60,910 nucleotides of DNA from Tannerellaceae bacterium (GTDB taxonomy: Bacteria; Bacteroidota; Bacteroidia; Bacteroidales; Tannerellaceae): NCBI GenBank assembly GCA_031271045.1, contig JAISWO010000069.1, forward strand, positions 1 to 60,910. The letters are read 5' to 3'. Shown here piece by piece: positions 1 to 60,910 of the stretch. Under the pieces are notes generated by a model. It saw nothing but the letters and a program-made list of their open reading frames with translations, was not told the DNA's origin and ran no database searches. Each line of letters opens with the position of its first letter. Position 1 is the stretch's first letter. Both the position numbers and the translations under genes were made by a program.

Positions 1-118
1 TATACTCTTTAGCATCCCATATCTCAAAATGTTCCAATACATGTGCCGGTACCAGCATGCTGCTTACCGTCGAAAACAAACTGTCCGTACTCGGCCGTTC
101 CAATCTCTTGCGTCCCAT
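1..118 (-). CDS. Partial transposase N-terminus (ISAon1-like), cut by window edge
   Basis: The minus strand from 118 reads MGRKRLERPSTDSLF and then LVPAHVLEHFEIWDAKEY before the window ends. The stretch LVP-x-H-(V/I)-LEHFEI-W resembles the N-terminal region of ISAon1-family transposases common in Bacteroidales. Only 39 residues are visible, so activity cannot be judged. A TAGCTTTG promoter box lies 24 bases upstream, which suggests a real gene start. Family assignment is from memory of the motif and is moderate. Confidence 0.5.
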   Translation of the reverse strand, partial: MGRKRLERPSTDSLFSTVSSMLVPAHVLEHFEIWDAKEY

Positions 119-141
119 AATGTGTCCGTTTTGACAGCAGA

Positions 142-149
142 CAAAGCTA
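142..149 (-). promoter_or_regulatory. -7 promoter box of the left-edge transposase
   Basis: TAGCTTTG on the minus strand fits the Bacteroidota TAnnTTTG element; the ATG is at 118. Confidence 0.4.
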
Positions 150-217
150 CAAAAAAAATCAATAGCACCTCAAAAAAAGTTTTTGCTGATAAAATCCTGC
201 GAATAGTCTATTATAAT

Positions 218-688
218 TTATTCTTCTGTTTGACAGCCGTTGAAGAAAAAGGATTCGCGGGCGTGTTCGGGGGATACGACGAAGTAAACGATTGCGGCAT
301 GAGAGCATAATTCGCCGGCTGAGTTGTATATTTCGGTGTCCACAAAGACAGCGTTACGTTTCCTTGCTTTTATGCGACCTCGGATTGTCAGCAAGGGTTC
401 TTCGGTAGAGATGCTTTTGATGAACTTGGTTTCCATTTTTGAAGTGACGCCCGTCGTTTGAAGTTTTTTCAGGATAACCCAGGCGGCTAATTCATCCATC
501 AGCGTACATTGTATGCCGCCATGCAGTGTCTTGAGCCAACCTTGTTGATAATTCGTCGGTTTCCATAATGAAATGACATCGTCTCCTTCTTCGTAAAACT
601 CCATGTGCAGTCCCGACGGATTACCGGGCGAACAAGCGAAGCAGAGATAACCCTCCAGCCCTTCCCAAGGGTTGATGATTTTCTTCAT
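218..688 (-). CDS. PaaI-type hotdog thioesterase
   Basis: A 156-residue protein with the single hotdog-fold layout of PaaI/4HBT acyl-CoA thioesterases. The motif HGGIQCTLMDELAAW, about residues 57-71, is the typical HGG...D active-site helix, and the C-terminal part forms the expected beta strands. It probably hydrolyses a small acyl or aryl thioester in the cytosol; the substrate cannot be told. The start MKKIINPW at 688 is chosen because its ATG overlaps the stop of the upstream arginine decarboxylase gene (ATGA, 685-688), which implies translational coupling. A longer reading starting at 718 would run into that upstream gene and is unlikely. Confidence 0.8.
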   Translation of the reverse strand: MKKIINPWEGLEGYLCFACSPGNPSGLHMEFYEEGDDVISLWKPTNYQQGWLKTLHGGIQCTLMDELAAWVILKKLQTTGVTSKMETKFIKSISTEEPLLTIRGRIKARKRNAVFVDTEIYNSAGELCSHAAIVYFVVSPEHARESFFFNGCQTEE

Positions 689-1218
689 AGTTCCGGCATC
701 AGGAAGTCGAGGAAGCATAGGGCGGCAATCGCTGTCCCATATCTTTTTTCAATCGTAATGCCTTCGGTAATAAAGTTAAGTTCTCCCAGATAATATTTGC
801 CATAGGTTTTCTGGTGAAGGTCGTTGATTACACGAATCAAGCGGGACTCCAGTTCTTCGATGCGATAGCGTCCGCTTACTTCGCAGACCAGACCGCCTAC
901 TTTGTCGTCAAAATTTTCGTCTTTATACATCCAGGCATAAACGACTCCGGCAGAGACAAATTCATCCTGATAGCCGTGAGACATGGCCATAATGGTTTTC
1001 AGTTCCGATCCAAACGGCGGCAGGTCAATCTCATCCATCGTTACTAAGTGTGCTGTTGCGGGAATAACAGATGAATACGTCATGATATTGAAATCTGATA
1101 TACCGGCATCATAAAGCGCCATGTGGTAAGAACCTGCATGTTTCTCCAAATCAGATTCACCACTTCCTTTTGTAATAAAAAATGTGTTCGGAACTAAGTT
1201 TCCAACTTTCTTTGTCAT
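685..1218 (-). CDS. Pyruvoyl-dependent arginine decarboxylase
   Basis: A 177-residue protein of the PvlArgDC family, which converts arginine to agmatine for polyamine synthesis or acid resistance. The self-cleavage site is visible as Thr-Tyr-Ser49-Ser50-Val, where serinolysis would make the beta chain and the pyruvoyl-capped alpha chain. Length fits the archaeal and chlamydial enzymes (about 160-195 residues). The start MTKKVGNLVP at 1218 is preferred over the ATG at 1266, because a TAATTTTG promoter box at 1264-1271 lies on top of the longer N-terminus. It is followed with a 4-base overlap by the thioesterase gene. Most bacteria use the unrelated PLP enzyme SpeA. Confidence 0.85.
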   Translation of the reverse strand: MTKKVGNLVPNTFFITKGSGESDLEKHAGSYHMALYDAGISDFNIMTYSSVIPATAHLVTMDEIDLPPFGSELKTIMAMSHGYQDEFVSAGVVYAWMYKDENFDDKVGGLVCEVSGRYRIEELESRLIRVINDLHQKTYGKYYLGELNFITEGITIEKRYGTAIAALCFLDFLMPEL

Positions 1219-1263
1219 CTGCAAAATATGTTTGCTAATTAATAATGTATCTATTTGAAGGCA

Positions 1264-1271
1264 CAAAATTA
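1264..1271 (-). promoter_or_regulatory. -7 box of the arginine decarboxylase operon
   Basis: TAATTTTG on the minus strand, 46 bases before the chosen ATG at 1218. It decides against the longer reading frame. Confidence 0.5.
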
Positions 1272-1349
1272 GAAACTAATTTGATAACATCTATATCTCA
1301 ATAGATAAAATATCGGTTCTCCCCGGAAATCACAAACGAACATATTTCT

Positions 1350-1357
1350 TATATTTG
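1350..1357 (+). promoter_or_regulatory. -7 box of sodB
   Basis: TATATTTG, 58 bases before the sodB ATG, divergent from the arginine decarboxylase promoter. Confidence 0.6.
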
Positions 1358-1415
1358 TTGGAAATAAAGAAACAGAGTATAAATCATCCGGCAACGGATA
1401 AAAAAAGAAAATGTT

Positions 1416-1991
1416 ATGAAGTTCGAATTAGTTAATTTATCGTATGCCACCGATGCCTTAGAGCCGGTGATTAGTAAACAAACAATTGAGTTCCATCATG
1501 GGAAGCATCTTCAGACTTATGTAAACAACCTGAACAATCTCGTTCCGGGAACAAAGTTTGAAAATGTCGGTCTCGAAACGATCGTCAGGGAATCAGAGGG
1601 TGGATTATTTAATAATGCAGGACAGGTACTGAATCACACTCTGTATTTCACGCAGTTTTCGCCTGACGGCGGAGGGAAGCCTTCGGGCAAGCTTGCTGCC
1701 GCTATAGATGCCGCTTGGGGTTCGTTCGGGAATTTTCAGAAAGAACTTGAAACGGCAGGCGTTGGACTGTTCGGTTCGGGATGGGTTTGGCTGGCAAAAG
1801 ACGAAGACGGGAAACTGTCGATCACCAAAGAAGCAAATGCCGGCAATCCCGTTACCAAAGGATTGACTCCGCTGCTTGGGTTCGATGTATGGGAGCATGC
1901 CTACTATCTGGATTATCAAAACCGTCGAGCCGATCACCTGAAAGACCTGTGGAAGATCGTAGACTGGAAAGTGGTAGAAAGCAGAATGTAA
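1416..1991 (+). CDS. sodB: Fe/Mn superoxide dismutase
   Basis: A 191-residue cytosolic superoxide dismutase. The four metal ligands are at the canonical places: His27, His74, Asp157 (in FDVWEHAYY) and His161. The active-site glutamine is Gln70 in the NNAGQVLNH motif, the Fe-type position, while position 142 is Ala. Residue 155, just before Phe-Asp157, is Gly rather than the Thr of strict Fe enzymes. Gly155 is the residue associated with metal promiscuity in the Porphyromonas gingivalis enzyme, and the C-terminus also resembles that protein. A long perfect hairpin follows the stop codon. Identification is firm; cambialism is inferred. Confidence 0.95.
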   Translation: MKFELVNLSYATDALEPVISKQTIEFHHGKHLQTYVNNLNNLVPGTKFENVGLETIVRESEGGLFNNAGQVLNHTLYFTQFSPDGGGKPSGKLAAAIDAAWGSFGNFQKELETAGVGLFGSGWVWLAKDEDGKLSITKEANAGNPVTKGLTPLLGFDVWEHAYYLDYQNRRADHLKDLWKIVDWKVVESRM

Positions 1992-1998
1992 GAACAAC

Positions 1999-2064
1999 AA
2001 CCCGTGCATAAACAAAAAAGAGAATAGCGGAACCGCTATTCTCTTTTTTGTTTATGCACGGGTT
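1999..2064. terminator. 66-bp near-perfect palindrome, bidirectional terminator
   Basis: Two 32-base arms around a 2-base centre (AA at 2031-2032) pair without mismatch. The stem contains AAAAAAGAGAATAGCGG and its complement CCGCTATTCTCTTTTTT, so each strand carries an A-rich 5' side and a T-rich 3' side. It lies between the convergent sodB and lptF/G genes, as expected for a two-way terminator. Confidence 0.85.
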
Positions 2065-2078
2065 ACTATTCTGTCCGT

Positions 2079-3167
2079 TTAATTAGGCGCCCTCCGGTAT
2101 AAGTAAATAGCTATGAAAGTGTATAAGATATTCGGTATCCAGGCTGCCACCATCGGGCTTACGTAACCGCTGATTGCAAATGTGGAGGTGATGGTAGTAA
2201 ACAGGATGTAGGAAAAGCTAAGCCCGATACCGATACCGATGTAGAGTCCCATTCCTCCTTTAATCTTCCTTGACGACAAAGAGGCGCCGATACTGGTCAG
2301 TATAAAAGCAGCCATGATGGCGGCGAAGCGTTTGTGATACTCAATCTCGAATGTCTGAATATTACCGATACCCCGTTTTTTCTGCCGGCTGATATAGGTG
2401 GCCAGTTGAGGGGTTGTCATCTTTTCGCAATCATCTACCGATATGAGAAAGTCGGAAGGTACGATCGTCAGCGTGGTATCTTTGCGGCTACCGCTGCTGA
2501 TGTGTTCATACATGCCGTCAAAGTCGCGGATCATATAGTCTATGATTGTCCAGTTATATAAGGTGTCGTATTTGATGGATTTGGCCGTCAGGCGGGAGAT
2601 GAGCTTCTTGTCTTCAAAGTGTTCTAAGGAAAAGTCGCGCCCCATACGGGATTTATCATCATAACGGTCGAAATAGGCGATGATGCCGGGTTCGACTTCC
2701 AGTTGCAGGTTGCGCACATATTCCACGGCGCGGTTCCGGAGGTGTTTGTTCTGGAAATTAATGCGCGATACGTTGGCCGGAGGTATGACAAAAGCATTCA
2801 AGACAAAGGTAGCGAGGGCTATGATCGTGGCCGAGATCCAATAAGGCAGCATCAGGCGCCGGAAACTCATTCCGTTGGACAGCATGGCTATGATCTCGGA
2901 ATTATCCGCCAGTTTGGAGGTGAAAAAGATAACGGCTATGAACGTGAACAAGGGGCTGAACAGATTGGCGAAATAAGGAACGAAGTTCATATAATAGTCG
3001 AACACGATCTCGCGGAGCGTCACTTCAGGCTTCAGGAACTTATCTATCTTCTCGTTGATGTCAAAGACGACCGAGATAGAGATGATCAGGACAATAGCAA
3101 AGATATACGTCCCCAAAAACTGTTTGATGATGTACCGGTCTATTCGTTTTAATCCGTAGTTCTTCAT
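2079..3167 (-). CDS. LptF/LptG-family LPS export permease
   Basis: A 362-residue inner-membrane protein of the YjgP/YjgQ family. Membrane segments are visible near residues 15-33, 55-85, 105-125 and three more in the last 90 residues, with a soluble periplasmic jellyroll-like region between (about 135-270). In the LptB2FG transporter these permeases lift LPS from the inner membrane to the LptC/LptA bridge. Bacteroidota members cannot easily be split into LptF or LptG, so no symbol is given. The gene follows tgt with a 3-base gap and probably shares its transcript. The lptC gene of this window is at 51407. Confidence 0.88.
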   Translation of the reverse strand: MKNYGLKRIDRYIIKQFLGTYIFAIVLIISISVVFDINEKIDKFLKPEVTLREIVFDYYMNFVPYFANLFSPLFTFIAVIFFTSKLADNSEIIAMLSNGMSFRRLMLPYWISATIIALATFVLNAFVIPPANVSRINFQNKHLRNRAVEYVRNLQLEVEPGIIAYFDRYDDKSRMGRDFSLEHFEDKKLISRLTAKSIKYDTLYNWTIIDYMIRDFDGMYEHISSGSRKDTTLTIVPSDFLISVDDCEKMTTPQLATYISRQKKRGIGNIQTFEIEYHKRFAAIMAAFILTSIGASLSSRKIKGGMGLYIGIGIGLSFSYILFTTITSTFAISGYVSPMVAAWIPNILYTFIAIYLYRRAPN

Positions 3168-3170
3168 TCT

Positions 3171-4304
3171 TTACAAACGATTTGATAATTGTCGGACGCT
3201 TTCGTTTTTCCAGCTTGTGAAGTCGCCGGCCAGGATATGTGTGCGGGCTTCTTTCACCAGCCGGAGATAGAAGGATAAATTATGTATGGAAGCAATCTGA
3301 AGGCCTAAGATCTCGTCGGCTTTAATCAGATGATGCAAGTACGCTTTGCTGTACGCTGTGTCTACGAAAGAAGAGGCGTCTGTTGCGTCGAGCGGCGAGA
3401 AGTCGTCTTCCCACTTCCGGTTGCGGATGTTGATCGTACCGTTGCGGGTGAACAACTGGCCGTTGCGACCGTTGCGCGTAGGCATGACACAATCGAACAT
3501 ATCCACGCCCCTGGCGATAGCTTCCAGCAGGTTGGCCGGCGTTCCTACGCCCATCAGGTAGCGAGGTTTGTCTTTGGGGAGGATGTCGTTGGTTACTTCT
3601 ATCATTTCGTACATTTTCTCTGTTGGTTCGCCTACGGCTAAGCCGCCGATGGCATTGCCGTCGGCTTCTTTGCCGGCGACGTATTCGGAGGCGCGCCTTC
3701 GCAGGTCGGCATAGACGCATCCCTGGACGATGGGGAAAAGGCTTTGTTCGTATCCGTACAAGGGTTCGGTGCAACGCATCCGGTCGAGGCAACGATCCAG
3801 CCAGCGTTCGGTCATCCGGAGCGATTTCTCCGCATAGTCATAGTCTGCATCACCGGGGCAACATTCGTCGAAGGCCATGATGATGTCCGCACCGATGGAA
3901 CGTTGGATATCGACGACATTTTCGGGCGTAAAGAAATGTTTCGACCCGTCGATGTGGGAGCGAAATTCGGCGCCTTCGTCACAGAGTTTGCGGTTGGCAG
4001 AGAGGGAGAAGACCTGGTAACCCCCGCTATCGGTCAGTATCGGCCGGTCCCAGCCGTTGAATGCATGGAGTCCTCCTACCCTTTCGAGCAGCGCCGTTCC
4101 CGGTCGCAGATAGAGATGATAGGTATTTCCCAATATGATTTGCGCTTGGATGTCGTCTTTTAATTCACGTGTATGTATGGCTTTTACGGTTCCCTGGGTG
4201 CCTACGGGCATAAAAATGGGCGTTTCAATTACTCCGTGTCCGGTAGTAATCAAAGCCGCCCTTGCATTTGAATGTATATCATTCTGTTCTATTTCAAACT
4301 TCAT
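3171..4304 (-). CDS. tgt: Queuine tRNA-ribosyltransferase
   Basis: A 377-residue (beta/alpha)8 enzyme that swaps guanine 34 for a queuine precursor in GUN-anticodon tRNAs. Catalytic aspartates are visible: Asp92 in TDSGGYQVFS and the nucleophile Asp271 in FDCVMPTRNGR. The C-terminal zinc site (CxCxxC...H) is absent: where it should be, the sequence reads LDATDASSFVDTAYSKAYL with no cysteine. The start MKFEIEQND at 4304 is chosen because tgt homologues begin there; the ATG at 4334 would overlap the upstream gene. It sits 3 bases before lptF/G and 33 bases after the polyferredoxin gene. Confidence 0.93.
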   Translation of the reverse strand: MKFEIEQNDIHSNARAALITTGHGVIETPIFMPVGTQGTVKAIHTRELKDDIQAQIILGNTYHLYLRPGTALLERVGGLHAFNGWDRPILTDSGGYQVFSLSANRKLCDEGAEFRSHIDGSKHFFTPENVVDIQRSIGADIIMAFDECCPGDADYDYAEKSLRMTERWLDRCLDRMRCTEPLYGYEQSLFPIVQGCVYADLRRRASEYVAGKEADGNAIGGLAVGEPTEKMYEMIEVTNDILPKDKPRYLMGVGTPANLLEAIARGVDMFDCVMPTRNGRNGQLFTRNGTINIRNRKWEDDFSPLDATDASSFVDTAYSKAYLHHLIKADEILGLQIASIHNLSFYLRLVKEARTHILAGDFTSWKNESVRQLSNRL

Positions 4305-4337
4305 GCTTCTTTGTTTGCGGGCAAAGGTAAGCATTAT

Positions 4338-5984
4338 TCAGAAGCCGAAGCCGTCGATTTCTATCTCTTTGACTTCTTCTTCTTCTGGGGGAGCGACGTA
4401 GGCGTGCTCCCGGTTAGCGACAACGACGATGGCCCGGTAGGGTCGGACGGGGCAGATAGATTCGCAGCCTCCGCAGCCGATGCAGAGTTCGGACTCTACT
4501 TGGGGGATGGTGAGCGTTCCTTCGTAAGGGATCATGTGAACGGCTTGCGTGGGACAATGTTCCGAACAGGCGCCACAGTCGGTTCCTTCGGTATGGACGA
4601 TGCAGCGGCTGATGTTGAACGTTGCGACGCCTACCTGGGTGGTTCGTTTCTCTTCTTTGCTCAGGCCACGGATGGCATGGACGGGGCAGACTTCGCCGCA
4701 GACCGTACATTCGTAGTTGCAATAGCTGCTTTCGAATTTGCAGTAGGGGCGCAGCAGGTAGTCGAAGCCGAACTGCAGTCCGGCGGGGCGCAGCACCTGG
4801 GTCGGGCATCTGACGACGCAGAGATGGCAGCCTGTACATTGGTCCTTGAAGCGTTCGAGGCCGGCGGAGCCGGGGGGAGTGACCGGCGGCAGGCGTTCGT
4901 AGTCGATATTGTCGGCTTCCGTCGGCTTTTCGCCTTCGGGCAGGTCGGCGTACTGGGCGACGGTGGAGAGAACGGGCAGCGTCGCGGCGACTGTTGCACC
5001 GGTGGCAAAGAAACGGCGGCGGCCATTCGACGGCGAGGCGGCGGGCGCCTCGGAGGAGAGCTTCCCGGCAGCGGGCGCTTCGGCAGGCTTCCCGGAGGAA
5101 GGCTTTTCAGCGGAGGGCTTCCCGGAGGCGAAGGGGGGACGGAAGCGGTACTTGAGCGAGCTCTTCGTACACGAGGAGGTGCAGTTGAAACAATCGACGC
5201 AGCGCGAGGTGTCGACGGTCATCTGTTTGCTGTTGATGGCTTCGGCCTTGCAGGTACGTTCGCAGTTGCCGCAACGGTTGCAGAGTTGTTCGTCGAACGA
5301 GATGCGGAAGAAGGAATAACGCGAGATCAGGCTCAGCAGAGCGCCGACGGGGCAAAGCGTATTGCAGAACAGGCGTCCGCGGAAGATAGTCAGCCCGACG
5401 AAAAGCAGCAGGGCGAGGAGCCCGGCGAGCAGCCCGGCGGTGGTGACGGTATGCACGGTGACGTGGTAGAGGGCGTAGTTGTCCATGCGCGTCAGCAAGT
5501 CGGCCAGCACATTATTGCCCCACATGGTTACGGGGCGGAACAGGTTGGCGGCTATGCGTCCGAAATTGCTGTACGGGTCGAGCCAAACCAGGAGGGTGGT
5601 AAAGCCGGCCAGGGCCGTTGCCGCCGTTGCTCCCAGCAGGAGGTAGCGCAGCAGGTTCTGCGGCTTGCGGAAGGAGAAGCGCCGGACGCCTTTGCTTTTT
5701 TTCTTACCGATACAGAAGAGGCGGTTGATCGCATCCTGCAAGATGCCTGCCGGACAGATCGCCGAGCAATAGAGACGTCCGAAGACGAGGACGAGTATAA
5801 ACTGGAACGCCATAATCCCGACGGCGCCGCTCAGGATGGCGGGCACAATCTGGAGATGCAGGAGTGCATGCACCCCCTGGGGTATCTTGCCCGCAAAGTC
5901 GATAAAGAAAAGAAGGGCAGACACAAAAAACAAGATTGCGAGCATAACCCGCAATCTCTTAAGATGATTCACACGATGTTTCAT
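4338..5984 (-). CDS. NapH-NapG-like membrane polyferredoxin (fusion)
   Basis: A 548-residue iron-sulfur protein. The first half is NapH/CcoG-like: several membrane helices, CSAICP (73-78) and CNTLCP (207-212) motifs, then two ferredoxin-type clusters (Cys235/238/241/245 and Cys262/265/268/272). A low-complexity Ser/Pro/Lys/Ala linker (286-318) follows. A Tat-like stretch GRRRFFATGATVAATLPVL (321-339) then precedes four further cysteine clusters starting at Cys383. This looks like NapH joined to a NapG-type protein, with the NapG signal kept inside. It would pass electrons from quinol to a periplasmic acceptor. No reductase gene is nearby. The gene is 32 bases downstream of the DUF362 gene and probably co-transcribed. 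Confidence 0.8.
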   Translation of the reverse strand: MKHRVNHLKRLRVMLAILFFVSALLFFIDFAGKIPQGVHALLHLQIVPAILSGAVGIMAFQFILVLVFGRLYCSAICPAGILQDAINRLFCIGKKKSKGVRRFSFRKPQNLLRYLLLGATAATALAGFTTLLVWLDPYSNFGRIAANLFRPVTMWGNNVLADLLTRMDNYALYHVTVHTVTTAGLLAGLLALLLFVGLTIFRGRLFCNTLCPVGALLSLISRYSFFRISFDEQLCNRCGNCERTCKAEAINSKQMTVDTSRCVDCFNCTSSCTKSSLKYRFRPPFASGKPSAEKPSSGKPAEAPAAGKLSSEAPAASPSNGRRRFFATGATVAATLPVLSTVAQYADLPEGEKPTEADNIDYERLPPVTPPGSAGLERFKDQCTGCHLCVVRCPTQVLRPAGLQFGFDYLLRPYCKFESSYCNYECTVCGEVCPVHAIRGLSKEEKRTTQVGVATFNISRCIVHTEGTDCGACSEHCPTQAVHMIPYEGTLTIPQVESELCIGCGGCESICPVRPYRAIVVVANREHAYVAPPEEEEVKEIEIDGFGF

Positions 5985-6016
5985 TCACTATCCGGTATTC
6001 GCTATTCGCTATTCAC

Positions 6017-6949
6017 TCATATTCTGATGCGCTTGATGTTCAACTGATCCAGATTCGTGGATCCGAGCTTCAGGGCTTCGCCTTTGCCGATATGTCCTAC
6101 GGCGGCCATGTCGAGTTTCTTGACTTGGTTGAACAATCCAAGGGCGGCGGTGTCGATGGCGACAATGTCGGGCGAGGCAAGCAGCGACTTGATGGTGGCC
6201 ACGTCGGCGGCGCTCTTGCCTTGCGGTCCGTTCTGGTGCATCATCCGGTAGGCATCGACAATGTTAAGCGCCGGTTTCTTTTGCAGCGTGCAAATGTCGG
6301 CGATACACTGTTGCAGGTCGTTGGAATGAAAGACGCGGCGGTCCCAGACAACGCCCATCAGGTTTTTCATGGCGCACGAGAACTTGGCGCCTCCGTGATT
6401 TTTCAGTATCGGCACATTGATCCAGGCGTCGGCTTCGAGGAGGGCTTCGTGAATCTTGGCTTCTTTGATTTTGACACCGCCGGGGATGGTGACGCTCTTG
6501 TAGTACTTCTCGTCGTTACCGGGAACGACCACGGCGCCGGCTTCCTTGGCGGCGGCTTCGATGCCGCTCGATTTGTAGCACTTGAGCCAGTCGTCGCACG
6601 TATGGTCGAAGACGGTCACTTTCGATGCTCCGGCAGCCAGGCAACGTTTCACCAGCGCTTTGATGAGCAGTGGGTTGGTATTGCCGGCCAGTTCCGGCGT
6701 GCGATCCCATCCGATATTGGGTTTGATAACGATCTTTTGTCCTTTCTTGATGTATTTACCGATCCCACCGAGGGCTTCCAGCGCTTTATCAAGCATGGCT
6801 TCGGGCTCGCCGCCCATGACGGCCACCAGATCGGGAGCTGCTTCGACAGCTACGGCCTCGCCCGACAGGGCGGCTTGCAATCCATCGAAGTTCAACGACA
6901 GGGCCGCCCCTGCCGCAACAGTAGTTTTAAAGAAATCACGACGTCTCAT
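6017..6949 (-). CDS. Tat-exported DUF362 protein
   Basis: A 310-residue DUF362-family protein. The N-terminus MRRRDFFKTTVAAGAALSL is a twin-arginine signal, so it is probably exported folded. The motifs VMGGEPEAM, KGQKIVIKPNIGW and NVPILKNHGGAKFSCAMKNLMG are typical for the family, which is often found with or fused to ferredoxins. It lies directly upstream of the polyferredoxin, which suggests that the two act together in a periplasmic redox step. The reaction is unknown. Confidence 0.82.
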   Translation of the reverse strand: MRRRDFFKTTVAAGAALSLNFDGLQAALSGEAVAVEAAPDLVAVMGGEPEAMLDKALEALGGIGKYIKKGQKIVIKPNIGWDRTPELAGNTNPLLIKALVKRCLAAGASKVTVFDHTCDDWLKCYKSSGIEAAAKEAGAVVVPGNDEKYYKSVTIPGGVKIKEAKIHEALLEADAWINVPILKNHGGAKFSCAMKNLMGVVWDRRVFHSNDLQQCIADICTLQKKPALNIVDAYRMMHQNGPQGKSAADVATIKSLLASPDIVAIDTAALGLFNQVKKLDMAAVGHIGKGEALKLGSTNLDQLNIKRIRI

Positions 6950-7056
6950 TTTGTTGGAGGTATTAATTCGAATTAATTAGTTTATGATGATGCTTTTGAC
7001 GGCTTTCTGCCGCAAAGGTTTAATCGTGGATCAGGCGATCGCCCCGGCGTCCGTTA

Positions 7057-8205
7057 TCAAGCGTCGATGATGGTGGCGGGATAGAGGACGTCGGTGAGGA
7101 GGGCCAGCAGGAGGTCGTCTTTGAGGATCTCGACCGTCTGGGGGTCGAAGACGCCGGCGAAGGGGCGGTCGAAGGTTACTTTGGAGGAAAAGCTTTCGAC
7201 GATCAGGCCGGTGGGCGTCTCGCCGTCTTCACCGAGCAGGAAACCGACGACGGGGAAGTTCTCGAAGACATCCTTTTCGGCATTGAAGATCCTCATGACG
7301 CTCCCTTCGGCGGAAGGGTGGAGGGCAGCGGCGAAGGCTTCGGGGTCGGCAGCCAGGAGCGACATGCGATTGCCGGAAGCGCCGGTTCCGAGGGTGGCCT
7401 GGGCGGTGATGGCGAAGGTCGGCGTCAGGTCGGCGTCGTCGTCGTCGTTGTCTTCTTCAAGGTCGGAAGAACCGCCGCCACCGATATGGGCGTAGAGATT
7501 CTCGTAATAGTGGATGATATTGTTAATGCCGTCGATGATGGTGGTGAAGGTAGCCATGGCAGCGGCATTGCCGTTGAGTTTGGCGATGGCGTAGAGGGCG
7601 TTGACGACTTCGGCGACGGCGGTGAAGCCCTTGTCGGTGCGCGGCCGGGCGGATTTCATATTTCCCTGGCGGAGGGCGTTGCCGAGGCTTTGTTCGCGCT
7701 GGGCGAAGGCGATGCGGAAGGCATCGTTGGCGGCTTCGAGGGTGTTGACGGCATCGCCGAGGCCCAGGGTGGTGACATGGGGCGCGTAGGCGGGCAGACG
7801 AAGATCCTGGAGGAGGTTGTAGATCAGGGCTTGCGCCTGCGTCATGGACGTGTGCGGGATCTGCTTGAAATTGTTCAGCACAAAGGCGAGGCCGAGGGCG
7901 GCAGCATGTTCGGTGGGGTTTTTGCTGTGGCTGGAAGCGTCGACGCTCAGTTTGATAACCTGGAAAGCATCCATCCGTTCGGCGTCGGCCGCTTGGATTT
8001 CAGGAGTTTCGGTGGATCGGGCGCTGCGTTTGAAAACGGTGTCTTCATGCCCGAAGTCCGCTTTGAAGGCGAGCCACGTCTTGATCGCTTCGCCCAATAG
8101 ATTTTCAAAAGGCTCTACAAATTCGATAATAGCCTGGTAGAACCCATAATGGTCAGCGTTACGGAAACGCCGAACGAGGTTTGCAAATTTCTGGATGATC
8201 TTCAT
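7057..8205 (-). CDS. DUF6261-family protein no. 1 with beta-rich C-terminal domain
   Basis: A 382-residue protein with no signal peptide. The first 220 residues are predicted all-helical and share with the 15510-16694 protein the motifs RRxRNAxHxxxYxAI, KRSAxxxET, ALxxNLxQDL, NDAFxxxxxxR and SARxxxD. An acidic linker (DLEEDNDDDDADL) follows, then a domain of about 115 residues (ITAQATLGTG to LYPATIIDA) also shared with that protein. I assign DUF6261 from memory of the helical part; the function is unknown. The start at 8205 is fixed by the TACATTTG promoter box at 8244-8251, which lies inside any longer frame. Repeat array 1 lies immediately upstream of this promoter. Confidence 0.7.
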   Translation of the reverse strand: MKIIQKFANLVRRFRNADHYGFYQAIIEFVEPFENLLGEAIKTWLAFKADFGHEDTVFKRSARSTETPEIQAADAERMDAFQVIKLSVDASSHSKNPTEHAAALGLAFVLNNFKQIPHTSMTQAQALIYNLLQDLRLPAYAPHVTTLGLGDAVNTLEAANDAFRIAFAQREQSLGNALRQGNMKSARPRTDKGFTAVAEVVNALYAIAKLNGNAAAMATFTTIIDGINNIIHYYENLYAHIGGGGSSDLEEDNDDDDADLTPTFAITAQATLGTGASGNRMSLLAADPEAFAAALHPSAEGSVMRIFNAEKDVFENFPVVGFLLGEDGETPTGLIVESFSSKVTFDRPFAGVFDPQTVEILKDDLLLALLTDVLYPATIIDA

Positions 8206-8243
8206 GGTATTTATTTTTAGATTATTTGTTGCAATTATATCCG

Positions 8244-8251
8244 CAAATGTA
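8244..8251 (-). promoter_or_regulatory. -7 box of DUF6261 gene no. 1
   Basis: TACATTTG on the minus strand, 38 bases before the ATG at 8205. Array 1 starts about 50 bp upstream of it. Confidence 0.6.
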
Positions 8252-8303
8252 ACGATATTCTTGAATAAAACTATATGACCGGTCGAAAAAATATTCTTTT
8301 CAC

Positions 8304-8660
8304 CCTTGCACGGTACCGTGCAACCGTAAATCAGATCCGGTTCCTCCTTGCACGGTACCGTGCTACGGCAAACTAAACTATTTCCTCCTTGCACGGTACC
8401 GTGCAACCGCAAATCAGATCCGGTTTCCCCTTTCCCGGTACCGAGCTACGGCAAATTGAAAATAATTCCTCCTTGCACGGTACCGTGCTACGGCAAATCG
8501 GATCCGGTTTCCACTTTCCCGGTACCGAGCTACGGCAAATTGAAAATAATTCCTCGTAGCCCGGTACCGTGCTACGGCAAATCGGATCCGGTTTCCACTT
8601 TCCCGGTACCGGGCTACCACAAACCGAAACTGTTTCCGGGTAGCACGGCGCCGGGCTGCT
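8304..8660. repeat. Array 1: 42-bp units of GGTACC-centred palindromes, dyads every 21 bp
   Basis: Nine palindrome cores, eight GGTACC and one GGCGCC, are centred at 8314.5, 8356.5, 8397.5, 8439.5, 8481.5, 8523.5, 8565.5, 8607.5 and 8649.5. The spacing is 42 bp except for one step of 41. The best copies read TTGCACGGTACCGTGCAA, a perfect 18-bp palindrome. Exactly 21 bp after a core lies a second dyad: GGATCC or AGATCC in odd units, and AATT-N6-AATT in several even units. The array therefore has a dyad every 21 bp. The stretch from 8661 to 8987 holds no gene or box that I recognise. Confidence 0.92.
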
Positions 8661-8987
8661 ATCCGGAGCTTTCAGGGACGGTCGGGAGGGCGGCGGGAGG
8701 CTTGTTTTTCCTTTCGCTTGACGATAGCCCTGTTTGTGGCAATCGGTAGCGGAGACAAAAAGCGGGCAGCGCTGTCCCGGGACGGTCATACGATACCTTA
8801 TATAAAGGCTGCATCATGAAAAGAATTGTGAAACGAGAACAATATGAAACTTTCAAGTGTTATAGTTTCAAGAGCGCACAATGATTCGCAGATGAACAGA
8901 CAAAACGCCACTGTTCGCCCCGAATCTGTTGCAATTACAATCTGTCGCGGACTTAATCATATCATCAATCTGTAAAAGAACACCTTT

Positions 8988-9767
8988 ATGAAAACGATAA
9001 CAAATAGTTGTACCATCCTCTTGCTGCTGCTGCTTTGCCGGTGTGCGAACGACAGCGCGAGTTGCAGTTACAGGGAAGGGACGCTTCACGCCACAGACGG
9101 CCTTTGTTTCCCCAAAGTCGAAGACGCCTACACCTATCCCGTCGCGCCGGGGATGGAAGAATGGCAGACTTCCGGCGACGTATTCGAACTCGTTCAACTC
9201 CCCGGCCACGTCCTGAACACCATCTCCACGCTGGGGTTGATTGATGCGCTGGTGCAGTCGCCGCTGTTCGCGGGTTACTATCAGCCTTCCGGCTCCACTC
9301 CGATTGCCACGTGGCACAGGCATTACGGACGGTTCAACTGCGCCACGGAACTGTTCAGACGCGACGATGCAGGCAAGGCGCTGATAACCTACTACCGGTC
9401 CATCCGCATGAATTGCATCGAATCGTCGGCCGCAGAAGAAAATCCCGGACAACTTGGCGCCTATGAAAGAGTCTTCGGCCTCGAATTTTTATTCACCCGG
9501 CAAGAGATACTGAACAAAATCGGACACGTCGACAAGCAGGCGCTGGTCGATGCCCTTCTGGCAACGTACGAACGACAGCCGGAACGCTGGATGAAACTCA
9601 TCCCCATGTCCTTTATCATGATGAACGACCAATATCCACCCATGGAGAAATATTATCTGGAAAACATCGACCTGTACGAACGCTCGATCGCCTTCGGATA
9701 TATCGTCTCCATCAAACAGTCCGACCAGATCCTCTCCCTGGCAAACCGTTTCATCACCAAAAAGTAG
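8988..9767 (+). CDS. Exported protein of unknown function
   Basis: A 259-residue protein starting MKTITNSCTILLLLLLCRC, a basic-hydrophobic export signal with cysteines at 17 and 19. The signal may be a relaxed lipoprotein signal, but no canonical lipobox (small residue before Cys) is present. The mature part is rich in aromatic residues and has WHRHYGRFNCATELF and YERVFGLEFLF segments. I do not recognise the family. It is followed by the DUF2891 gene, which has its own promoter. Confidence 0.65.
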   Translation: MKTITNSCTILLLLLLCRCANDSASCSYREGTLHATDGLCFPKVEDAYTYPVAPGMEEWQTSGDVFELVQLPGHVLNTISTLGLIDALVQSPLFAGYYQPSGSTPIATWHRHYGRFNCATELFRRDDAGKALITYYRSIRMNCIESSAAEENPGQLGAYERVFGLEFLFTRQEILNKIGHVDKQALVDALLATYERQPERWMKLIPMSFIMMNDQYPPMEKYYLENIDLYERSIAFGYIVSIKQSDQILSLANRFITKK

Positions 9768-9828
9768 CAAGCCCGCCGGGCAGCCTCCGGAATACCGGCG
9801 CAGGATCGCATCTATGCCATTTTGTGTA

Positions 9829-9836
9829 TACATTTG
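9829..9836 (+). promoter_or_regulatory. -7 box of the DUF2891 gene
   Basis: TACATTTG, 19 bases before the ATG at 9856. It lies inside the longer frame that begins at 9814 and so supports the shorter start. Confidence 0.55.
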
Positions 9837-9855
9837 CAGAACAAAAAAGATCAAA

Positions 9856-10944
9856 ATGAAATTGAGTATGAAAATGAAATGGATAAGGGGATGCCTGCTG
9901 GCGGTTGCCGCACCCTTGTCTTTGGCGCAGATGCAGGCGCAAGAACTGGACAGACAGCAGGCGGAGAAAATCTTCCGGTTGCCGGTACACTGCATCACGA
10001 CTGAGTTCCCAAACAAAATGGGGCAGGTGCTGGGCAGTGAAGCCGACCTGAAACGGCCCGGAGCCTTACGGCCCATCTTTTACGGATGCTTCGACTGGCA
10101 TTCGTCGGTGCACGGCTACTGGTCGATCGTTAAACTGATGAAAGACTTCCCCGAACTGGACCGGGACGGCCGGGTCAGGGCCCTGTTAAACCAGACCATT
10201 ACGCCCCGGAACGTGGAGATCGAGAAATCCTTCTTCCAGGACATCAACAACCGGAGTTTCGAGCGTACCTACGGCTGGGCCTGGTTCCTGCAACTGCAAA
10301 ACGAACTGTATACCTGGCCGGACCGGGACGCCCGCCGGTGGTACGAGACCCTGAAGCCCCTGGCCGACCTGCTGGTAGAGAGATACACGGAATATTTGCC
10401 CAAGCTCCTCTACCCCATCCGCACCGGCCAGCACGACAACTCCGCCTTCGGCCTGTCACTGGCAATAGACTATGCCCGTACCGTCGGTCAAACGTCCTTT
10501 GAACAAACCATCGTCGAACATTCCCTGAGGCTCTACCTCGGCGACACAGGCTGCAACCTGGCCTACGAACCGGGCGGGAACGACTTCCTGTCCCCCTGCC
10601 TCGAAGAAGCCCTGCTGATGAGTAAGACGCTCGACACGGAAAGCTACCGCCAATGGCTGGCGCACTTCCTGCCCTCGCTCTTCGATCCGGCCTTCCACCT
10701 TGAGCCCGGACAGGTATCCGACCGCACAGACGGGCACCTGGTACACCTGGATGGCCTGAACTTCAGCCGCGCCACCTGCCTGTACGGCATCGGGCGCAAA
10801 CTGCCGGCCTTGTCCCACCTGCATACCGTCGCCGGCCGCCACCTGAACTATTCCATCTCCAACATCGTGAACGACGATTATATGGGAAGCCACTGGCTGG
10901 GCAGCTTTGCCCTCTATGCACTGATGAACAAACCCGCCGGGTAA
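9856..10944 (+). CDS. Exported DUF2891 protein
   Basis: A 362-residue protein beginning MKLSMKMKWIRGCLLAVAA with a Sec signal cleaved near LSLAQMQAQ. The segment PIFYGCFDWHSSVHGYWSIVKLMK and the alpha/alpha-barrel-like spacing of aromatic residues match DUF2891, a family of periplasmic proteins of unknown activity. The conserved FDWHSSVHG could hold catalytic or metal-binding His/Asp. The gene ends 22 bases before the convergent wbqC-like gene. Confidence 0.82.
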   Translation: MKLSMKMKWIRGCLLAVAAPLSLAQMQAQELDRQQAEKIFRLPVHCITTEFPNKMGQVLGSEADLKRPGALRPIFYGCFDWHSSVHGYWSIVKLMKDFPELDRDGRVRALLNQTITPRNVEIEKSFFQDINNRSFERTYGWAWFLQLQNELYTWPDRDARRWYETLKPLADLLVERYTEYLPKLLYPIRTGQHDNSAFGLSLAIDYARTVGQTSFEQTIVEHSLRLYLGDTGCNLAYEPGGNDFLSPCLEEALLMSKTLDTESYRQWLAHFLPSLFDPAFHLEPGQVSDRTDGHLVHLDGLNFSRATCLYGIGRKLPALSHLHTVAGRHLNYSISNIVNDDYMGSHWLGSFALYALMNKPAG

Positions 10945-10966
10945 GGCGCTACCGAACAACGTCTGC

Positions 10967-11593
10967 TTAAACCTCCGTCTGCGAGTCGCGGAGTATAAGG
11001 ACCCCTTCGGGGCCCATGTTGAAAAGGAGGTCGATGATGCTCAGGTTCGGGAGGAATCCGAAACGGTCGCTGAAAACTTGGTAGTAAGAACGGGGATGGA
11101 ACGACGGATCCTCTCCCGGATGCCGGGGGCGGATAGTTTCGCGGAAGTCGTTCGGCAGGTCGGGAGAATAACTCCGGGTATAATGGAGATTCGGCCTCAC
11201 GTCCAGCAATCCGCAAACCAGTTCGCGCAGTCCTTCGTTGAAGTCCAGCAGGAAGCGGTGCTCCTTCGTATAAAAAGGCAGGAAGTCGTCGGCATAATAC
11301 TCAAAGAAGGGAGTGGCGTTATAGGCCGAAAGGATGGCATTCCAATGCTGGTGTCGCCAGTTGCCGTGGGTGGAGATACGGATGTCGCGCGTAAGACATT
11401 TCAGTGAGGCGGGCTTCTCCACCGGTATCGAGAGGACGAGGCATCCGTTGGAGGCGGCAATGAGGCAACGGTTGCGGTAGGTTTGTTTCAGATAGCTTTC
11501 GGCCGTTTCGATATAGACATCGGCATAATGGAATAGTTTGCAGTAATATTGAACAGGCGCCAGATAGGCGGAGGAAAGATAGACAGGCGCCAT
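10967..11593 (-). CDS. WbqC-family protein
   Basis: A 208-residue cytosolic protein. The start VYLSSAYLAPVQYYCKLFHY and the segments TYRNRCLIAASNGCLVLSIPV and NWRHQHWNAILSAY are typical of the WbqC family. WbqC proteins occur in polysaccharide biosynthesis loci and in Bacteroidetes signal peptidase operons; their reaction is not established. The ATG shares one base with the stop of lepB2, so translation is coupled. It is the last gene of the dapB-lepB-lepB2-wbqC operon. Confidence 0.85.
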   Translation of the reverse strand: MAPVYLSSAYLAPVQYYCKLFHYADVYIETAESYLKQTYRNRCLIAASNGCLVLSIPVEKPASLKCLTRDIRISTHGNWRHQHWNAILSAYNATPFFEYYADDFLPFYTKEHRFLLDFNEGLRELVCGLLDVRPNLHYTRSYSPDLPNDFRETIRPRHPGEDPSFHPRSYYQVFSDRFGFLPNLSIIDLLFNMGPEGVLILRDSQTEV

Positions 11594-12471
11594 CAGTGGA
11601 TCGGTTTGAACCTGCGCTTATTGTCTTTGCTGTACCAGCAGAACCAGGCCTTCCCGATGATATGGCTGGCAGGGATAAACCCTAAATGACGGGAGTCGAT
11701 GGCCTCGTTGATATTGTCCGACAGCACCCAATAGTAATCCTGGCCAAAGCGAAAGCGGTTAGTTTCTTTCCCATCCAGAAAGAGTTTTCTGTTGCGGAAC
11801 TCTGCCGTGCCTCCGGTTTCCATCCGGATAGCTTCGCGGCAGGCGGTGATAAAGGTTTCATTCAGTCGGTAGACTTCGCCCTTGCGGGGGACGATAAACC
11901 GGTAATTGCCGGTCTCTTCGCGGACAAATTGCCGGTTCATCTGTTCGGACAATTCTTCCCGTATGCGATATTCCTCGAAGGATGTCAGGCTCAGCGTGAT
12001 GCTGATGCCGGCAGGGTCGTCTTTCATGTCCCTGAGGGGGATGTTCAGCCTTTGCAATACCTCCCCGAACGGCTGCTTTATGGCGGCGCTAAGCGTATAT
12101 GACGACAAACTGTTGGGCGAACGGGGATAGAAGGCGCCGTTGATGCTATATCCTGCATCACTTACCTGTATGGTGTCTCCCGGCAGGGCGACGCAACGGC
12201 TTACCAGCAGGGGCGCGTCGTCCCGGTCTTTCATAAGCGGACTGAGGAAGAGGATAATCTGATTATGCTTCAGATGTTGTGCCGTGAGTTTGTTCACCAG
12301 CACATAATCGCCCTTATGCAAGGTGTTTTCCATCGAAGCCGTAGAGATACGGTACGAGCCGATGCCAAACGCTCGTACACATAAGACGGCCAACAGGATG
12401 CCTGCACATAATGCTGCCGTCTTCACTTCTTTCTTCTTCAGGAATCCGGCCTTCATTGTCGGGACTTTCAT
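11593..12471 (-). CDS. Signal peptidase I paralogue lacking the catalytic lysine
   Basis: A 292-residue S26-family protein with one N-terminal membrane helix (about 17-34). The nucleophile box reads ISTASMENTL, with Ser46 in place. The box that should carry the general-base lysine (KR-x-x-x-x-PGD) reads LLVSRCVALPGDT, so position 91 is Ser. The C-terminal box LSDNINEAIDSRHLGFIP is intact in outline. It overlaps the stop of the upstream lepB by 4 bases. Without lysine it may be inactive, use another base, or work as a partner of LepB. The intact paralogue next door makes either outcome viable. Confidence 0.85.
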   Translation of the reverse strand: MKVPTMKAGFLKKKEVKTAALCAGILLAVLCVRAFGIGSYRISTASMENTLHKGDYVLVNKLTAQHLKHNQIILFLSPLMKDRDDAPLLVSRCVALPGDTIQVSDAGYSINGAFYPRSPNSLSSYTLSAAIKQPFGEVLQRLNIPLRDMKDDPAGISITLSLTSFEEYRIREELSEQMNRQFVREETGNYRFIVPRKGEVYRLNETFITACREAIRMETGGTAEFRNRKLFLDGKETNRFRFGQDYYWVLSDNINEAIDSRHLGFIPASHIIGKAWFCWYSKDNKRRFKPIH

Positions 12472-13838
12472 TCGTGCACCATACGGAACAAACGCTTCCA
12501 GCGGATACCGCCGTTAAACAGTCCGTGATCTTTATCCAATGAAAGCCATACGAGGATGGGTTTGCCTACGACATGGTCTTCGGGTACGAATCCCCACGAG
12601 CGGCTGTCGGCGCTGTTGTGGCGGTTGTCGCCCATCATGAAGTAATAGTCGTAGTGGAACGTATAGCTTGTTTCTTCTTTCCCGTTGATGTATACCTTGC
12701 CGTCGCGGGTTTCGAGCGTATTGTTTTCATAGTTCCGGATGCAGCGGTGATACAGGGCAAGGTTATGGGCGGTGAGCGGGATGGAACTTCCTTTGGAGGG
12801 TATCCATATCGGGCCGTAGTTGTCGCGCGTCCACCCGGTGTTATAATCTACGGGATAGGTCGTACCGCCCAAGATATCGGGCTCAATAACGATCTTCTTC
12901 ACGCTGGGCAGTTTCTCTACAATACGCAAGGCTCTCTGCGTAAGCGGCAGGCAATATACGCGGGCAGCCGTGGGGGAGAATCCCAAGTACGACAAGATCT
13001 CCGGGGAGGCAAGTATGCGATCGTCTTTGCTGACGTCGAGCAAGCGGAACTGTGCTTCGGTGATGGGGGAGCCGTCGGTTTCTATATAATACTTGTACTG
13101 CATGTTTTCGGGGTTTTCGGCCGGCGAGCCATTGATATATACCTGGTTGTTTTGCACCGACAGGGAATCGCCCGGCATTCCGATGCAGCGCTTTACGTAA
13201 CATTCCCGCTTATCCACCGGACGATAGATAACGGGGCCAAACGATTCGCTGTTCAGATGGATATATTCCCGGCCGTACTCGGCCACGAGGGTGTGGTAAT
13301 CGGGGTTTTGCACTTTCAGCGCCACGGTATCCCCGGCAGGGAAGTTAAAGACGACAATATCGTTGCGCTGCACCTTGCCCAGTCCGGCAACACGTTTGTA
13401 GCCCCACCTCGGCCAGTCCAGGTATGATTTGCTGTTCGTGACAGGAAAGGTATTTAGTACCAGCGGGAAGGAGAGCGGCGTATTGGGCACGCGCGGTCCG
13501 TAACTCAGTTTACTGACAAACAGGTAATCGCCCACCAGCAATGATTTCTCGAGCGAGGAGCTGGGTATCTGATAATTTTGAAAGATGAACAGATTAACGA
13601 AGTAGACGGCTATCAGGGCGAACAGAATATCATCCACCCATTCCAGGATGGTGCGCATGGAGGAATTCTTTGCCTTTCTCCATGCGCCCCAGGGCACGAA
13701 CTTAGTCAGGAAGATATCTGCCAATACAATTAACCCGAACAGTAACCATCCGTTGCGCATCCAAACGGTAAAAAGTATATATAATGCAGCCGCGATACTA
13801 AATTTTATCCACTGCCTTCTCGAAATTTTTTTCATCAT
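12468..13838 (-). CDS. lepB: Signal peptidase I
   Basis: A 456-residue inner-membrane protease that cleaves Sec signal peptides. Three N-terminal hydrophobic segments (12-26, 31-47, 68-86) precede the catalytic domain. The nucleophile is Ser95 in IPSSSLEKSL, and the general base is Lys216 in YVKRCIGMPGD. The box MMGDNRHNSADSRSWGFVP is at the C-terminus. It is long for the family because of insertions between boxes, a Bacteroidetes habit. It starts 34 bases after dapB and overlaps lepB2 by 4 bases. Confidence 0.93.
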   Translation of the reverse strand: MMKKISRRQWIKFSIAAALYILFTVWMRNGWLLFGLIVLADIFLTKFVPWGAWRKAKNSSMRTILEWVDDILFALIAVYFVNLFIFQNYQIPSSSLEKSLLVGDYLFVSKLSYGPRVPNTPLSFPLVLNTFPVTNSKSYLDWPRWGYKRVAGLGKVQRNDIVVFNFPAGDTVALKVQNPDYHTLVAEYGREYIHLNSESFGPVIYRPVDKRECYVKRCIGMPGDSLSVQNNQVYINGSPAENPENMQYKYYIETDGSPITEAQFRLLDVSKDDRILASPEILSYLGFSPTAARVYCLPLTQRALRIVEKLPSVKKIVIEPDILGGTTYPVDYNTGWTRDNYGPIWIPSKGSSIPLTAHNLALYHRCIRNYENNTLETRDGKVYINGKEETSYTFHYDYYFMMGDNRHNSADSRSWGFVPEDHVVGKPILVWLSLDKDHGLFNGGIRWKRLFRMVHE

Positions 13839-13872
13839 GCTTTTGCTTTATTTATAGTTTAAAGATAGTTTC

Positions 13873-14592
13873 TTAAAAGGTCAACATATCATTCATTCCC
13901 AGGAACCCTTTCCTGCCTGCTGCAAATTCGGCGGCGATCACGGCGCCCAGTGCAAAGCCTTCGCGGCTTTTGGCTTCGTGGCGGATGCAGATGCTGTCTA
14001 TGTCCGATTCATATACGATTTCGTGCGTTCCGGGCACTTCGCCTTCGCGTATGGCTTGTATCGGCAGCTCGGAGGGGAGTCCGTCTGTTCCGGCCAACCG
14101 CCATCCGGTCTTGTGCGGCATGTTTTCCAGGATGCCTTCGGCCAGGGTGATGGCTGTTCCGCTGGGTGCGTCGGCTTTGTGTATGTGATGTATCTCGGTC
14201 AGGTGGGCTTCGTATGCGGGGAAGCGGTTCATGACGCGGGCCAGGTATTTGTTGAGGGCAAAGAAGATATTCACTCCGATGGAGAAATTGGATGCGTAGA
14301 AAAAGGTATGGTTACAGGCGATACATATTTGCCGTATTTCGTCCCAACGGTCGAGCCATCCTGTCGTACCGGAGACGACCGGTACGCCGGCGGCAAAACA
14401 TTGCAGATAATTGTCGACTGCCGTCCCTGGCGTTGTAAATTCGATGGCGACTTCGGCGCTCCTGAAAGCTTCGGAGGCAAAATCGCCTTTGTTTGCAATG
14501 TCAATAACCGACACGATGGTATGCCCACGCTCCAACGCAATCCGTTCGATGGCCTTTCCCATCTTTCCATAACCTATAAGCGCTATTCTCAT
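13873..14592 (-). CDS. dapB: 4-hydroxy-tetrahydrodipicolinate reductase
   Basis: A 239-residue enzyme of lysine/diaminopimelate synthesis. The N-terminal nucleotide-binding loop is ALIGYGKMGKAIER, and the catalytic and substrate-binding motif is EIHHIHKADAPSGTA. The start MRIALIGYG at 14592 is used; a TACATTTG box at 14622-14629 lies just upstream, inside the longer frame. It is the first gene of the dapB-lepB-lepB2-wbqC operon. Confidence 0.95.
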   Translation of the reverse strand: MRIALIGYGKMGKAIERIALERGHTIVSVIDIANKGDFASEAFRSAEVAIEFTTPGTAVDNYLQCFAAGVPVVSGTTGWLDRWDEIRQICIACNHTFFYASNFSIGVNIFFALNKYLARVMNRFPAYEAHLTEIHHIHKADAPSGTAITLAEGILENMPHKTGWRLAGTDGLPSELPIQAIREGEVPGTHEIVYESDIDSICIRHEAKSREGFALGAVIAAEFAAGRKGFLGMNDMLTF

Positions 14593-14621
14593 ATTTATTA
14601 TTTTGATTTGATTCGAACGCA

Positions 14622-14629
14622 CAAATGTA
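14622..14629 (-). promoter_or_regulatory. -7 box of dapB operon
   Basis: TACATTTG on the minus strand, 29 bases before the dapB ATG. Confidence 0.6.
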
Positions 14630-14724
14630 GGCATTCCCCACTTATAAACGTTTCTGCGGTGGTCAATTTTCGCAACCTCAATCGTAAGTATGTTATCCTA
14701 AGGGCATAAAAAAAGGCCTCTTCG

Positions 14725-14795
14725 TTGTCTCATCAAGATTCGAACTTGAACAAACAGAACCAAAACCTGTTGTGCTACCATTACACCATGAGACA
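14725..14795 (-). tRNA. tRNA-Gln (TTG anticodon)
   Basis: On the minus strand the acceptor arms TGTCTCA and TGAGACA pair perfectly. The D-arm contains GGTGTAATGGTAGCAC. The anticodon arm is ACAG / loop with TTG / CTGT, and the T-loop is TTCAAGTTCGAATCTTGA. A discriminator A follows and CCA is not encoded. A strong promoter lies at 14822-14829. Confidence 0.95.
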
Positions 14796-14821
14796 GTGAG
14801 AGGGCTTTGTCAAAAGTGCTG

Positions 14822-14829
14822 CAAAGGTA
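14822..14829 (-). promoter_or_regulatory. Promoter of tRNA-Gln
   Basis: TACCTTTG on the minus strand, preceded by TTTG with exactly 19 bases between: a full -33/-7 pair. Confidence 0.7.
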
Positions 14830-14869
14830 AGAAGTTTCTCTTACTGTGCAAATATTTCAGAGGGAAATA

Positions 14870-15478
14870 CTATATTTTGAGTTCGCCTTTGCCTTGGCGG
14901 ATGATTTCGTAATCGTCGGTGGTGCAGTTGACAACTGTCGAGGGGACGGCTGAGCCGTAGCCGCCGTCGATGACGGCGTCGACTTTGGAGGCGTATTTCT
15001 CGTAGATGAGTTCAGGGTCGGTGGTATATTCGATCACGTCGTCGTCGTCGTGGACGGAGGTTGTCATAATGGGGTTGCCCAGTTCGCCGACGAGCTGGTG
15101 TATGATGGTATTGCCGGGCACACGGATGCCGACTTCCTTCCTGTTTTTGTAGATCTTCGGCAGTTCGCTGCCGGTGGGCAGGATGAAGGTGAAGGGGCCG
15201 GGCAGGTTTTTGCGCATCAGCTTGAAGATGGTATTGGTGACCTTGGCGTAGGCGCTGATGTTCGAGAGGTCGTAACAGATGATGGAGAGGTTGTGCTTGC
15301 GGGGGTCGAGGTCTTTCAGGCGGCATATTTTCTCGACGGCGCGCACGTTCATGGCGTCGCAGCCGATGGCGTAGACCGTATCGGTGGGGTATATGACTAA
15401 TCCGCCTTCCCGGAGGATGTCGACGGCCTTTTTTATTTCCTTCGGATTGGGGTTGTCCGGGTATATTTTCAGATACAT
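14870..15478 (-). CDS. Sua5/YrdC-type L-threonylcarbamoyladenylate synthase
   Basis: A 202-residue YrdC-domain protein. The conserved LREGGLVIYPTDTVYAIGC and the later IRVPGNTIIHQL and GNPIMTTS motifs form the nucleotide and threonine pocket. It makes threonylcarbamoyl-AMP for the t6A modification of ANN-decoding tRNAs. It lacks the extra C-terminal Sua5 domain. The gene lies 31 bases downstream of DUF6261 gene no. 2 on the same strand and may be read from its promoter, since I see no separate box. Confidence 0.88.
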   Translation of the reverse strand: MYLKIYPDNPNPKEIKKAVDILREGGLVIYPTDTVYAIGCDAMNVRAVEKICRLKDLDPRKHNLSIICYDLSNISAYAKVTNTIFKLMRKNLPGPFTFILPTGSELPKIYKNRKEVGIRVPGNTIIHQLVGELGNPIMTTSVHDDDDVIEYTTDPELIYEKYASKVDAVIDGGYGSAVPSTVVNCTTDDYEIIRQGKGELKI

Positions 15479-15509
15479 ACGTTGCGGGACGGGGAGAAGG
15501 AGGGGGGCG

Positions 15510-16694
15510 TCAGTCGATCATGGTGGCGGGGTATTGTACGCCGGTGAGGTAGGCGAGTATTTCGCCGTCTTTGAGGACTTCCGTTGTCTGTATGTCGCCG
15601 AAACCGTAGTATGGTTTTTCGAAGAAGACGTTGGCGGCCGGTGGGTCGACTAAGAGGCCGATGGGGGTTGTCCCGTCGCTGTCGAAGAGGAAGTCGGCGA
15701 TGGGGAGGTCGACGAAGGTGTCTGTTTCGGGGTTCAGGATTTTCATGACGCCGTCTTTGGCGTCAGGGTACAGGATGTTGGCGAAGGCGGTGGGGTTGAC
15801 GGCCTGGAGTGACATGTGGACGCCGATGCCGGAGATGCTGCCGGTGCCGACGACGGCCTGGGCGGAGATGGCGAGCTGCGGGATGCCGTCGTCGCCGGGG
15901 GTTTCGCCGTCGGGGGTTTCGGGCTGGGTGTCGTCTTTTCCTGCGGGGCGGTATTTGGGGTTACGCCGGGCGTAGATGGCTTCGTATTTTTGGATGAAGG
16001 AGTTGATGAAGCGGATGGCGTCGCCGAGCGAGGCGCTCACTTCGGGGTCTTTGACGGGCAGGAGTTCGTTGGCGCGGAAGCAGGCGTTGATGTCGAAGAT
16101 GACGTCGGTGAGTTTGCTGTCGCTTTGTCGCCGGGCGCTGCTGAGTGTGCCTTCGCTCTTCTGATCGCCTTCGCTGACGGTGCGTTCGACGTAGAGTTCG
16201 ATGAAGGCGTCGTTATCGCGCTGGAGTCGTTCGATGCCGTCTTCGGCGCCGGTGATGAGGGCGACCAGAGGGGCATGTTTTTCCTTTTCCAGGTCTTGTA
16301 TGAGGTTCGTGACTAAGGCGGAGACTTCATTCATGGGGGCGTAGTAGGCGTTGGAATAGTTTTCGAAGACCTCCATCAGGGTGTCGGCGGCTTCTTTCAC
16401 TTGGGCGTCTTCGCTGTATACTCCCAGTTCGACGCATCGCCGGAGGGCGACGTAGGAGGTGCGCCGTTTTTCGTGGGTTACTTTGATATGGCGGGTCTCT
16501 TCCTGTTTGGCGCTTCGTTTGTAGAGTTCATCTTCTTTGTCGAAGGCCTGGAGGAAGGCGTTGACGGGGCCTGTGAGGGAGGCGGGCTTCAGCGGGGCGG
16601 TGCGGAAATGGCCGGAGATGGCGCTGTACAGGCTGAAGTGTTCTGCGTTGCGCAGCCGTCGGGGGAACGAGGGGTTGTAATTGATCGCTAACAT
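15510..16694 (-). CDS. DUF6261-family protein no. 2 with beta-rich C-terminal domain
   Basis: A 394-residue cytosolic protein, paralogue of the 7057-8205 product over its whole length. It has an all-helical part of about 255 residues (RRLRNAEHFSLYSAI; LYKRSAKQEETRHIKVTHEKRR; LVTNLIQDLEKE; DNDAFIELYVER), a linker rich in Asp/Pro/Gly, and the shared domain ISAQAVVGTG to VQYPATMID. The start MLAINYNP at 16694 is chosen because a TACCTTTG promoter box at 16748-16755 sits within the longer frame, and that longer frame would translate part of array 2. Function unknown. Array 2 lies 156 bp upstream. Confidence 0.7.
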   Translation of the reverse strand: MLAINYNPSFPRRLRNAEHFSLYSAISGHFRTAPLKPASLTGPVNAFLQAFDKEDELYKRSAKQEETRHIKVTHEKRRTSYVALRRCVELGVYSEDAQVKEAADTLMEVFENYSNAYYAPMNEVSALVTNLIQDLEKEKHAPLVALITGAEDGIERLQRDNDAFIELYVERTVSEGDQKSEGTLSSARRQSDSKLTDVIFDINACFRANELLPVKDPEVSASLGDAIRFINSFIQKYEAIYARRNPKYRPAGKDDTQPETPDGETPGDDGIPQLAISAQAVVGTGSISGIGVHMSLQAVNPTAFANILYPDAKDGVMKILNPETDTFVDLPIADFLFDSDGTTPIGLLVDPPAANVFFEKPYYGFGDIQTTEVLKDGEILAYLTGVQYPATMID

Positions 16695-16747
16695 TTGTTT
16701 TCTTTTGAAAGGGTTTCTGTTTTTGTTCCTGTTTTTTGTAAACGCTC

Positions 16748-16755
16748 CAAAGGTA
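16748..16755 (-). promoter_or_regulatory. -7 box of DUF6261 gene no. 2
   Basis: TACCTTTG on the minus strand with TTTG 21 bases upstream of it. Array 2 lies about 70 bp upstream of the -33 element. Confidence 0.55.
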
Positions 16756-16850
16756 TGGAACTTATTTGTGAGATTCCAAATATTGGATATTAAAAAATGT
16801 TGATTTTTCCTCTTGTTTTTGTTTAGGATCGTGAACAGGGGGGTGAGAAA

Positions 16851-17300
16851 GGTCGCGCGAAGTGGCGCGATGTCCATTAGCTTGCTATTCAGGTCGCGCG
16901 AAGTGGCGCGATGTCCATTAGCATGCTATTCTTGGTCGCGCGAAGTGGCGCGATGTCCATTAGCATGCTATTCTTGGTCGCGCGAAGTGGCGCGATGCCC
17001 ATTAGCATGCTATTCTTGGTCGCGCGAAGTGGCGCGATGCCCATTAGCATGCTATTTTAGGTCGCGCGAAGTGGCGCGATGTCCATTAGCATGCTATTCT
17101 CGGTCGCGCCATTTCGCGCGATGTCCATTAGCATGCTATTGCGGGTCGCGCCATTTCGCGCGATGTCCATTAGCATGCTATTCTCGGTCGCGCCATTTCG
17201 CGCGATGTCCATTAGCATGCTATTCCGGGTCGCGCCATTTCGCGCGATGTTCATTAGCATGCTATTTTGAATCGCGCCATTTCGCGCGACCTCTGAGGGG
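16851..17300. repeat. Array 2: eleven 42-bp units, two dyads per unit 21 bp apart
   Basis: Units start at 16851, 16892, 16934, 16976, 17018, 17060, 17102, 17144, 17186, 17228 and 17270 (first step 41, all others 42). Each begins with the dyad TCGCGC-N6-GCGCGA. Its second dyad is TAGCATGCTA, centred exactly 21 bp later. Units 1-6 have the N6 loop GAAGTG. Units 7-11 have CATTTC, close to its reverse complement, so the centre is inverted while the flanks keep their orientation. Because 42 is a multiple of three, frames stay open through the array on both strands, but I see no promoter or start for them. Confidence 0.95.
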
Positions 17301-17350
17301 GGCAATTTCATTATTGTTTCCTATGCCAGAGACATAGAGGGAAAATAGTT

Positions 17351-17358
17351 TACCTTTG
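17351..17358 (+). promoter_or_regulatory. -7 box of trmB, implying a leaderless mRNA
   Basis: TACCTTTG ends only 4 bases before the trmB ATG at 17363, so transcription should start at or within a base or two of the start codon. Confidence 0.6.
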
Positions 17359-17362
17359 CGCT

Positions 17363-18151
17363 ATGGGAAAAAATAAACAATCGAAGTTTAAGGACATGGC
17401 CGCCTATCCGCACGTCTTCCAATATCCTTTCGACAAGCTCCGCGAGGAAGGATTTGACATGAAAGGGCGTTGGGGGGAAGGATTTTTCAAAAACACGCGC
17501 CCCATCGTGCTCGAATTGGGCTGCGGCAAGGGAGAATATACCGTCGGACTGGGGCAGCGCTTCCCGGAGCGGAATTTCATAGGCGTCGACATCAAAGGGG
17601 CGCGGATGTGGAGCGGCGCGAAGGCTTCGCTCGAGGCCGGTATGAACAACGTCGCCTTTGTGAGGACGCATATTGAATGGATCGACGCCTTCTTCGCCCC
17701 GGGCGAGGTGGAAGAGATCTGGATCACCTTCCCCGACCCGCAGATGAAGAAGCGTACCAAAGGGCTCACCTCTGCGTCTTTTCTCCGGCTCTACAGCCGG
17801 CTCCTGGCGCCGGGCGGGATCGTTCATCTGAAGACCGACAGCCGCTTCCTGTATGCCTATACCCTCGAAGTTCTCCGCGCCAACGACCTGCCGGTCCTCT
17901 TCCACACCGCCGACCTTTACCTCTCCTACCCTGCCGGCGAAATCCTTTCGATCCGTACCTTCTACGAACAGCAGTGGCTTCAGCGCGGCCTGCCGATCCG
18001 TTACATCTGCTTCCAATGCGAAGAAAGATCCTCGTGGATCGAACCCGATGCGGAAATCGAACCCGACGATTACCGCAGCTTCGGACGCCAGGCGCGCAGC
18101 ATGCCCGCATCCGGAAATATGACGAATGTAAATAACCTAATAAATAAGTGA
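17363..18151 (+). CDS. trmB: tRNA (guanine-N7-)-methyltransferase
   Basis: A 262-residue SAM-dependent enzyme that methylates G46 of tRNAs. The SAM loop is [16 protein letters not shown], followed by [15 protein letters not shown] and the family signature [16 protein letters not shown] at the N-terminus matches Bacteroides homologues, which supports the start at 17363 despite the promoter lying right before it. It is followed by mrp with a 1-base gap. Confidence 0.93.
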
Positions 18152-18152
18152 T

Positions 18153-19262
18153 ATGACGATTTCTCCTGAAATGATTCTCGACGCGCTCTCCAAAGTGCGT
18201 TATCCCGGGACGGGCGCCGACCTGGTGTCGGCCGGTATGGTGAACGATGACATCCGCATTATGAACATGCAGGTCAGTTTTTCGATTCTTTTCGACAAGA
18301 AGAACGACCCCTTCGCCAAGTCCGTCATCAGGGCCTCCGAAGCGGCCATTCTCTCCTATGTGGGCAAAGACGTCGACATCCGCGGCCGCATCCGGGCCGC
18401 CGTCCGCCCGTCCGCTGCCGTGACGACGTCCAGGATGCTGCCCGGCGTTAAAAACATCCTCGCCATCGCCTCCGGCAAGGGGGGCGTGGGCAAAAGCACC
18501 ATCGCCGCCAACTTAGCCGTGGCCCTGGCCCTGGAAGGATATAAGGTCGGACTCCTTGATGCCGACGTTTACGGCCCCTCGCAGCCCAAAATGCTCGGCC
18601 TCGAAGGCGCCAACCCGCAGGTATGCACCGTCGGCGATCGCGACCTGACCGAACCCGTCGAGCGCTACGGCGTCAAGCTCCTCTCCATCGGATTTTTCAT
18701 CGGCGAAGACAGCGCCGTCATCTGGCGCGGAGCCCTGGCCAGCAGCGCCTTCCGCCAACTGATCAGCGAAGCCGCCTGGGGCGAGCTCGACTACTTCCTG
18801 ATCGACCTTCCGCCCGGAACAAGCGATATACACATCACCGCCGTACAAACCCTGGCCCTCACCGGCGGCATCGTCGTCACCACGCCGCAGGAAATCTCCC
18901 TGATCGACGCGCGCAAAAGCATCAGCATGTTCGTAGGCGACAAAGTCAGCGTTCCCGTCCTCGGAATAGTCGAAAACATGGCCTGGTTCACTCCGGCGGA
19001 GCTTCCGCAGAACCGTTATTACCTCTTCGGTCGCGACGGCGGCAAGCGCCTGGCCGAAGAGCTTCACATCCCCCTGCTGGGGCAGATACCCCTGGTGCAA
19101 TCCATCCGCGAAGGCGCCGACCAGGGAGCCCCCGTCGCCCTGGATCCTTCCAACCCCGCCGGCCAAGCCTTCCGCGACCTGGCGCAAAGCGTCGTCCGGC
19201 AGACAGAAGCCCGCAACGCGCAGCTCCCGCCCACCGAACAGGTGCGCATCAATCACTCGTAA
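18153..19262 (+). CDS. Mrp/NBP35-type P-loop Fe-S carrier ATPase
   Basis: A 369-residue protein with an N-terminal MIP18/DUF59 domain (about 1-85) and a ParA-like ATPase domain. The deviant Walker A is SGKGGVGKST (107-116). LLDADVYGPSQPKML and DYFLIDLPPGTSD follow. ApbC/NBP35 proteins load Fe-S clusters using a conserved CxxC near the C-terminus. Here that segment is ENMAWFTPAELPQNRYYLFG and has no cysteine; the whole protein has a single Cys (CTVGD). The gene overlaps the convergent 19253-19918 gene by 10 bases at the 3' end. Confidence 0.9.
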   Translation: MTISPEMILDALSKVRYPGTGADLVSAGMVNDDIRIMNMQVSFSILFDKKNDPFAKSVIRASEAAILSYVGKDVDIRGRIRAAVRPSAAVTTSRMLPGVKNILAIASGKGGVGKSTIAANLAVALALEGYKVGLLDADVYGPSQPKMLGLEGANPQVCTVGDRDLTEPVERYGVKLLSIGFFIGEDSAVIWRGALASSAFRQLISEAAWGELDYFLIDLPPGTSDIHITAVQTLALTGGIVVTTPQEISLIDARKSISMFVGDKVSVPVLGIVENMAWFTPAELPQNRYYLFGRDGGKRLAEELHIPLLGQIPLVQSIREGADQGAPVALDPSNPAGQAFRDLAQSVVRQTEARNAQLPPTEQVRINHS

Positions 19263-19918
19263 ACAAAGAAGTCGAAAAACCGCGCGAGGCTCTCCGCTTC
19301 GTCCCAGCGGATGCGGTTTGTTTTGATAAAAGAGCGCAACTGGGGGAGGTTTTCCTTCGGGACAGCCTTCTCCATCTCCTTGCGCGTGGCGCGAACGATC
19401 TTATCGCCGAAGAGGAAGTAAAAATCCCTCGTCAGAGGCAACCGCCGGCCCGCGGCCTCGCCAAGCCTCGCCTGGGCGTAGTTAATCTGGCCGATCGACG
19501 TTTGTATCTGGGCCGACGACGACTGCGTATTCATGCCGTAGGCGCCCGTAGCCGGCGCGGTCAGCGCATTAAAATTTCCTTTCACCAATTCCACCAGGCC
19601 GATCTCCCCGCGCGCATGGACGAGGCGGGCCAACTGTCCGTTCATATATATAAATGTATCGGCGCCGATGGCGACCCTCTCGATCCCCTTCGGATCGGAA
19701 AGCAACAGCTCCCCACCGTCGCGGTGCCAGAGCGTCACGTGCAGGAGATGAACATTGAGCAACCGGTCCTGCGACCGCCCGCCGTCGGCAAAGAACACCG
19801 TCCCCTGCCGGAAGTCTTCATACAGGAACGGCCATGCCGTGGTCGGCGCGTACGTCTGCGCCTCCGAACAAAACCCTGCCGGGATCAGCAGGGCAACAAG
19901 AAACAATAACTTTTTCAT
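19253..19918 (-). CDS. Exported protein of unknown function
   Basis: A 221-residue protein with a Sec signal (MKKLLFLVALLIPAGFCSEAQ). The mature part is predicted beta-rich in its first half and contains a positively charged helical C-terminus. It includes the motif GIERVAIGADTFIYMNGQLARLV. I do not recognise a named family. It lies 11 bases after the C10 protease stop and is probably the last gene of the SusC/SusD operon. Its 3' end overlaps mrp by 10 bases. Confidence 0.7.
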   Translation of the reverse strand: MKKLLFLVALLIPAGFCSEAQTYAPTTAWPFLYEDFRQGTVFFADGGRSQDRLLNVHLLHVTLWHRDGGELLLSDPKGIERVAIGADTFIYMNGQLARLVHARGEIGLVELVKGNFNALTAPATGAYGMNTQSSSAQIQTSIGQINYAQARLGEAAGRRLPLTRDFYFLFGDKIVRATRKEMEKAVPKENLPQLRSFIKTNRIRWDEAESLARFFDFFVYE

Positions 19919-19929
19919 ACCAAAGCAAT

Positions 19930-21279
19930 TTATTGAGGGTGAACCATTAATTTTCGCGTCATCCGCTCCTCCCCGCAAACGAAAGAAACGACGTATACCG
20001 ACGCGACGGTAGCCTCCGGGAGCCGGAGCGTCTGCGTTCCGGGCCGAAAGTCGCCCCTTGCCAGGACGCTGCCCGCCATATTGCAGACCTCGTAATGCCC
20101 TGCCCCGTCGGCATCGAGTATCCACGTCCCACCGGCCCCGGCGGACAGGCGGACAGGCGGCCGCAGGTCGGGCGCTTCGGCGGCGTCGGTAGCGAAGAAA
20201 TCAAAGCCCGTCACGGCGCCGTGATTGTTCATATAGTTAAATTTACCATCGTTCAAGTTCTCCAGCGTGAAGTATCCGTTATTTTTCCCCCGCCACCCCC
20301 AGTTGACGTGGAAGGAAGCCGCGCCGTCGAAGCCGTCGAGATTGAACGCATGAGCCGACGTACCCTTGTCGTCCTCTCCATCGTAGATAACGGGACGTCC
20401 GGCCGCCAGTTCGGCAGCGATACAGGCGATCCAGTCACCCGTATACGACCTGCGCTTCTGATAGCGGGCGACGGAGGCCGGATAGCCGAAGAAATCCCTC
20501 AAGGCTGCGGGTACGCGGCTGGTATAAGCTCCGGAAGCGTCCTTGCCGTAGTCCATATTGACAACCACGCCGCAGTGATAGAGCAGGCGGGCCGCCTCGT
20601 CGTTGCCGTTGGCTCCGCTCAGGATGGCGTCCCAGTCGTAAGGCTCCTCGCGGTCGAAATTAACGGACACCAATCCGAAGTCATCGTCCGTATACCCCTT
20701 GCGCCCGGTGGGCCTCGCGGGCTGTCGGTAGACGCTCATGGCCTGCGCCAGGGCGACGGCCACGCATCCGACGATGGCTTTTTCGCCCTTGACGTTCTCC
20801 GGGCAATACTTATTGTAAGGCGCTGTCTGGTCCCACTTGACCTGGATGAAGGGTTCTATCTTTCCTCCCGCGCGGGTCTGGAGGCTTGGCTGGTCCCAGC
20901 GCGCATGGCGGCGGAGGCCGGGATACGCATCCAGCGAGCGTATTTCTTCGGCATAGGCGTCCAACCAGCCCCGCATGGCCGGCGGTTGTCCGTCTTCGTA
21001 GAAGAAACCGCTGTCCGAATAGCCCAAGACGGGCGTTGCCCGGTCGTCGGCTGCCACGAGCGCCCATCCTTCGGGTTCAAACTGTATGATATAATAACAA
21101 GGCTTGCCTTCCTTCTCGACAAGGCTCGTCTGCTTTGCCTGCCCCGGGAAGCGCCCGTCGCACAAGGCTGCGCAATGCTCCGCCGCCACCCGTATAGCCT
21201 CTTCGCGGCCAACGTTCTGAGCCCCGGCCCCCCAGGTAGCGAGGGCTGACAGTATAATAAGAGGTACGATTCTTTTCAT
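19930..21279 (-). CDS. C10 (streptopain-type) cysteine protease with probable T9SS tail
   Basis: A 449-residue secreted protease. A Sec signal (1-20) is followed by a Spi-like propeptide (about 21-135) and the C10 catalytic domain, with Cys172 in IVGCVAVALAQAM and His310 in GTSAHAFNLDGFDG. The C-terminal 75 residues (from about 375) hold a beta domain ending YVVSFVCGEERMTRKLMVHPQ. This resembles the type A sorting domain of type IX secretion cargo. Related proteins are interpain A and PrtT/periodontain. The position behind SusC/SusD suggests that it makes peptides for import. Start MKRIVPLII at 21279. Confidence 0.88.
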   Translation of the reverse strand: MKRIVPLIILSALATWGAGAQNVGREEAIRVAAEHCAALCDGRFPGQAKQTSLVEKEGKPCYYIIQFEPEGWALVAADDRATPVLGYSDSGFFYEDGQPPAMRGWLDAYAEEIRSLDAYPGLRRHARWDQPSLQTRAGGKIEPFIQVKWDQTAPYNKYCPENVKGEKAIVGCVAVALAQAMSVYRQPARPTGRKGYTDDDFGLVSVNFDREEPYDWDAILSGANGNDEAARLLYHCGVVVNMDYGKDASGAYTSRVPAALRDFFGYPASVARYQKRRSYTGDWIACIAAELAAGRPVIYDGEDDKGTSAHAFNLDGFDGAASFHVNWGWRGKNNGYFTLENLNDGKFNYMNNHGAVTGFDFFATDAAEAPDLRPPVRLSAGAGGTWILDADGAGHYEVCNMAGSVLARGDFRPGTQTLRLPEATVASVYVVSFVCGEERMTRKLMVHPQ

Positions 21280-21300
21280 TCGCTGTGATTTATGAACAAA

Positions 21301-21330
21301 CAAAGGGAGACGATGCCTCATCTCCCTTTG
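21301..21330 (-). terminator. Hairpin between Calx-beta gene and C10 protease
   Basis: Ten-base arms CAAAGGGAGA and TCTCCCTTTG pair perfectly around a 10-base loop, in the 68-bp gap. Only short T runs follow on the minus strand, so it is more likely a partial terminator or an mRNA-stability element that sets protease level than a full stop. Confidence 0.5.
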
Positions 21331-21347
21331 CCACACGTGGTGATTGG

Positions 21348-22229
21348 TTAATCTTTCGTCAATACCGCTCCTCCGAGGTAGAGTTCCCAGTATCCGTCGG
21401 CGGCGGCCACACCCCAGGCGTTGGGGAAGACCAGCTTGGCCCCTCCGTCAAGGATTTCGACGATGATGCTACTGCCTGCCGGCATGGATTCGTCGGCGCC
21501 GGGATCGGCATCAGCCTTGTCAAAGCCTTGCAGCGAGACGTCGTCGCCCCCATACCCGATGTCTTGCCCGACCGGGATGCGGATCTCCGTCTTGTCCTCA
21601 TTGACGACTCCATAGAAATAGTTGTACGTCGGCGCCACGTATCCGTAGCTTGCGAAATAAGAATCGAGGTTCGATATCCAGACCTTGGACGCGTCGCTTG
21701 CGTCTTTGTCGATCGTTATTTCCGCGTCGTAAACGTCTCCCCAGAAAGAGGTCATCTTACCGGAGTAGCTTCCGAGTATCATCAGCAGGGGATGTTCGTT
21801 GTCGACAATGATCGTCCGGCACGTCACGTTAGCGCCCAGATTGATGGAGGCGGACGTCAATGTAAACGTCACGGACAGGTCGCCGGTGAACAAGTCGTTG
21901 TCGATCAGGTTCAGTTCGATGTACTGCGTAGGCGCTTCTTTCGAGAAGGTAAGCGTATTGGACGCATTCTTCAGCGTATAGCTCTCGCCTTCCTGCGCCG
22001 TGGATGCGGCGGCAGCGACCTCAAAGGTTACCGTACCCGATACTCCCGCCAGGGAGGTGAGGGTAACCGGTATTTTCACTTCGCCGCTCTCTTCGGCTAC
22101 GCTTATCGTACTTCTGTCGAAGGCTACGAAGGCATCCTTGTCGTCGAAGGTCGGCATTTCGTTCACGTCGCAGGAGTTGAACAGACAGCACCCTGCTACC
22201 AGCATATAAATTGATTTCTTTAGTTTCAT
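21348..22229 (-). CDS. SusE-position surface lipoprotein with Calx-beta-like domain
   Basis: A 293-residue lipoprotein: MKLKKSIYMLVAGCCLFNSCD has a lipobox-like FNSC. Residues about 30-140 form a Calx-beta-like domain (VAEESGEVKIPVTLTS ... TVTFEVAA ... FTGDLSVTFTL). The second half (from about 150) is a separate beta domain. In Bacteroidetes such proteins follow SusD and act as accessory surface binders. It is 25 bases after susD. Confidence 0.75.
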   Translation of the reverse strand: MKLKKSIYMLVAGCCLFNSCDVNEMPTFDDKDAFVAFDRSTISVAEESGEVKIPVTLTSLAGVSGTVTFEVAAAASTAQEGESYTLKNASNTLTFSKEAPTQYIELNLIDNDLFTGDLSVTFTLTSASINLGANVTCRTIIVDNEHPLLMILGSYSGKMTSFWGDVYDAEITIDKDASDASKVWISNLDSYFASYGYVAPTYNYFYGVVNEDKTEIRIPVGQDIGYGGDDVSLQGFDKADADPGADESMPAGSSIIVEILDGGAKLVFPNAWGVAAADGYWELYLGGAVLTKD

Positions 22230-22254
22230 ACGAATCATTGTTTATGATTGGACA

Positions 22255-23685
22255 TTAATAACCCTCATTTTGTATGCAATTCGGGTTGGCATTGATCTCG
22301 GACAGTGGAATCGGCAGGGCCCAGCGGAAGCTGGGGAACTCGATGTACTGAGCGGTTGAGGGGCCGTCATAATCTACGGTGCGGTTGACGGCCATTCCGT
22401 TGCGTGCCATATCGTACAGGATGTGCCCTTCAAAGGCCAGCTCCTTGCGTCGCTCAGTCAGGATGCCCGCCAGCGATGGCGTCACCGGCGAGGCGCCGCG
22501 GTTGGACGTGATGGCCAGCAGATCCGAGGCTACGCTGGCGCCGGCGATGCTGGCTCCGCGGAACAGGGCTTCGGCGCGGTTCAGATACATTTCGGACAGG
22601 CGCAGGACGATGATATTGTTGTACGTCGGACGTTCGGTAGCTTTGCCCCAATACTTCGTTGTCCACAAATGATCTTCCGGCGCATCCGGATCCGATTCGA
22701 ACAGGCTGAGGCGAACGTCGTCGTCTTCATAAAGGTTGCGCAGATCGGCTGACGACATCACATCGGCATATCCGAAAGGCGTAGTCATGCCCGATATTTC
22801 TTCCCAGTACGGATTGTATTCGTTCGACAAAAGGCCGAATATCTCGAAGATGACTTCTCCTCCGGCCGAGGCGGTGTTCTGGGTCCAGATGTAGGGTAGC
22901 TCGTCGGCGGTGAACATATTGAACTTCCCGCTGTTGATCACCTTGGTCGCGTAGTCGGCCGCTTTCTGCCATTCACCCATGTAGAGGTATACTCTTGAGA
23001 GCAATCCCTGGATGGCCGGCTTGGTGGCGGCAGCGAATACGTCGGTGACGTTGCTCCGCTTGTAATCGTCCTGCATCTTCGATTCGGCTTCGAGCAGGTC
23101 GGCGACGATCTGATCGTAGACTTCGCTCACGGTGTTGCGCGCCGGCTTGCCCAGCTCGGTGATCAGCACAATGGGGACGCCCGGACTGTTCGGGGCGTGC
23201 GTGTAGGGCTGCGCGTAGGTGCGGAGCAGGTCGAAGTGGCTCAAGGCCCGGATAAAGAGACATTCCGCCCGGAGATTGTTCAGGTCGGCCGCCGTAACGT
23301 CGGAGGTTTCCTTTCCTTCGAGGTTGTTGATCACATTATTGGCGGCTGCGATGGCGGCGTAGGCATACCCCCACAGGTAGGACGTGCTGCTGGACGAATA
23401 GCTCCAGCCGTATTCATTGATATAACGCCCGGAGGTGAAGTCGGTGTCCGTCGGGTTCTTTGCATTCCCGCTGCGCAGCTCGGAGCTGAGCACAAAGCCT
23501 GCGCCATACCAGGTGTCGTCGTACAGGTAGCCGTAAGCGGCTGCCGTTGCTTTGTTTAATCCATCGTAGGAGCCAAGCGTTAATTCATTACTTTGGCTCA
23601 ATATCGGTTCTTCCGTCAGGAAATCGTTGCAGGAAGTCATCCCGATGGCGAAAGCGAACAAACTGTATATGATTATTTGTTTCAT
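22255..23685 (-). CDS. SusD/RagB-family outer-membrane lipoprotein
   Basis: A 476-residue lipoprotein with signal MKQIIIYSLFAFAIGMTSCND and the typical SusD sequence NDFLTEEP after the lipid cysteine. TPR-like helices carry the stretch LRAECLFIRALSHFDLLRTYAQPY. The C-terminus has the usual RRKELAFEGHILYDMARNG motif. It forms the lid of the SusC transporter. It starts 22 bases after susC. The ligand is not readable from sequence, but the protease downstream suggests peptides, as for RagAB. Confidence 0.92.
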   Translation of the reverse strand: MKQIIIYSLFAFAIGMTSCNDFLTEEPILSQSNELTLGSYDGLNKATAAAYGYLYDDTWYGAGFVLSSELRSGNAKNPTDTDFTSGRYINEYGWSYSSSSTSYLWGYAYAAIAAANNVINNLEGKETSDVTAADLNNLRAECLFIRALSHFDLLRTYAQPYTHAPNSPGVPIVLITELGKPARNTVSEVYDQIVADLLEAESKMQDDYKRSNVTDVFAAATKPAIQGLLSRVYLYMGEWQKAADYATKVINSGKFNMFTADELPYIWTQNTASAGGEVIFEIFGLLSNEYNPYWEEISGMTTPFGYADVMSSADLRNLYEDDDVRLSLFESDPDAPEDHLWTTKYWGKATERPTYNNIIVLRLSEMYLNRAEALFRGASIAGASVASDLLAITSNRGASPVTPSLAGILTERRKELAFEGHILYDMARNGMAVNRTVDYDGPSTAQYIEFPSFRWALPIPLSEINANPNCIQNEGY

Positions 23686-23707
23686 AATTTTTGCTGTTAA
23701 GAAGATT

Positions 23708-26701
23708 TCAGAATGACAGATCAAGACCGAAAATAAGACTCTTCGTCATCGGATAGATACCGCTTCCAATGCCTGCTTCGCCCCGTTCGGGATCCCAGAA
23801 GTTCACGTCGTGGAAGGTGTAGAGGTTAAAACCTGAGATATAGAGCCTGAGGTTCTTCAGTCCGGCCGGTTGGAGCCATTTGGAGGGCAACGTATAGGCC
23901 AGGGTGACGTCTTTGAGTCGCACATAATCGCCCCTTTCGAGGAAGCGGGTCGTCTGGCTGCTGTACGAATTGGAGGCGATACCGGCAACGGGCTTAGGAT
24001 TTACGCCCGTGTCGCCCGGCTTCTTCCAGTAGTTGAGCGCCGATTTGGACTGGTTCATCGACATCTGGTTGCCATCGGATTGGAGGTAACGGTTTTCGCT
24101 GATGAGGATGTTGTTGCCGAATTTGCCTTCAAGCAGGATATTCAGCGACAGTCCTTTCCAGGAGACGTCGGTATGGAGGCCGCCCGTCAGCTTCGGTTCG
24201 GGGCTGCCGGCTTCGATGTAGCGCGCCTGGTTGTAGTCGTTCGTCAGCTTGCCGTCGGCATTGACGAAGAGGGCATCGCCGTTGATCGGGTTCACACCGT
24301 AGTAGTCGCGCAGATAGAAGGTGAAGAGCGAATTGCCTTTGATATGCTTCAGGATGGTATAATCGGCATTGTCGATCATATCGTCGCCGTCGAGGTCGAG
24401 TATCTCGGACTTATTATGCGCCAGGTTGAAGCCTGCATTCCACTTCCAGTCTTTGCCGTTGACGATAGCGGCGTCGAACTGGATCTCGATTCCCTGGTTG
24501 CGTACGGAGCCGACGTTCTGGGTCTGTTCACTGAAGCCGGATGTTTGGGACAGGGGGCGGTTCAGGAGCATGTCAACGGTTTTGCGCGTATAGAGGTCGA
24601 TGGATCCGGTGAAGCGTTTCTGGAAGCCGAAGTCGATACCGGCATCCCAGGATGCGTTCTGTTCCCACGACAGGTAGTCGTTGCTCGGCGTACTGGGGCG
24701 GAAGCCTGCCGATCCGTTGTACTGCGTAGGCGCATAGACGCCGTATTGTTTGTAATACGTATCGTCGTAGACGCCGGTGATGTCGTTATTACCGGTGACA
24801 CCGTAGCTCAGGCGCAGCTTGAGGAGGTCTATCCAGTTGACGTCCGAGAGGAAGCTTTCGCTATGTGCGTTCCACGAGGCGCCGACGGAATAGAAGTTCC
24901 CCCATACATTGTTCTTCCCCAGCAGGGAGCTTCCGTCGGAACGGACAGAGCCCTGAAGGAAATAACGCCCGGCATAGTTGTAATCAAGGATACCGAAATA
25001 AGACAGGAGCGATTTGGCATAGTAATAATAATCGACCGTTACGTCTGCTACGGGCGCTGTATTGGGATAGGGGATGCCCGGATCTACGTTGGGAGCCATG
25101 ACGTAATTCCCGTCGCGCAGATAGTGCATGGCTTCCTGCCCGGCCAGGACGCGGTAGGTATGCGTGCCGGCGATTGTTCCGTCGTAGGAGGCGGTATTGG
25201 AGGTGGTGAGCAAGCGGCGCTTTTCGTCCGATGATTGCAAGGTGGCCGTCCCCTGGTTGGTTTCTGCGGCCCAGAAGCGGCGTCCTTCGGAGAAGGTCAT
25301 TTCGGCAGCGTTGGTTGTCCGGAAGACCAGTCCTTTCAGAGGCGTCCATTGGAAGTAGATACTGCCGTTGAAGCGGTATTGTTTTTCCCATTGCTCATCG
25401 TAGATGGCGGTGGCGCGGGGGTTGGTGTTGCTGTTTTCGGCTATGTTCACGTTGTGCGTGCCGTCTTCGTTATAGGGCTTCGTCCAGGGTTGGATGGTCA
25501 TGCCGGCAAACAGGGGGTTGACAAAGTAGAGGGACTGCATCGAGACGTCTTCGCTGTAGAGGTAACCTGTATTGATGCGTGCGCCGGTTTTGAGGTAGGG
25601 GCTCAGTTCGTGGTCAATGTTGAGGCGTGCCTGCATACGTTCGAAGGTGATGCCGTAGGCGATGCCTTCATTCTTGTGGTAGGAGAGGGAGCTGAAGTAG
25701 GAGGTCTGCTGCGATCCACCGGTGGCGGATATTTCGTACTCCTGCTGGTTACCGGGGCGTATCATGTGGTCGACCCAGTCTGTTTCGGGCAGGGCGTCCA
25801 TGCTCGAGGGATAGGAGTAGCGGCTGCCTTCCTGCGAGGGATCGAAGCCGGCGTTGATGGCGGCCTGCCGGCGGAAGCTGAGCAGTTCGTCGCGGTTCAT
25901 GACGCCGTAGTTGTTGTCATTGGCCAGCGTGGAGACGCCGAACTTGGTACGTACGTTGAAGAGATTCCGTCCTGCTTTACCGGTTTTGGTGGTGACCAGG
26001 ATAACTCCGTTGGCTGCGCGCGAGCCGTAGACGGAGGTTGCCGCCGCATCTTTGAGCACAGTGATGCTTTCGATGTCGTTCGGGTTGATCATGGCGAGGG
26101 CATTACCGGTATTGGTAAAGTAGGACTGGTTGCCGGTCATTACAGGCACGCCGTCTACGACGTAGAGAGGTTCTTTACCGGCATTGATGGAGCTGATACC
26201 CCGGATACGGATCTGCGAGTTGGCTCCCGGCTGTCCGGAGGTAGCGGTGATCTGTACACCGGCGATTTTACCTGACAGCATCTTGTCGAAGGATGTTCCG
26301 GCCAGGTCTGCCAGGGCCTCGTTGCCGACGGATATGACGGACCCTGTCTTGGCCTCCCGGCGGGTCGTGCCATAGGCGACGACGATCACTTCGCTCAAGT
26401 CTTGCGTATTGGGTTGCAGCGTAACCGAGATGTTGGGGCTAACTGCTACTTCCCGGGTTGTCATACCCACGTAGGAAATGGTCAAGGTTCTTGCCGTTGA
26501 AGGTACATTCAATGTGAATGTGCCGTCCTGATCGGTTACGGCCCCTGTGGTGGTTCCTTTCACAAGGACCGAGGCGCCGATCACCGGCTCATTGTCTTCG
26601 GCAGAGATAACCTTTCCCGTCACTCTGATGGTTGTTTGTGCCATCACAATCCCTATGCTTGCGATCAAGCATAGTAAAAGATAAGTCAATCGTTCTTTCA
26701 T
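23708..26701 (-). CDS. SusC/RagA-family TonB-linked outer-membrane transporter
   Basis: A 997-residue protein from MKERLTYLLL. It has a signal peptide, then a carboxypeptidase-regulatory-like domain (VTGKVISAEDNEPVIGASVLVKG), a TonB box region (LSEVIVVAYGT), a plug (RIRGISSINAGKEPLYVVDGVP) and a 22-strand barrel ending with LIFGLDLSF. It pairs with the following SusD. It is the first gene of a five-gene operon that ends with a secreted cysteine protease. Expression is probably subject to an attenuator in its leader. Confidence 0.93.
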   Translation of the reverse strand: MKERLTYLLLCLIASIGIVMAQTTIRVTGKVISAEDNEPVIGASVLVKGTTTGAVTDQDGTFTLNVPSTARTLTISYVGMTTREVAVSPNISVTLQPNTQDLSEVIVVAYGTTRREAKTGSVISVGNEALADLAGTSFDKMLSGKIAGVQITATSGQPGANSQIRIRGISSINAGKEPLYVVDGVPVMTGNQSYFTNTGNALAMINPNDIESITVLKDAAATSVYGSRAANGVILVTTKTGKAGRNLFNVRTKFGVSTLANDNNYGVMNRDELLSFRRQAAINAGFDPSQEGSRYSYPSSMDALPETDWVDHMIRPGNQQEYEISATGGSQQTSYFSSLSYHKNEGIAYGITFERMQARLNIDHELSPYLKTGARINTGYLYSEDVSMQSLYFVNPLFAGMTIQPWTKPYNEDGTHNVNIAENSNTNPRATAIYDEQWEKQYRFNGSIYFQWTPLKGLVFRTTNAAEMTFSEGRRFWAAETNQGTATLQSSDEKRRLLTTSNTASYDGTIAGTHTYRVLAGQEAMHYLRDGNYVMAPNVDPGIPYPNTAPVADVTVDYYYYAKSLLSYFGILDYNYAGRYFLQGSVRSDGSSLLGKNNVWGNFYSVGASWNAHSESFLSDVNWIDLLKLRLSYGVTGNNDITGVYDDTYYKQYGVYAPTQYNGSAGFRPSTPSNDYLSWEQNASWDAGIDFGFQKRFTGSIDLYTRKTVDMLLNRPLSQTSGFSEQTQNVGSVRNQGIEIQFDAAIVNGKDWKWNAGFNLAHNKSEILDLDGDDMIDNADYTILKHIKGNSLFTFYLRDYYGVNPINGDALFVNADGKLTNDYNQARYIEAGSPEPKLTGGLHTDVSWKGLSLNILLEGKFGNNILISENRYLQSDGNQMSMNQSKSALNYWKKPGDTGVNPKPVAGIASNSYSSQTTRFLERGDYVRLKDVTLAYTLPSKWLQPAGLKNLRLYISGFNLYTFHDVNFWDPERGEAGIGSGIYPMTKSLIFGLDLSF

Positions 26702-26775
26702 AAACACTCTTTTAATTGGTTAATAAACTCAGTTCTGTAATACTGTATCTGTTGCAGTCGCCTGCTTCGGAATGC

Positions 26776-26819
26776 AAAAAAAAACGCCCTGGCTTCTTCC
26801 GGGGGAAAGAAAACCAGGG
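26776..26819 (-). terminator. Intrinsic terminator inside the susC leader
   Basis: On the minus strand CCCTGG (26819-26814) and CCAGGG (26792-26787) enclose a hairpin with a GC-rich loop. A run of nine T follows (26784-26776). It lies between the promoter box at 26965-26972 and the susC ATG at 26701, so it should end most transcripts unless it is overridden. The rest of 26820-26960 is AT-rich with a TATATA run and no gene that I trust. Confidence 0.7.
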
Positions 26820-26964
26820 TGTATGAAATGAAAACGAGGAAAACGCGCGCGTGTGCAGTCTATTTTCGATGCGCGTATATATAATGGTATATATATATAT
26901 ATGGGTGGTGTGTGTGATATTCATCATTGTCTGAAGAGGAATAAAAATGATTTATTATTTAGTG

Positions 26965-26972
26965 CAAATGTA
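26965..26972 (-). promoter_or_regulatory. -7 box of the susC operon
   Basis: TACATTTG on the minus strand, about 260 bases before the susC ATG, which gives a long leader with a terminator. Confidence 0.55.
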
Positions 26973-27065
26973 ACAATAAACAAATAATACGCAAGCAAGA
27001 TAAAACAAAAAGAAAGTTCTTCCGTTTTCACCGATTCGCGGAAAAAAATTCTTTCGGGCAGGGGG

Positions 27066-29087
27066 TTAGTTGTTGGTCATGCGTTTGATGATGCTGTATG
27101 CGTTGATGATGCCTAATTCGCCGGCTTTGCTGAGGTCGGTGATGCCGCGGTTGGCGTCGCCCTGGGAGAGGTGGGTCAGGCCGCGGTTGAAGTAGGCTTC
27201 GGCGAAGTCGGGGTCGCGGAGGATGGCTTCGTTGTAATCCTGGATGGCGGCGCGGTAATCGCGTTGGGCGCAGAGGAGGTTGGCGCGGTTGAAGTAGGCG
27301 TAGATGAAGGCGGGGTTCAGGCGGATGACCCGGTCGTAGTCGTGGAGGATGAGTTCGTGAGGGGTCGGCGTGCCGGAGGGGAGCTTATCGGGGTCGGAGG
27401 CGGCAGTGGTTTGCTGCGAGAGGGAGTATTCCAACTGTTTGTAGCGGACAACGGCGCGGTTGAAGTAGGCCATGGCGAAGGAGGGGTTTATTTCGATGGC
27501 GCGGGTGTAATCTTTGAGGGCTTCGGAGAAGTCCTGTACGAGCATGTGGTCGATGGCGCGGGCGAAGTAGGCGTCGGCGTCGGCGGGATTTTGGGCGATC
27601 CGGGCCGAATATTCGTCGATGGAGGCGAAGTGGGTTTGGATTTGTTCTCCGGTCAGGGGCGCTTCTTCGTTGGTGAGGCGCAGCTGGTAGGAGAGGAGTC
27701 GTCGGGCGTTGTAGTCTTCGACGGAGCGGTCGTAGTAGACGAGTTTCTTGACGGGGTCGGGTTTTTCGTAGTAGGTGAGGATGAATTGGGGTTCGAGGTC
27801 TACGCGCACGTTGCGGTCTTGTACGCGTCCGCGGATGTCGCTTTGGTATTTGTTTTTGCGTTCTTCTTCTTTGTCGTAGACGACGAGGCGATTGAACTTA
27901 TGGATGTTCTTGTCGGACTGTTCGCGGGTGTTTTCGCCGTCGGCGGAGGCGTCGGTGGCGGAGGCTGAGGCGGTGTTTGCGGCGGAGGCTCGTTCGCGTC
28001 GGAGTCGTTCTTCGATTTCGAAGGCGGTCCAGGCGTCGCGGTCGGCGCCGGCGTTGTCGCGCAGTTTGCGTTTGGCTTCGGCCCGGCTGTAGTAGCCGGG
28101 GAAGAAGTCGGGGTATTGGTTGAGGACGGTGGTGAAGTCGTCGACGGCTCCGGAGTGGTTGCCTGTTTCCATGCGCAGGAGGGCTCGGTTGTAGTAGGCC
28201 ATGTAGTTGTCGGATTCTTCTTCGATGACGACGCTGAAGTCTTCGATGGCGCGGTTATTGTCGCCGACTTGTGCGCGGAGGAGTCCTCGGTTGAAGCGTG
28301 CGATGAGGTTCCGGCTGTCGAAGGCGAGGACCTGGTCGTAGTCGGCCATGGCTCCGCGGAGGTCGTTCATGCGGAAGCGTACGAGTCCACGGTTGATGAG
28401 GTATCCACTTTCGCGCGTATTGAGTCGGATGGCTTCGTTGAGGTCGGCGAGTGCGGCTTTGAAGTCGTTGCGTTGATAGAGGATGATGGCTCGGTTGCCG
28501 TAGGCGGGGGGTGAGTAGGGATCCATTTCGATGGCTTGGTTATAGTCGTTCAGGGCGAGGGTTGTGTCGCCTTTTTCGAGGTACATGGCTCCGCGTGCGA
28601 GGTAGTTGGGGGCATGTTTGGGGTAGGCGTCGAGGAGGGTATCGAATACGGTTACGGCGCCGTCGTAATCTTTGTTTTGTATGTGTGCAATGGCTTTATT
28701 GAGGAGCATTTGCCGGTCTTGGTGTTTAAATTCGAGTCCTTTGTTGTAGTCTTGGATGGCGTCGTTGAAGTTATCCTGGTTTTGTCGTGCGATGCCTCGT
28801 GCGAAGTAGGCTTGCGGGAGGAAGGGGTTTCGTTCCAGGGCGAGGGAGCAATCTTCTTCGGCGCCTTTGAAGTCGTCGAGGTTGATTTTGGCTACGGCCC
28901 GGTAGAAGTAGGGGTCTGCCAGCCAGGGTTTGGAGCGTATAACCTGGTTGAAGTATTGTATCGAGAGGACATAATCTTCGAAATAGAGTGCATTGCGTCC
29001 GATGGCCAGTACGCGGTCGGTATTGATCTGTGCCATTGCGTGGAAGGTGCAGATCAGTATCAGGAACGGGGTGATTGCTTTTTTCAT
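27066..29087 (-). CDS. Exported TPR-repeat protein
   Basis: A 673-residue protein with a Sec signal (MKKAITPFLILICTFHAMAQ). About ten TPR units fill residues 21-345, many with the pattern AYFNRGxxxxxxGDxxxAIxDYxxAI. A charged segment of about 150 residues follows, with a DKNIHKFNRLVVYDKEEERKN stretch, and then four more TPRs up to the C-terminus. It probably scaffolds a periplasmic or outer-membrane complex; no partner is evident. The strand is rich in GGCG codons but not foreign. Promoter box at 29110-29117. Confidence 0.85.
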   Translation of the reverse strand: MKKAITPFLILICTFHAMAQINTDRVLAIGRNALYFEDYVLSIQYFNQVIRSKPWLADPYFYRAVAKINLDDFKGAEEDCSLALERNPFLPQAYFARGIARQNQDNFNDAIQDYNKGLEFKHQDRQMLLNKAIAHIQNKDYDGAVTVFDTLLDAYPKHAPNYLARGAMYLEKGDTTLALNDYNQAIEMDPYSPPAYGNRAIILYQRNDFKAALADLNEAIRLNTRESGYLINRGLVRFRMNDLRGAMADYDQVLAFDSRNLIARFNRGLLRAQVGDNNRAIEDFSVVIEEESDNYMAYYNRALLRMETGNHSGAVDDFTTVLNQYPDFFPGYYSRAEAKRKLRDNAGADRDAWTAFEIEERLRRERASAANTASASATDASADGENTREQSDKNIHKFNRLVVYDKEEERKNKYQSDIRGRVQDRNVRVDLEPQFILTYYEKPDPVKKLVYYDRSVEDYNARRLLSYQLRLTNEEAPLTGEQIQTHFASIDEYSARIAQNPADADAYFARAIDHMLVQDFSEALKDYTRAIEINPSFAMAYFNRAVVRYKQLEYSLSQQTTAASDPDKLPSGTPTPHELILHDYDRVIRLNPAFIYAYFNRANLLCAQRDYRAAIQDYNEAILRDPDFAEAYFNRGLTHLSQGDANRGITDLSKAGELGIINAYSIIKRMTNN

Positions 29088-29109
29088 TTGTTGCGTATGA
29101 TTACAGAGG

Positions 29110-29117
29110 CAAATGTA
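29110..29117 (-). promoter_or_regulatory. -7 box of the TPR gene
   Basis: TACATTTG on the minus strand, 22 bases before the ATG at 29087. Confidence 0.6.
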
Positions 29118-29207
29118 CGGTATTTTATCCGGTTTTTGGAGTTATAGTTTTTTTTAAGTATTGGGGAGGTTTGTATGGGTTTGTGGGGTTCTTTTTTTCC
29201 GTTTCTT

Positions 29208-29325
29208 TTTGCAGAGACAGGAAGTATTGTTACATTTGCGTCGAAAATTTTCCCTGGTCCGGAGCGGGTCTTTACTTTACTTGTTTATTTGTTACTTTTT
29301 TCATGTGTCCGCTCCGGACTTTTTT
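29208..29325 (+). ncRNA. Candidate small RNA 1 with its own promoter and terminator
   Basis: TTTG at 29208-29211, exactly 19 bases, then TACATTTG at 29231-29238: a perfect promoter. Transcription should start near 29245. The arms GTCCGGAGCGG (29257-29267) and CCGCTCCGGAC (29309-29319) pair over 11 bp, and TTTTTT follows at 29320-29325. The product would be about 80 nt with a 41-nt pyrimidine-rich loop and no open frame worth naming. Confidence 0.6.
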
Positions 29326-29354
29326 CTTTCCGATACATTTTTTTCCTGTTATTT

Positions 29355-29472
29355 TTTGCAGCAGTAAAAGCTGTTGCTACATTTGCGCGGGGATTTAGTC
29401 TACTTTACCGGAACGGTGTTTGTTTTTAAATGAGTTTTTGCTGATTTAAAACGCGCTGTTCCGGTTTTTTTT
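29355..29472 (+). ncRNA. Candidate small RNA 2, same design as RNA 1
   Basis: TTTG at 29355-29358, 19 bases, TACATTTG at 29378-29385. The expected start is near 29392. ACCGGAAC (29407-29414) pairs with GTTCCGGT (29458-29465), and eight T follow to 29472. Length is about 80 nt. The 3' arm GTTCCGG is complementary to the CCGGAAC found in many units of array 4 downstream. Confidence 0.58.
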
Positions 29473-29627
29473 GTTCCTGTTGTGGTCTTTTTTCTTTCTT
29501 CTTCGTCTTTTTTCTTTCCTGCCCGGCACATTTTTCTTCCTGCTCCGCAATTCTTTCTTGTCAATCCGCACATCTTTCTTCCTGCTCCGCAATTCTTTCT
29601 TCCTGCTTCATTTTTTTTCATTTTTTC
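29473..29627 (+). repeat. Degenerate pyrimidine-rich 21-bp repeats
   Basis: About six imperfect copies. The clearest are CTTCCTGCTCCGCAATTCTTT (twice) and CTTGTCAATCCGCACATCTTT in strict 21-bp steps between roughly 29540 and 29625. T-rich, poorer copies precede them. The tract sits between small RNA 2 and the third promoter. No gene is visible here. Confidence 0.6.
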
Positions 29628-29658
29628 TTTGCAGAAATGAATACTGTCACTATATTTG
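29628..29658 (+). promoter_or_regulatory. Perfect promoter reading into array 4
   Basis: TTTG at 29628-29631, 19 bases, TATATTTG at 29651-29658. Just downstream CCATAAG and CTTATGG (29661-29683) form a small hairpin. No terminator is seen before array 4, so the array and the 30663 gene should be on one transcript. Confidence 0.65.
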
Positions 29659-29751
29659 TCCCATAAGTTTACGTTCCTTATGGTTCAGTGATTGTTTTGC
29701 TGCAAAGGTCGTAGATAAATCGCTCTTTATAAGTCTGTAATCCGAGGTGCA

Positions 29752-30570
29752 GGAACTCTGACGGAAGTCGCCGGAACCTTAACGGAAGCTACCGGAACTC
29801 TAACGGAAGCCGCCGGAACCTTAACGGGAGCCGCCGGAACTCTAACGGAAGGCGCCGGAACCTTAACGGAAGCTGCCGGAACTCTAACGGAAGCTGCCGG
29901 AACTCTAACGGAAGGCGCCGGAACTCTAACGGAAGGTAACGGAACTCTAATGGAAGGTGCCGGAACTCTAACGGAAGGTAACGGAACTCTAATGGAAGGC
30001 GCCGGAACCCTAATGGAGGCTGCCGGAACTCTAACGGAAGGAGACGTAACCCTAACGAAAGGTAACGGAACTTTAATGGAAGTTGTTGGAACTATAACGG
30101 AGATTGCCGGAACTCTAATGGAGACTGCCGGAACTCTAATGGAAGGCACCGGAACTCTAACGGAAGGTGCTGGAACTCTAATGGAAGGTGCTGGAACTCT
30201 AATGGAAGGTAACGGAATCCTAATAGAAGGTAACGAAACACTAATGGAAGTTACCGGAACTCTAATAGAAGTTGCCGAAACATTAATGGAAGGTAACGGA
30301 ACCCTAACGGAAGGCGATGGAACCCTAATGGAAGGTAACGGAATCCTAACGAAAGGCGACAGGACCCTAATGGAAGCCGCCGGAACTCTAACGGAAGATA
30401 ACGGAATCCTAACGAAAGGCGACGGAACTCTAATGGAAGGTAACAGAACCCTATTGGAAGCTACCGGAACTCTAATGGAAGGTGACGGAACCCTAATGGA
30501 AGCTACCGGAACTCTAATGGAAGCCGAAGGAACCCCATCGGAAGGCGAAGGAACCCTATCGGAAGTACCA
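29752..30570 (+). repeat. Array 4: 39 direct repeats of 21 bp in perfect register
   Basis: Units start at 29752 and every 21 bp to 30550 with no insertion or deletion. Consensus is GGAACTCTAA(T/C)GGAAGgtnnC. There is no internal dyad. The plus frame reads as heptapeptides GTL(M/T)EGx and continues to a stop at 30613-30615 (AKSDEPKKMLKEK). The first in-frame ATG is only at 29950, in the tenth unit; the first nine have ACG instead. So it is either a coding repeat of 221 residues (29950-30615) or a long repetitive leader of the 30663 gene. The minus strand is open too, which is a by-product of the period. Confidence 0.92.
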
Positions 30571-30662
30571 AAGGCAAAATCGGATGAACCAAAGAAGATG
30601 TTGAAAGAAAAATGATTATAACAGAACAATATATATACATCAACCGCTAAAAAATAAATACA

Positions 30663-31355
30663 ATGGCAAGCGAAAAAGGCGACTGGATCAGTCGCAGCAG
30701 AGATAAACTGATGATGCAACTCGAACAGTCGAAAAAACATATCGACGACAACCTGGTGCAATTCGATATGCAGCCCACCACCGTCAACGGACGATGGTAC
30801 AAGAACTTCTGCGAAGGGCCCCTGGCCCATTACAGCAGCGCCTACGAAGACTGGAAGAACCCGGCGACCCGCACCAGGATCAGCATAGATCGCATGATAG
30901 AGGCCGAGAGGGAAGTTGTGCCCGCCTACCGCAAACTGTGCGCCATGATGAAGGCCAACGACGCCGTCTCGGACGCCGACCTCGAAGCCGCCGCCTTCCG
31001 CAAACGCCCCTCGGTCCGCCGCTCGCCCTCCCCGGTAGCCACCCTCCCGCCGGGCTTTGAAGTCATCCCCATGGCCGGCCACCAACTGCGCATCGACTAT
31101 TTCCCCCTGGGCGAAATGCGCAAAAGCCGCCGCCCCGCCGGCCAACACGGCGCCGAAATTAAGTGGGGATTCTCCGACACCATCGTCGAAGATCCCGACC
31201 TTCTCGACCGCTCCTTCTTCTCGACCTCCTCGCCGGCCATCCTCGCCTTCCGAGGCAGCGAGATGGGCCGGAAAGTCTACATCTCACTCCGTTGGGAAAA
31301 CACCCGCGCCCTCAAAGGCCCCTGGAACGTCCCCGTCGAAGCCGTCATTCCCTGA
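30663..31355 (+). CDS. Array-4-linked protein of unknown function, helical plus FN3-like domain
   Basis: A 230-residue cytosolic protein with no signal peptide. Residues 1-105 look all-helical (DWISRSRDKLMMQLEQ; RISIDRMIEAEREVVPAYRKL). A Pro/Ser-rich linker leads to a beta-rich domain (about 135-230) ending KVYISLRWENTRALKGPWN, the pattern of a fibronectin-III-like fold. The plan (helical bundle, linker, beta domain) mirrors DUF6261 proteins 1 and 2, though I see no sequence identity. I recall proteins of similar outline in other Bacteroidetes, without a function. It lies 47 bases after the array 4 frame and has no promoter of its own. Confidence 0.75.
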   Translation: MASEKGDWISRSRDKLMMQLEQSKKHIDDNLVQFDMQPTTVNGRWYKNFCEGPLAHYSSAYEDWKNPATRTRISIDRMIEAEREVVPAYRKLCAMMKANDAVSDADLEAAAFRKRPSVRRSPSPVATLPPGFEVIPMAGHQLRIDYFPLGEMRKSRRPAGQHGAEIKWGFSDTIVEDPDLLDRSFFSTSSPAILAFRGSEMGRKVYISLRWENTRALKGPWNVPVEAVIP

Positions 31356-31389
31356 GCGTAACGAACCGTTCGCCGTTGGCCAAAAGAAA

Positions 31390-31421
31390 ACGGCAGCTCC
31401 CCGAATCGCGGGAACTGCCGT
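31390..31421. terminator. Hairpin between convergent genes
   Basis: ACGGCAG-x-TCCC pairs with GGGA-x-CTGCCGT. It lies between the convergent 30663 gene and xylE. A-rich on the left and weakly T-rich on the right. Confidence 0.6.
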
Positions 31422-31454
31422 CTGTCTCACTTTTTACTATTCACGAACCGGCGT

Positions 31455-32846
31455 TTACTTTTTCCATTGTTTTTCCATTTCCTCCAAAGACTTCCCTTTG
31501 GTTTCGGGGATCATTTTCCAGACAAACAAGGCAGAAACGACGGCCATTGTCCCGTAAAAGCCGTAAGTCAGCGCACCGCTGAATTCCATCATGGCCGGAT
31601 AGGTGGACGAAATCAGGTAGTTGGCCGCCCATTGGGCCGCTACGGCGATGGCGACGGCCTGGCCTCGGATACGGTTCGGGAAAATTTCGGCAATCAGCAC
31701 CCAGCAGATCGGTCCCCACGACATCATGAACGAAGCCGTATAGAGGATGATGAATACCAGCGTGCTGAGGCCAATGATTTGGAAATAAGCCAAGCCTGAG
31801 ATCGCAAACATACCGACCGCCATACCGATAGAGCCGGTTATCAGTAACGGTTTTCGGCCCCAGCGGTCGACAGTCAGGATCGCCACGACGGTAAAGACGA
31901 CGTTCACCAACCCCATGACGATCGTCTGAAGCATAGAGGCGTCTTTGGCCGCTCCCATGCTCTCGAAGATCCGCGGAGCGTAGTAGAGCGCCACGTTGAT
32001 GCCGACAAACTGCTGGAAAACGGACAAGAGGATGCCGATCAGGATGACGACCTTGCCGTAGGAGAAGATCCTCCCCCGGCTCGTTTCGGCAACCGTCAGC
32101 CGGATCTCGTCGAGGATCGCCTGGGCGCGTGTAGCCGAGCCGTTAATTTTCTTCAATACCTCCAGCGCTTTGTCTTCGCGACGGACAAGGGCCAGGTAGC
32201 GAGGCGTCTCGGGTACGAAGCAAACCAGGATGCCGAACAGCGCCGCCGGAATGGTTTCCGACAGGAACATATATCTCCAACCGATGCTGTTGATCCACTC
32301 AACGGCCTGCCCGTTGGCGATGGCCCAGTTGACAAAGTAGACAACGAGCATCCCGAAGATGATCGCGAACTGGTTCAGTGACACCAACCGCCCCCTCACT
32401 TGGGCCGGCGCGATCTCGCCGATATACATCGGGCAGACGGCTGAGGCCAATCCCACGCCGATGCCGCCCAGGATGCGGTAAAGGTTGAAGACGATCAAAA
32501 GGCCTATCGACGGCTCGTTGTAGGTAAAGACCAAGCTTTCCGGAAAGGCCGACCCTGCGGCCGAGAGGAAAAACAGCGCCGCCGCAATGATCAACGACCT
32601 CTTTCGCCCTGCGCGCGACGAGAGCAGCCCGGAGATAGCCCCGCCGATAATGCAGCCTATCAGGGCGCTCGATACCGTCGCCCCGTGCACAAAGGCGCTC
32701 AAGCCCAGGGGAAGGATCAGGAAGGCCTCGATCGACTTCTCCGCTCCCGATATAACGGCCGTATCGTAGCCGAAGAGCAGCCCCCCGATCGTCGCCACTA
32801 AGGTGATGCCGAAAACGTATGCGGCATTGTAGTTCGCCTTTTTCAT
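31455..32846 (-). CDS. xylE: D-xylose:H+ symporter (MFS sugar porter)
   Basis: A 463-residue, 12-helix major facilitator. Sugar-porter signatures are present: [15 protein letters not shown] in helix 1, [14 protein letters not shown] after helix 2, [36 protein letters not shown], the PETPRYL motif after helix 6, [13 protein letters not shown] in helix 7 and the C-terminal [12 protein letters not shown]. Its context with xylA and xylB makes xylose the substrate. The start overlaps the xylA stop by 4 bases. Confidence 0.93.
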
Positions 32847-34171
32847 AGATACATATTCAGTAAGAGTTCATACAGCTCCTGTTTCCCGCTGATCTGCCGG
32901 GGTTCGCCATCACGCAGGGCGATGGCGTGCAGATCTTCGAGCGTGAGCCGGCCCTCTTCAAAATTCTTGCCCTCGCCCTGGTCGAAGGAAGCATACCGCT
33001 GGGTGCGCCACTTCCGGTAATCCGACTTTTCCAGTATACCGGCCGCCGTGGTGAGCGCCCGTGCGAAGGCATCCATACCGCCGACGTGAGCGATGAAAAT
33101 ATCTTCGAGGTCGGTCGAATTGCGGCGCGTCTTGGCGTCAAAGTTAGTGCCCCCGGTCGTCAGTCCGCCGTTTTCGAGGATCACGAGCCAGGCTTGCGTC
33201 AGCTCAAAGAGGTCGGCGGGGAACTGGTCCGTATCCCATCCGTTTTGATAATCGCCGCGGTTCGCATCTATACTGCACAACATCCCCGCATCGGCCGCCG
33301 CCTGCAATTCATGCTCGAAGGTATGCCCTGCCAGGGTAGCATGGTTCACTTCTATATTGAGGGCGAAGTCTTTCTCAAGGCCGTAATGCCGGAGGAATCC
33401 GATGACGGTCTCCGCATCCTGGTCGTACTGATGCTTGGTAGGCTCCATCGGTTTGGGCTCGATCAGGAAGGTCCCCTTAAAGCCATTCCGGCGGCCATAA
33501 TCGCGGGCCATGGTCAGCAATTGGGCCAGGTGATCTTTCTCGCGCTTCATATCGGTGTTCAACAAGCTCATATAACCTTCCCTGCCTCCCCAGAAGACGT
33601 AGTTTTCGCCTCCCAGTGCGATCGTTGCGTCGATAGCGTTCCGGATCTGCGCTCCGGCAAAAGCCACGGAAGGGAAGTAGGGATTTGTTCCCGCCCCGTT
33701 CATATACCGCGGAGCGCCGAAGACGTTGGCTGTTCCCCAGAGGAGCTTTTTCCCCGTCGCCGTTTGATGGTCTTTGGCATAGTCTACCATCGTCGCCAGC
33801 CGTTTTTCAAACTCTGCCAGCGAAGGGCCTTCCTCCACCAGGTCCACATCGTGGAAGCAATAGTACGGGATCTTGCATTTGATCAGGAACTCAAACGCCG
33901 CATCCATTTTGCACTTAGCTCGCGCAATCGGGTCGGGAGAGTTGTTCCAAGGGAAGCTTTTCGTACCCGGCCCAAAGGGATCTCCCCCTTCGGCGCCCAA
34001 GGTGTGCCAGTAAGCCATGGCAAAGCGCAGATGATCTTTCAACGTTTTGCCCATAACAACTTTATTCTCGTCATAATAATGGAAGGCCAACGGATTCTTT
34101 GATTCAGGACCTTCGAAGCGTATCTCCCCTATTCCGGGGAAGATATCAGCGCTACTTTTGTGATAACTCAT
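32843..34171 (-). CDS. xylA: Xylose isomerase
   Basis: A 442-residue TIM-barrel enzyme converting D-xylose to D-xylulose. Catalytic and metal residues are visible: [13 protein letters not shown] (catalytic His and Asp), [42 protein letters not shown] and [17 protein letters not shown]. Length matches class II isomerases. It lies 12 bases after xylB and overlaps xylE. Confidence 0.96.
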
Positions 34172-34183
34172 GTTTTGTTGTAT

Positions 34184-35674
34184 TTATTTGGTTATGAATG
34201 AATGAACATATTTCTTCCAGACAAGGTAGGCGTCGAAGTACTTATCTGCCAGATAGACGTCGGGTTCTACCACTTCGATCCTCTTCAGTGAGGCGAAGGC
34301 TTCGTCTGTTGAGGCATACAGGCCGGCGCCTATACCGGCGCCTCTGGCAGCTCCTTCGGCTCCGTTGGTATTGTAGAGTTCGATAACGGCCCCTGTCACC
34401 GCTGCCAGCGCTTCTTTGAACAGGGGACTGAGGAACATATTGGCCTGGCCGGCGCGGATGACGCGGATGTCGATACCTGTTTCATCCATCACCTCCATAC
34501 CGTAGCGGAAAGCAAAGACAATGCCTTCCTGCGCTGCCCGGGCGACGTGCCGGCGGTCATGTATATTGAATTGAAGGCCGTGGATTGAGCAGGCGGCGTC
34601 GCGGTTCTCCAGCATACGTTCCACTCCGTTGCCGAAGGGCAGGATGGACAGTCCTTCGGCTCCGATGGGAGTCGAGGCAGCCAGGCGGTTCAAGGCTTCG
34701 TAGTCGATGCCTTCGGGCGCCACGTTCCGTTTCATCCACGAATGGAGGATGCCGGCACCGTTGAGGCAAAGCAGGACGCCTAAGCGGGTCTGTTCCGCCG
34801 AGTGGTTGACGTGTGCAAAGGTATTGACGCGCGAGCGGGCGTCGTAGCTTACGTTCCCGTTCACTCCGTAGACGACGCCCGACGTTCCTGCCGTAGCAGC
34901 TATCTCGCCGGGATGGAGTACGTTCAGCGAAAGGGCGTTGTTGGGTTGGTCGCCGGCGCGGTAGGTGACGGGCGTCCCTTTTTTCAATCCCAGCTCGGAG
35001 GCTACGGAAGCGAGCAGCTCGCCTTGTACGCCGAAAGTAGGGCAGATGTCGGGCGCCAGCTTTGCGTCGAAGCCGAAATATCTCATTACCTCGTCCGACA
35101 GTCTGTTTTCGCAGAAGTCCCAGAGGATTGCTTCCGACAGCCCGGATACGGTTGTCGCCACCTCTCCCGTCATCTTCATGGCGATAAAATCGCCGGGCAA
35201 CATAAACTTATGGATAGCGTCGAACAGGTGCGGTTCGTTTTCCTTTACCCAGGCCAGCTTGGCTGCTGTAAAATTGGCGGGCGAATTTAGCAGATGAGCA
35301 AGGCAGTAGTCCTCCCCTATTGAGCGGAAGGCCTGTTCGCCGTAAGGCACGGCGCGGCTGTCGCACCAGATGATCGAAGGGCGCAATACGTTCAGATGTT
35401 TGTCGACCAGCGTCAGTCCGTGCATTTGATAGGAGATACCGATGGCGCCGATGTCTTCTCCGCTGATATGAGCCTGGCGGATAGCGCCTGCGATGGCGAC
35501 TTTCAAGTCGTTCCACCAGTCGTCGGGGTTCTGCTCCGCCCAGCCGGGTTTGGGAGCTTTGATTGGGGCTTCTTCTTTGGGATAGTGGTCTGAGGCCAGG
35601 GTAAGCCCGTTTTCACTGTTTACGATGGAAGCTTTTATGGACGAGCTTCCGATGTCACATCCTAACAAGTACAT
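34184..35674 (-). CDS. xylB: Xylulokinase
   Basis: A 496-residue FGGY kinase that phosphorylates D-xylulose. The N-terminal phosphate loop is LLGCDIGSSSIKASIV, followed by GISYQMHGLTLVD, the ATP site GTSGVVYGV and the C-terminal GGxA-like segment NTNGAEGAARGAGIGAGLY. The start MYLLGCDIG at 35674 is used because a TACATTTG box lies at 35698-35705. It is the first gene of xylB-xylA-xylE. No XylR repressor is adjacent, unlike in many Bacteroides. Confidence 0.94.
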   Translation of the reverse strand: MYLLGCDIGSSSIKASIVNSENGLTLASDHYPKEEAPIKAPKPGWAEQNPDDWWNDLKVAIAGAIRQAHISGEDIGAIGISYQMHGLTLVDKHLNVLRPSIIWCDSRAVPYGEQAFRSIGEDYCLAHLLNSPANFTAAKLAWVKENEPHLFDAIHKFMLPGDFIAMKMTGEVATTVSGLSEAILWDFCENRLSDEVMRYFGFDAKLAPDICPTFGVQGELLASVASELGLKKGTPVTYRAGDQPNNALSLNVLHPGEIAATAGTSGVVYGVNGNVSYDARSRVNTFAHVNHSAEQTRLGVLLCLNGAGILHSWMKRNVAPEGIDYEALNRLAASTPIGAEGLSILPFGNGVERMLENRDAACSIHGLQFNIHDRRHVARAAQEGIVFAFRYGMEVMDETGIDIRVIRAGQANMFLSPLFKEALAAVTGAVIELYNTNGAEGAARGAGIGAGLYASTDEAFASLKRIEVVEPDVYLADKYFDAYLVWKKYVHSFITK

Positions 35675-35697
35675 GGTATTATGGATAAAGTTTGCGA

Positions 35698-35705
35698 CAA
35701 ATGTA
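35698..35705 (-). promoter_or_regulatory. -7 box of the xylose operon
   Basis: TACATTTG on the minus strand, 23 bases before the xylB ATG. Confidence 0.6.
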
Positions 35706-35792
35706 AGCAATATCCGTACACAACATACCGCAGCTATTCGAAATAAAGACGGAATGCCGGCATTTTGTCTGCCGGGGGATCTTCGGACTTAA

Positions 35793-38384
35793 TCAGAAAG
35801 AGAAATGGAGGGCGATACGGAAACCGCTTTTGCGTATATGGGGTGCGTCGAGGTAGGTGAGGCGGCGGTAGTAATCGACGCGCAGGATTTTGAGGATATT
35901 ATCCAGTCCGAAGCTGGCTTCCATATACGGTTTGGCGCCCAGTCCGGTTGTCCCTTCGGGCAGGAGGAAGAGGTTCCGATCGCCGACAGCGGGATTGTTC
36001 AGGTCGGAGAGGTTGCCGTAGATGCCGTTGAAGGAGATTACTTCGCGGAACTTAAGCCATCGGACCAGGGGGATGCGGTTCAGCAGCCAGCCTTTCAGGT
36101 AGTAGGTGGCGCTAAGCGAGACGTAGCGGTCGGCGACGAACTCCATGGCGCGCATCAGGTGGAAGGCTTCGGGTTGGATGGTGATGGACTGGTTGGTGTT
36201 GGGCAGTATCAGCAGGGGGAAGGCGACGCGGTTCCATACCTTGCCGGCTTTGACCTGTGCGTCGATGTGTCCGAAGGAAGAGAGCCAGATGCGTTTCTCG
36301 GCGCTAAGTTCGGTATGGTGATAGGTATAATGGCTGCCGAAAATGCCTTTGACTCCCATCTGGTGGGAGAGTCTGAAGATGGGCGCGTCTTTTGAGATAT
36401 TGAAGAGCGAGTTCTTGCCTTGCCGTCCGCCGTAGAGACGTTCGCCGGGAGCGAAGCGCAGTTGGACGCCCAGTTCGGAGGAGATGAGGCTACGTTGCCT
36501 CCGGATGTTGCCGTCTTCGTCGCAGAGGAGGTATTGCAGCGTACCGGCGGCTTCTTCGTCCTGGTAGCGCGTCCAGGTTTTGAGGGTAAGTCCGTTGAGC
36601 CATTCTTTTTCGTATTGCAGGACGCTTTTGCTCACGTAGTTCATTTTGGTGACCGGTTCGCCCACTTTCCAGGCGACGAACATATTGTCTTTGCTGGTGA
36701 AGAGGAAGTCTTGTCCGGGCGTATAGACGTCGTATTCGTGTGTGAGGGAGAGGTTGTTGACGGGGATTTCTCCTTCGTGGTATTTCTTTTCGTCGAAGCT
36801 GTATGTCAGTCGGGCGTTGTGTTTGAATTTACGGTCGTTCATTCCGTAGGCTACGTATCCGGAGGCGAAGAGATGGGGATGGAGGTAGGCCGTCGTCATG
36901 CCTCCGACGCGTATGCGGAAGCCTTCGAGTTGGTTGGCGCTGAAGACGGTATTCATGGGGCCGATGTCGAAGCGGTTTTCTTCTCGCCGGGCGCCTGTCT
37001 GGATATATCCGGAGATGAGGATTTCGGCTGTTTTGATGATGACGTTGAAGGCCGGTATTTTGCGGAGCTCGTCAAGGAGGTCGTCGAGAAGGTCTTCTTT
37101 CGTACTCAGGGGAAGGTGTCGGTTGCTTACCCAGAAGGAGTCGGGCCGTTCGGTGGCGTCGTTCAGGACGTGTACCGGCCCCAGGAGGTTGAAGACCGAA
37201 TCGCGTTTTTCGACGTCGAAGGTGTAGCCCGAATAAGTTCGCGTCTGGTGGGCGTAGATTTGCTGGGTTCCCTGGACGAGGTAGAAGTTGAGGTGAGTAT
37301 TCTCGGTATTTACGACCCAGGTGCTGTCGGGCATCCGTTTAAATTCTTGTTCGATGTGGAGGTTGTTGATAAAGTTGAGGTTGATACTCTGGGGTGTATT
37401 GAGGATGACTTTCTTCAGCGAATAGTGGCCGTCGAGGGTGATGTAGAGGCGTCCGGTGAAGCCGTAGCTTTGGCTGTTGACCGGCACGAAGGCGAGGTCT
37501 ACGCAGGAGTCGCCGGCGACGTCGACCGTATCCATGATGTAGTATTTGTAGTAAGCGGTGGCCAGCAGCGAGGACAAGGGGCTGACGAAGTTATTAAGCA
37601 GTATTTTGATATTGTTGTCGAAGATGTTGACGGGCTGGAAGATTTCCTCGAGGTTGGAGGTGATGCCGCCTTCATCGACAGTCTGGTCGACGCCCTGGGT
37701 ATGCCGGGCCTTGACGATTGTCTTTTGCGTATGGGGGTTTTTGCGGTAGTAGATGTCCGAGAGGGTTTCCCTGACGGAGAGGGTCAGGATGGGTTTGCCG
37801 GTCATCGCGGAGGTATCCATATAGTTTTTGACGAAGCTCAGTTTCTTCCAGATTTTGTTTTCTTCGAAGTTGGGATTGAAGTTGTCGAGCGACATGGAGA
37901 GTTTTTCGTAGACTTCTACGGCGTATTCGTCGCGGGCTTCGATGCGGTTATCGTCTTTGTGTTCGATGACTTGGCGGATGAGGTCGACGGCGGGATTGTC
38001 GCGGCGCGAATAGCGTTCGCGGGTGGGTTTGACGACGACTTCGTCCAGGTTGAAAGCCGTGGGGTGCAGCCGTATGTTCAGGTTATCGTTTGCTTGTCCG
38101 GCCTTGAGGGCGACGCTTGCTTGTTTATATCCTAAGGAAGAGACGGCCAGGCGGACGAGCCCCTGGTCGTTGCGCAGGGAAAAACGTCCGTAGTCGTCTG
38201 TCATTGCGCCGATCGTTGACGTTTCAAAGAAAACGGAGACGTAGGAAAGGGGTTCGCCTGTAATTGAATCCCTTACGATACCGGAAGCTGAGGTTACAAT
38301 TTGGGCGTTAGAGGCGGCGGTGCCTGCTGTAAGGAAAAGCCAAAGTAGTAATATAGCTGTTGTGTAATGCGTTCTATTCTTCAT
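35793..38384 (-). CDS. DUF5686 outer-membrane protein with carboxypeptidase-regulatory-like domain
   Basis: An 863-residue protein starting MKNRTHYTTAILLLWLFL with a Sec signal ending near NAQ. Residues about 33-120 are a CarboxypepD_reg-like beta-sandwich (ASGIVRDSITGEPLSYVSVFF). The remainder is the DUF5686 region with many amphipathic strands and a C-terminal FRIALHFSF typical of outer-membrane barrels. Function unknown; it is widespread and single-copy-like in Bacteroidales. The start at 38384 agrees with the TACATTTG box at 38402-38409. Confidence 0.85.
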   Translation of the reverse strand: MKNRTHYTTAILLLWLFLTAGTAASNAQIVTSASGIVRDSITGEPLSYVSVFFETSTIGAMTDDYGRFSLRNDQGLVRLAVSSLGYKQASVALKAGQANDNLNIRLHPTAFNLDEVVVKPTRERYSRRDNPAVDLIRQVIEHKDDNRIEARDEYAVEVYEKLSMSLDNFNPNFEENKIWKKLSFVKNYMDTSAMTGKPILTLSVRETLSDIYYRKNPHTQKTIVKARHTQGVDQTVDEGGITSNLEEIFQPVNIFDNNIKILLNNFVSPLSSLLATAYYKYYIMDTVDVAGDSCVDLAFVPVNSQSYGFTGRLYITLDGHYSLKKVILNTPQSINLNFINNLHIEQEFKRMPDSTWVVNTENTHLNFYLVQGTQQIYAHQTRTYSGYTFDVEKRDSVFNLLGPVHVLNDATERPDSFWVSNRHLPLSTKEDLLDDLLDELRKIPAFNVIIKTAEILISGYIQTGARREENRFDIGPMNTVFSANQLEGFRIRVGGMTTAYLHPHLFASGYVAYGMNDRKFKHNARLTYSFDEKKYHEGEIPVNNLSLTHEYDVYTPGQDFLFTSKDNMFVAWKVGEPVTKMNYVSKSVLQYEKEWLNGLTLKTWTRYQDEEAAGTLQYLLCDEDGNIRRQRSLISSELGVQLRFAPGERLYGGRQGKNSLFNISKDAPIFRLSHQMGVKGIFGSHYTYHHTELSAEKRIWLSSFGHIDAQVKAGKVWNRVAFPLLILPNTNQSITIQPEAFHLMRAMEFVADRYVSLSATYYLKGWLLNRIPLVRWLKFREVISFNGIYGNLSDLNNPAVGDRNLFLLPEGTTGLGAKPYMEASFGLDNILKILRVDYYRRLTYLDAPHIRKSGFRIALHFSF

Positions 38385-38401
38385 CTTGATCAATGTGGTC
38401 G

Positions 38402-38409
38402 CAAATGTA
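38402..38409 (-). promoter_or_regulatory. -7 box of the DUF5686 gene
   Basis: TACATTTG on the minus strand, 17 bases before the ATG at 38384. It excludes the longer frame up to 38561. Confidence 0.55.
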
Positions 38410-38582
38410 GATCTTTTTGTTGCTTTGCCGGCAGATGAGCTATTAATAATGCTTAACAGGGATTTCCCTGCTGCGGCGGGAATCCCTCTTGCTTCCCGAC
38501 TGGAAAGCTGATAGCGTCCTGTGTCCCCCTCTTTCTTCATTATCTTTCCGCCGCTGTTCACAGGTAATGATTTTTTTTCCTT

Positions 38583-38590
38583 TACATTTG
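38583..38590 (+). promoter_or_regulatory. -7 box of dnaG
   Basis: TACATTTG, 24 bases before the dnaG ATG. Confidence 0.6.
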
Positions 38591-38614
38591 CAGGCCTTCA
38601 AGAAAACAAACCAA

Positions 38615-40621
38615 ATGATCGATCAAGCTACGATAGATAGGATACGGGATGCAGCCAACATTGTGGATGTGGTGTCCGATTTTGTCACCCTGCGGCGGCG
38701 CGGCGTCAATTATGTGGGATTATGCCCCTTCCATTCGGACAAATCCCCTTCGTTCTACGTTTCTCCGGCCAAAAACATCTGCAAATGTTTTGCCTGCGGG
38801 AGCGGCGGATCGCCGGTTAATTTCATCATGCAGCATGAGCAGCTCGATTTCTTCGACGCCTTGCGCTACTTAGCAAAAAAATACCATATCGATATCCAGG
38901 AGAAGGAACTGACGGACGAAGAAAAAGCCATCCGCAGCGACCGCGAAAGTATGCTCATCGTCAACCAATGGGCGCAGACGTATTTCTCCTCCCAACTGTG
39001 GGAGCATCCGGAAGGAAGCAGCATCGGGCTGCGCTATTTCAGGGAACGGGGATTCCGCGACGACGTGATCCGCAAATTCCAGCTCGGATACAGCCTCGAG
39101 CGGCATGACGCCCTCTACGGTGAAGCCATCCGCAGCGGCTACCGGAAAGAGTTCCTCGAAAAGACAGGCTTAGTCATTGCCTACGATAACGGCCAGGTGA
39201 ACGACCGTTTCCGGGGGCGCGTCATCTTCCCTGTCCATAGCCTGAGTGGTAAGGTCGTCGCCTTTGGCGGACGCATCCTCCGGAAAGACGACAAGACGGC
39301 CAAATACCTCAACTCGCCCGAAAGTGACATCTACCACAAGAGCAACGAACTCTACGGCATCTTCCTGGCCAAACAGCAGATGGTGAAAAACGATCGCTGC
39401 TACTTAGTCGAAGGCTATACGGACGTCATCTCCATGCACCAGGCCGGGATAGAGAACGTCGTCGCTTCGTCGGGTACCGCGCTTACGATGCCGCAGATAC
39501 GCCTGATCCACCGCTTTACCGAGAACATCACCGTCCTCTACGACGGCGACGCCGCCGGTATCAAAGCCGCCCTCCGGGGTATCGACCTCTTGCTGGAGGA
39601 AGGTATGAACGTGAAAGTCGTCCTCCTGCCCGACGGCGAAGACCCCGACTCCTTTGCACGCGGACACAATGCGACGCAGTTTGCCGACTATATCCGCGAG
39701 AACGAAACCGACTTCGTCCGCTTCAAGACCCGGCTGCTGCTCGGCGACGCCGGCGGCGACCCCATCAAACGCACCGCACTGATCAAAGACATCATCCGCA
39801 CCATCGCCATCATCCCCGACGAAATCGCCCGCGCCCTGTATATCCGCGAATGTAGCTCGATGATGGAGATTGACGAGAAGGTATTGCTCAACGAAGTCAA
39901 TAAAATCACCCTCAGCCGCAACGAGAAGCAGAAGCCCCCTACCCCCCCCCTCCCGGCAGTCTCCCCTACTACGGACGGAGGGGCGCAAACCTCCACCGCG
40001 CCGGAACCCTCCTCGCCTCAGGCCGCCGCCTCTTCGACAGTCCCCTCCCCCATACGCTCGCCTTTCGAAGCCGAGGAATTAGTCCTGCTCCGCTACGTCG
40101 TACGCTACGGCGAACGCATCCTGGCCTATACCGACGAAGAAACAAACCGGGAGGTCCTGATCCCCGTAGCCGAATTTATCCGCTCCAACCTCGAAGAAGA
40201 CGATATGTCCTTCCACAACCCGCTCTACAAAGCCATGCTCGACGAAGCAACCGCCCATTGCCGCGACGAAGGCTTCGTCGCCTCCAAACATTTCCTGTAC
40301 CATGCCGAGACAGTCGTCAGCCACCTGGCAACGGATCTGATCAGCGAGAAATACCAGCTCAGCAAATATCACACAAAGTACCAGGAGATCAAACAGGAAG
40401 AAGACATGCTCACACAATGGGTGCCCCGCGACCTGCTGGGCTTCAAGGACGCCTGGATACGGCGGCAAATCAGCGAAATCGGCGACCGGATCAAGAACCT
40501 GCAACATACCGAGAACGCCGAAGAACAAGTCCTCCTGCTGATGCAGGAACAGGACGAACTGAACGTGATCAAGAAAAACCTCAATAAGATGATTGGCGAA
40601 CGCATCATATTAAAAATGTAA
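38615..40621 (+). CDS. dnaG: DNA primase
   Basis: A 668-residue primase that makes RNA primers at the replication fork. The zinc ribbon has Cys37, His40, Cys58 and Cys61 (CPFH ... CFACG). The TOPRIM core shows LVEGYTDVISMHQAGIENVV and the acidic LYDGDAAGIKAALRGID. A Pro/Ser/Thr-rich linker at about 445-490 leads to the helicase-binding C-terminal domain. The start MIDQATIDRIRD at 38615 sits right after the promoter. It is followed by an ABC exporter after 15 bases. Confidence 0.96.
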   Translation: MIDQATIDRIRDAANIVDVVSDFVTLRRRGVNYVGLCPFHSDKSPSFYVSPAKNICKCFACGSGGSPVNFIMQHEQLDFFDALRYLAKKYHIDIQEKELTDEEKAIRSDRESMLIVNQWAQTYFSSQLWEHPEGSSIGLRYFRERGFRDDVIRKFQLGYSLERHDALYGEAIRSGYRKEFLEKTGLVIAYDNGQVNDRFRGRVIFPVHSLSGKVVAFGGRILRKDDKTAKYLNSPESDIYHKSNELYGIFLAKQQMVKNDRCYLVEGYTDVISMHQAGIENVVASSGTALTMPQIRLIHRFTENITVLYDGDAAGIKAALRGIDLLLEEGMNVKVVLLPDGEDPDSFARGHNATQFADYIRENETDFVRFKTRLLLGDAGGDPIKRTALIKDIIRTIAIIPDEIARALYIRECSSMMEIDEKVLLNEVNKITLSRNEKQKPPTPPLPAVSPTTDGGAQTSTAPEPSSPQAAASSTVPSPIRSPFEAEELVLLRYVVRYGERILAYTDEETNREVLIPVAEFIRSNLEEDDMSFHNPLYKAMLDEATAHCRDEGFVASKHFLYHAETVVSHLATDLISEKYQLSKYHTKYQEIKQEEDMLTQWVPRDLLGFKDAWIRRQISEIGDRIKNLQHTENAEEQVLLLMQEQDELNVIKKNLNKMIGERIILKM

Positions 40622-40636
40622 TAAAACAGATAACGT

Positions 40637-41563
40637 ATGAACTTTTTAGAAACAGAACATGTAGTAAAACAATTCTCCGGACATCTGGCCCTCAACAAGG
40701 TCAGCATCCGCGTACCCGAAGGAAAGATCTTCGGATTGCTGGGCCCCAACGGTGCAGGGAAAACCACGCTGATACGCATCATCAACCGGATCACGGCGCC
40801 CGACAGCGGAACAGTGCGCATCGACGGACGCGAATCCCGCCCGGACGACATCTACCGCATCGGCTATATGCCCGAAGAACGCGGACTGTACAAGAAAATG
40901 AAAGTAGGCGAACAGGCCCTCTACCTCGCCCGCCTCAAAGGCCTCCCCTACGACGAAGCCAAGAAAAGGCTGACGCGCTGGTTCGATAAGTTCGGCATCA
41001 CGTCCTGGTGGAACCGCGAACTGGAGGAACTATCCAAAGGGATGCAGCAGAAGGTACAGTTTATCATCACCGTCATCCACGACCCCGCGCTGCTCATCTT
41101 CGACGAACCCTTCAGCGGCTTCGACCCCATCAATGTCGACATCCTCAAACAGGAAATACTCGAACTCAAGCAGCAGGGCAAGACGATCATCTTCTCGACC
41201 CACAATATGGCGTCGGTGGAAGAAATCTGCGACGAAATCACCCTGATCAACCGCGCCGAGGTCGTCCTCTCCGGAGAGGTGAGGGAGATTCGCCGGCGCT
41301 TCCGGACGCAAACGTTCCGCCTCTCGATCCCCTCCCTGCCCGAAGGGACCAGCCTGGCGTCGGACAACTTCGCCGTCCTGAGCGAGAACCGGCACGACGA
41401 CGTGACCGAACTGCGCATCCGCAAGCAGCAGCAAATCAGCAATGCCGATCTGCTGACCGAAATAAGCCGCTCGTCCGACATCTACTCCTTTACGGAGGAA
41501 CTGCCGTCCATGAATGAAATATTTATCAACACCGTTTCCGGTACAAACCCCACACACGAATGA
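40637..41563 (+). CDS. ABC transporter ATPase (NatA-like)
   Basis: A 308-residue ATP-binding subunit. Walker A is GLLGPNGAGKTTLI, the signature is ELSKGMQQKVQF and Walker B is PALLIFDEPFSGFDP, with the switch His in STHNMASVEE. A C-terminal extension of about 90 residues (DUF4162 type) follows. It pairs with the permease gene, which it overlaps by 4 bases. The pair resembles NatAB/YhaQP-type exporters; the substrate is unknown. Confidence 0.92.
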   Translation: MNFLETEHVVKQFSGHLALNKVSIRVPEGKIFGLLGPNGAGKTTLIRIINRITAPDSGTVRIDGRESRPDDIYRIGYMPEERGLYKKMKVGEQALYLARLKGLPYDEAKKRLTRWFDKFGITSWWNRELEELSKGMQQKVQFIITVIHDPALLIFDEPFSGFDPINVDILKQEILELKQQGKTIIFSTHNMASVEEICDEITLINRAEVVLSGEVREIRRRFRTQTFRLSIPSLPEGTSLASDNFAVLSENRHDDVTELRIRKQQQISNADLLTEISRSSDIYSFTEELPSMNEIFINTVSGTNPTHE

Positions 41564-42867
41564 ATAAGATAGGAATCATCATCAAAAGAGAATACATACG
41601 GCGGGTGAGCAAAAAGTCCTTCCTTCTGCTGACGCTCCTCATGCCTTTCCTGATCGTAGCCATAGGTTTTGTCCCCTTCTGGCTGGCGCAGATACGGAGC
41701 GACGACGTGCGCAACGTGGTCGTCATCGACACAACGGGGAAATACCTTTCCCTCTTCCAGGATACGGACAGCTACCGCTTCGTCGGCAGCGAAAAGTCGC
41801 TGGAAGATTACCGCAACAGTCGCGACAAAGAAGCCTACGCCATCCTGAGCATCACCGGCGACCTGCTCGACAATCCCGGCGCCGCCGCCCTCTATTCCGA
41901 AAAACAAATACCGGGCGACCTGAGCCGGATCGTGAACCAGGCCATCTCCCGGCAACTGGAAAGCGACAAACTGGCCACCTTCAACATTCCCAACCTGAAG
42001 GAAATCATCGACGAGAGCAAAATCCGGTTCAGCATCCAGACCCTCAAATGGGGCGACGACGGCGAGGAAAGCGCCTCCTCCGCGTCGGTAGCCTCCATCG
42101 TCGGAATGGCTTCGACGCTCCTGATCTATATGTTCATCATCATGTACGGAAGCATGGTGATGCAGGGTGTGCTGGAGGAAAAGACCAACCGTATCGTCGA
42201 GCTGATGGTATCTTCCGTCCGCCCCTTCGACCTGATGATGGGGAAAATCATCGCCCTGGGCTTCGTCGGCCTCACGCAGTTGTTCCTCTGGGGTGTGATG
42301 ACGACCGGACTCTTCTTTGCCGGCATGATGTTTATGGGAGGAAGTATCGACCCCCAGGCCCTTCAGGCAGGCATGGCCATGCAGCCGTCCGCCATGCCGG
42401 CGCAGATGGAGGGCATACAGGAGATCTACCAGGTCATCGGTACGATCAACTTCGCGGAGCTTCTTTTCTTCTTTGCCATTTACTTCGTCGGAGGCTACCT
42501 GCTGTATGCGTCCGTCTTTGCCGCCATCGGATCGAGCGTCAACCAGCAGGAGGACACACAGCAGTTCATGACCCCGATCATGATCTTTATCATCTTCGCC
42601 CTCTATGCCGGCATCGGCAGTATCGAGAATCCCGACGGCCCGCTGGCCTTCTGGTGCTCGCTCATACCGTTCACGTCGCCGATCGTGATGATGGTGCGCC
42701 TGCCGTTCGAGGTTCCGCTGTGGGAGAAACTGCTCTCCATTGCGCTGCTCTACGTCTCGGCCTTCGGCATCGTCTGGCTGTCGGCCAAGATCTACCGCGT
42801 AGGCATCCTGATGTACGGAAAGAAACCGTCCCTGAAGGAGATTGTCAAGTGGGTGAAATATAAGTAA
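41560..42867 (+). CDS. ABC-2 type transporter permease (NatB-like)
   Basis: A 435-residue permease. One N-terminal helix (about 21-43) precedes a large extracytoplasmic domain (about 45-185). Five or six helices follow, with the NatB-like motif VMQGVLEEKTNRIVELMVSSVRPFDLMMGKI on the cytoplasmic side. It works with the preceding ATPase. miaA begins 6 bases after its stop. Confidence 0.9.
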   Translation: MNKIGIIIKREYIRRVSKKSFLLLTLLMPFLIVAIGFVPFWLAQIRSDDVRNVVVIDTTGKYLSLFQDTDSYRFVGSEKSLEDYRNSRDKEAYAILSITGDLLDNPGAAALYSEKQIPGDLSRIVNQAISRQLESDKLATFNIPNLKEIIDESKIRFSIQTLKWGDDGEESASSASVASIVGMASTLLIYMFIIMYGSMVMQGVLEEKTNRIVELMVSSVRPFDLMMGKIIALGFVGLTQLFLWGVMTTGLFFAGMMFMGGSIDPQALQAGMAMQPSAMPAQMEGIQEIYQVIGTINFAELLFFFAIYFVGGYLLYASVFAAIGSSVNQQEDTQQFMTPIMIFIIFALYAGIGSIENPDGPLAFWCSLIPFTSPIVMMVRLPFEVPLWEKLLSIALLYVSAFGIVWLSAKIYRVGILMYGKKPSLKEIVKWVKYK

Positions 42868-42873
42868 AGCGTC

Positions 42874-43800
42874 TTGGAAGCTTATCAGCTTATCACCGTC
42901 CTGGGGCCGACGGCGTCGGGGAAAACCTCCTTCGCCGCCGCCCTGGCTCAGCGGTTGGACACTGAAATCATCAGCGCCGACTCGCGGCAGGTATACCGTT
43001 CGATGGACATAGGAACGGGCAAGGACATCGCCGACTATACGGTGAACGGGAAAGCCGTCCCCTACCACCTGATCGACATACGCGAGCCGGGATATAAATA
43101 TAATGTCTACGAATACCAGCACGACTTCGCCCGCGCATACCAGGCCGTGCGCGACAGGGGGAAACGGCCCGTCCTCTGCGGAGGGACAGGCATGTACATC
43201 GAAGCCGTACTGAAAGGATACCGCCTGCTCGACGTCCCTCCCAACCCGGAGCTCCGACGCTCGCTCGCCGGCAAACCCCTCGCCGAACTCGAAGCCTTAC
43301 TCGCCGCTTACAGGGCGCTCCACAACAAGACCGACGTCGACACCGCCCAACGCGCCATCCGCGCCATCGAGATCGAAGACTACTACCGCCACCAGGCGCC
43401 CCCGGCGAACGAATTCGCCCCCATCCACAGCCTCAACATCGGCATCCGCATCGACCGCGAAGCACGCCGCCAAAAGATCAGCCAACGCCTCCGCACCCGC
43501 ATCGAGGAAGGCTTGGTCGACGAAGTACAACAACTCCTCCGCTCCGGCATACCGCCGGAAGACCTCCTCTACTACGGATTGGAATACAAATACGTCACCC
43601 TCTACCTCACCGGCCGGCTCGCCCGCGAAGAAATGGTCGCCCAGCTGGAGATCGCCATCCACCAATTTGCCAAACGCCAGATGACCTGGTTCCGCGGAAT
43701 GGAACGCCGCGGGTGCACCATCCACTGGATAGATGCTTCGCTCCCCACTGCCGGAAAAATAAGTCTCGTCGAAGCCCTGCTCCGGCAGAACCAGCCTTGA
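42874..43800 (+). CDS. miaA: tRNA dimethylallyltransferase (TTG start)
   Basis: A 308-residue enzyme that prenylates A37 of tRNAs reading UNN codons. The phosphate loop is VLGPTASGKTSFAAAL. ISADSRQVYRSMDIGTGK (catalytic Asp), YHLIDIREPGYKYNVYEY and VLCGGTGMYIEAVLKGY follow. No ATG lies upstream within the frame; the start is TTG at 42874, 6 bases after the permease stop, giving the expected N-terminus. Probably co-transcribed with dnaG and the ABC exporter. Confidence 0.93.
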   Translation: MEAYQLITVLGPTASGKTSFAAALAQRLDTEIISADSRQVYRSMDIGTGKDIADYTVNGKAVPYHLIDIREPGYKYNVYEYQHDFARAYQAVRDRGKRPVLCGGTGMYIEAVLKGYRLLDVPPNPELRRSLAGKPLAELEALLAAYRALHNKTDVDTAQRAIRAIEIEDYYRHQAPPANEFAPIHSLNIGIRIDREARRQKISQRLRTRIEEGLVDEVQQLLRSGIPPEDLLYYGLEYKYVTLYLTGRLAREEMVAQLEIAIHQFAKRQMTWFRGMERRGCTIHWIDASLPTAGKISLVEALLRQNQP

Positions 43801-43868
43801 AGGCCTCCGGGTTAAGATTTATTAAGTAACCGGCCCGGCCTTTCATTTACAAAGCTGACGAATAATCT

Positions 43869-43876
43869 ATACATTT
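43869..43876 (+). promoter_or_regulatory. -7 box of the winged-helix gene
   Basis: TACATTTG, 28 bases before the ATG at 43905. Confidence 0.6.
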
Positions 43877-43904
43877 GCAGGCAGTAATCAAAAAAACCAG
43901 GAAT

Positions 43905-44105
43905 ATGATTGAACAAATCGGAACAAACGCCGGCCTCGTATGGAACATACTCAATGAAGGCGGCAGATTGAATCTCAAAGAAGTGAAGAAGGCGACCAAG
44001 ATCAAGACCGAAAAGGATCTGTACGCCGCCCTCGGCTGGCTGGCCAAAGAAGGCAAGCTCGCCTTCGAGGAATCAGAAGGAGACATATACATCTCGCTCC
44101 TCTGA
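43905..44105 (+). CDS. Small winged-helix protein (DUF2582-like)
   Basis: A 66-residue protein that fits a single winged helix-turn-helix: NAGLVWNILNEGGRLNLKEVKKATKIKTEKDLYAALGWLAKEGKL, then a beta wing (AFEESEGDIYISL). This matches the DUF2582 family common in Bacteroidetes and archaea. It may bind DNA, but no target is known. The ATG at 43905 agrees with the promoter, which sits inside the longer frame. A terminator follows. Confidence 0.8.
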   Translation: MIEQIGTNAGLVWNILNEGGRLNLKEVKKATKIKTEKDLYAALGWLAKEGKLAFEESEGDIYISLL

Positions 44106-44125
44106 TTCGCTGACCCTCAAATCAA

Positions 44126-44165
44126 AACTTCCGGCCAAACCCAGTTTGTCCGGAAGTTTTTTTAT
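44126..44165 (+). terminator. Intrinsic terminator after the winged-helix gene
   Basis: AACTTCCGG and CCGGAAGTT form a 9-bp stem followed by seven or more T. Confidence 0.85.
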
Positions 44166-44313
44166 CTACACCGGGCAATTGGCGGGCACTCTTGATTGTG
44201 ATAATGAGGACAAGATCCGTACCTCAAAAAAGGATACGAGCTCATACATACATTTTTTAACAGGAACTTTGATTTTTTTTCCGAAAAACTCTTGTTCGTA
44301 CAAAATCCTTTTG

Positions 44314-44321
44314 TATATTTG
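44314..44321 (+). promoter_or_regulatory. -7 box of DUF6261 gene no. 3
   Basis: TATATTTG, 49 bases before the ATG, with TTG about 20 bases upstream of it. Confidence 0.6.
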
Positions 44322-44370
44322 CCGCGATCCATATAATATTTAATGTACAAATCAAAAAAAAATCAATGTC

Positions 44371-45192
44371 ATGAAAGTTATCCGAATCCCCATCAGGAAT
44401 CTTCACAACGAGGAACTGTTTAATCTCCTTGTAGAACTTAGAGACCTTATCGAACGTTTCGATGCCGGCAAAATCGGAATTGAAAAACTGTTCTTACAAC
44501 TTCTTGTACTGCTCGACAAGGCCGACAAGCTGCTGATCGTACTCCGCAAAAGCGTCTACACCAAAGACATCGAAGCCGCCGACAAAAAGCGCGACAAGCT
44601 CGTTCGCGGTCTCATCAACCTGGTGAAAGCCATGCAAAACCAGCCCAGCGCCGCCATGCAAAAAGCCGCCGAACGACTCTTCAACCTCCTCAGGGAATAC
44701 CGCGAACCGATCCTGCGAGGCACCTATGTCGAAGAATCTGCCGCCCTCTACAACCTGCTCGAAGACCTCCGCACCAAATATACAGCCGACGTCACCGCCC
44801 TGCAACTGACCACCTGGGTGACCGCCATCGACCAGGCCGAACAGGAATTCCTCACCCTCTGGGCCGGACGCAAAGACGAAAGCGTAGCCAAACCCAAGGA
44901 AGAGCTGACCCAAGTCTACGCACAGATCGAAATCCTCTACAACGCCATCATCACCCAGCTCGACATCACCCTCCTGGCCGACGGTCTGGGAGGAGACTTC
45001 GCCGCCGACCCGGAAAGCCTCGACACCGACGACCATGATGACAACAAACCTTTTGCCCCCGAAACTCACGGAAATATCGTCTACAACTTTGTTCTTGACC
45101 TGAACGAAACAATCAAGAAATACCGTAACCTCTTGCAATACCGCGCCGGGCGACGCAGCAAGAACCCGGACAACGAAACAGAAGAATTTTGA
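44371..45192 (+). CDS. DUF6261-family protein no. 3 (helical part only)
   Basis: A 273-residue cytosolic protein, predicted helical almost throughout. It shares the family pattern D(I/A)xxAADxxRDxLVRGLI, ALYNLLEDLRTKY and AxxEFLTLWAxR with DUF6261 proteins. It lacks the beta-rich C-terminal domain of the other two paralogues: after an acidic stretch (DPESLDTDDHDDN) it ends with another helix (NFVLDLNETIKKYRNLLQY). It has its own promoter and terminator. Array 3 begins about 110 bp after its stop. Function unknown. Confidence 0.72.
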   Translation: MKVIRIPIRNLHNEELFNLLVELRDLIERFDAGKIGIEKLFLQLLVLLDKADKLLIVLRKSVYTKDIEAADKKRDKLVRGLINLVKAMQNQPSAAMQKAAERLFNLLREYREPILRGTYVEESAALYNLLEDLRTKYTADVTALQLTTWVTAIDQAEQEFLTLWAGRKDESVAKPKEELTQVYAQIEILYNAIITQLDITLLADGLGGDFAADPESLDTDDHDDNKPFAPETHGNIVYNFVLDLNETIKKYRNLLQYRAGRRSKNPDNETEEF

Positions 45193-45221
45193 TCCGCCAT
45201 CAGAAAGGAGAACTAATTACC

Positions 45222-45262
45222 GACAGCCACCCATCGAAAGAGAAGGTGGCTGTCCTTTTTTC
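45222..45262 (+). terminator. Intrinsic terminator of DUF6261 gene no. 3
   Basis: GACAGCCACC and GGTGGCTGTC pair over 10 bp, followed by C and six or seven T. It separates the gene from array 3, so the array is not in the main mRNA. Confidence 0.9.
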
Positions 45263-45300
45263 ATCCCCCCAACCCCTACCCTCCCCAAAAGGAAAAAACC

Positions 45301-45640
45301 TGCCGGCAAGCCAGGCACAACAGTGCTTAATCCCCCGACAAGCGTCGGCAAGCCGGGCACAACAGTGCTTACCCCCCCGACAACCGTAGGGAACCCGGCA
45401 GCATTGTGCCCGGACCCCCGACAACTGTCAGCCGACTAAGCAGCATTGTGCCAGGATCCCCGACAATCGTCGGCCGACCAAGCAGCATTGTGCCTGACCC
45501 CCCGACAATCGTCAGCCGACTAAGCAGCATTGTGCCTGACTCCCCGACAACCGTCGGCCGACCAAGCACAACGCTGTCGGCTTCCCCACGGTTGTCGGGG
45601 GGCTAAGCACTGCTGTGCCAGGCTTCCCGACACCCCGTCT
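45301..45640. repeat. Array 3: eight to nine 42-bp units, dyads every 21 bp
   Basis: Two dyads alternate. Type A is CCGAC-N4-GTCGG, centred at 45341.5, 45383.5, 45424.5, 45466.5, 45508.5, 45550.5 and about 45591.5. Type B is GCAGCATTGTGC or GCACAACAGTGC, centred at 45320.5, 45362.5, 45403.5, 45445.5, 45487.5, 45529.5, 45571.5 and 45612.5. Adjacent centres are 21 bp apart, with two steps of 20. The A loop is AAnC in most units but GGTT in the last clear one (inverted). Type B also appears in both orientations. No gene is visible from 45263 to 45765. Confidence 0.93.
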
Positions 45641-45739
45641 TCCCTGTCCCACAAGCCCAAGCCGGGCCCAAAAAAATGCACCCGACAGAAATTCTGAAGC
45701 AAAATGACGCAACATATTGCTACATTCGAATCAAAAACC

Positions 45740-45747
45740 TACTTTTG
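45740..45747 (+). promoter_or_regulatory. -7 box of the zapA locus
   Basis: TACTTTTG, 18 bases before the ATG at 45766, with a TTG about 20 bases further upstream. Confidence 0.55.
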
Positions 45748-45765
45748 TGGAGAATTTGGCACGAA

Positions 45766-46059
45766 ATGACCGAAGATCAGAAAAAATTGCTGGCTGTATT
45801 CGAAGTCAGGGTTCGCGATCTGATCACACATTGTGAACAACAAAAACAGAAGATAAGCGAACTCTCACGCTCCCTGGAAACAAAAAACACGGAGCTGCAG
45901 CAAGCAATGCAGACGATCCAGGCATGGCAAACCAAATACGACAGCCTGCTCACGGCGCAAATCATCTCCGCCGGCGAAACGGAAACAAAAAGCGCCCGGA
46001 AAAGACTGTCGAAATTAGTGCGGGAAGTAGAGATGTGCATTGCCCTGTTAAACGAATAA
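45766..46059 (+). CDS. Small coiled-coil protein upstream of zapA
   Basis: A 97-residue protein. Residues 20-55 (CEQQKQKISELSRSLETKNTEL...) form a coiled coil, followed by a basic segment KSARKRLSKLVREVEMCIALLNE. Position directly before zapA (5-base gap) and the coiled coil suggest a partner of ZapA in Z-ring organisation, comparable in role to ZapB; this is inference. The start MTEDQKKLL at 45766 agrees with the promoter box, which lies inside the longer frame. Confidence 0.75.
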   Translation: MTEDQKKLLAVFEVRVRDLITHCEQQKQKISELSRSLETKNTELQQAMQTIQAWQTKYDSLLTAQIISAGETETKSARKRLSKLVREVEMCIALLNE

Positions 46060-46064
46060 AAGCA

Positions 46065-46367
46065 ATGAACAACGAAAAATTTCTTATACATATAGACATA
46101 GCCGACAAAACCTACCCCCTGAGGATCTACCGCAAGGACGAGGAAATGGCCCGTAAAGCCGCCAAACAAATAAAAAACCTGGCACAACAATACGGAGCAA
46201 AATATCTGAAATCGGTGAGAAACGATAAAGACATACTGGCTATGGTAGCCTTTCAGTTGTCAGTCGAAAAACTGCAACAGGAAGAAAGAAATGATACCAC
46301 CCCTTTTATAGACAAGATACAACAAATGATTCACTTAATGGAAACCTGCTTAGACGACAACAAGTGA
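46065..46367 (+). CDS. zapA: Cell division protein ZapA
   Basis: A 100-residue ZapA-family protein that bundles FtsZ filaments. The N-terminal globular part reads KFLIHIDIADKTYPLRIYRKDEEMARKAAKQI, the usual ZapA start. The second half, with MVAFQLSVEKLQQEE, is the dimerising helix. The ATG at 46065 follows the upstream coiled-coil gene by 5 bases. Confidence 0.87.
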   Translation: MNNEKFLIHIDIADKTYPLRIYRKDEEMARKAAKQIKNLAQQYGAKYLKSVRNDKDILAMVAFQLSVEKLQQEERNDTTPFIDKIQQMIHLMETCLDDNK

Positions 46368-46476
46368 ACACGCATCGCTATAAAAAGGCCCCTCCCCGCA
46401 CCGCAGACACCCCAAGGCAAAGCCAGGGACGTGAAGCAGGCGCTTTTTTTATACATATAAATATGAACAACTAAAA
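46368..46476 (+). other. zapA-rny intergenic region, possible structured RNA or terminator
   Basis: It contains a C-rich tract and AAGGCAAAGCCAGG, then ends with GCAGGCGCTTTTTTTAT. ATAAAAAGGC near 46380 can pair with GCGCTTTTTTTAT, closing a domain of about 70 nt. The neighbourhood of zapA is where 6S RNA sits in other bacteria, but I cannot draw the 6S shape here. I see no promoter box of its own. Confidence 0.3.
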
Positions 46477-48027
46477 ATGATACAAAATATGGAACTCATG
46501 TATATAAGCATATCCATAGCGACCTTCCTCATCGGAGGAGCGCTGGTGTGGACATTAACACGTTACGTCTTCAAATCGAAATTTGAGCACATCCTCAAAG
46601 AAGCCGAAAAAGAAGCCGAAACAATGAAGAAAAACAAAATGCTCGAAGTGAAAGAAAAATTCCTCCACCTCAAGTCCGACCTCGACAAACAAGTCACGGC
46701 ACGCAACGCCAAAATACAATCCGCCGAAGCCAGACTCAAACAAAAGGAACTCACCATCACCCAACGACAGGAAGACCTCCAGCGCCGTAACAACGAACTG
46801 GAAAACGTAAAAGACAACCTCGCCGCACAACTCGACCTGGTCGAAAAAAAGAAACACGAACTCGACAAAATGCACTCCCGCCAAGTCGAACAACTCGAAC
46901 TCCTCTCCGGCCTCTCAGCCGAAGAAGCCAAAGACCGCCTGATCGAATCACTCAAAGAAGAAGCTAAATCACAAGCCACCTCCTACGTGAACGAAATCGT
47001 CGAAGAATCCAAGATGACAGCCAGCAAAGAAGCCAAGAAAATCGTCATCCAAACCATCCAGCGCGTCGCCACCGAAACAGCCATCGAGAACTCCGTCACC
47101 GTCTTCCACATCGAATCCGACGAAATCAAAGGACGCATCATCGGACGCGAAGGACGCAACATCCGCGCCCTCGAAGCCGCCACCGGCATCGAAATCGTCG
47201 TCGACGACACCCCCGAAGCCATCGTCCTCTCCGGCTTCGACCCCATACGCCGCGAAGTCGCCCGCCTCGCCCTCCACCAACTCGTACAGGACGGACGCAT
47301 ACACCCGGCGCGCATCGAAGAGATCGTCGCCAAAGTACGCAAACAAGTCGAAGAAGAAGTCATCGAAACCGGCAAACGAACCGTCATCGACCTCGGCGTC
47401 CACGGCCTGCACCCCGAACTCGTCCGCCTGATCGGAAAAATGAAATACCGCTCATCCTACGGACAAAACCTCCTCCAGCACGCCCGCGAAACAGCCAACC
47501 TCTGCGCCATCATGGCCTCCGAACTCGGCCTGAACCCCAAAAAAGCCAAACGCGCCGGCCTGCTGCACGACATCGGCAAAGTACCCGACGATGAACCCGA
47601 ATTGCCGCACGCCATCCTCGGCATGAAGCTCTGCGAGAAGTACAAAGAAAAACCCGACATCTGTAACGCCGTCGGAGCACACCACGACGAAACAGAAATG
47701 CAAACCCTCCTCGCCCCCATCGTCCAAGTCTGCGACGCCATCTCAGGAGCACGACCCGGAGCACGCCGCGAAATCGTCGAAGCCTACATCAAACGCCTCA
47801 ACGACCTCGAACAGCTCGCCCTGGCCTACCCCGGCGTAATGAAAACCTACGCCATACAAGCCGGCCGCGAACTGCGCGTCATCGTCGGAGCCGACAAAAT
47901 AGACGACAAAGCCACCGAAAACCTCTCCAACGAGATAGCAAAAAAAATCCAGGACGAAATGACCTACCCCGGACAAGTCAAAATCACCGTCATCCGCGAA
48001 ACCCGCTCCGTCAGCTACGCCAAATGA
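46477..48027 (+). CDS. rny: Ribonuclease Y
   Basis: A 516-residue membrane-anchored endoribonuclease that starts mRNA decay. The N-terminal helix (about 8-27) is followed by a long coiled coil (35-155), then the KH domain ([19 protein letters not shown]). The HD domain has [17 protein letters not shown] and [13 protein letters not shown], with the metal-binding His-Asp pair. coaX overlaps its stop by 4 bases. Confidence 0.96.
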
Positions 48028-48785
48028 ACCTCATCGTCGAACAGGGCAATACAACCACCAAAGTAGCCGTCTACCACCCGGAAGGACAGATAGCCACCTC
48101 GCACGTCTACAAAAAATTTCAGACGTCGGACCTGCAACCTTTCTTCCACCAGTACAGGCTGACGCAAGGCATCCTCTCGACCGTCATCGAGCCCGACCGC
48201 CGGCTACTCTCCTACCTCGGCGACGCACTGCCCTGCTTCCTCTTCTTCGACGAAAAAGTCCGGCTCCCCATCGACGTACGCTACCAGACACCCCACACCC
48301 TGGGAAAAGACCGCCTGGCCGCCACCGTCGGCGCCGCCTGGCTGCAACCCCGGAAAGACATCCTCATCATCGACGCCGGAACCGCCATCACATACGAACT
48401 GCTCGAATCCTCAGGCATCTACCACGGTGGCAACATCTCCCCCGGCATGACCACCCGCTTCAAAGCCCTCCACCAATTCACCGGCCAACTCCCCCTCGTG
48501 CACGAAGACGAAGACGACAACAAAGACATCCCCTTGGTCGGATACAGCACCCTGACCGCCCTCCAAGCCGGAGTCGTGCGCGGAATCATCTACGAAATGG
48601 ACGGCTACATCAACGACCTGCGCCGGAAATACCCCGGCCTTTTGGTTTTTTTAACAGGAGGCCATTCGTTTTATTTTGCAAGACGACTAAAAAACACCAT
48701 CTTTGCAGACATTAATTTAGTATTGACAGGATTAAATCGAATCTTAGAGTACAATGTTGAGAATAAAGAAAGTAGTAGTTGTTAG
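48024..48785 (+). CDS. coaX: Type III pantothenate kinase
   Basis: A 253-residue ASKHA-fold kinase for the first step of coenzyme A synthesis. Motifs: [16 protein letters not shown] (phosphate 1), [31 protein letters not shown] and [19 protein letters not shown]. The start overlaps the rny stop (ATGA). The last 32 bases overlap the next gene in another frame. Confidence 0.94.
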
Positions 48786-49998
48786 TATTCTTGTCATGAT
48801 CCCGTTGACAATGTGGGCACAGAACAATACGAACTCGCCCTACACCCGATACGGTTACGGCGAATTAGCAGACCGTTCCTTCGGAGCAGGACGGGCAATG
48901 GGAGGATTAGGTTTTGGGATGCGCTCCAACCGGCAGATCAACCCCATGAATCCCGCATCCTACACCAGCACAGACTCGCTCACCTTCCTTTTCGACTTCG
49001 GCATAGCCGGACAACTGTCGTGGTTTGACGACGGCACAAACCGGGAAAAACACATGAACGGCAACCTCGAATACGCCGCCATACAATTCCCCGTCCACCG
49101 CCGGATCGCCCTCAGCGCCGGACTCCTCCCCTACACCTACGTAGGCTATGACTACGGCTCCACACAAACCTCCGCAGACGGGATCACCTACATCGAACGC
49201 TTCACAGGCAGCGGCGGACTAAACGAATTCTACGCAGGACTATCCTTAGACCTGTGGAAGAAACGTCTTTCCATCGGAGCCAACGCAAGTTACCTGTTCG
49301 GACGCATCGCACACAACCAACTGATGACGCTGGACGGCACAACAAACAACCAGAGCCACTATCAAACCCTGCAAGTCAACGACATCAAACTGACCCTGGG
49401 TATTCAATACACACAACAGCTAAGCGCAAGCGAACATTACACATTAGGCCTCGCCTTTTCGCCCGCCAAACAGTTGAATACCACCTCGTCGGATATCATC
49501 GTGAACGGAGGCGCAGGTACGGCAGACACAGTGCAAGTAACCAATTCCGTATTCGACCTGCCCAACACCCTGGGCACAGGAATATCGTACGTCAAACAGA
49601 ACAAACTAACCCTGGGCGCCGATTTCCTGTATGAAACCTGGGGACAAGCCCGCTACTTCGACCAAAAAGGACAATTAAAAAACAGAATGCGCCTCGCTTT
49701 GGGTTCGGAATTTATCCCCAACCACCAGAACAGAAATATCTTTAGCAGGATAAGATACCGCGCAGGACTTCGATACAGCAACTCCTACCTGCAAATAAAC
49801 AACAATAGCTATAATGAATACGGCGCAAGTATCGGATTCGGCATACCCTTCGTTGATAACCGCTCGTTTCTGAACCTGTCTTTCGAATACGTAAAGATAA
49901 AGCCGGACACAAGAATACTGATTGATGAACAATATTTCCGCTTCACAGTAAATTATACCTTTAACGAACGATGGTTCTTTCAGCGGAAAGTTGACTAA
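48754..49998 (+). CDS. Outer-membrane beta-barrel protein (FadL/PorV-like shape)
   Basis: A 414-residue protein with a Sec signal ([23 protein letters not shown]). The mature N-terminus NTNSPYTRYGYGELADRSFGAGRAMGGLGFG and the run of amphipathic strands to FRFTVNYTFNERWFF indicate an outer-membrane barrel of the FadL/PorV/PorQ type, conserved behind coaX in Bacteroides. Its role is not known. It overlaps coaX by 32 bases. Confidence 0.78.
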   Translation: MLRIKKVVVVSILVMIPLTMWAQNNTNSPYTRYGYGELADRSFGAGRAMGGLGFGMRSNRQINPMNPASYTSTDSLTFLFDFGIAGQLSWFDDGTNREKHMNGNLEYAAIQFPVHRRIALSAGLLPYTYVGYDYGSTQTSADGITYIERFTGSGGLNEFYAGLSLDLWKKRLSIGANASYLFGRIAHNQLMTLDGTTNNQSHYQTLQVNDIKLTLGIQYTQQLSASEHYTLGLAFSPAKQLNTTSSDIIVNGGAGTADTVQVTNSVFDLPNTLGTGISYVKQNKLTLGADFLYETWGQARYFDQKGQLKNRMRLALGSEFIPNHQNRNIFSRIRYRAGLRYSNSYLQINNNSYNEYGASIGFGIPFVDNRSFLNLSFEYVKIKPDTRILIDEQYFRFTVNYTFNERWFFQRKVD

Positions 49999-50050
49999 CA
50001 TTATACAGGTCATAAATAAATGGGTCATAAACAAAAAAGAATAATAAATT

Positions 50051-51406
50051 ATGAAAATCAAAGTATTTCTACTTGCCGTCGGATGTCTGATAGGAATGTC
50101 CGGCGTTCACGCACAAAAAGGAGTAGACACCGGTACTCCCTTTGGTTCAGGTGAAGACAGTATTAACTGTATCAAAAACATCAGCCTCTTTACGCCCTAT
50201 GCAAAAAATGGGAACTTCAGAGATGCCCTTGAATTCTGGAAAATAGCATACGAAGAATGTCCCGCAGCTACGAAAGACCTATATTTATACGGAGTGCGTA
50301 TCGTAGGCTGGCAGATTGACAACGAAACAGACCCGGTCAAGAAAGCCGCGCTTATCGAAGACCTGTTAGCGGTCTATGACAAACGTATCAAATATTTCGG
50401 CAAAGAACCCCGGTACGAAAAAGACTGGATCATCGGACGCAAAGCGCAAGACTACGTTCAGCGGCTGGGCGAAAAAGCCAACATGGAACTGCTATACGGC
50501 TGGTTGAAAGAAGCCGTCGACGAATACGGCGACCAGACCGATATCATGGCCGTATCCTATTATATGTATGCTTCCAACCAATTACTGGTGGCCAACCCAT
50601 CCCACAAGGAAACCTACATTCAGGACTACCTCAAGATATCAGCCATACTGGATGCACAAATAACCGCAGCAGCAGACGAAAAAGAACTGAACAATATTAA
50701 AACCGTCAAATCAGGTTTGGACAACGGCTTTGCCAACAGCGGCGCCGCCGACTGCGAAACATTGCAAAGACTCTATGCCGATAAAGTAGAACAAAACAAA
50801 GACAACCTACCCTATCTGAAAGAATCCATAACCCTGCTGAGAAGGATGCGTTGCAACGAAATAGGAGCCTACTTCGCCGCCGCAACCTACGCATACCAGC
50901 TCGAACCAACAGCAGAATCAGCCATGGGACTTGCCCGGAAAGCCGTACAGGATAAGGATTACAACAAAGCTATCACCCTGTTCGAAGAAGCCGCCAACAT
51001 GGAAACAGACGATACCGTAAAAGCAGAAGACTATTACCTGATAGCCATGCTGTCGTTCGAACAAAACAGCTACTCCAAAGCAAGACAATACTGCCTGAAA
51101 GCCATCGAAACAAATCCCAATTACGGAAGCCCCTATCTACTCATTGGAAAAATGTATGCCGCTACGGCCAGTAGCATCTATCCCGATGACACTGTATTGA
51201 GGAAAACCGTTTACTATGCCGCCACCGACAAATTCGAAAGAGCGCGGCAGGTAGACCCCAGCGTAGCAGAAGAAGCCGGCAAGCTGATCAGCTCCTACCG
51301 CTCATACTACCCCTCTACCGAAGAAATATTCATGCACCCCGACCTGGAAAAAGGCAAATCATTCACAGTCGGAGGATGGATAGGCGAGCGTACAACAATC
51401 AGATAA
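50051..51406 (+). CDS. Exported TPR protein
   Basis: A 451-residue protein with signal MKIKVFLLAVGCLIGMSGVHAQ. TPR units are clear between about 285 and 385 (GLARKAVQDKDYNKAITLFEEAANME; AMLSFEQNSYSKARQYCLKAIETNPNYGSPYLLIGKMY). It is likely periplasmic or outer-membrane attached. It is encoded right before lptC, with no gap, and after an outer-membrane barrel, so a role in envelope assembly is plausible but inferred. Confidence 0.82.
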   Translation: MKIKVFLLAVGCLIGMSGVHAQKGVDTGTPFGSGEDSINCIKNISLFTPYAKNGNFRDALEFWKIAYEECPAATKDLYLYGVRIVGWQIDNETDPVKKAALIEDLLAVYDKRIKYFGKEPRYEKDWIIGRKAQDYVQRLGEKANMELLYGWLKEAVDEYGDQTDIMAVSYYMYASNQLLVANPSHKETYIQDYLKISAILDAQITAAADEKELNNIKTVKSGLDNGFANSGAADCETLQRLYADKVEQNKDNLPYLKESITLLRRMRCNEIGAYFAAATYAYQLEPTAESAMGLARKAVQDKDYNKAITLFEEAANMETDDTVKAEDYYLIAMLSFEQNSYSKARQYCLKAIETNPNYGSPYLLIGKMYAATASSIYPDDTVLRKTVYYAATDKFERARQVDPSVAEEAGKLISSYRSYYPSTEEIFMHPDLEKGKSFTVGGWIGERTTIR

Positions 51407-52039
51407 ATGACGGGGAAAATCATTGCAGATAAACCAAGAAAAAGAGACATGGCGATTATCGTACGGATAAGCGCCATGTCTCTTCTCCTTTTTGTATCCT
51501 GTACCGGAGAACAACAGGAAAGTGTAGAAGTATCATTCGACCCGGAGCATACCTACACCATGAAAACAACAAATGTCTCGACCCTCGTATCCGACTCAGG
51601 TATCACCCGCTACCGGGCAAACGCCAAAGAATGGCTCATATTCGAAAAAGCAAACGACCCCTACTGGTATTTCCCGGAAGGCATTTACTTAGAACAATTC
51701 GATACACTCTTCCAAGTCAAAGCAAGCATAAAAGCCGACACCGCCTATTACTACAAAAAACAGGAACTATGGAAAGGCATAGGAAATGTGGAGATGAGAA
51801 GCTTAGACAATGAATACTTCACCACCTCCCTGATATACTGGGACCAGAAATCGCAAAAAATATATTCGGACCAATACATACGCATCGAACAGCAAGATAA
51901 AGTAATCACCGGAATAGGATTCGAATCAAACCAATCCATGACAGAATACAATATATTCAATACTACAGGCATATTCCCCATAAACGAAACACCGGCCGAC
52001 ACAACCCAAACGGAAAAACAAGCCGGACCAGACAACTAA
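51407..52039 (+). CDS. lptC: LPS export protein LptC
   Basis: A 210-residue (or 196-residue) protein of the LptC family, which links the LptB2FG pump to the periplasmic LptA bridge. A hydrophobic segment ends with LLLFVSCTGE, a lipobox, so it is anchored as a lipoprotein here. The beta-jellyroll contains WLIFEKANDPYWYFPEGIYLEQFD and VEMRSLDNEYFTTSLIYWDQKSQKIYSD, the usual LptC pattern. The first ATG directly abuts the TPR stop; a second ATG at 51449, after a purine-rich stretch, is equally possible. Confidence 0.85.
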   Translation: MTGKIIADKPRKRDMAIIVRISAMSLLLFVSCTGEQQESVEVSFDPEHTYTMKTTNVSTLVSDSGITRYRANAKEWLIFEKANDPYWYFPEGIYLEQFDTLFQVKASIKADTAYYYKKQELWKGIGNVEMRSLDNEYFTTSLIYWDQKSQKIYSDQYIRIEQQDKVITGIGFESNQSMTEYNIFNTTGIFPINETPADTTQTEKQAGPDN

Positions 52040-52137
52040 CAAACAAAAAGAAGCAAGAAAAAGATGAGGCAAATCCTTTTTTTCTTATCTTCGTGCCCTT
52101 AAATGATAATATAAACTTAAAAAACAAAAAAAGATAA

Positions 52138-54273
52138 ATGGCTACGCTTGAAAAGATCAGGAGCAAAGCAGGATTATTAGTAATCGTGGTAGGTTTGGCT
52201 TTGTTCGCTTTCATCATTGGTGACTTTCTGAACTCCGGTTCCACTTACGTCAAACAACGTCAGGAAAAGATTGCCAACATCAATGGTTCTACCATCACTA
52301 TCCAGGAATATCAGAAACGGATAGATGAAATGACCGACGTATTAAAAATGCAAAGCGGCACCGCCAACTTGCCTGAAGAAGACATGGTTCAGATCCGCCA
52401 GTCTGTTTTCGACGGAATGGTACACGAAATCGTGATAACCGAGGCTTTGGAACAATTAGGAATGACGGTAAGCCCCGAAGAATTGTTCGACATGGTGCAG
52501 GGAGAGAACATCGCACCCGCACTTTTGCAAAACCAAATGTTTCACAACCCCGAAACCGGCACGTTCGACAAAACATTCTTCCTCAATTTCCTGAAACAGA
52601 TTGATGATGATTTTATAATCACCGCTCCGGAAGAATACAAACCACAGCTTCTTCAGTATAAAAACTTCTGGCTCTTCTGGGAAAAAAACATCAAAACACA
52701 ACGCATGGAGCAAAAATATACCGCCCTGCTGGGAAGAGTCATCGCAGCCAACACACTGGATGCCAAAGACGCCTTCCAAGCAGCCGCCGAAAGCGCAGAT
52801 ATAGCATACGCCATGCAACCTTATTCAACGATCCCCGACTCAACCGTCAATGTAAGCAAGGCTGAAATAGAAAAACTATACAACCAGCGGAAACATCTTT
52901 ACAAACAGGCCGAAACCAAGGTGATAAAATACATCTCCGTCGATATTGTACCCAGCCAGGAAGACTTCGATAAAGTAAGCGCGGAAATCGAACAATTGAA
53001 AACCGAATTGGCCACATCAAACGATGTGAGAGACCTCGTCAATGATCACTCGGAAGTAGCCTATATCAACGCTTTCTTCTCCGAATCAGCTTTAGACCCT
53101 GAGATGAAACAGTTCGCAACAACCGCCTCCGTAGGCGAAGTCTATGGCCCGGTCTTCGAAAATGCCGGCAACAAATACCGCATGTTCAAATTAGTGGACA
53201 AGACGACGGCTCCCGACTCGGTAAAACTTAACTTCATCATGCTGAACCCGACAGATACGGCCGTCGCCGACAGCCTGATGGATGTGCTGAAAAAAGGCGG
53301 CAACTTTGCCGAACTGGCAGCCAGTTATTCCATAGACCAGACATCATCCGCCAATGGCGGCGAAGTAGGATGGATTACCGAAGCCGTCGCACTGAGTGCA
53401 TTGGATGAAGATTTCAAGACAAGTCTCTTCGCCGTTCCCACAAATGAAATAACCTTGTTCAAATCTACCCAGGTTATCCTGCTGTTTAAAGTCACGGAAA
53501 AAACAGCCAACGTGACCAAATACAAGATTGCCGACATCGACATGACGGTTAGCCCTAGCTCGAAAACATACAGCAACATTTACAATGCGTTAAATCAATA
53601 CATCTCGAACAATCAGGATATAGACAAGATGGACGCCACCGCCCAGGAAGCCGGTTACAATCTGTTGGCAAATGTTTCGGTCACAGCTTCCGATCAGATA
53701 TTGGGATCCATACCCCAGTCGCGTCCGGTTGTCCGCTGGGCATTTGAACACGACAAGGGAGATATATCCGAAATTTTCGATTGCAACAACAAATATTTCG
53801 TGGTCGCCGCCCTTCAGGGTACGATACGCGAAGGCTATCGCTCGCTGGCCTCGCTCGAACCGACGCTGAAATCGGAAATCCTGGCGGAAAAGAAAGGCGG
53901 GAAAATAGTAGAGAACCTGAAAACCCAGAATTTGACGTCGCTGGAAGCATACGCCCAAGCCATGAACGCCGGCATTGACTCGGTCAAGTTTATCAGTTTC
54001 AATACGCCCCGTATCTCCGGTATCGGTATAGAACCCAAGCTGAACGCTATGATTGCCTTAACGGAAATCAACCGTCTGAGCCAACCGGTAATCGGAAACA
54101 ATGGCGTATATGTATTCCATGTACTCAACAAAGAGCAGAACAATGCCGAATACAACGAAGCAGACCAGATACGCAGTCTTGAAGCATCCTATCCATACCG
54201 CTACGGATACCAGGCCATGCAATCGCTGGTGAACCGGGCAGAAATAACAGACCAACGCATCCGTTTCTATTAA
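52138..54273 (+). CDS. PpiD-like periplasmic peptidyl-prolyl isomerase
   Basis: A 711-residue membrane-anchored foldase. One N-terminal helix (about 11-29) anchors it. A SurA-N-like domain (about 30-200, with IQEYQKRIDEMTDVLK and FDKTFFLNFLKQ) follows. A parvulin domain near 345-450 has KGGNFAELAASYSIDQTSSANGGEVGWI. A long C-terminal helical region completes it. It would assist outer-membrane protein folding. A terminator follows. Confidence 0.88.
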   Translation: MATLEKIRSKAGLLVIVVGLALFAFIIGDFLNSGSTYVKQRQEKIANINGSTITIQEYQKRIDEMTDVLKMQSGTANLPEEDMVQIRQSVFDGMVHEIVITEALEQLGMTVSPEELFDMVQGENIAPALLQNQMFHNPETGTFDKTFFLNFLKQIDDDFIITAPEEYKPQLLQYKNFWLFWEKNIKTQRMEQKYTALLGRVIAANTLDAKDAFQAAAESADIAYAMQPYSTIPDSTVNVSKAEIEKLYNQRKHLYKQAETKVIKYISVDIVPSQEDFDKVSAEIEQLKTELATSNDVRDLVNDHSEVAYINAFFSESALDPEMKQFATTASVGEVYGPVFENAGNKYRMFKLVDKTTAPDSVKLNFIMLNPTDTAVADSLMDVLKKGGNFAELAASYSIDQTSSANGGEVGWITEAVALSALDEDFKTSLFAVPTNEITLFKSTQVILLFKVTEKTANVTKYKIADIDMTVSPSSKTYSNIYNALNQYISNNQDIDKMDATAQEAGYNLLANVSVTASDQILGSIPQSRPVVRWAFEHDKGDISEIFDCNNKYFVVAALQGTIREGYRSLASLEPTLKSEILAEKKGGKIVENLKTQNLTSLEAYAQAMNAGIDSVKFISFNTPRISGIGIEPKLNAMIALTEINRLSQPVIGNNGVYVFHVLNKEQNNAEYNEADQIRSLEASYPYRYGYQAMQSLVNRAEITDQRIRFY

Positions 54274-54315
54274 ATAAAACATGACAGACTGTTTACGCAG
54301 TCCTGCCCTGTCAGA

Positions 54316-54355
54316 AAAAGCGGTCGTACATAAAAATTGTACGACCGCTTTTCTT
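54316..54355 (+). terminator. Intrinsic terminator after the PPIase gene
   Basis: AAAAGCGGTCGTAC and GTACGACCGCTTTT form a perfect 14-bp stem with a 9-base loop, followed by CTTT. Confidence 0.9.
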
Positions 54356-54363
54356 TACCTTTG
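54356..54363 (+). promoter_or_regulatory. -7 box of rlmN
   Basis: TACCTTTG, directly behind the terminator and 27 bases before the ATG at 54391. Confidence 0.6.
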
Positions 54364-54390
54364 CGCCTCATAATATAGCGATTGACAGAC

Positions 54391-55425
54391 ATGAATACAA
54401 AAAGACAACTATTGGGAATGACATTGGAAGAGCTGAAAAAAGTATCTTCCGAAGCAGGTCTACCGGCTTATGCCGCCAAACAGATAGCCGATTGGCTATA
54501 CAAAAAGAAAATATCCTCTATCCAAGAAATGAGCAATATCGCCGTAGCCAAACGGGCTTATCTGGATGAACACTTTGAAATCGGACTTACGCCGCCGACC
54601 CATGCCACCCAGTCGTCCGACGGCGTTATCAAATACCTTTATCCTGCCTCCGGATCTTTTGTGGAAAGCGTCTTTATCCCATCGGACGAACGGGCCACGT
54701 TGTGTGTTTCTTCACAAGCAGGATGCAAGATGAGTTGTCTGTTCTGTATGACGGGGAAACAAGGCTTCACAGCCAACCTCACGACCGGCGAAATTATCAA
54801 TCAGATTCAGTCGCTCCCCGAAGCCGAATCTTTAACCAATATCGTATTTATGGGAATGGGAGAACCGCTTGATAATACCGACGCCGTACTCAAGGCACTT
54901 GAAATACTGACCCAGCCTTACGGATACGGATGGAGCCCGAAACGGATCACCGTCTCCACGATCGGCGCCAAGGGATTGAAACGCTTTCTCGACGAGAGCT
55001 CCTGCCACCTGGCCGTCAGTCTCCATGCCGTTAATCCGGTGGAACGCTTCTCAATCATGCCGGCCGAAAAGGCGTTCCCTATTTACAAAACAATCGAGTT
55101 GATCCGGCAATACGACTTCAGTCATCAAAGGCGCGTTTCTTTCGAATACATTGTTTTCAAAGACTTCAACGACAGCTTCGCGCATGCTATTGCTTTGGCC
55201 GGCTTGTTGAAAGATATTCCTTGCCGGGTTAATCTCATTCGCTACCATGAGATACCCGACACGCCGCTGGCTTGTGCCGATCTGAGAAAAATGGAATTAT
55301 TTCGCGACACGCTCAATATGCGTGGCGTCCTCTGCACCATCCGCACCTCGCGGGGCGAAGATATACAGGCTGCCTGCGGTATGCTTTCACACTCCAATCA
55401 GGCTGAATCCCGTATAAGGCGTTAA
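54391..55425 (+). CDS. rlmN: 23S rRNA/tRNA (adenine-C2)-methyltransferase RlmN
   Basis: A 344-residue radical-SAM enzyme methylating A2503 of 23S rRNA. The cluster motif is Cys112-xxx-Cys116-xx-Cys119 in GCKMSCLFCMTG. VFMGMGEPLDN and a C-terminal CxIRxSRGxDIxAACG with the catalytic cysteine follow. The ATG at 54391 is preferred to a TTG 9 bases upstream. The 3' end overlaps the convergent serS by 39 bases. Confidence 0.95.
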   Translation: MNTKRQLLGMTLEELKKVSSEAGLPAYAAKQIADWLYKKKISSIQEMSNIAVAKRAYLDEHFEIGLTPPTHATQSSDGVIKYLYPASGSFVESVFIPSDERATLCVSSQAGCKMSCLFCMTGKQGFTANLTTGEIINQIQSLPEAESLTNIVFMGMGEPLDNTDAVLKALEILTQPYGYGWSPKRITVSTIGAKGLKRFLDESSCHLAVSLHAVNPVERFSIMPAEKAFPIYKTIELIRQYDFSHQRRVSFEYIVFKDFNDSFAHAIALAGLLKDIPCRVNLIRYHEIPDTPLACADLRKMELFRDTLNMRGVLCTIRTSRGEDIQAACGMLSHSNQAESRIRR

Positions 55426-56661
55426 GGCTTGTGGGATACGGATGCCGTCTGCCGTCTGGTTATTTTCGAGCAAGGCAGCCAGGATACGGGGGAGCGCCAA
55501 AGCGCTTCCGTTCAGCGTATGGCATAGCTGAGGCTTCTTGTTCCCATCCCGGTAACGGCATTTCAGGCGATTGGCCTGATATGTCTCAAAATTAGAGACC
55601 GAGCTGACTTCCAACCAACGTTGCTGGGCGGCTGAGTAGACTTCAAAATCAAACGTAAGGGCGGACGTAAAACTCATATCTCCACCGCACAAACGGAGGA
55701 TACGCCAGGGCAATTCCAATTTTTCAACCAGCGATTGCACGTAATGGACCATCTCGTCGAGCGAGCGGTAGGAGTGTTCCGGTTTGTCGATACGGACAAT
55801 TTCGACCTTATCGAACTGATGCAGGCGGTTCAGTCCGCGCACATCTTTGCCGTACGAACCGGCCTCGCGGCGGAAACAGGCAGAGTAAGCCACGTTCAGG
55901 ATCGGCAGATCGGCTTCGCTGAGTATCACGTCTCGATACATATTCGTGACCGGCACTTCGGCGGTAGGGATCAGGTAAAGGTTATCCTGCGGAGCGTAAT
56001 ACATCTGGCCTTCCTTGTCCGGCAAATTCCCGGTGCCGTATCCCGAATCGGCATTGACCAGATAGGGCGGCTGCACCTCGATGTAACCGTCCTGGCGCGC
56101 ACTGTCTAAGAAGAAGTTGATCAATGCGCGTTGCAAGCGACAGCCATATCCTTTGTAGACAGGGAAGCCAGCGCCGGCGATTTTCACTCCCAGTTCAAAA
56201 TCTATCAAATCGTATTTCTTTGCCAGCTCCCAGTGGGGCAGGGCATTTGCGCCCAGGTCGGGGATGGCGCCTCCTTGCCGTTCGACGACGTTGTCGGCGG
56301 CACCTTCACCTTCGGACACCGATTCGTGCGGCAGGTTCGGTATCGACAGTAGCAGTTCCTGTATCTGTTGGTCGGCGGTTTCTTTAGCTTCGTCCAGCGC
56401 TTTGTTGGCTTCCTTCAGTCCGGCCACGTAGAGGCGGGCGGCTTCGGCTTCATTCGTCCGTCCTTCTTTCAACCATTGTCCGATATTTTTGGAGATACGA
56501 TTCAGTTCGGCCAAGTTGGCTTCCAACTGTTGTTGGGATTCGCGTCTTGTTTTATCAGCTTCTATGATCCGGTCGATGACGACTTTTGCGTCGAAATGTT
56601 TGATAGCCAAGCGACGGATCACCTCGTCCCGTCTTTCTGTAATTACTTTGAGCGTCAGCAT
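55387..56661 (-). CDS. serS: Seryl-tRNA synthetase
   Basis: A 424-residue class II synthetase. The N-terminal coiled-coil arm (about 30-100) binds the long variable arm of tRNA-Ser. Motif 2 is YSACFRREAGSYGKDVRGLNRLHQFDKVEIV and motif 3 is LNGSALALPRILAALLENNQ. The C-terminus ends TPYTGFSLIGV, close to homologues, so the overlap with rlmN is not due to a wrong stop. A TACCTTTG box lies at 56695-56702. Confidence 0.96.
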   Translation of the reverse strand: MLTLKVITERRDEVIRRLAIKHFDAKVVIDRIIEADKTRRESQQQLEANLAELNRISKNIGQWLKEGRTNEAEAARLYVAGLKEANKALDEAKETADQQIQELLLSIPNLPHESVSEGEGAADNVVERQGGAIPDLGANALPHWELAKKYDLIDFELGVKIAGAGFPVYKGYGCRLQRALINFFLDSARQDGYIEVQPPYLVNADSGYGTGNLPDKEGQMYYAPQDNLYLIPTAEVPVTNMYRDVILSEADLPILNVAYSACFRREAGSYGKDVRGLNRLHQFDKVEIVRIDKPEHSYRSLDEMVHYVQSLVEKLELPWRILRLCGGDMSFTSALTFDFEVYSAAQQRWLEVSSVSNFETYQANRLKCRYRDGNKKPQLCHTLNGSALALPRILAALLENNQTADGIRIPQALTPYTGFSLIGV

Positions 56662-56694
56662 AACTTAATGATATGTTTTTTATTTATGAAGAGG

Positions 56695-56702
56695 CAAAGG
56701 TA
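56695..56702 (-). promoter_or_regulatory. -7 box of serS
   Basis: TACCTTTG on the minus strand, 33 bases before the serS ATG. Confidence 0.55.
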
Positions 56703-56776
56703 CGTATTATCCGGGAATATGATGACCGTCGGGCTTGTTGATGTCGCAGCTCTCCATCTTCAGAGCAAACGATCTA

Positions 56777-56822
56777 CCTCTCCCCCGGCTTCTCCCCTTG
56801 CGAGAGGAGCCGGGGGAGAGGT
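56777..56822. other. GC-rich inverted repeat between serS and the blaR-like gene
   Basis: CCTCTCCCCCGGCT and AGCCGGGGGAGAGG pair over 14 bp around a loop of about 17 bases. No T run follows on either strand, so it may be a stabiliser or REP-like element rather than a simple terminator. Confidence 0.6.
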
Positions 56823-56905
56823 CAACGAGGCCGGCGGCTTGTTTATCCACACGAAACGTTATAGAATCTGAGATATTTCATCCGTAAAGTGCACTCATTC
56901 CGTTT

Positions 56906-58633
56906 TTATTCCTTTTCCTTTTTCAGTTCGATGAGGACAACGCCATTGGCGGCTTTGTCGCCGTAGGCTTCAATAGCTCTGCTACTTTTCAGGATATTAA
57001 TGAATTCAATTTGTTCTCCGGGGATCTGATTGGCTTCTTTCCCGCTTATTTCTTTTCCGTCCAGGAGGATAAGGGGAGGATTTGCCTGGGTAACAAGATC
57101 TGTATAGGATATGCGGACTTCGTCGCGGGCCCTGGCAGCTTCATCACGGGCTTTTTCTATATTTTCGCGGATGACCTTCTGCATTTCTTCGGACTGTACG
57201 TACTCCATCGTCTTTTCGATTTCAGGACGGGCGGCTTCCATGGCTTCGCGGATGATTTGCTGCATTTCTTCGGAGCGGACATACTCCATCGCTTTGTCAA
57301 TCTCAGGACGGGCGGCTTCCATGGCTTCGCGGATGGTTTGCTGCATTTCTTCGGAGTGGACATACTCCATCGCTTTGTCAATCTCAGGACGGGCGGCTTC
57401 CATAGCTTCACGGATGGTTTGCTGCATTTCTTCGGAGCGGACATACTCCATCGCTTTGTCAATCTCAGGACGGGCGGCTTCCATGGCTTCGCGGATGGTT
57501 TGCTGCATTTCTTCGGAGCGGACGTACTCCATCGCTTTGTCAATCTCAGGACGGGCGGCTTCCATGGCTTCACGGATGGTTTGTTCTATTTCAACCTGGG
57601 CTTTTTCAATTTCTTCGCGGACGGATTGCTGTACTTCTTCCGGATCGGGTTCGCGGAGGATGTCCGCAGGTTCCTGTTCCGGAGGAAGCAGGAGAGTATC
57701 CGGCGGCGCCTGCACGGTTGCAAGCATTTCGCTTAGTTTGACATTCGAAATCACTTCCAGTTCGCGGGAGATTTCGGGACGGGCAAAGGCAACAATCGCA
57801 GATGCTGCCAGCGGGAGTACGTAGAGGTACTTCAACCGTGCCCAAGAGTGGGATTTCCTTTTTAACATCATAGCTATTCGCTTTTTAAGTGAACTGTGAT
57901 TAAAGCTGCTGGCCATCGGGGTAAAGCGTTGTGCACCGGCAGCTTTTTTGATTAATAATAATTGATATTTCTTTGCGTCGACGCCATTGCGGAGGACGGC
58001 TTCGTCGGCTTCGTATTCGTGGATATGCTGCAATTCCTGCCTGAGCAGCCAGGCAGCGGGGTTGAACCAGTGGAGCAGGACGCAGGCCTGAGCGAGCAGC
58101 AGGTCGAGGGAATGACCGTTGCGGATATGCGCCGTTTCGTGGGCAAGGATCTCTTCGCCGCTTTCGTCCCAGTCCTTTTGCGAGATGACGACGTAATTCA
58201 TCCAACTAAACGGAGCGACGGGTTCGGACGTCAGGATCAGTCGGACGCCCTTATGGCGGCTTTGTGCGCTCCTGCGCATCAGCCGGTAGAGGCCTGCGCA
58301 GGCAAGGAGAAAGCGGAGGCTAAAGAGCGCGACCCCTCCAGCATAAACGAGCAGCAGGATGCGTGGCCAGAGTGGCACCGGCATCCGGGGCGTTTCACCG
58401 GCCGGGGCCATCACCCGGAGGATTTCCTGCTCCACGAGCAAGGGCTGGGTGAGGACCGGCCGGGGTAGCGTCAGTTCGCACAAGGGGATCAGCATCGAAA
58501 GGAGGAGGATGCTCAGTAGCGCCGCGCGATTGAAGCGGTGAAATGTCTCGCGGCTCAACAGGACTTTATAAAACCCGTAGAAGACGGTCAGGCAAACCGA
58601 TGCTTTGAGTATGAATACCAGGAACGTTCCCAT
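56906..58633 (-). CDS. BlaR1/MecR1-type M56 metallopeptidase with 27-residue repeats and TonB-plug-like tail
   Basis: A 575-residue inner-membrane sensor protease. Four hydrophobic segments (about 4-24, 36-54, 90-115 and one near 268-285) surround the zinc site HETAH at 165-169. Then come five near-identical 27-residue units (IREAMEAARPEIDKAMEYV) plus a partial sixth, in about 350-510, predicted as one long helix. The last 55 residues (NPPLILLDGKEISG ... ANGVVLIELKK) resemble the plug fragment of TonB receptors found on Bacteroidetes M56 proteins. It is paired with the repressor gene upstream (11-base gap). The signal sensed is unknown. Confidence 0.88.
   Translation of the reverse strand: MGTFLVFILKASVCLTVFYGFYKVLLSRETFHRFNRAALLSILLLSMLIPLCELTLPRPVLTQPLLVEQEILRVMAPAGETPRMPVPLWPRILLLVYAGGVALFSLRFLLACAGLYRLMRRSAQSRHKGVRLILTSEPVAPFSWMNYVVISQKDWDESGEEILAHETAHIRNGHSLDLLLAQACVLLHWFNPAAWLLRQELQHIHEYEADEAVLRNGVDAKKYQLLLIKKAAGAQRFTPMASSFNHSSLKKRIAMMLKRKSHSWARLKYLYVLPLAASAIVAFARPEISRELEVISNVKLSEMLATVQAPPDTLLLPPEQEPADILREPDPEEVQQSVREEIEKAQVEIEQTIREAMEAARPEIDKAMEYVRSEEMQQTIREAMEAARPEIDKAMEYVRSEEMQQTIREAMEAARPEIDKAMEYVHSEEMQQTIREAMEAARPEIDKAMEYVRSEEMQQIIREAMEAARPEIEKTMEYVQSEEMQKVIRENIEKARDEAARARDEVRISYTDLVTQANPPLILLDGKEISGKEANQIPGEQIEFINILKSSRAIEAYGDKAANGVVLIELKKEKE
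57170..57590 (-). repeat. 81-bp in-frame tandem repeats in the blaR-like gene
   Basis: Steps of exactly 81 bp (for example the GGACATACTCC segment at 57277 and its copy at 57358). Copies are almost identical in DNA, including silent positions, which points to recent duplication. Copy number is likely to vary between strains. Confidence 0.9.
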
Positions 58634-58644
58634 ACATTATATTA

Positions 58645-59004
58645 TTAGTTTCCTCGTTCCACTTCATCGAGCAACCGGCGCAAATCGTCGACCGACAGGT
58701 CTTCTTCCCTGATGAGCGAAGAGACGAGACCAAGGTAGGAGTTGTTGAAGTATTTGGTGATCACATTGCGCAGATTCCCCTGCCCATAGTTTGCGGCCGT
58801 TATTAGGGGATAGTATTGATACGTATTGCCATGCGCATGATGCGAGAGGAATCCTTTTTCTTCCAATCCTCTGACGATGGTCGAGAGCGTATTGAAGTGA
58901 GGACGGGGTTCGTCGTAGCAAGCGAGCAATTCTTTCACAAAGAGAGGTCCTTTTTCCCAGAACCGCTCCATGAGTTCTTCTTCTTTTGCAGTCAGTCGTT
59001 TCAT
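58645..59004 (-). CDS. BlaI/MecI-family transcriptional repressor
   Basis: A 119-residue winged-helix repressor: LTAKEEELMERFWEKGPLFVKELLACYDEPRPHFNTLSTIVRGLEEKGFLSH is the BlaI DNA-binding domain. The rest is the dimerisation part, with the usual cleavage zone (NVITKYFNNSYLGLVSSLI). It probably represses its own operon through the two dyads at 59028-59065 and is cleaved when the M56 protein is activated. Confidence 0.92.
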   Translation of the reverse strand: MKRLTAKEEELMERFWEKGPLFVKELLACYDEPRPHFNTLSTIVRGLEEKGFLSHHAHGNTYQYYPLITAANYGQGNLRNVITKYFNNSYLGLVSSLIREEDLSVDDLRRLLDEVERGN

Positions 59005-59027
59005 GTTTCGAATATTTCCGGCAAATG

Positions 59028-59065
59028 AACTAAATAATTTAGTTGCAAAACTAATTCTTTTAGTT
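59028..59065 (-). promoter_or_regulatory. Probable BlaI operator pair overlapping the promoter
   Basis: Two dyads with the same half-site: AACTAAATAATTTAGTT (59028-59044) and AACTAA-N5-TTAGTT (59049-59065). Their centres are 21 bp apart. The minus-strand -7 box TAGTTTTG (59053-59046) lies between them, so a bound repressor would block RNA polymerase. Confidence 0.75.
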
Positions 59066-59304
59066 AAACATCTGTAATGGGGAAAAAATCCTTCCCATCG
59101 TCCATCGAAAAGGGTTTTAGCCCCCCCTTGTACAATCGGGCCTCAAGCTTCAGCATAGCGGTTTTGAGAAACGACTACATCACTTTTTGAGTGTTCATCA
59201 GTATGCAGATTGTTTTTTCTGTCATTCGGTAAGTTCGAATAGTAAATACAACTAAAGTAGGAAAAAAATCTCCGTTGGGGGGATTTTTAGAGGAATGATA
59301 CGAA

Positions 59305-59768
59305 ATGGAAGTATTGCTCCGGGCAGGAAAACGACAAAAAGAAATAGCTGAACTTGTAGGAAAGACCAATCCGTTATCAGTAGAGAACTCAAGCGCAACA
59401 GCCATAAGCGGGGCTATTCTGCACGCTTAGCTCAGGAATACGCCGACGAACGCAAGGAACGCAACCGGCGAAAGCGCAAGTTTACCGACAGCATTCGCAA
59501 GAAAGTAGTCAGGGAACTAACCAGGAACAGGGTCTCCTGCACAAATTGTTGGCAGAGTGAGGTGGGATGGGCTACTGATGGTAAGCCACGAGCGTATCTA
59601 ACATTTTATCAGGGAAGACAAAAAGAATGAAAGAGCGCTCTATAAACATCTCCGGCACAGACTCAAACACCGGAAGCACGTGGGCGGGAAGAAGGTTGTC
59701 ATACCGGAGAAAGTATCCATTGATCTGCATCCCGATGTTATCAATCAAAAACAACGTTTTGGCGACTT
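59305..59768 (+). pseudogene. Degenerate, truncated IS30-family transposase
   Basis: Three frames must be joined: EVLLRAGKRQKEIAELVGK, then SVISRELKRNSHKRGYSARL...YADERKERNRRKRKF, then FIREDKKNERALYKHLRHR...GGKKVVIPEKVSIDLHPDV. These are the helix-turn-helix and central segments of IS30-family enzymes. Homology stops at QRFGD (about 59768), before the DDE core, immediately upstream of the tRNA-Val promoter. The stretch from 59066 to 59304 holds no gene that I recognise. Confidence 0.75.
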
Positions 59769-59784
59769 TTTTTTCTTCTCAAAG

Positions 59785-59815
59785 TTTGGTGTTAATCAAA
59801 AAAGGCATATCTTTG
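59785..59815 (+). promoter_or_regulatory. Promoter of tRNA-Val
   Basis: TTTG (59785-59788), exactly 19 bases, TATCTTTG (59808-59815). Confidence 0.7.
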
Positions 59816-59851
59816 CGTCGTCTTAAAAGAGATTAAGCAACAAAAAATAAA

Positions 59852-59926
59852 GGGCGTTTAGCTCAGCTGGTTCAGAGCATCTGCCTTACAAGCAGAGGGT
59901 CGGCGGTTCGAATCCGTCAACGCCCA
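59852..59926 (+). tRNA. tRNA-Val (TAC anticodon)
   Basis: Acceptor arms GGGCGTT and AACGCCC pair. The D-arm is GCTCAGCTGGTTCAGAGC, the anticodon stem is CTGCC/AGCAG with TAC in the loop, and the T-arm is CGGCGGTTCGAATCCGTC. Discriminator A; CCA not encoded. Confidence 0.96.
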
Positions 59927-59936
59927 CACTGAAAAT

Positions 59937-59970
59937 CAAGGACTTGCAGTAAAATGTAAGTCCTTTTTTC
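59937..59970 (+). terminator. Terminator of tRNA-Val
   Basis: AAGGACTT and AAGTCCTT pair, followed by a run of T. Confidence 0.8.
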
Positions 59971-60157
59971 TTTTATGGTACATACAATTTGCATACAACT
60001 TTGCCGATGTTGCAAATGACAGGCTCAATATTTTGCAGGATGCAACCCATATTTTTGAATGATTGGCAACATCAAATCATCTTCGACAAAGATGAATAAA
60101 AAGTAGTCTATACTTGTCATAGTACAGAAACCAACCTCAAAATGTTTTTTCCCGTTT

Positions 60158-60213
60158 GTCTTACCCTAGAAAAAGTTAACTCTTTTAGGAGTCAACTTTT
60201 TCTAGGGTAAGAC
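60158..60213. repeat. 25-bp inverted repeat, probable IS end or hairpin element
   Basis: GTCTTACCCTAGAAAAAGTT at 60158 is the first 20 bases of a 25-base arm. The arm at 60189-60213 is its complement with one mismatch. A 6-base loop (TTTTAG) separates the arms. It lies at the broken end of the IS5-type remnant. The region 59971-60157 shows no gene that I trust. Confidence 0.7.
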
Positions 60214-60850
60214 AGGCTGCGAAAACGTGATTTTTCTGTATTGTTCAACTTCTGTTCTTCTGTATAGCAAAAAAACGTTTGTTTATTTTTTTTACTCCAA
60301 CGTGCATCCACATCTTTCTGTCTCTTTTTATTTGGTTTATCATTCCACAATTCCGAGGCTCTACCATCTTTTATCTGTTCATTTTCTGTAATTTTATTGT
60401 GCTGACGGGGAACTTCAATAAAACTTGCCTCTACGATTTTCCGACATTAACTATCAATCCGAGTGTATTCAATTCTTTGATAAACAATGAAAAAAGTTCT
60501 TCTACCAATCCCAAATCCGTTATCTGCTCCCTGAAATGCCACACTGTACGACTGTCGGGTATATCATCTGCTATTGTCAAATCTAAAAAACGCATGAAAC
60601 TTAATCGATCATTTATCTGAAATTCAACTTGATCGTCTGATAGATTGTAATAACGTCGCAGTATTAAAATCTTAAACATCAGAACATAACCGTATGCGGA
60701 CGACCTCCGACGCCTTTTGATAATTTGCTCAATCTCTTTCCGAGTAATTCCAAAAAAAAATCGAAGTTAACCCCGCATTTAATTTTTCGAGCGGGTCGCC
60801 CAATTTACTGATTTTACTTAATCGCAAATCGTTATCCCAAAACCCGAGTG
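60214..60850 (-). pseudogene. Degenerate IS5-type transposase
   Basis: On the minus strand the pieces LGFWDNDLRLSKISKLGDPL, then YGYVLMFKILILRRYYNLSD ... ADDIPDSRTVWHFREQI, then VEASFIEVPRQHNKITENEQ ... DARWSKKNKQTFF match the N-terminal half of IS5-group transposases. They lie in at least three frames, with frame changes near 60770 and 60440. Homology is lost near 60270, before most of the DDE core. Hence inactive. Confidence 0.8.
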
Positions 60851-60910
60851 TTTTTATGTCTTTAGTACATTTTTATATCGCAAATACACGAATACATATT
60901 TGAATATCAA

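What the first reader, a model, noticed from the sequence alone, without database searches (positions are those of the whole stretch)
8304..45640. Four unrelated tandem arrays with one 21-bp geometry, each beside a DUF6261 or look-alike gene
All three DUF6261 paralogues (7057-8205, 15510-16694, 44371-45192) and the 230-aa protein at 30663 are neighbours of a tandem array: 8304-8660, 16851-17300, 45301-45640, 29752-30570. The arrays share no sequence, yet arrays 1-3 have 42-bp units with two dyads 21 bp apart, and array 4 has a 21-bp unit. I found no comparable array elsewhere in the window. A common spacing with different sequences suggests that each array co-evolves with its own protein: the helical protein may bind its dyads as a lattice on one DNA face, or process an RNA made from it. 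The array lies 5' of the gene in three cases and 3' in one, so a plain operator role does not fit all.
Basis: partly seen in the sequence, partly recalled or inferred. Interest (0 to 1): 0.93.

Follow-up and report, generated by a model that had tools for sequence, protein, structure and literature searches.

The report
Gene families with private DNA lattices
In one Tannerellaceae bacterium nearly every one of 40 related genes sits beside its own tandem repeat array with a unit of about 42 base pairs, and the protein of each gene likely coats its own array, which would be an undescribed way for bacteria to mark places on their chromosome.

Summary
The genome has 40 DUF6261 hits; 37 have a 41-43-bp tandem array beside the gene, against 17 of 179 other open frames with one within 500 bp. 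The 230-aa protein at 30663 is an unrelated family; 16 of 16 copies have a 21-bp array. Both pairings recur in other Bacteroidota. Units differ between loci but keep length and, on average, dyad symmetry (97 arrays: 0.56 reverse-complement identity, 0.46 shuffled). Of 12 gene-less 41/42-bp arrays sampled, 9 match a home array. Stretches of three genomes without DUF6261 (518 kb) had none. In the 5' class the promoter box lies between array and gene (28 of 32), and G.T mismatches do not clearly outnumber A.C, so the symmetry looks like DNA, not RNA. Best explanation (inferred): each protein binds its own array as a cooperative DNA lattice, likely controlling its promoter and linking home to matching arrays. 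Against: no recognised DNA-binding fold, a helical part without net charge, weak overall array-protein correlation. Nearest known logic: RAYT/REP, but no transposase signature is conserved. One paper in the library names DUF6261; by its title it is unrelated.

The parts
7057..8205 (-). DUF6261 gene 1 (382 aa): helical part 1-243, beta domain 263-380
   Evidence: Pfam PF19775 E 3e-33; AlphaFold2 mean pLDDT 91.9
8244..8251 (-). -7 promoter box TACATTTG of gene 1, between gene and array (match to a consensus)
   Evidence: pattern TAnnTTTG; consensus as quoted in PMC7366714
8304..8660 (.). array 1, 42-bp units, dyads 21 bp apart, 5' of gene 1; gene-less relatives at G000 C31:27274-27556, C70:129227-129536 and C17:12597-12717
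   Evidence: TRF to 8617, the rest by eye; dyads; relatives
15510..16694 (-). DUF6261 gene 2 (394 aa)
   Evidence: Pfam PF19775 E 4.5e-23
16748..16755 (-). -7 promoter box TACCTTTG of gene 2, between gene and array (match to a consensus)
16851..17290 (.). array 2, 42-bp units, dyads 21 bp apart, 5' of gene 2; gene-less relatives at C25:30037-30435 and C68:34690-35085
   Evidence: TRF to 17266, the rest by eye; dyads; relatives
44314..44321 (+). -7 promoter box TATATTTG of gene 3 (match to a consensus)
44371..45192 (+). DUF6261 gene 3 (273 aa), subfamily with the 3' array
   Evidence: Pfam PF19775 E 1.3e-31; class by alignment and array side
45223..45261 (+). likely intrinsic terminator (9-bp stem, T run) between gene 3 and its array
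   Evidence: read from the sequence; no terminator program was run
45301..45640 (.). array 3, 42/84-bp units, 3' of gene 3; gene-less relatives at C49:14731-15063 and C23:17903-18276, short match C8:37852-37929
   Evidence: TRF to 45568, the rest by eye; relatives
29745..30565 (.). array 4, 21-bp units, 39 copies, 5' of the 230-aa gene; gene-less relative L077:3170-3352
   Evidence: TRF; relative (67%, E 1e-21)
30663..31355 (+). gene of the second, unrelated family (230 aa): helical 13-109 and an FN3-like beta domain 130-228; 16 matches in this genome, each with a 21-bp array 5'
   Evidence: AlphaFold2 mean pLDDT 94.2; Foldseek FN3 matches

Best explanation
Nearly every DUF6261 gene of this genome sits beside its own tandem array of 41-43-bp units, often palindromic, and its protein is predicted to bind that array cooperatively as a DNA-coating lattice, likely to control its own promoter and to link the array to matching gene-less arrays elsewhere in the chromosome. 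The geometry suggests how (inferred): a dyad-symmetric array of period P has two kinds of dyad P/2 apart, which is the symmetry of monomers laid head-to-head and tail-to-tail along DNA, here one monomer per 21 bp, two helical turns, so that all monomers face one side. The unrelated 230-aa family would follow the same plan with one monomer per 10.5 bp; its helical part (about 100 residues) is about half as long as that of DUF6261 (about 240). Specificity would lie in the helical part, because the C-terminal beta domain is swapped between paralogues with different arrays. Shown: the pairing, the unit length, dyad symmetry on average, a promoter box between most 5' arrays and their genes, gene-less arrays that match home arrays, and no such arrays in stretches of three genomes without the gene. 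Inferred: binding, cooperativity, stoichiometry, transcript limits, and the effect on promoter and chromosome.
For: Pairing: 37 of 40 DUF6261 hits against 17 of 179 other open frames; 16 of 16 of the 230-aa family against 9 of 181 for 21-bp arrays. Elsewhere: 20 of 27 named loci (3 of the 7 misses lack 5' sequence), 18 of 28 loci across the order (6 of the 10 misses have an autocorrelation z above 5 at 40-43 bp), 9 of 12 plus 3 of 3 in the one-contig genome G196, 15 of 28 in relatives (2 misses lack 5' sequence), and Parabacteroides distasonis L253. Unit length 42, 41, 43 in 22, 11, 3 of 36 arrays. Mean reflection symmetry 0.558 and 0.565 against 0.458 and 0.467 shuffled, 36 own and 61 external arrays; dyad pair at P/2 favoured (Wilcoxon p 0.023). 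DNA rather than RNA: promoter box between array and gene 28 of 32, shuffles 2.0; G.T 136 and A.C 130, 150 and 119 in 61 external arrays (p 0.067). Specificity: 9 of 12 gene-less 41/42-bp arrays match a home array; 0 such arrays in 518,124 bases of three genomes without DUF6261 against 11 in 320,000. Beta domain not linked to array: L020/L037 share it at 86% with helical parts 29% identical and no array match. No match in phage records or viral contigs.
Confidence: 0.5

Rival explanations
1. The arrays are selfish or semi-selfish repeats that the cognate protein helps to make, spread or maintain, as RAYT transposases are thought to do for REPs; binding serves copying, not a chromosome function.
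For: Gene-less copies match a home array; none in stretches of three genomes without the gene; arrays turn over faster than proteins; DUF6261 copy number ranges from 2 to 44 in 18 genomes of the genus; gene-less arrays lie in varied contexts, also between convergent genes and between two genes that I read as hisI and hisF; array 2 holds a block of units with an inverted loop.
Against: No transposase, nuclease or recombinase family matches; no conserved His-x-His in 39 paralogues; in this genome the array lies on one side of the gene; strict 41-43-bp length is not needed for copying; no match in phages or viral contigs.
Confidence: 0.22
2. DUF6261 proteins are ordinary transcription regulators and the arrays are homotypic operator clusters at their own promoter and at a few target genes.
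For: The array ends a median 119 bp 5' of the start codon (31 arrays), upstream of the promoter box in 28 of 32; 12 of 36 outer flanks of 18 gene-less arrays have an outward promoter box within 200 bp, 1.7 expected from shuffles (no control of ordinary intergenic regions was run).
Against: Five of 36 arrays lie 3' of the gene, three beyond what I read as a terminator; some gene-less arrays lie between convergent genes; no known DNA-binding domain; arrays of 200-500 bp are large for an operator.
Confidence: 0.15
3. The arrays act as RNA: they are transcribed and the neighbouring protein binds or processes the repeat RNA, as in type III toxin-antitoxin pairs.
For: For the 230-aa family the promoter box, where found, lies upstream of the array (7 of 16) and only once between array and gene; in external DUF6261 arrays G.T slightly exceeds A.C (150 to 119, p 0.067).
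Against: For DUF6261 the promoter box lies between array and gene (28 of 32); G.T mismatches are not clearly in excess over A.C; no match to PADLOC models.
Confidence: 0.08
4. A general host factor reads the arrays and the neighbouring genes are passengers; pairing reflects where such arrays can persist.
For: Arrays without the gene exist; palindromic arrays of 22/23 bp without any recurrent neighbour gene also exist.
Against: 37 of 40 against 17 of 179; no 41-43-bp arrays in 518 kb of genomes without DUF6261; home arrays differ in sequence, which one general reader would not need.
Confidence: 0.05

Closest known systems
REP / RAYT (REP-associated tyrosine transposase) systems and BIMEs: PMC2817692 (abstract and one results section read), PMC3116915 (abstract read)
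   Same: A gene sits beside palindromic repeats of its own kind; related repeats lie elsewhere in the genome; repeats depend on presence of the gene; gene and repeats co-evolve and change fast.
   Different: RAYTs are IS200/IS605-like transposases flanked by two inverted REPs; here the protein is helical without conserved transposase residues, the array is a tandem lattice with a 41-43-bp (or 21-bp) unit, mostly on one side, and dozens of gene-array pairs share one genome.
Type III toxin-antitoxin (ToxIN, CptIN); listings and abstract starts seen
   Same: A protein gene beside a tandem array specific to it.
   Different: There the array is an RNA antitoxin; here the DUF6261 promoter box lies between array and gene, dyads show no clear G.U preference, and no PADLOC model matches.
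Iteron and centromere arrays of plasmids (recalled; no paper read)
   Same: Tandem protein-binding sites about two helical turns apart beside the gene of the binding protein.
   Different: Chromosomal, dozens of different pairs per genome, no replication initiator or partition family found.
Helical sensor domains (McpS, TorS, PilJ)

Membership tests
DUF6261 (PF19775) | Pfam profile above its curated cut-off | tested here: met
   three window genes 82-115 bits, cut-off 27; 40 of 40 hits in the genome over cut-off
DUF6261 (PF19775) | same for the 230-aa protein | tested here: not met
   no Pfam family for the window protein, 0 of 44 members match DUF6261 at E 0.01; hhalign probability 0.3%
RAYT / REP | catalytic tyrosine transposase with His-hydrophobic-His motif (motif recalled) | tested here: not met
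   Pfam gives DUF6261 as the only family over its cut-off; among 39 paralogues the only column with 70% or more His is 19, so no conserved His pair
[quoted passage not shown]
   array on one side only in the window and in the own-genome table; one relative, L058, has arrays on both sides
RAYT / REP | related repeats dispersed in the genome and dependent on the gene | tested here: met
   but no match of gene-less to home arrays in G196 (0 of 7)
Type III toxin-antitoxin | array transcribed ahead of the gene from a promoter upstream of the array | tested here: not met
   for DUF6261: promoter box between array and gene in 28 of 32; for the 230-aa family inconclusive; no transcripts were seen
Type III toxin-antitoxin | endoribonuclease toxin of the ToxN fold | tested here: inconclusive
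   not among PADLOC matches nor the structure matches shown, which does not exclude it
CRISPR array | identical repeats separated by unique spacers | tested here: not met
   head-to-tail units without unique spacers
Iteron replicon or partition site | gene for a replication initiator or partition protein | tested here: not met
   no such family in Pfam, NCBIfam or PHROGs for the window proteins
Cooperative DNA-lattice binding | protein binds its array, one subunit per half-period | not testable with these tools
   needs binding assays; only geometry and co-occurrence were tested

The most novel reading that the evidence does not exclude
Bacteroidota carry a previously undescribed class of chromosomal addressing systems: dozens of private protein-lattice pairs per genome, built at least twice from unrelated proteins on the same plan, in which each protein polymerises on its own array with one monomer per 21 bp (or 10.5 bp) and gathers its home and matching arrays into its own nucleoprotein body, while array and protein specificity drift together fast, like a bacterial counterpart of satellite DNA and its reader.
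Probability: 0.35. Interest if true: 0.94.

Novelty: categorically new. Interest (0 to 1): 0.86.

Why it matters
It would give a function and a DNA partner to DUF6261, a family named in one paper of a 5.39-million-paper library, by its title an unrelated one, and to a second unnamed family. A genome with about 40 protein-array pairs of one design, with different array sequences, is a natural experiment in how protein-DNA specificity could evolve while geometry stays fixed. If the proteins polymerise on chosen sites they would also be programmable DNA-lattice tools. The pairing occurs in Parabacteroides sp. An277 and P. distasonis, so it can be tested in commensals.

Tried and rejected
Chance: rejected by 37 of 40 against 17 of 179. 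Contig-end artefact: arrays also occur in the one-contig genome G196. Coding 21-bp arrays: not supported; 33 of 34 arrays have an open sense frame but 34 of 34 an open antisense frame, stops are 65 against 66.6 expected after column shuffling, and synonymous excess is similar on both strands (of 37 arrays given, L134, L145 and L153 were dropped for poor units or fewer than five). L128 and L129 show sense z above 6; L128 also 5.5 antisense. RNA hairpins: see rivals. Homology between the two families, or between the two halves of the DUF6261 helical part: none by hhalign. Phage or plasmid origin: no phage record, no viral contig, two P. distasonis plasmid records at 27-30% identity. A third protein family beside 22/23-bp arrays: none recurrent in 30 arrays. 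Structure search of the viral library for DUF6261: nothing at E 0.001; the beta domain was not modelled alone. A homologue search with gene 1 returned 3 proteins, only the 7996 best candidates having been scored.

Weak or contrary results kept: Mantel tests, net charge, single-array symmetry, G196 gene-less arrays, array-less members such as L048, L051 and L184, arrays on both sides in L058. The 61 external arrays are the best 39-44-bp array in each locus, and some, such as that of L238, are not next to the gene. L040 (a partial near-duplicate of L033 at a contig end) was dropped from the 36-array tests; L053, L067 and L192 were dropped as repeats of other loci. The Fisher test counts 37 of 40, one of which (L034) lies at 905 bp, beyond the 500 bp used for other open frames. 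The control stretches were chosen by me away from DUF6261 hits, not at random. Gene-to-array tallies for other genomes are those of the script; reading by eye I had noted 19, not 20, of the 27 named loci.

Papers: searches returned nothing that describes this pairing in what I saw (listings; three papers opened in part); only open-licence PubMed Central papers were searched, with narrow terms.
Full report
What was given. Three DUF6261 genes and a 230-aa gene in the window each lie beside a tandem array, arrays 1-3 with 42-bp units and two dyads 21 bp apart, array 4 with a 21-bp unit. TRF and Pfam confirm this. The dyad centres are exactly 21.0 bp apart in the consensus of arrays 1 and 2; array 3 has drifted.

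The genome. The window is contig 27 of an unnamed 2.79-Mb genome. Two congeneric genomes hold DUF6261 proteins identical to those of named Tannerellaceae MAGs. The genome has 40 DUF6261 hits, all over the Pfam cut-off. TRF on their flanks finds a tandem array of 41-43-bp period at 37 of 40. The three others are L021, whose contig ends about 800 bp 5' of the gene, L025 and L026; the last has an autocorrelation peak at 43 bp, 0.40 against 0.27-0.34 at neighbouring lags. Thirty-two arrays lie 5' and five 3'; the five 3' ones are the five members of one subfamily with the N-terminal motif NEEW/NEEL. As control, 16 stretches of 20 kb chosen away from the DUF6261 hits were read: 17 of 179 other open frames of at least 150 aa have such an array within 500 bp (Fisher 3e-25).

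A second family. The 230-aa protein matches no Pfam family and is unrelated to DUF6261. It has 16 matches in the genome (17 with the alignment A2), and all 16 loci have a 21-bp tandem array 5' of the gene (L089 is fitted at 22 bp in part). Among other open frames of the control stretches 9 of 181 have a 21-bp array nearby (Fisher 1.6e-17). Of the 29 loci fetched as best matches in relatives, two (L140, L149) are the own genome's; of the other 27, I count 22 with a 21-bp array of at least 3.5 copies. Distant relatives in a genome of another class (G480, best E 2e-10) have one at 8 of 12 loci, and the single locus of G492 has none.

Breadth. DUF6261 copy number runs from 2 to 44 in 18 genomes of the genus. 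In a draw of 295 genomes of the order, own genome included, 33 have it. Arrays of 39-44 bp lie beside the gene at 20 of 27 named loci (3 misses have too little 5' sequence), 18 of 28 order-wide loci, 15 of 28 loci of relatives (2 too short) and 9 of 12 loci of G196, plus 3 of 3 further genes met in G196 control stretches. Six of the ten order-wide misses have an autocorrelation z above 5 at 40-43 bp. Parabacteroides sp. An277 (L127) and P. distasonis (L253) have arrays of 41 and 42 bp. On a tree of 133 proteins, array-less members fall in small groups: 15 changes, against at least 16 in 500 shuffles, which fits repeated loss. L058 of a relative has arrays on both sides of its gene.

Geometry. 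Unit length is 42, 41 or 43 bp in 22, 11 and 3 of 36 own arrays. Mean reverse-complement identity of the unit is 0.558 in 36 own and 0.565 in 61 external arrays, 0.458 and 0.467 after shuffling; singly, 17 of 36 and 25 of 61 reach p 0.05. The two best dyads of a consensus lie within 1 bp of half a period in 11 of 37, but the two-dyad score at half a period exceeds that at other separations (Wilcoxon p 0.023). Columns that take part in dyads are better conserved between copies (0.896 against 0.845). The 21-bp arrays also exceed shuffles in dyad score (6.06 against 5.31, sd 0.19). An array of period P with dyad symmetry has two kinds of dyad P/2 apart, the symmetry of head-to-head and tail-to-tail monomers; hence the inference of one DUF6261 monomer per 21 bp and one 230-aa monomer per 10.5 bp.

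DNA, not RNA. The Bacteroidota -7 box TAnnTTTG (consensus quoted in PMC7366714, one passage read) lies between 5' array and start codon in 28 of 32, 25 of them 35-67 bp before the start, against 2.0 in shuffles. So these arrays likely lie outside the gene's own transcript. Three of the five 3' arrays lie beyond what I read as a terminator, window gene 3 included; the other two begin 18 and 24 bp after the gene. Among dyad mismatches in sense orientation G.T and A.C are about equal: 136 and 130, 150 and 119 in external arrays (p 0.067), 165 and 148 in 21-bp arrays (p 0.37). RNA pairing would favour G.U. For the 230-aa family the box lies between array and gene in 1 of 16 and upstream of the array in 7 of 16, so those arrays may be transcribed; this is open. 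They show no general sign of coding.

Gene-less arrays. From the control stretches I took 12 arrays of 41/42 bp without a DUF6261 gene. Eight match a DUF6261 home array by blastn (E 2e-10 to 2e-67), some more than one; reversed sequences gave two hits, best 2e-9. A ninth matches a 21-bp home array. The rest are L073:16121, L075:5638 and L074:19912, the last cut by the end of the stretch. Two gene-less 21-bp arrays match home arrays, one of them window array 4. Window arrays 1, 2 and 3 have gene-less relatives at three, two and two places, plus one short match for array 3 (no DUF6261 hit lies there). Stretches of three genomes without DUF6261 have no array of 38-46 or 80-88 bp in 518,124 bases, against 11 in 320,000 bases of the own control and 9 (3 of them home arrays) in 160,000 of G196. 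Against this, none of 7 gene-less G196 arrays matched the 13 home arrays held there.

Co-change. Mean array score is about 21-24 for the six pairs with at least 70% identity in the helical part, 9.3-9.5 at 50-70% and 8.1-8.5, the background, below 50%. Single matches occur at lower identity: the five strongest array pairs of this genome join proteins 43-58% identical (mean of all pairs 31%). The rank correlation over all pairs is weak (rho 0.035 over 97 arrays, 0.09 over 36), as expected if arrays saturate early, but also if the link is loose. L005 and L014, about 80% identical, have arrays without a blastn match at E 0.01.

Reading. The best account is a private protein-DNA lattice: each protein binds its own array, beside its own promoter, and reaches related arrays elsewhere. 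Binding is inferred. The main rival is a RAYT-like maker of repeats, whose logic of repeats that depend on a neighbouring gene is the same (PMC2817692, abstract and one section), but the protein has no transposase signature and the array is mostly on one side. I call it categorically new because no system known to me, and none that eight narrow paper searches returned, pairs dozens of paralogous non-transposase proteins of one genome with private tandem arrays of fixed length.

Noticed in passing
window 16851-17290: Array 2: the first dyad has the loop GAAGTG in 6 units and nearly its reverse complement CATTTC in 5 later units, while the rest of the unit keeps its orientation.
   Followed up: partly
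L003, L020, L021, L023, L037, C-terminal domains: The C-terminal beta domain of DUF6261 is swapped between paralogues, up to 97% identical where the helical parts are 56% identical.
   Followed up: yes
L076:1365, L080:1440, L082:670, L083:19366; also G001, G007, G020 stretches: Further tandem arrays of 22/23-bp units, many palindromic; 30 examined, no recurrent neighbour gene family, perhaps gene-less arrays of a third family.
   Followed up: partly
L077:3170-3352: A 21-bp array related to window array 4 lies between two genes that I read as hisI and hisF, on the same strand.
   Followed up: partly
L254 (P. distasonis) and L228:4691-5086: In P. distasonis a DUF6261 gene lies near der; in the window's genome a gene-less relative of array 2 follows the gene that I read as der.
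   Followed up: partly
window 29511-29607: A short 21-bp, pyrimidine-rich array (4.6 copies) between array 4 and the TPR gene at 27066-29087.
   Followed up: no
window 57164-57583: An 81-bp tandem repeat (5.2 copies, 94% match) inside the open frame 56906-58633 on the minus strand.
   Followed up: no
L113 and L121: Proteins about 73% identical overall in two MAGs have array units that share one half (one dyad) and differ in the other, as if the two dyads changed separately.
   Followed up: no
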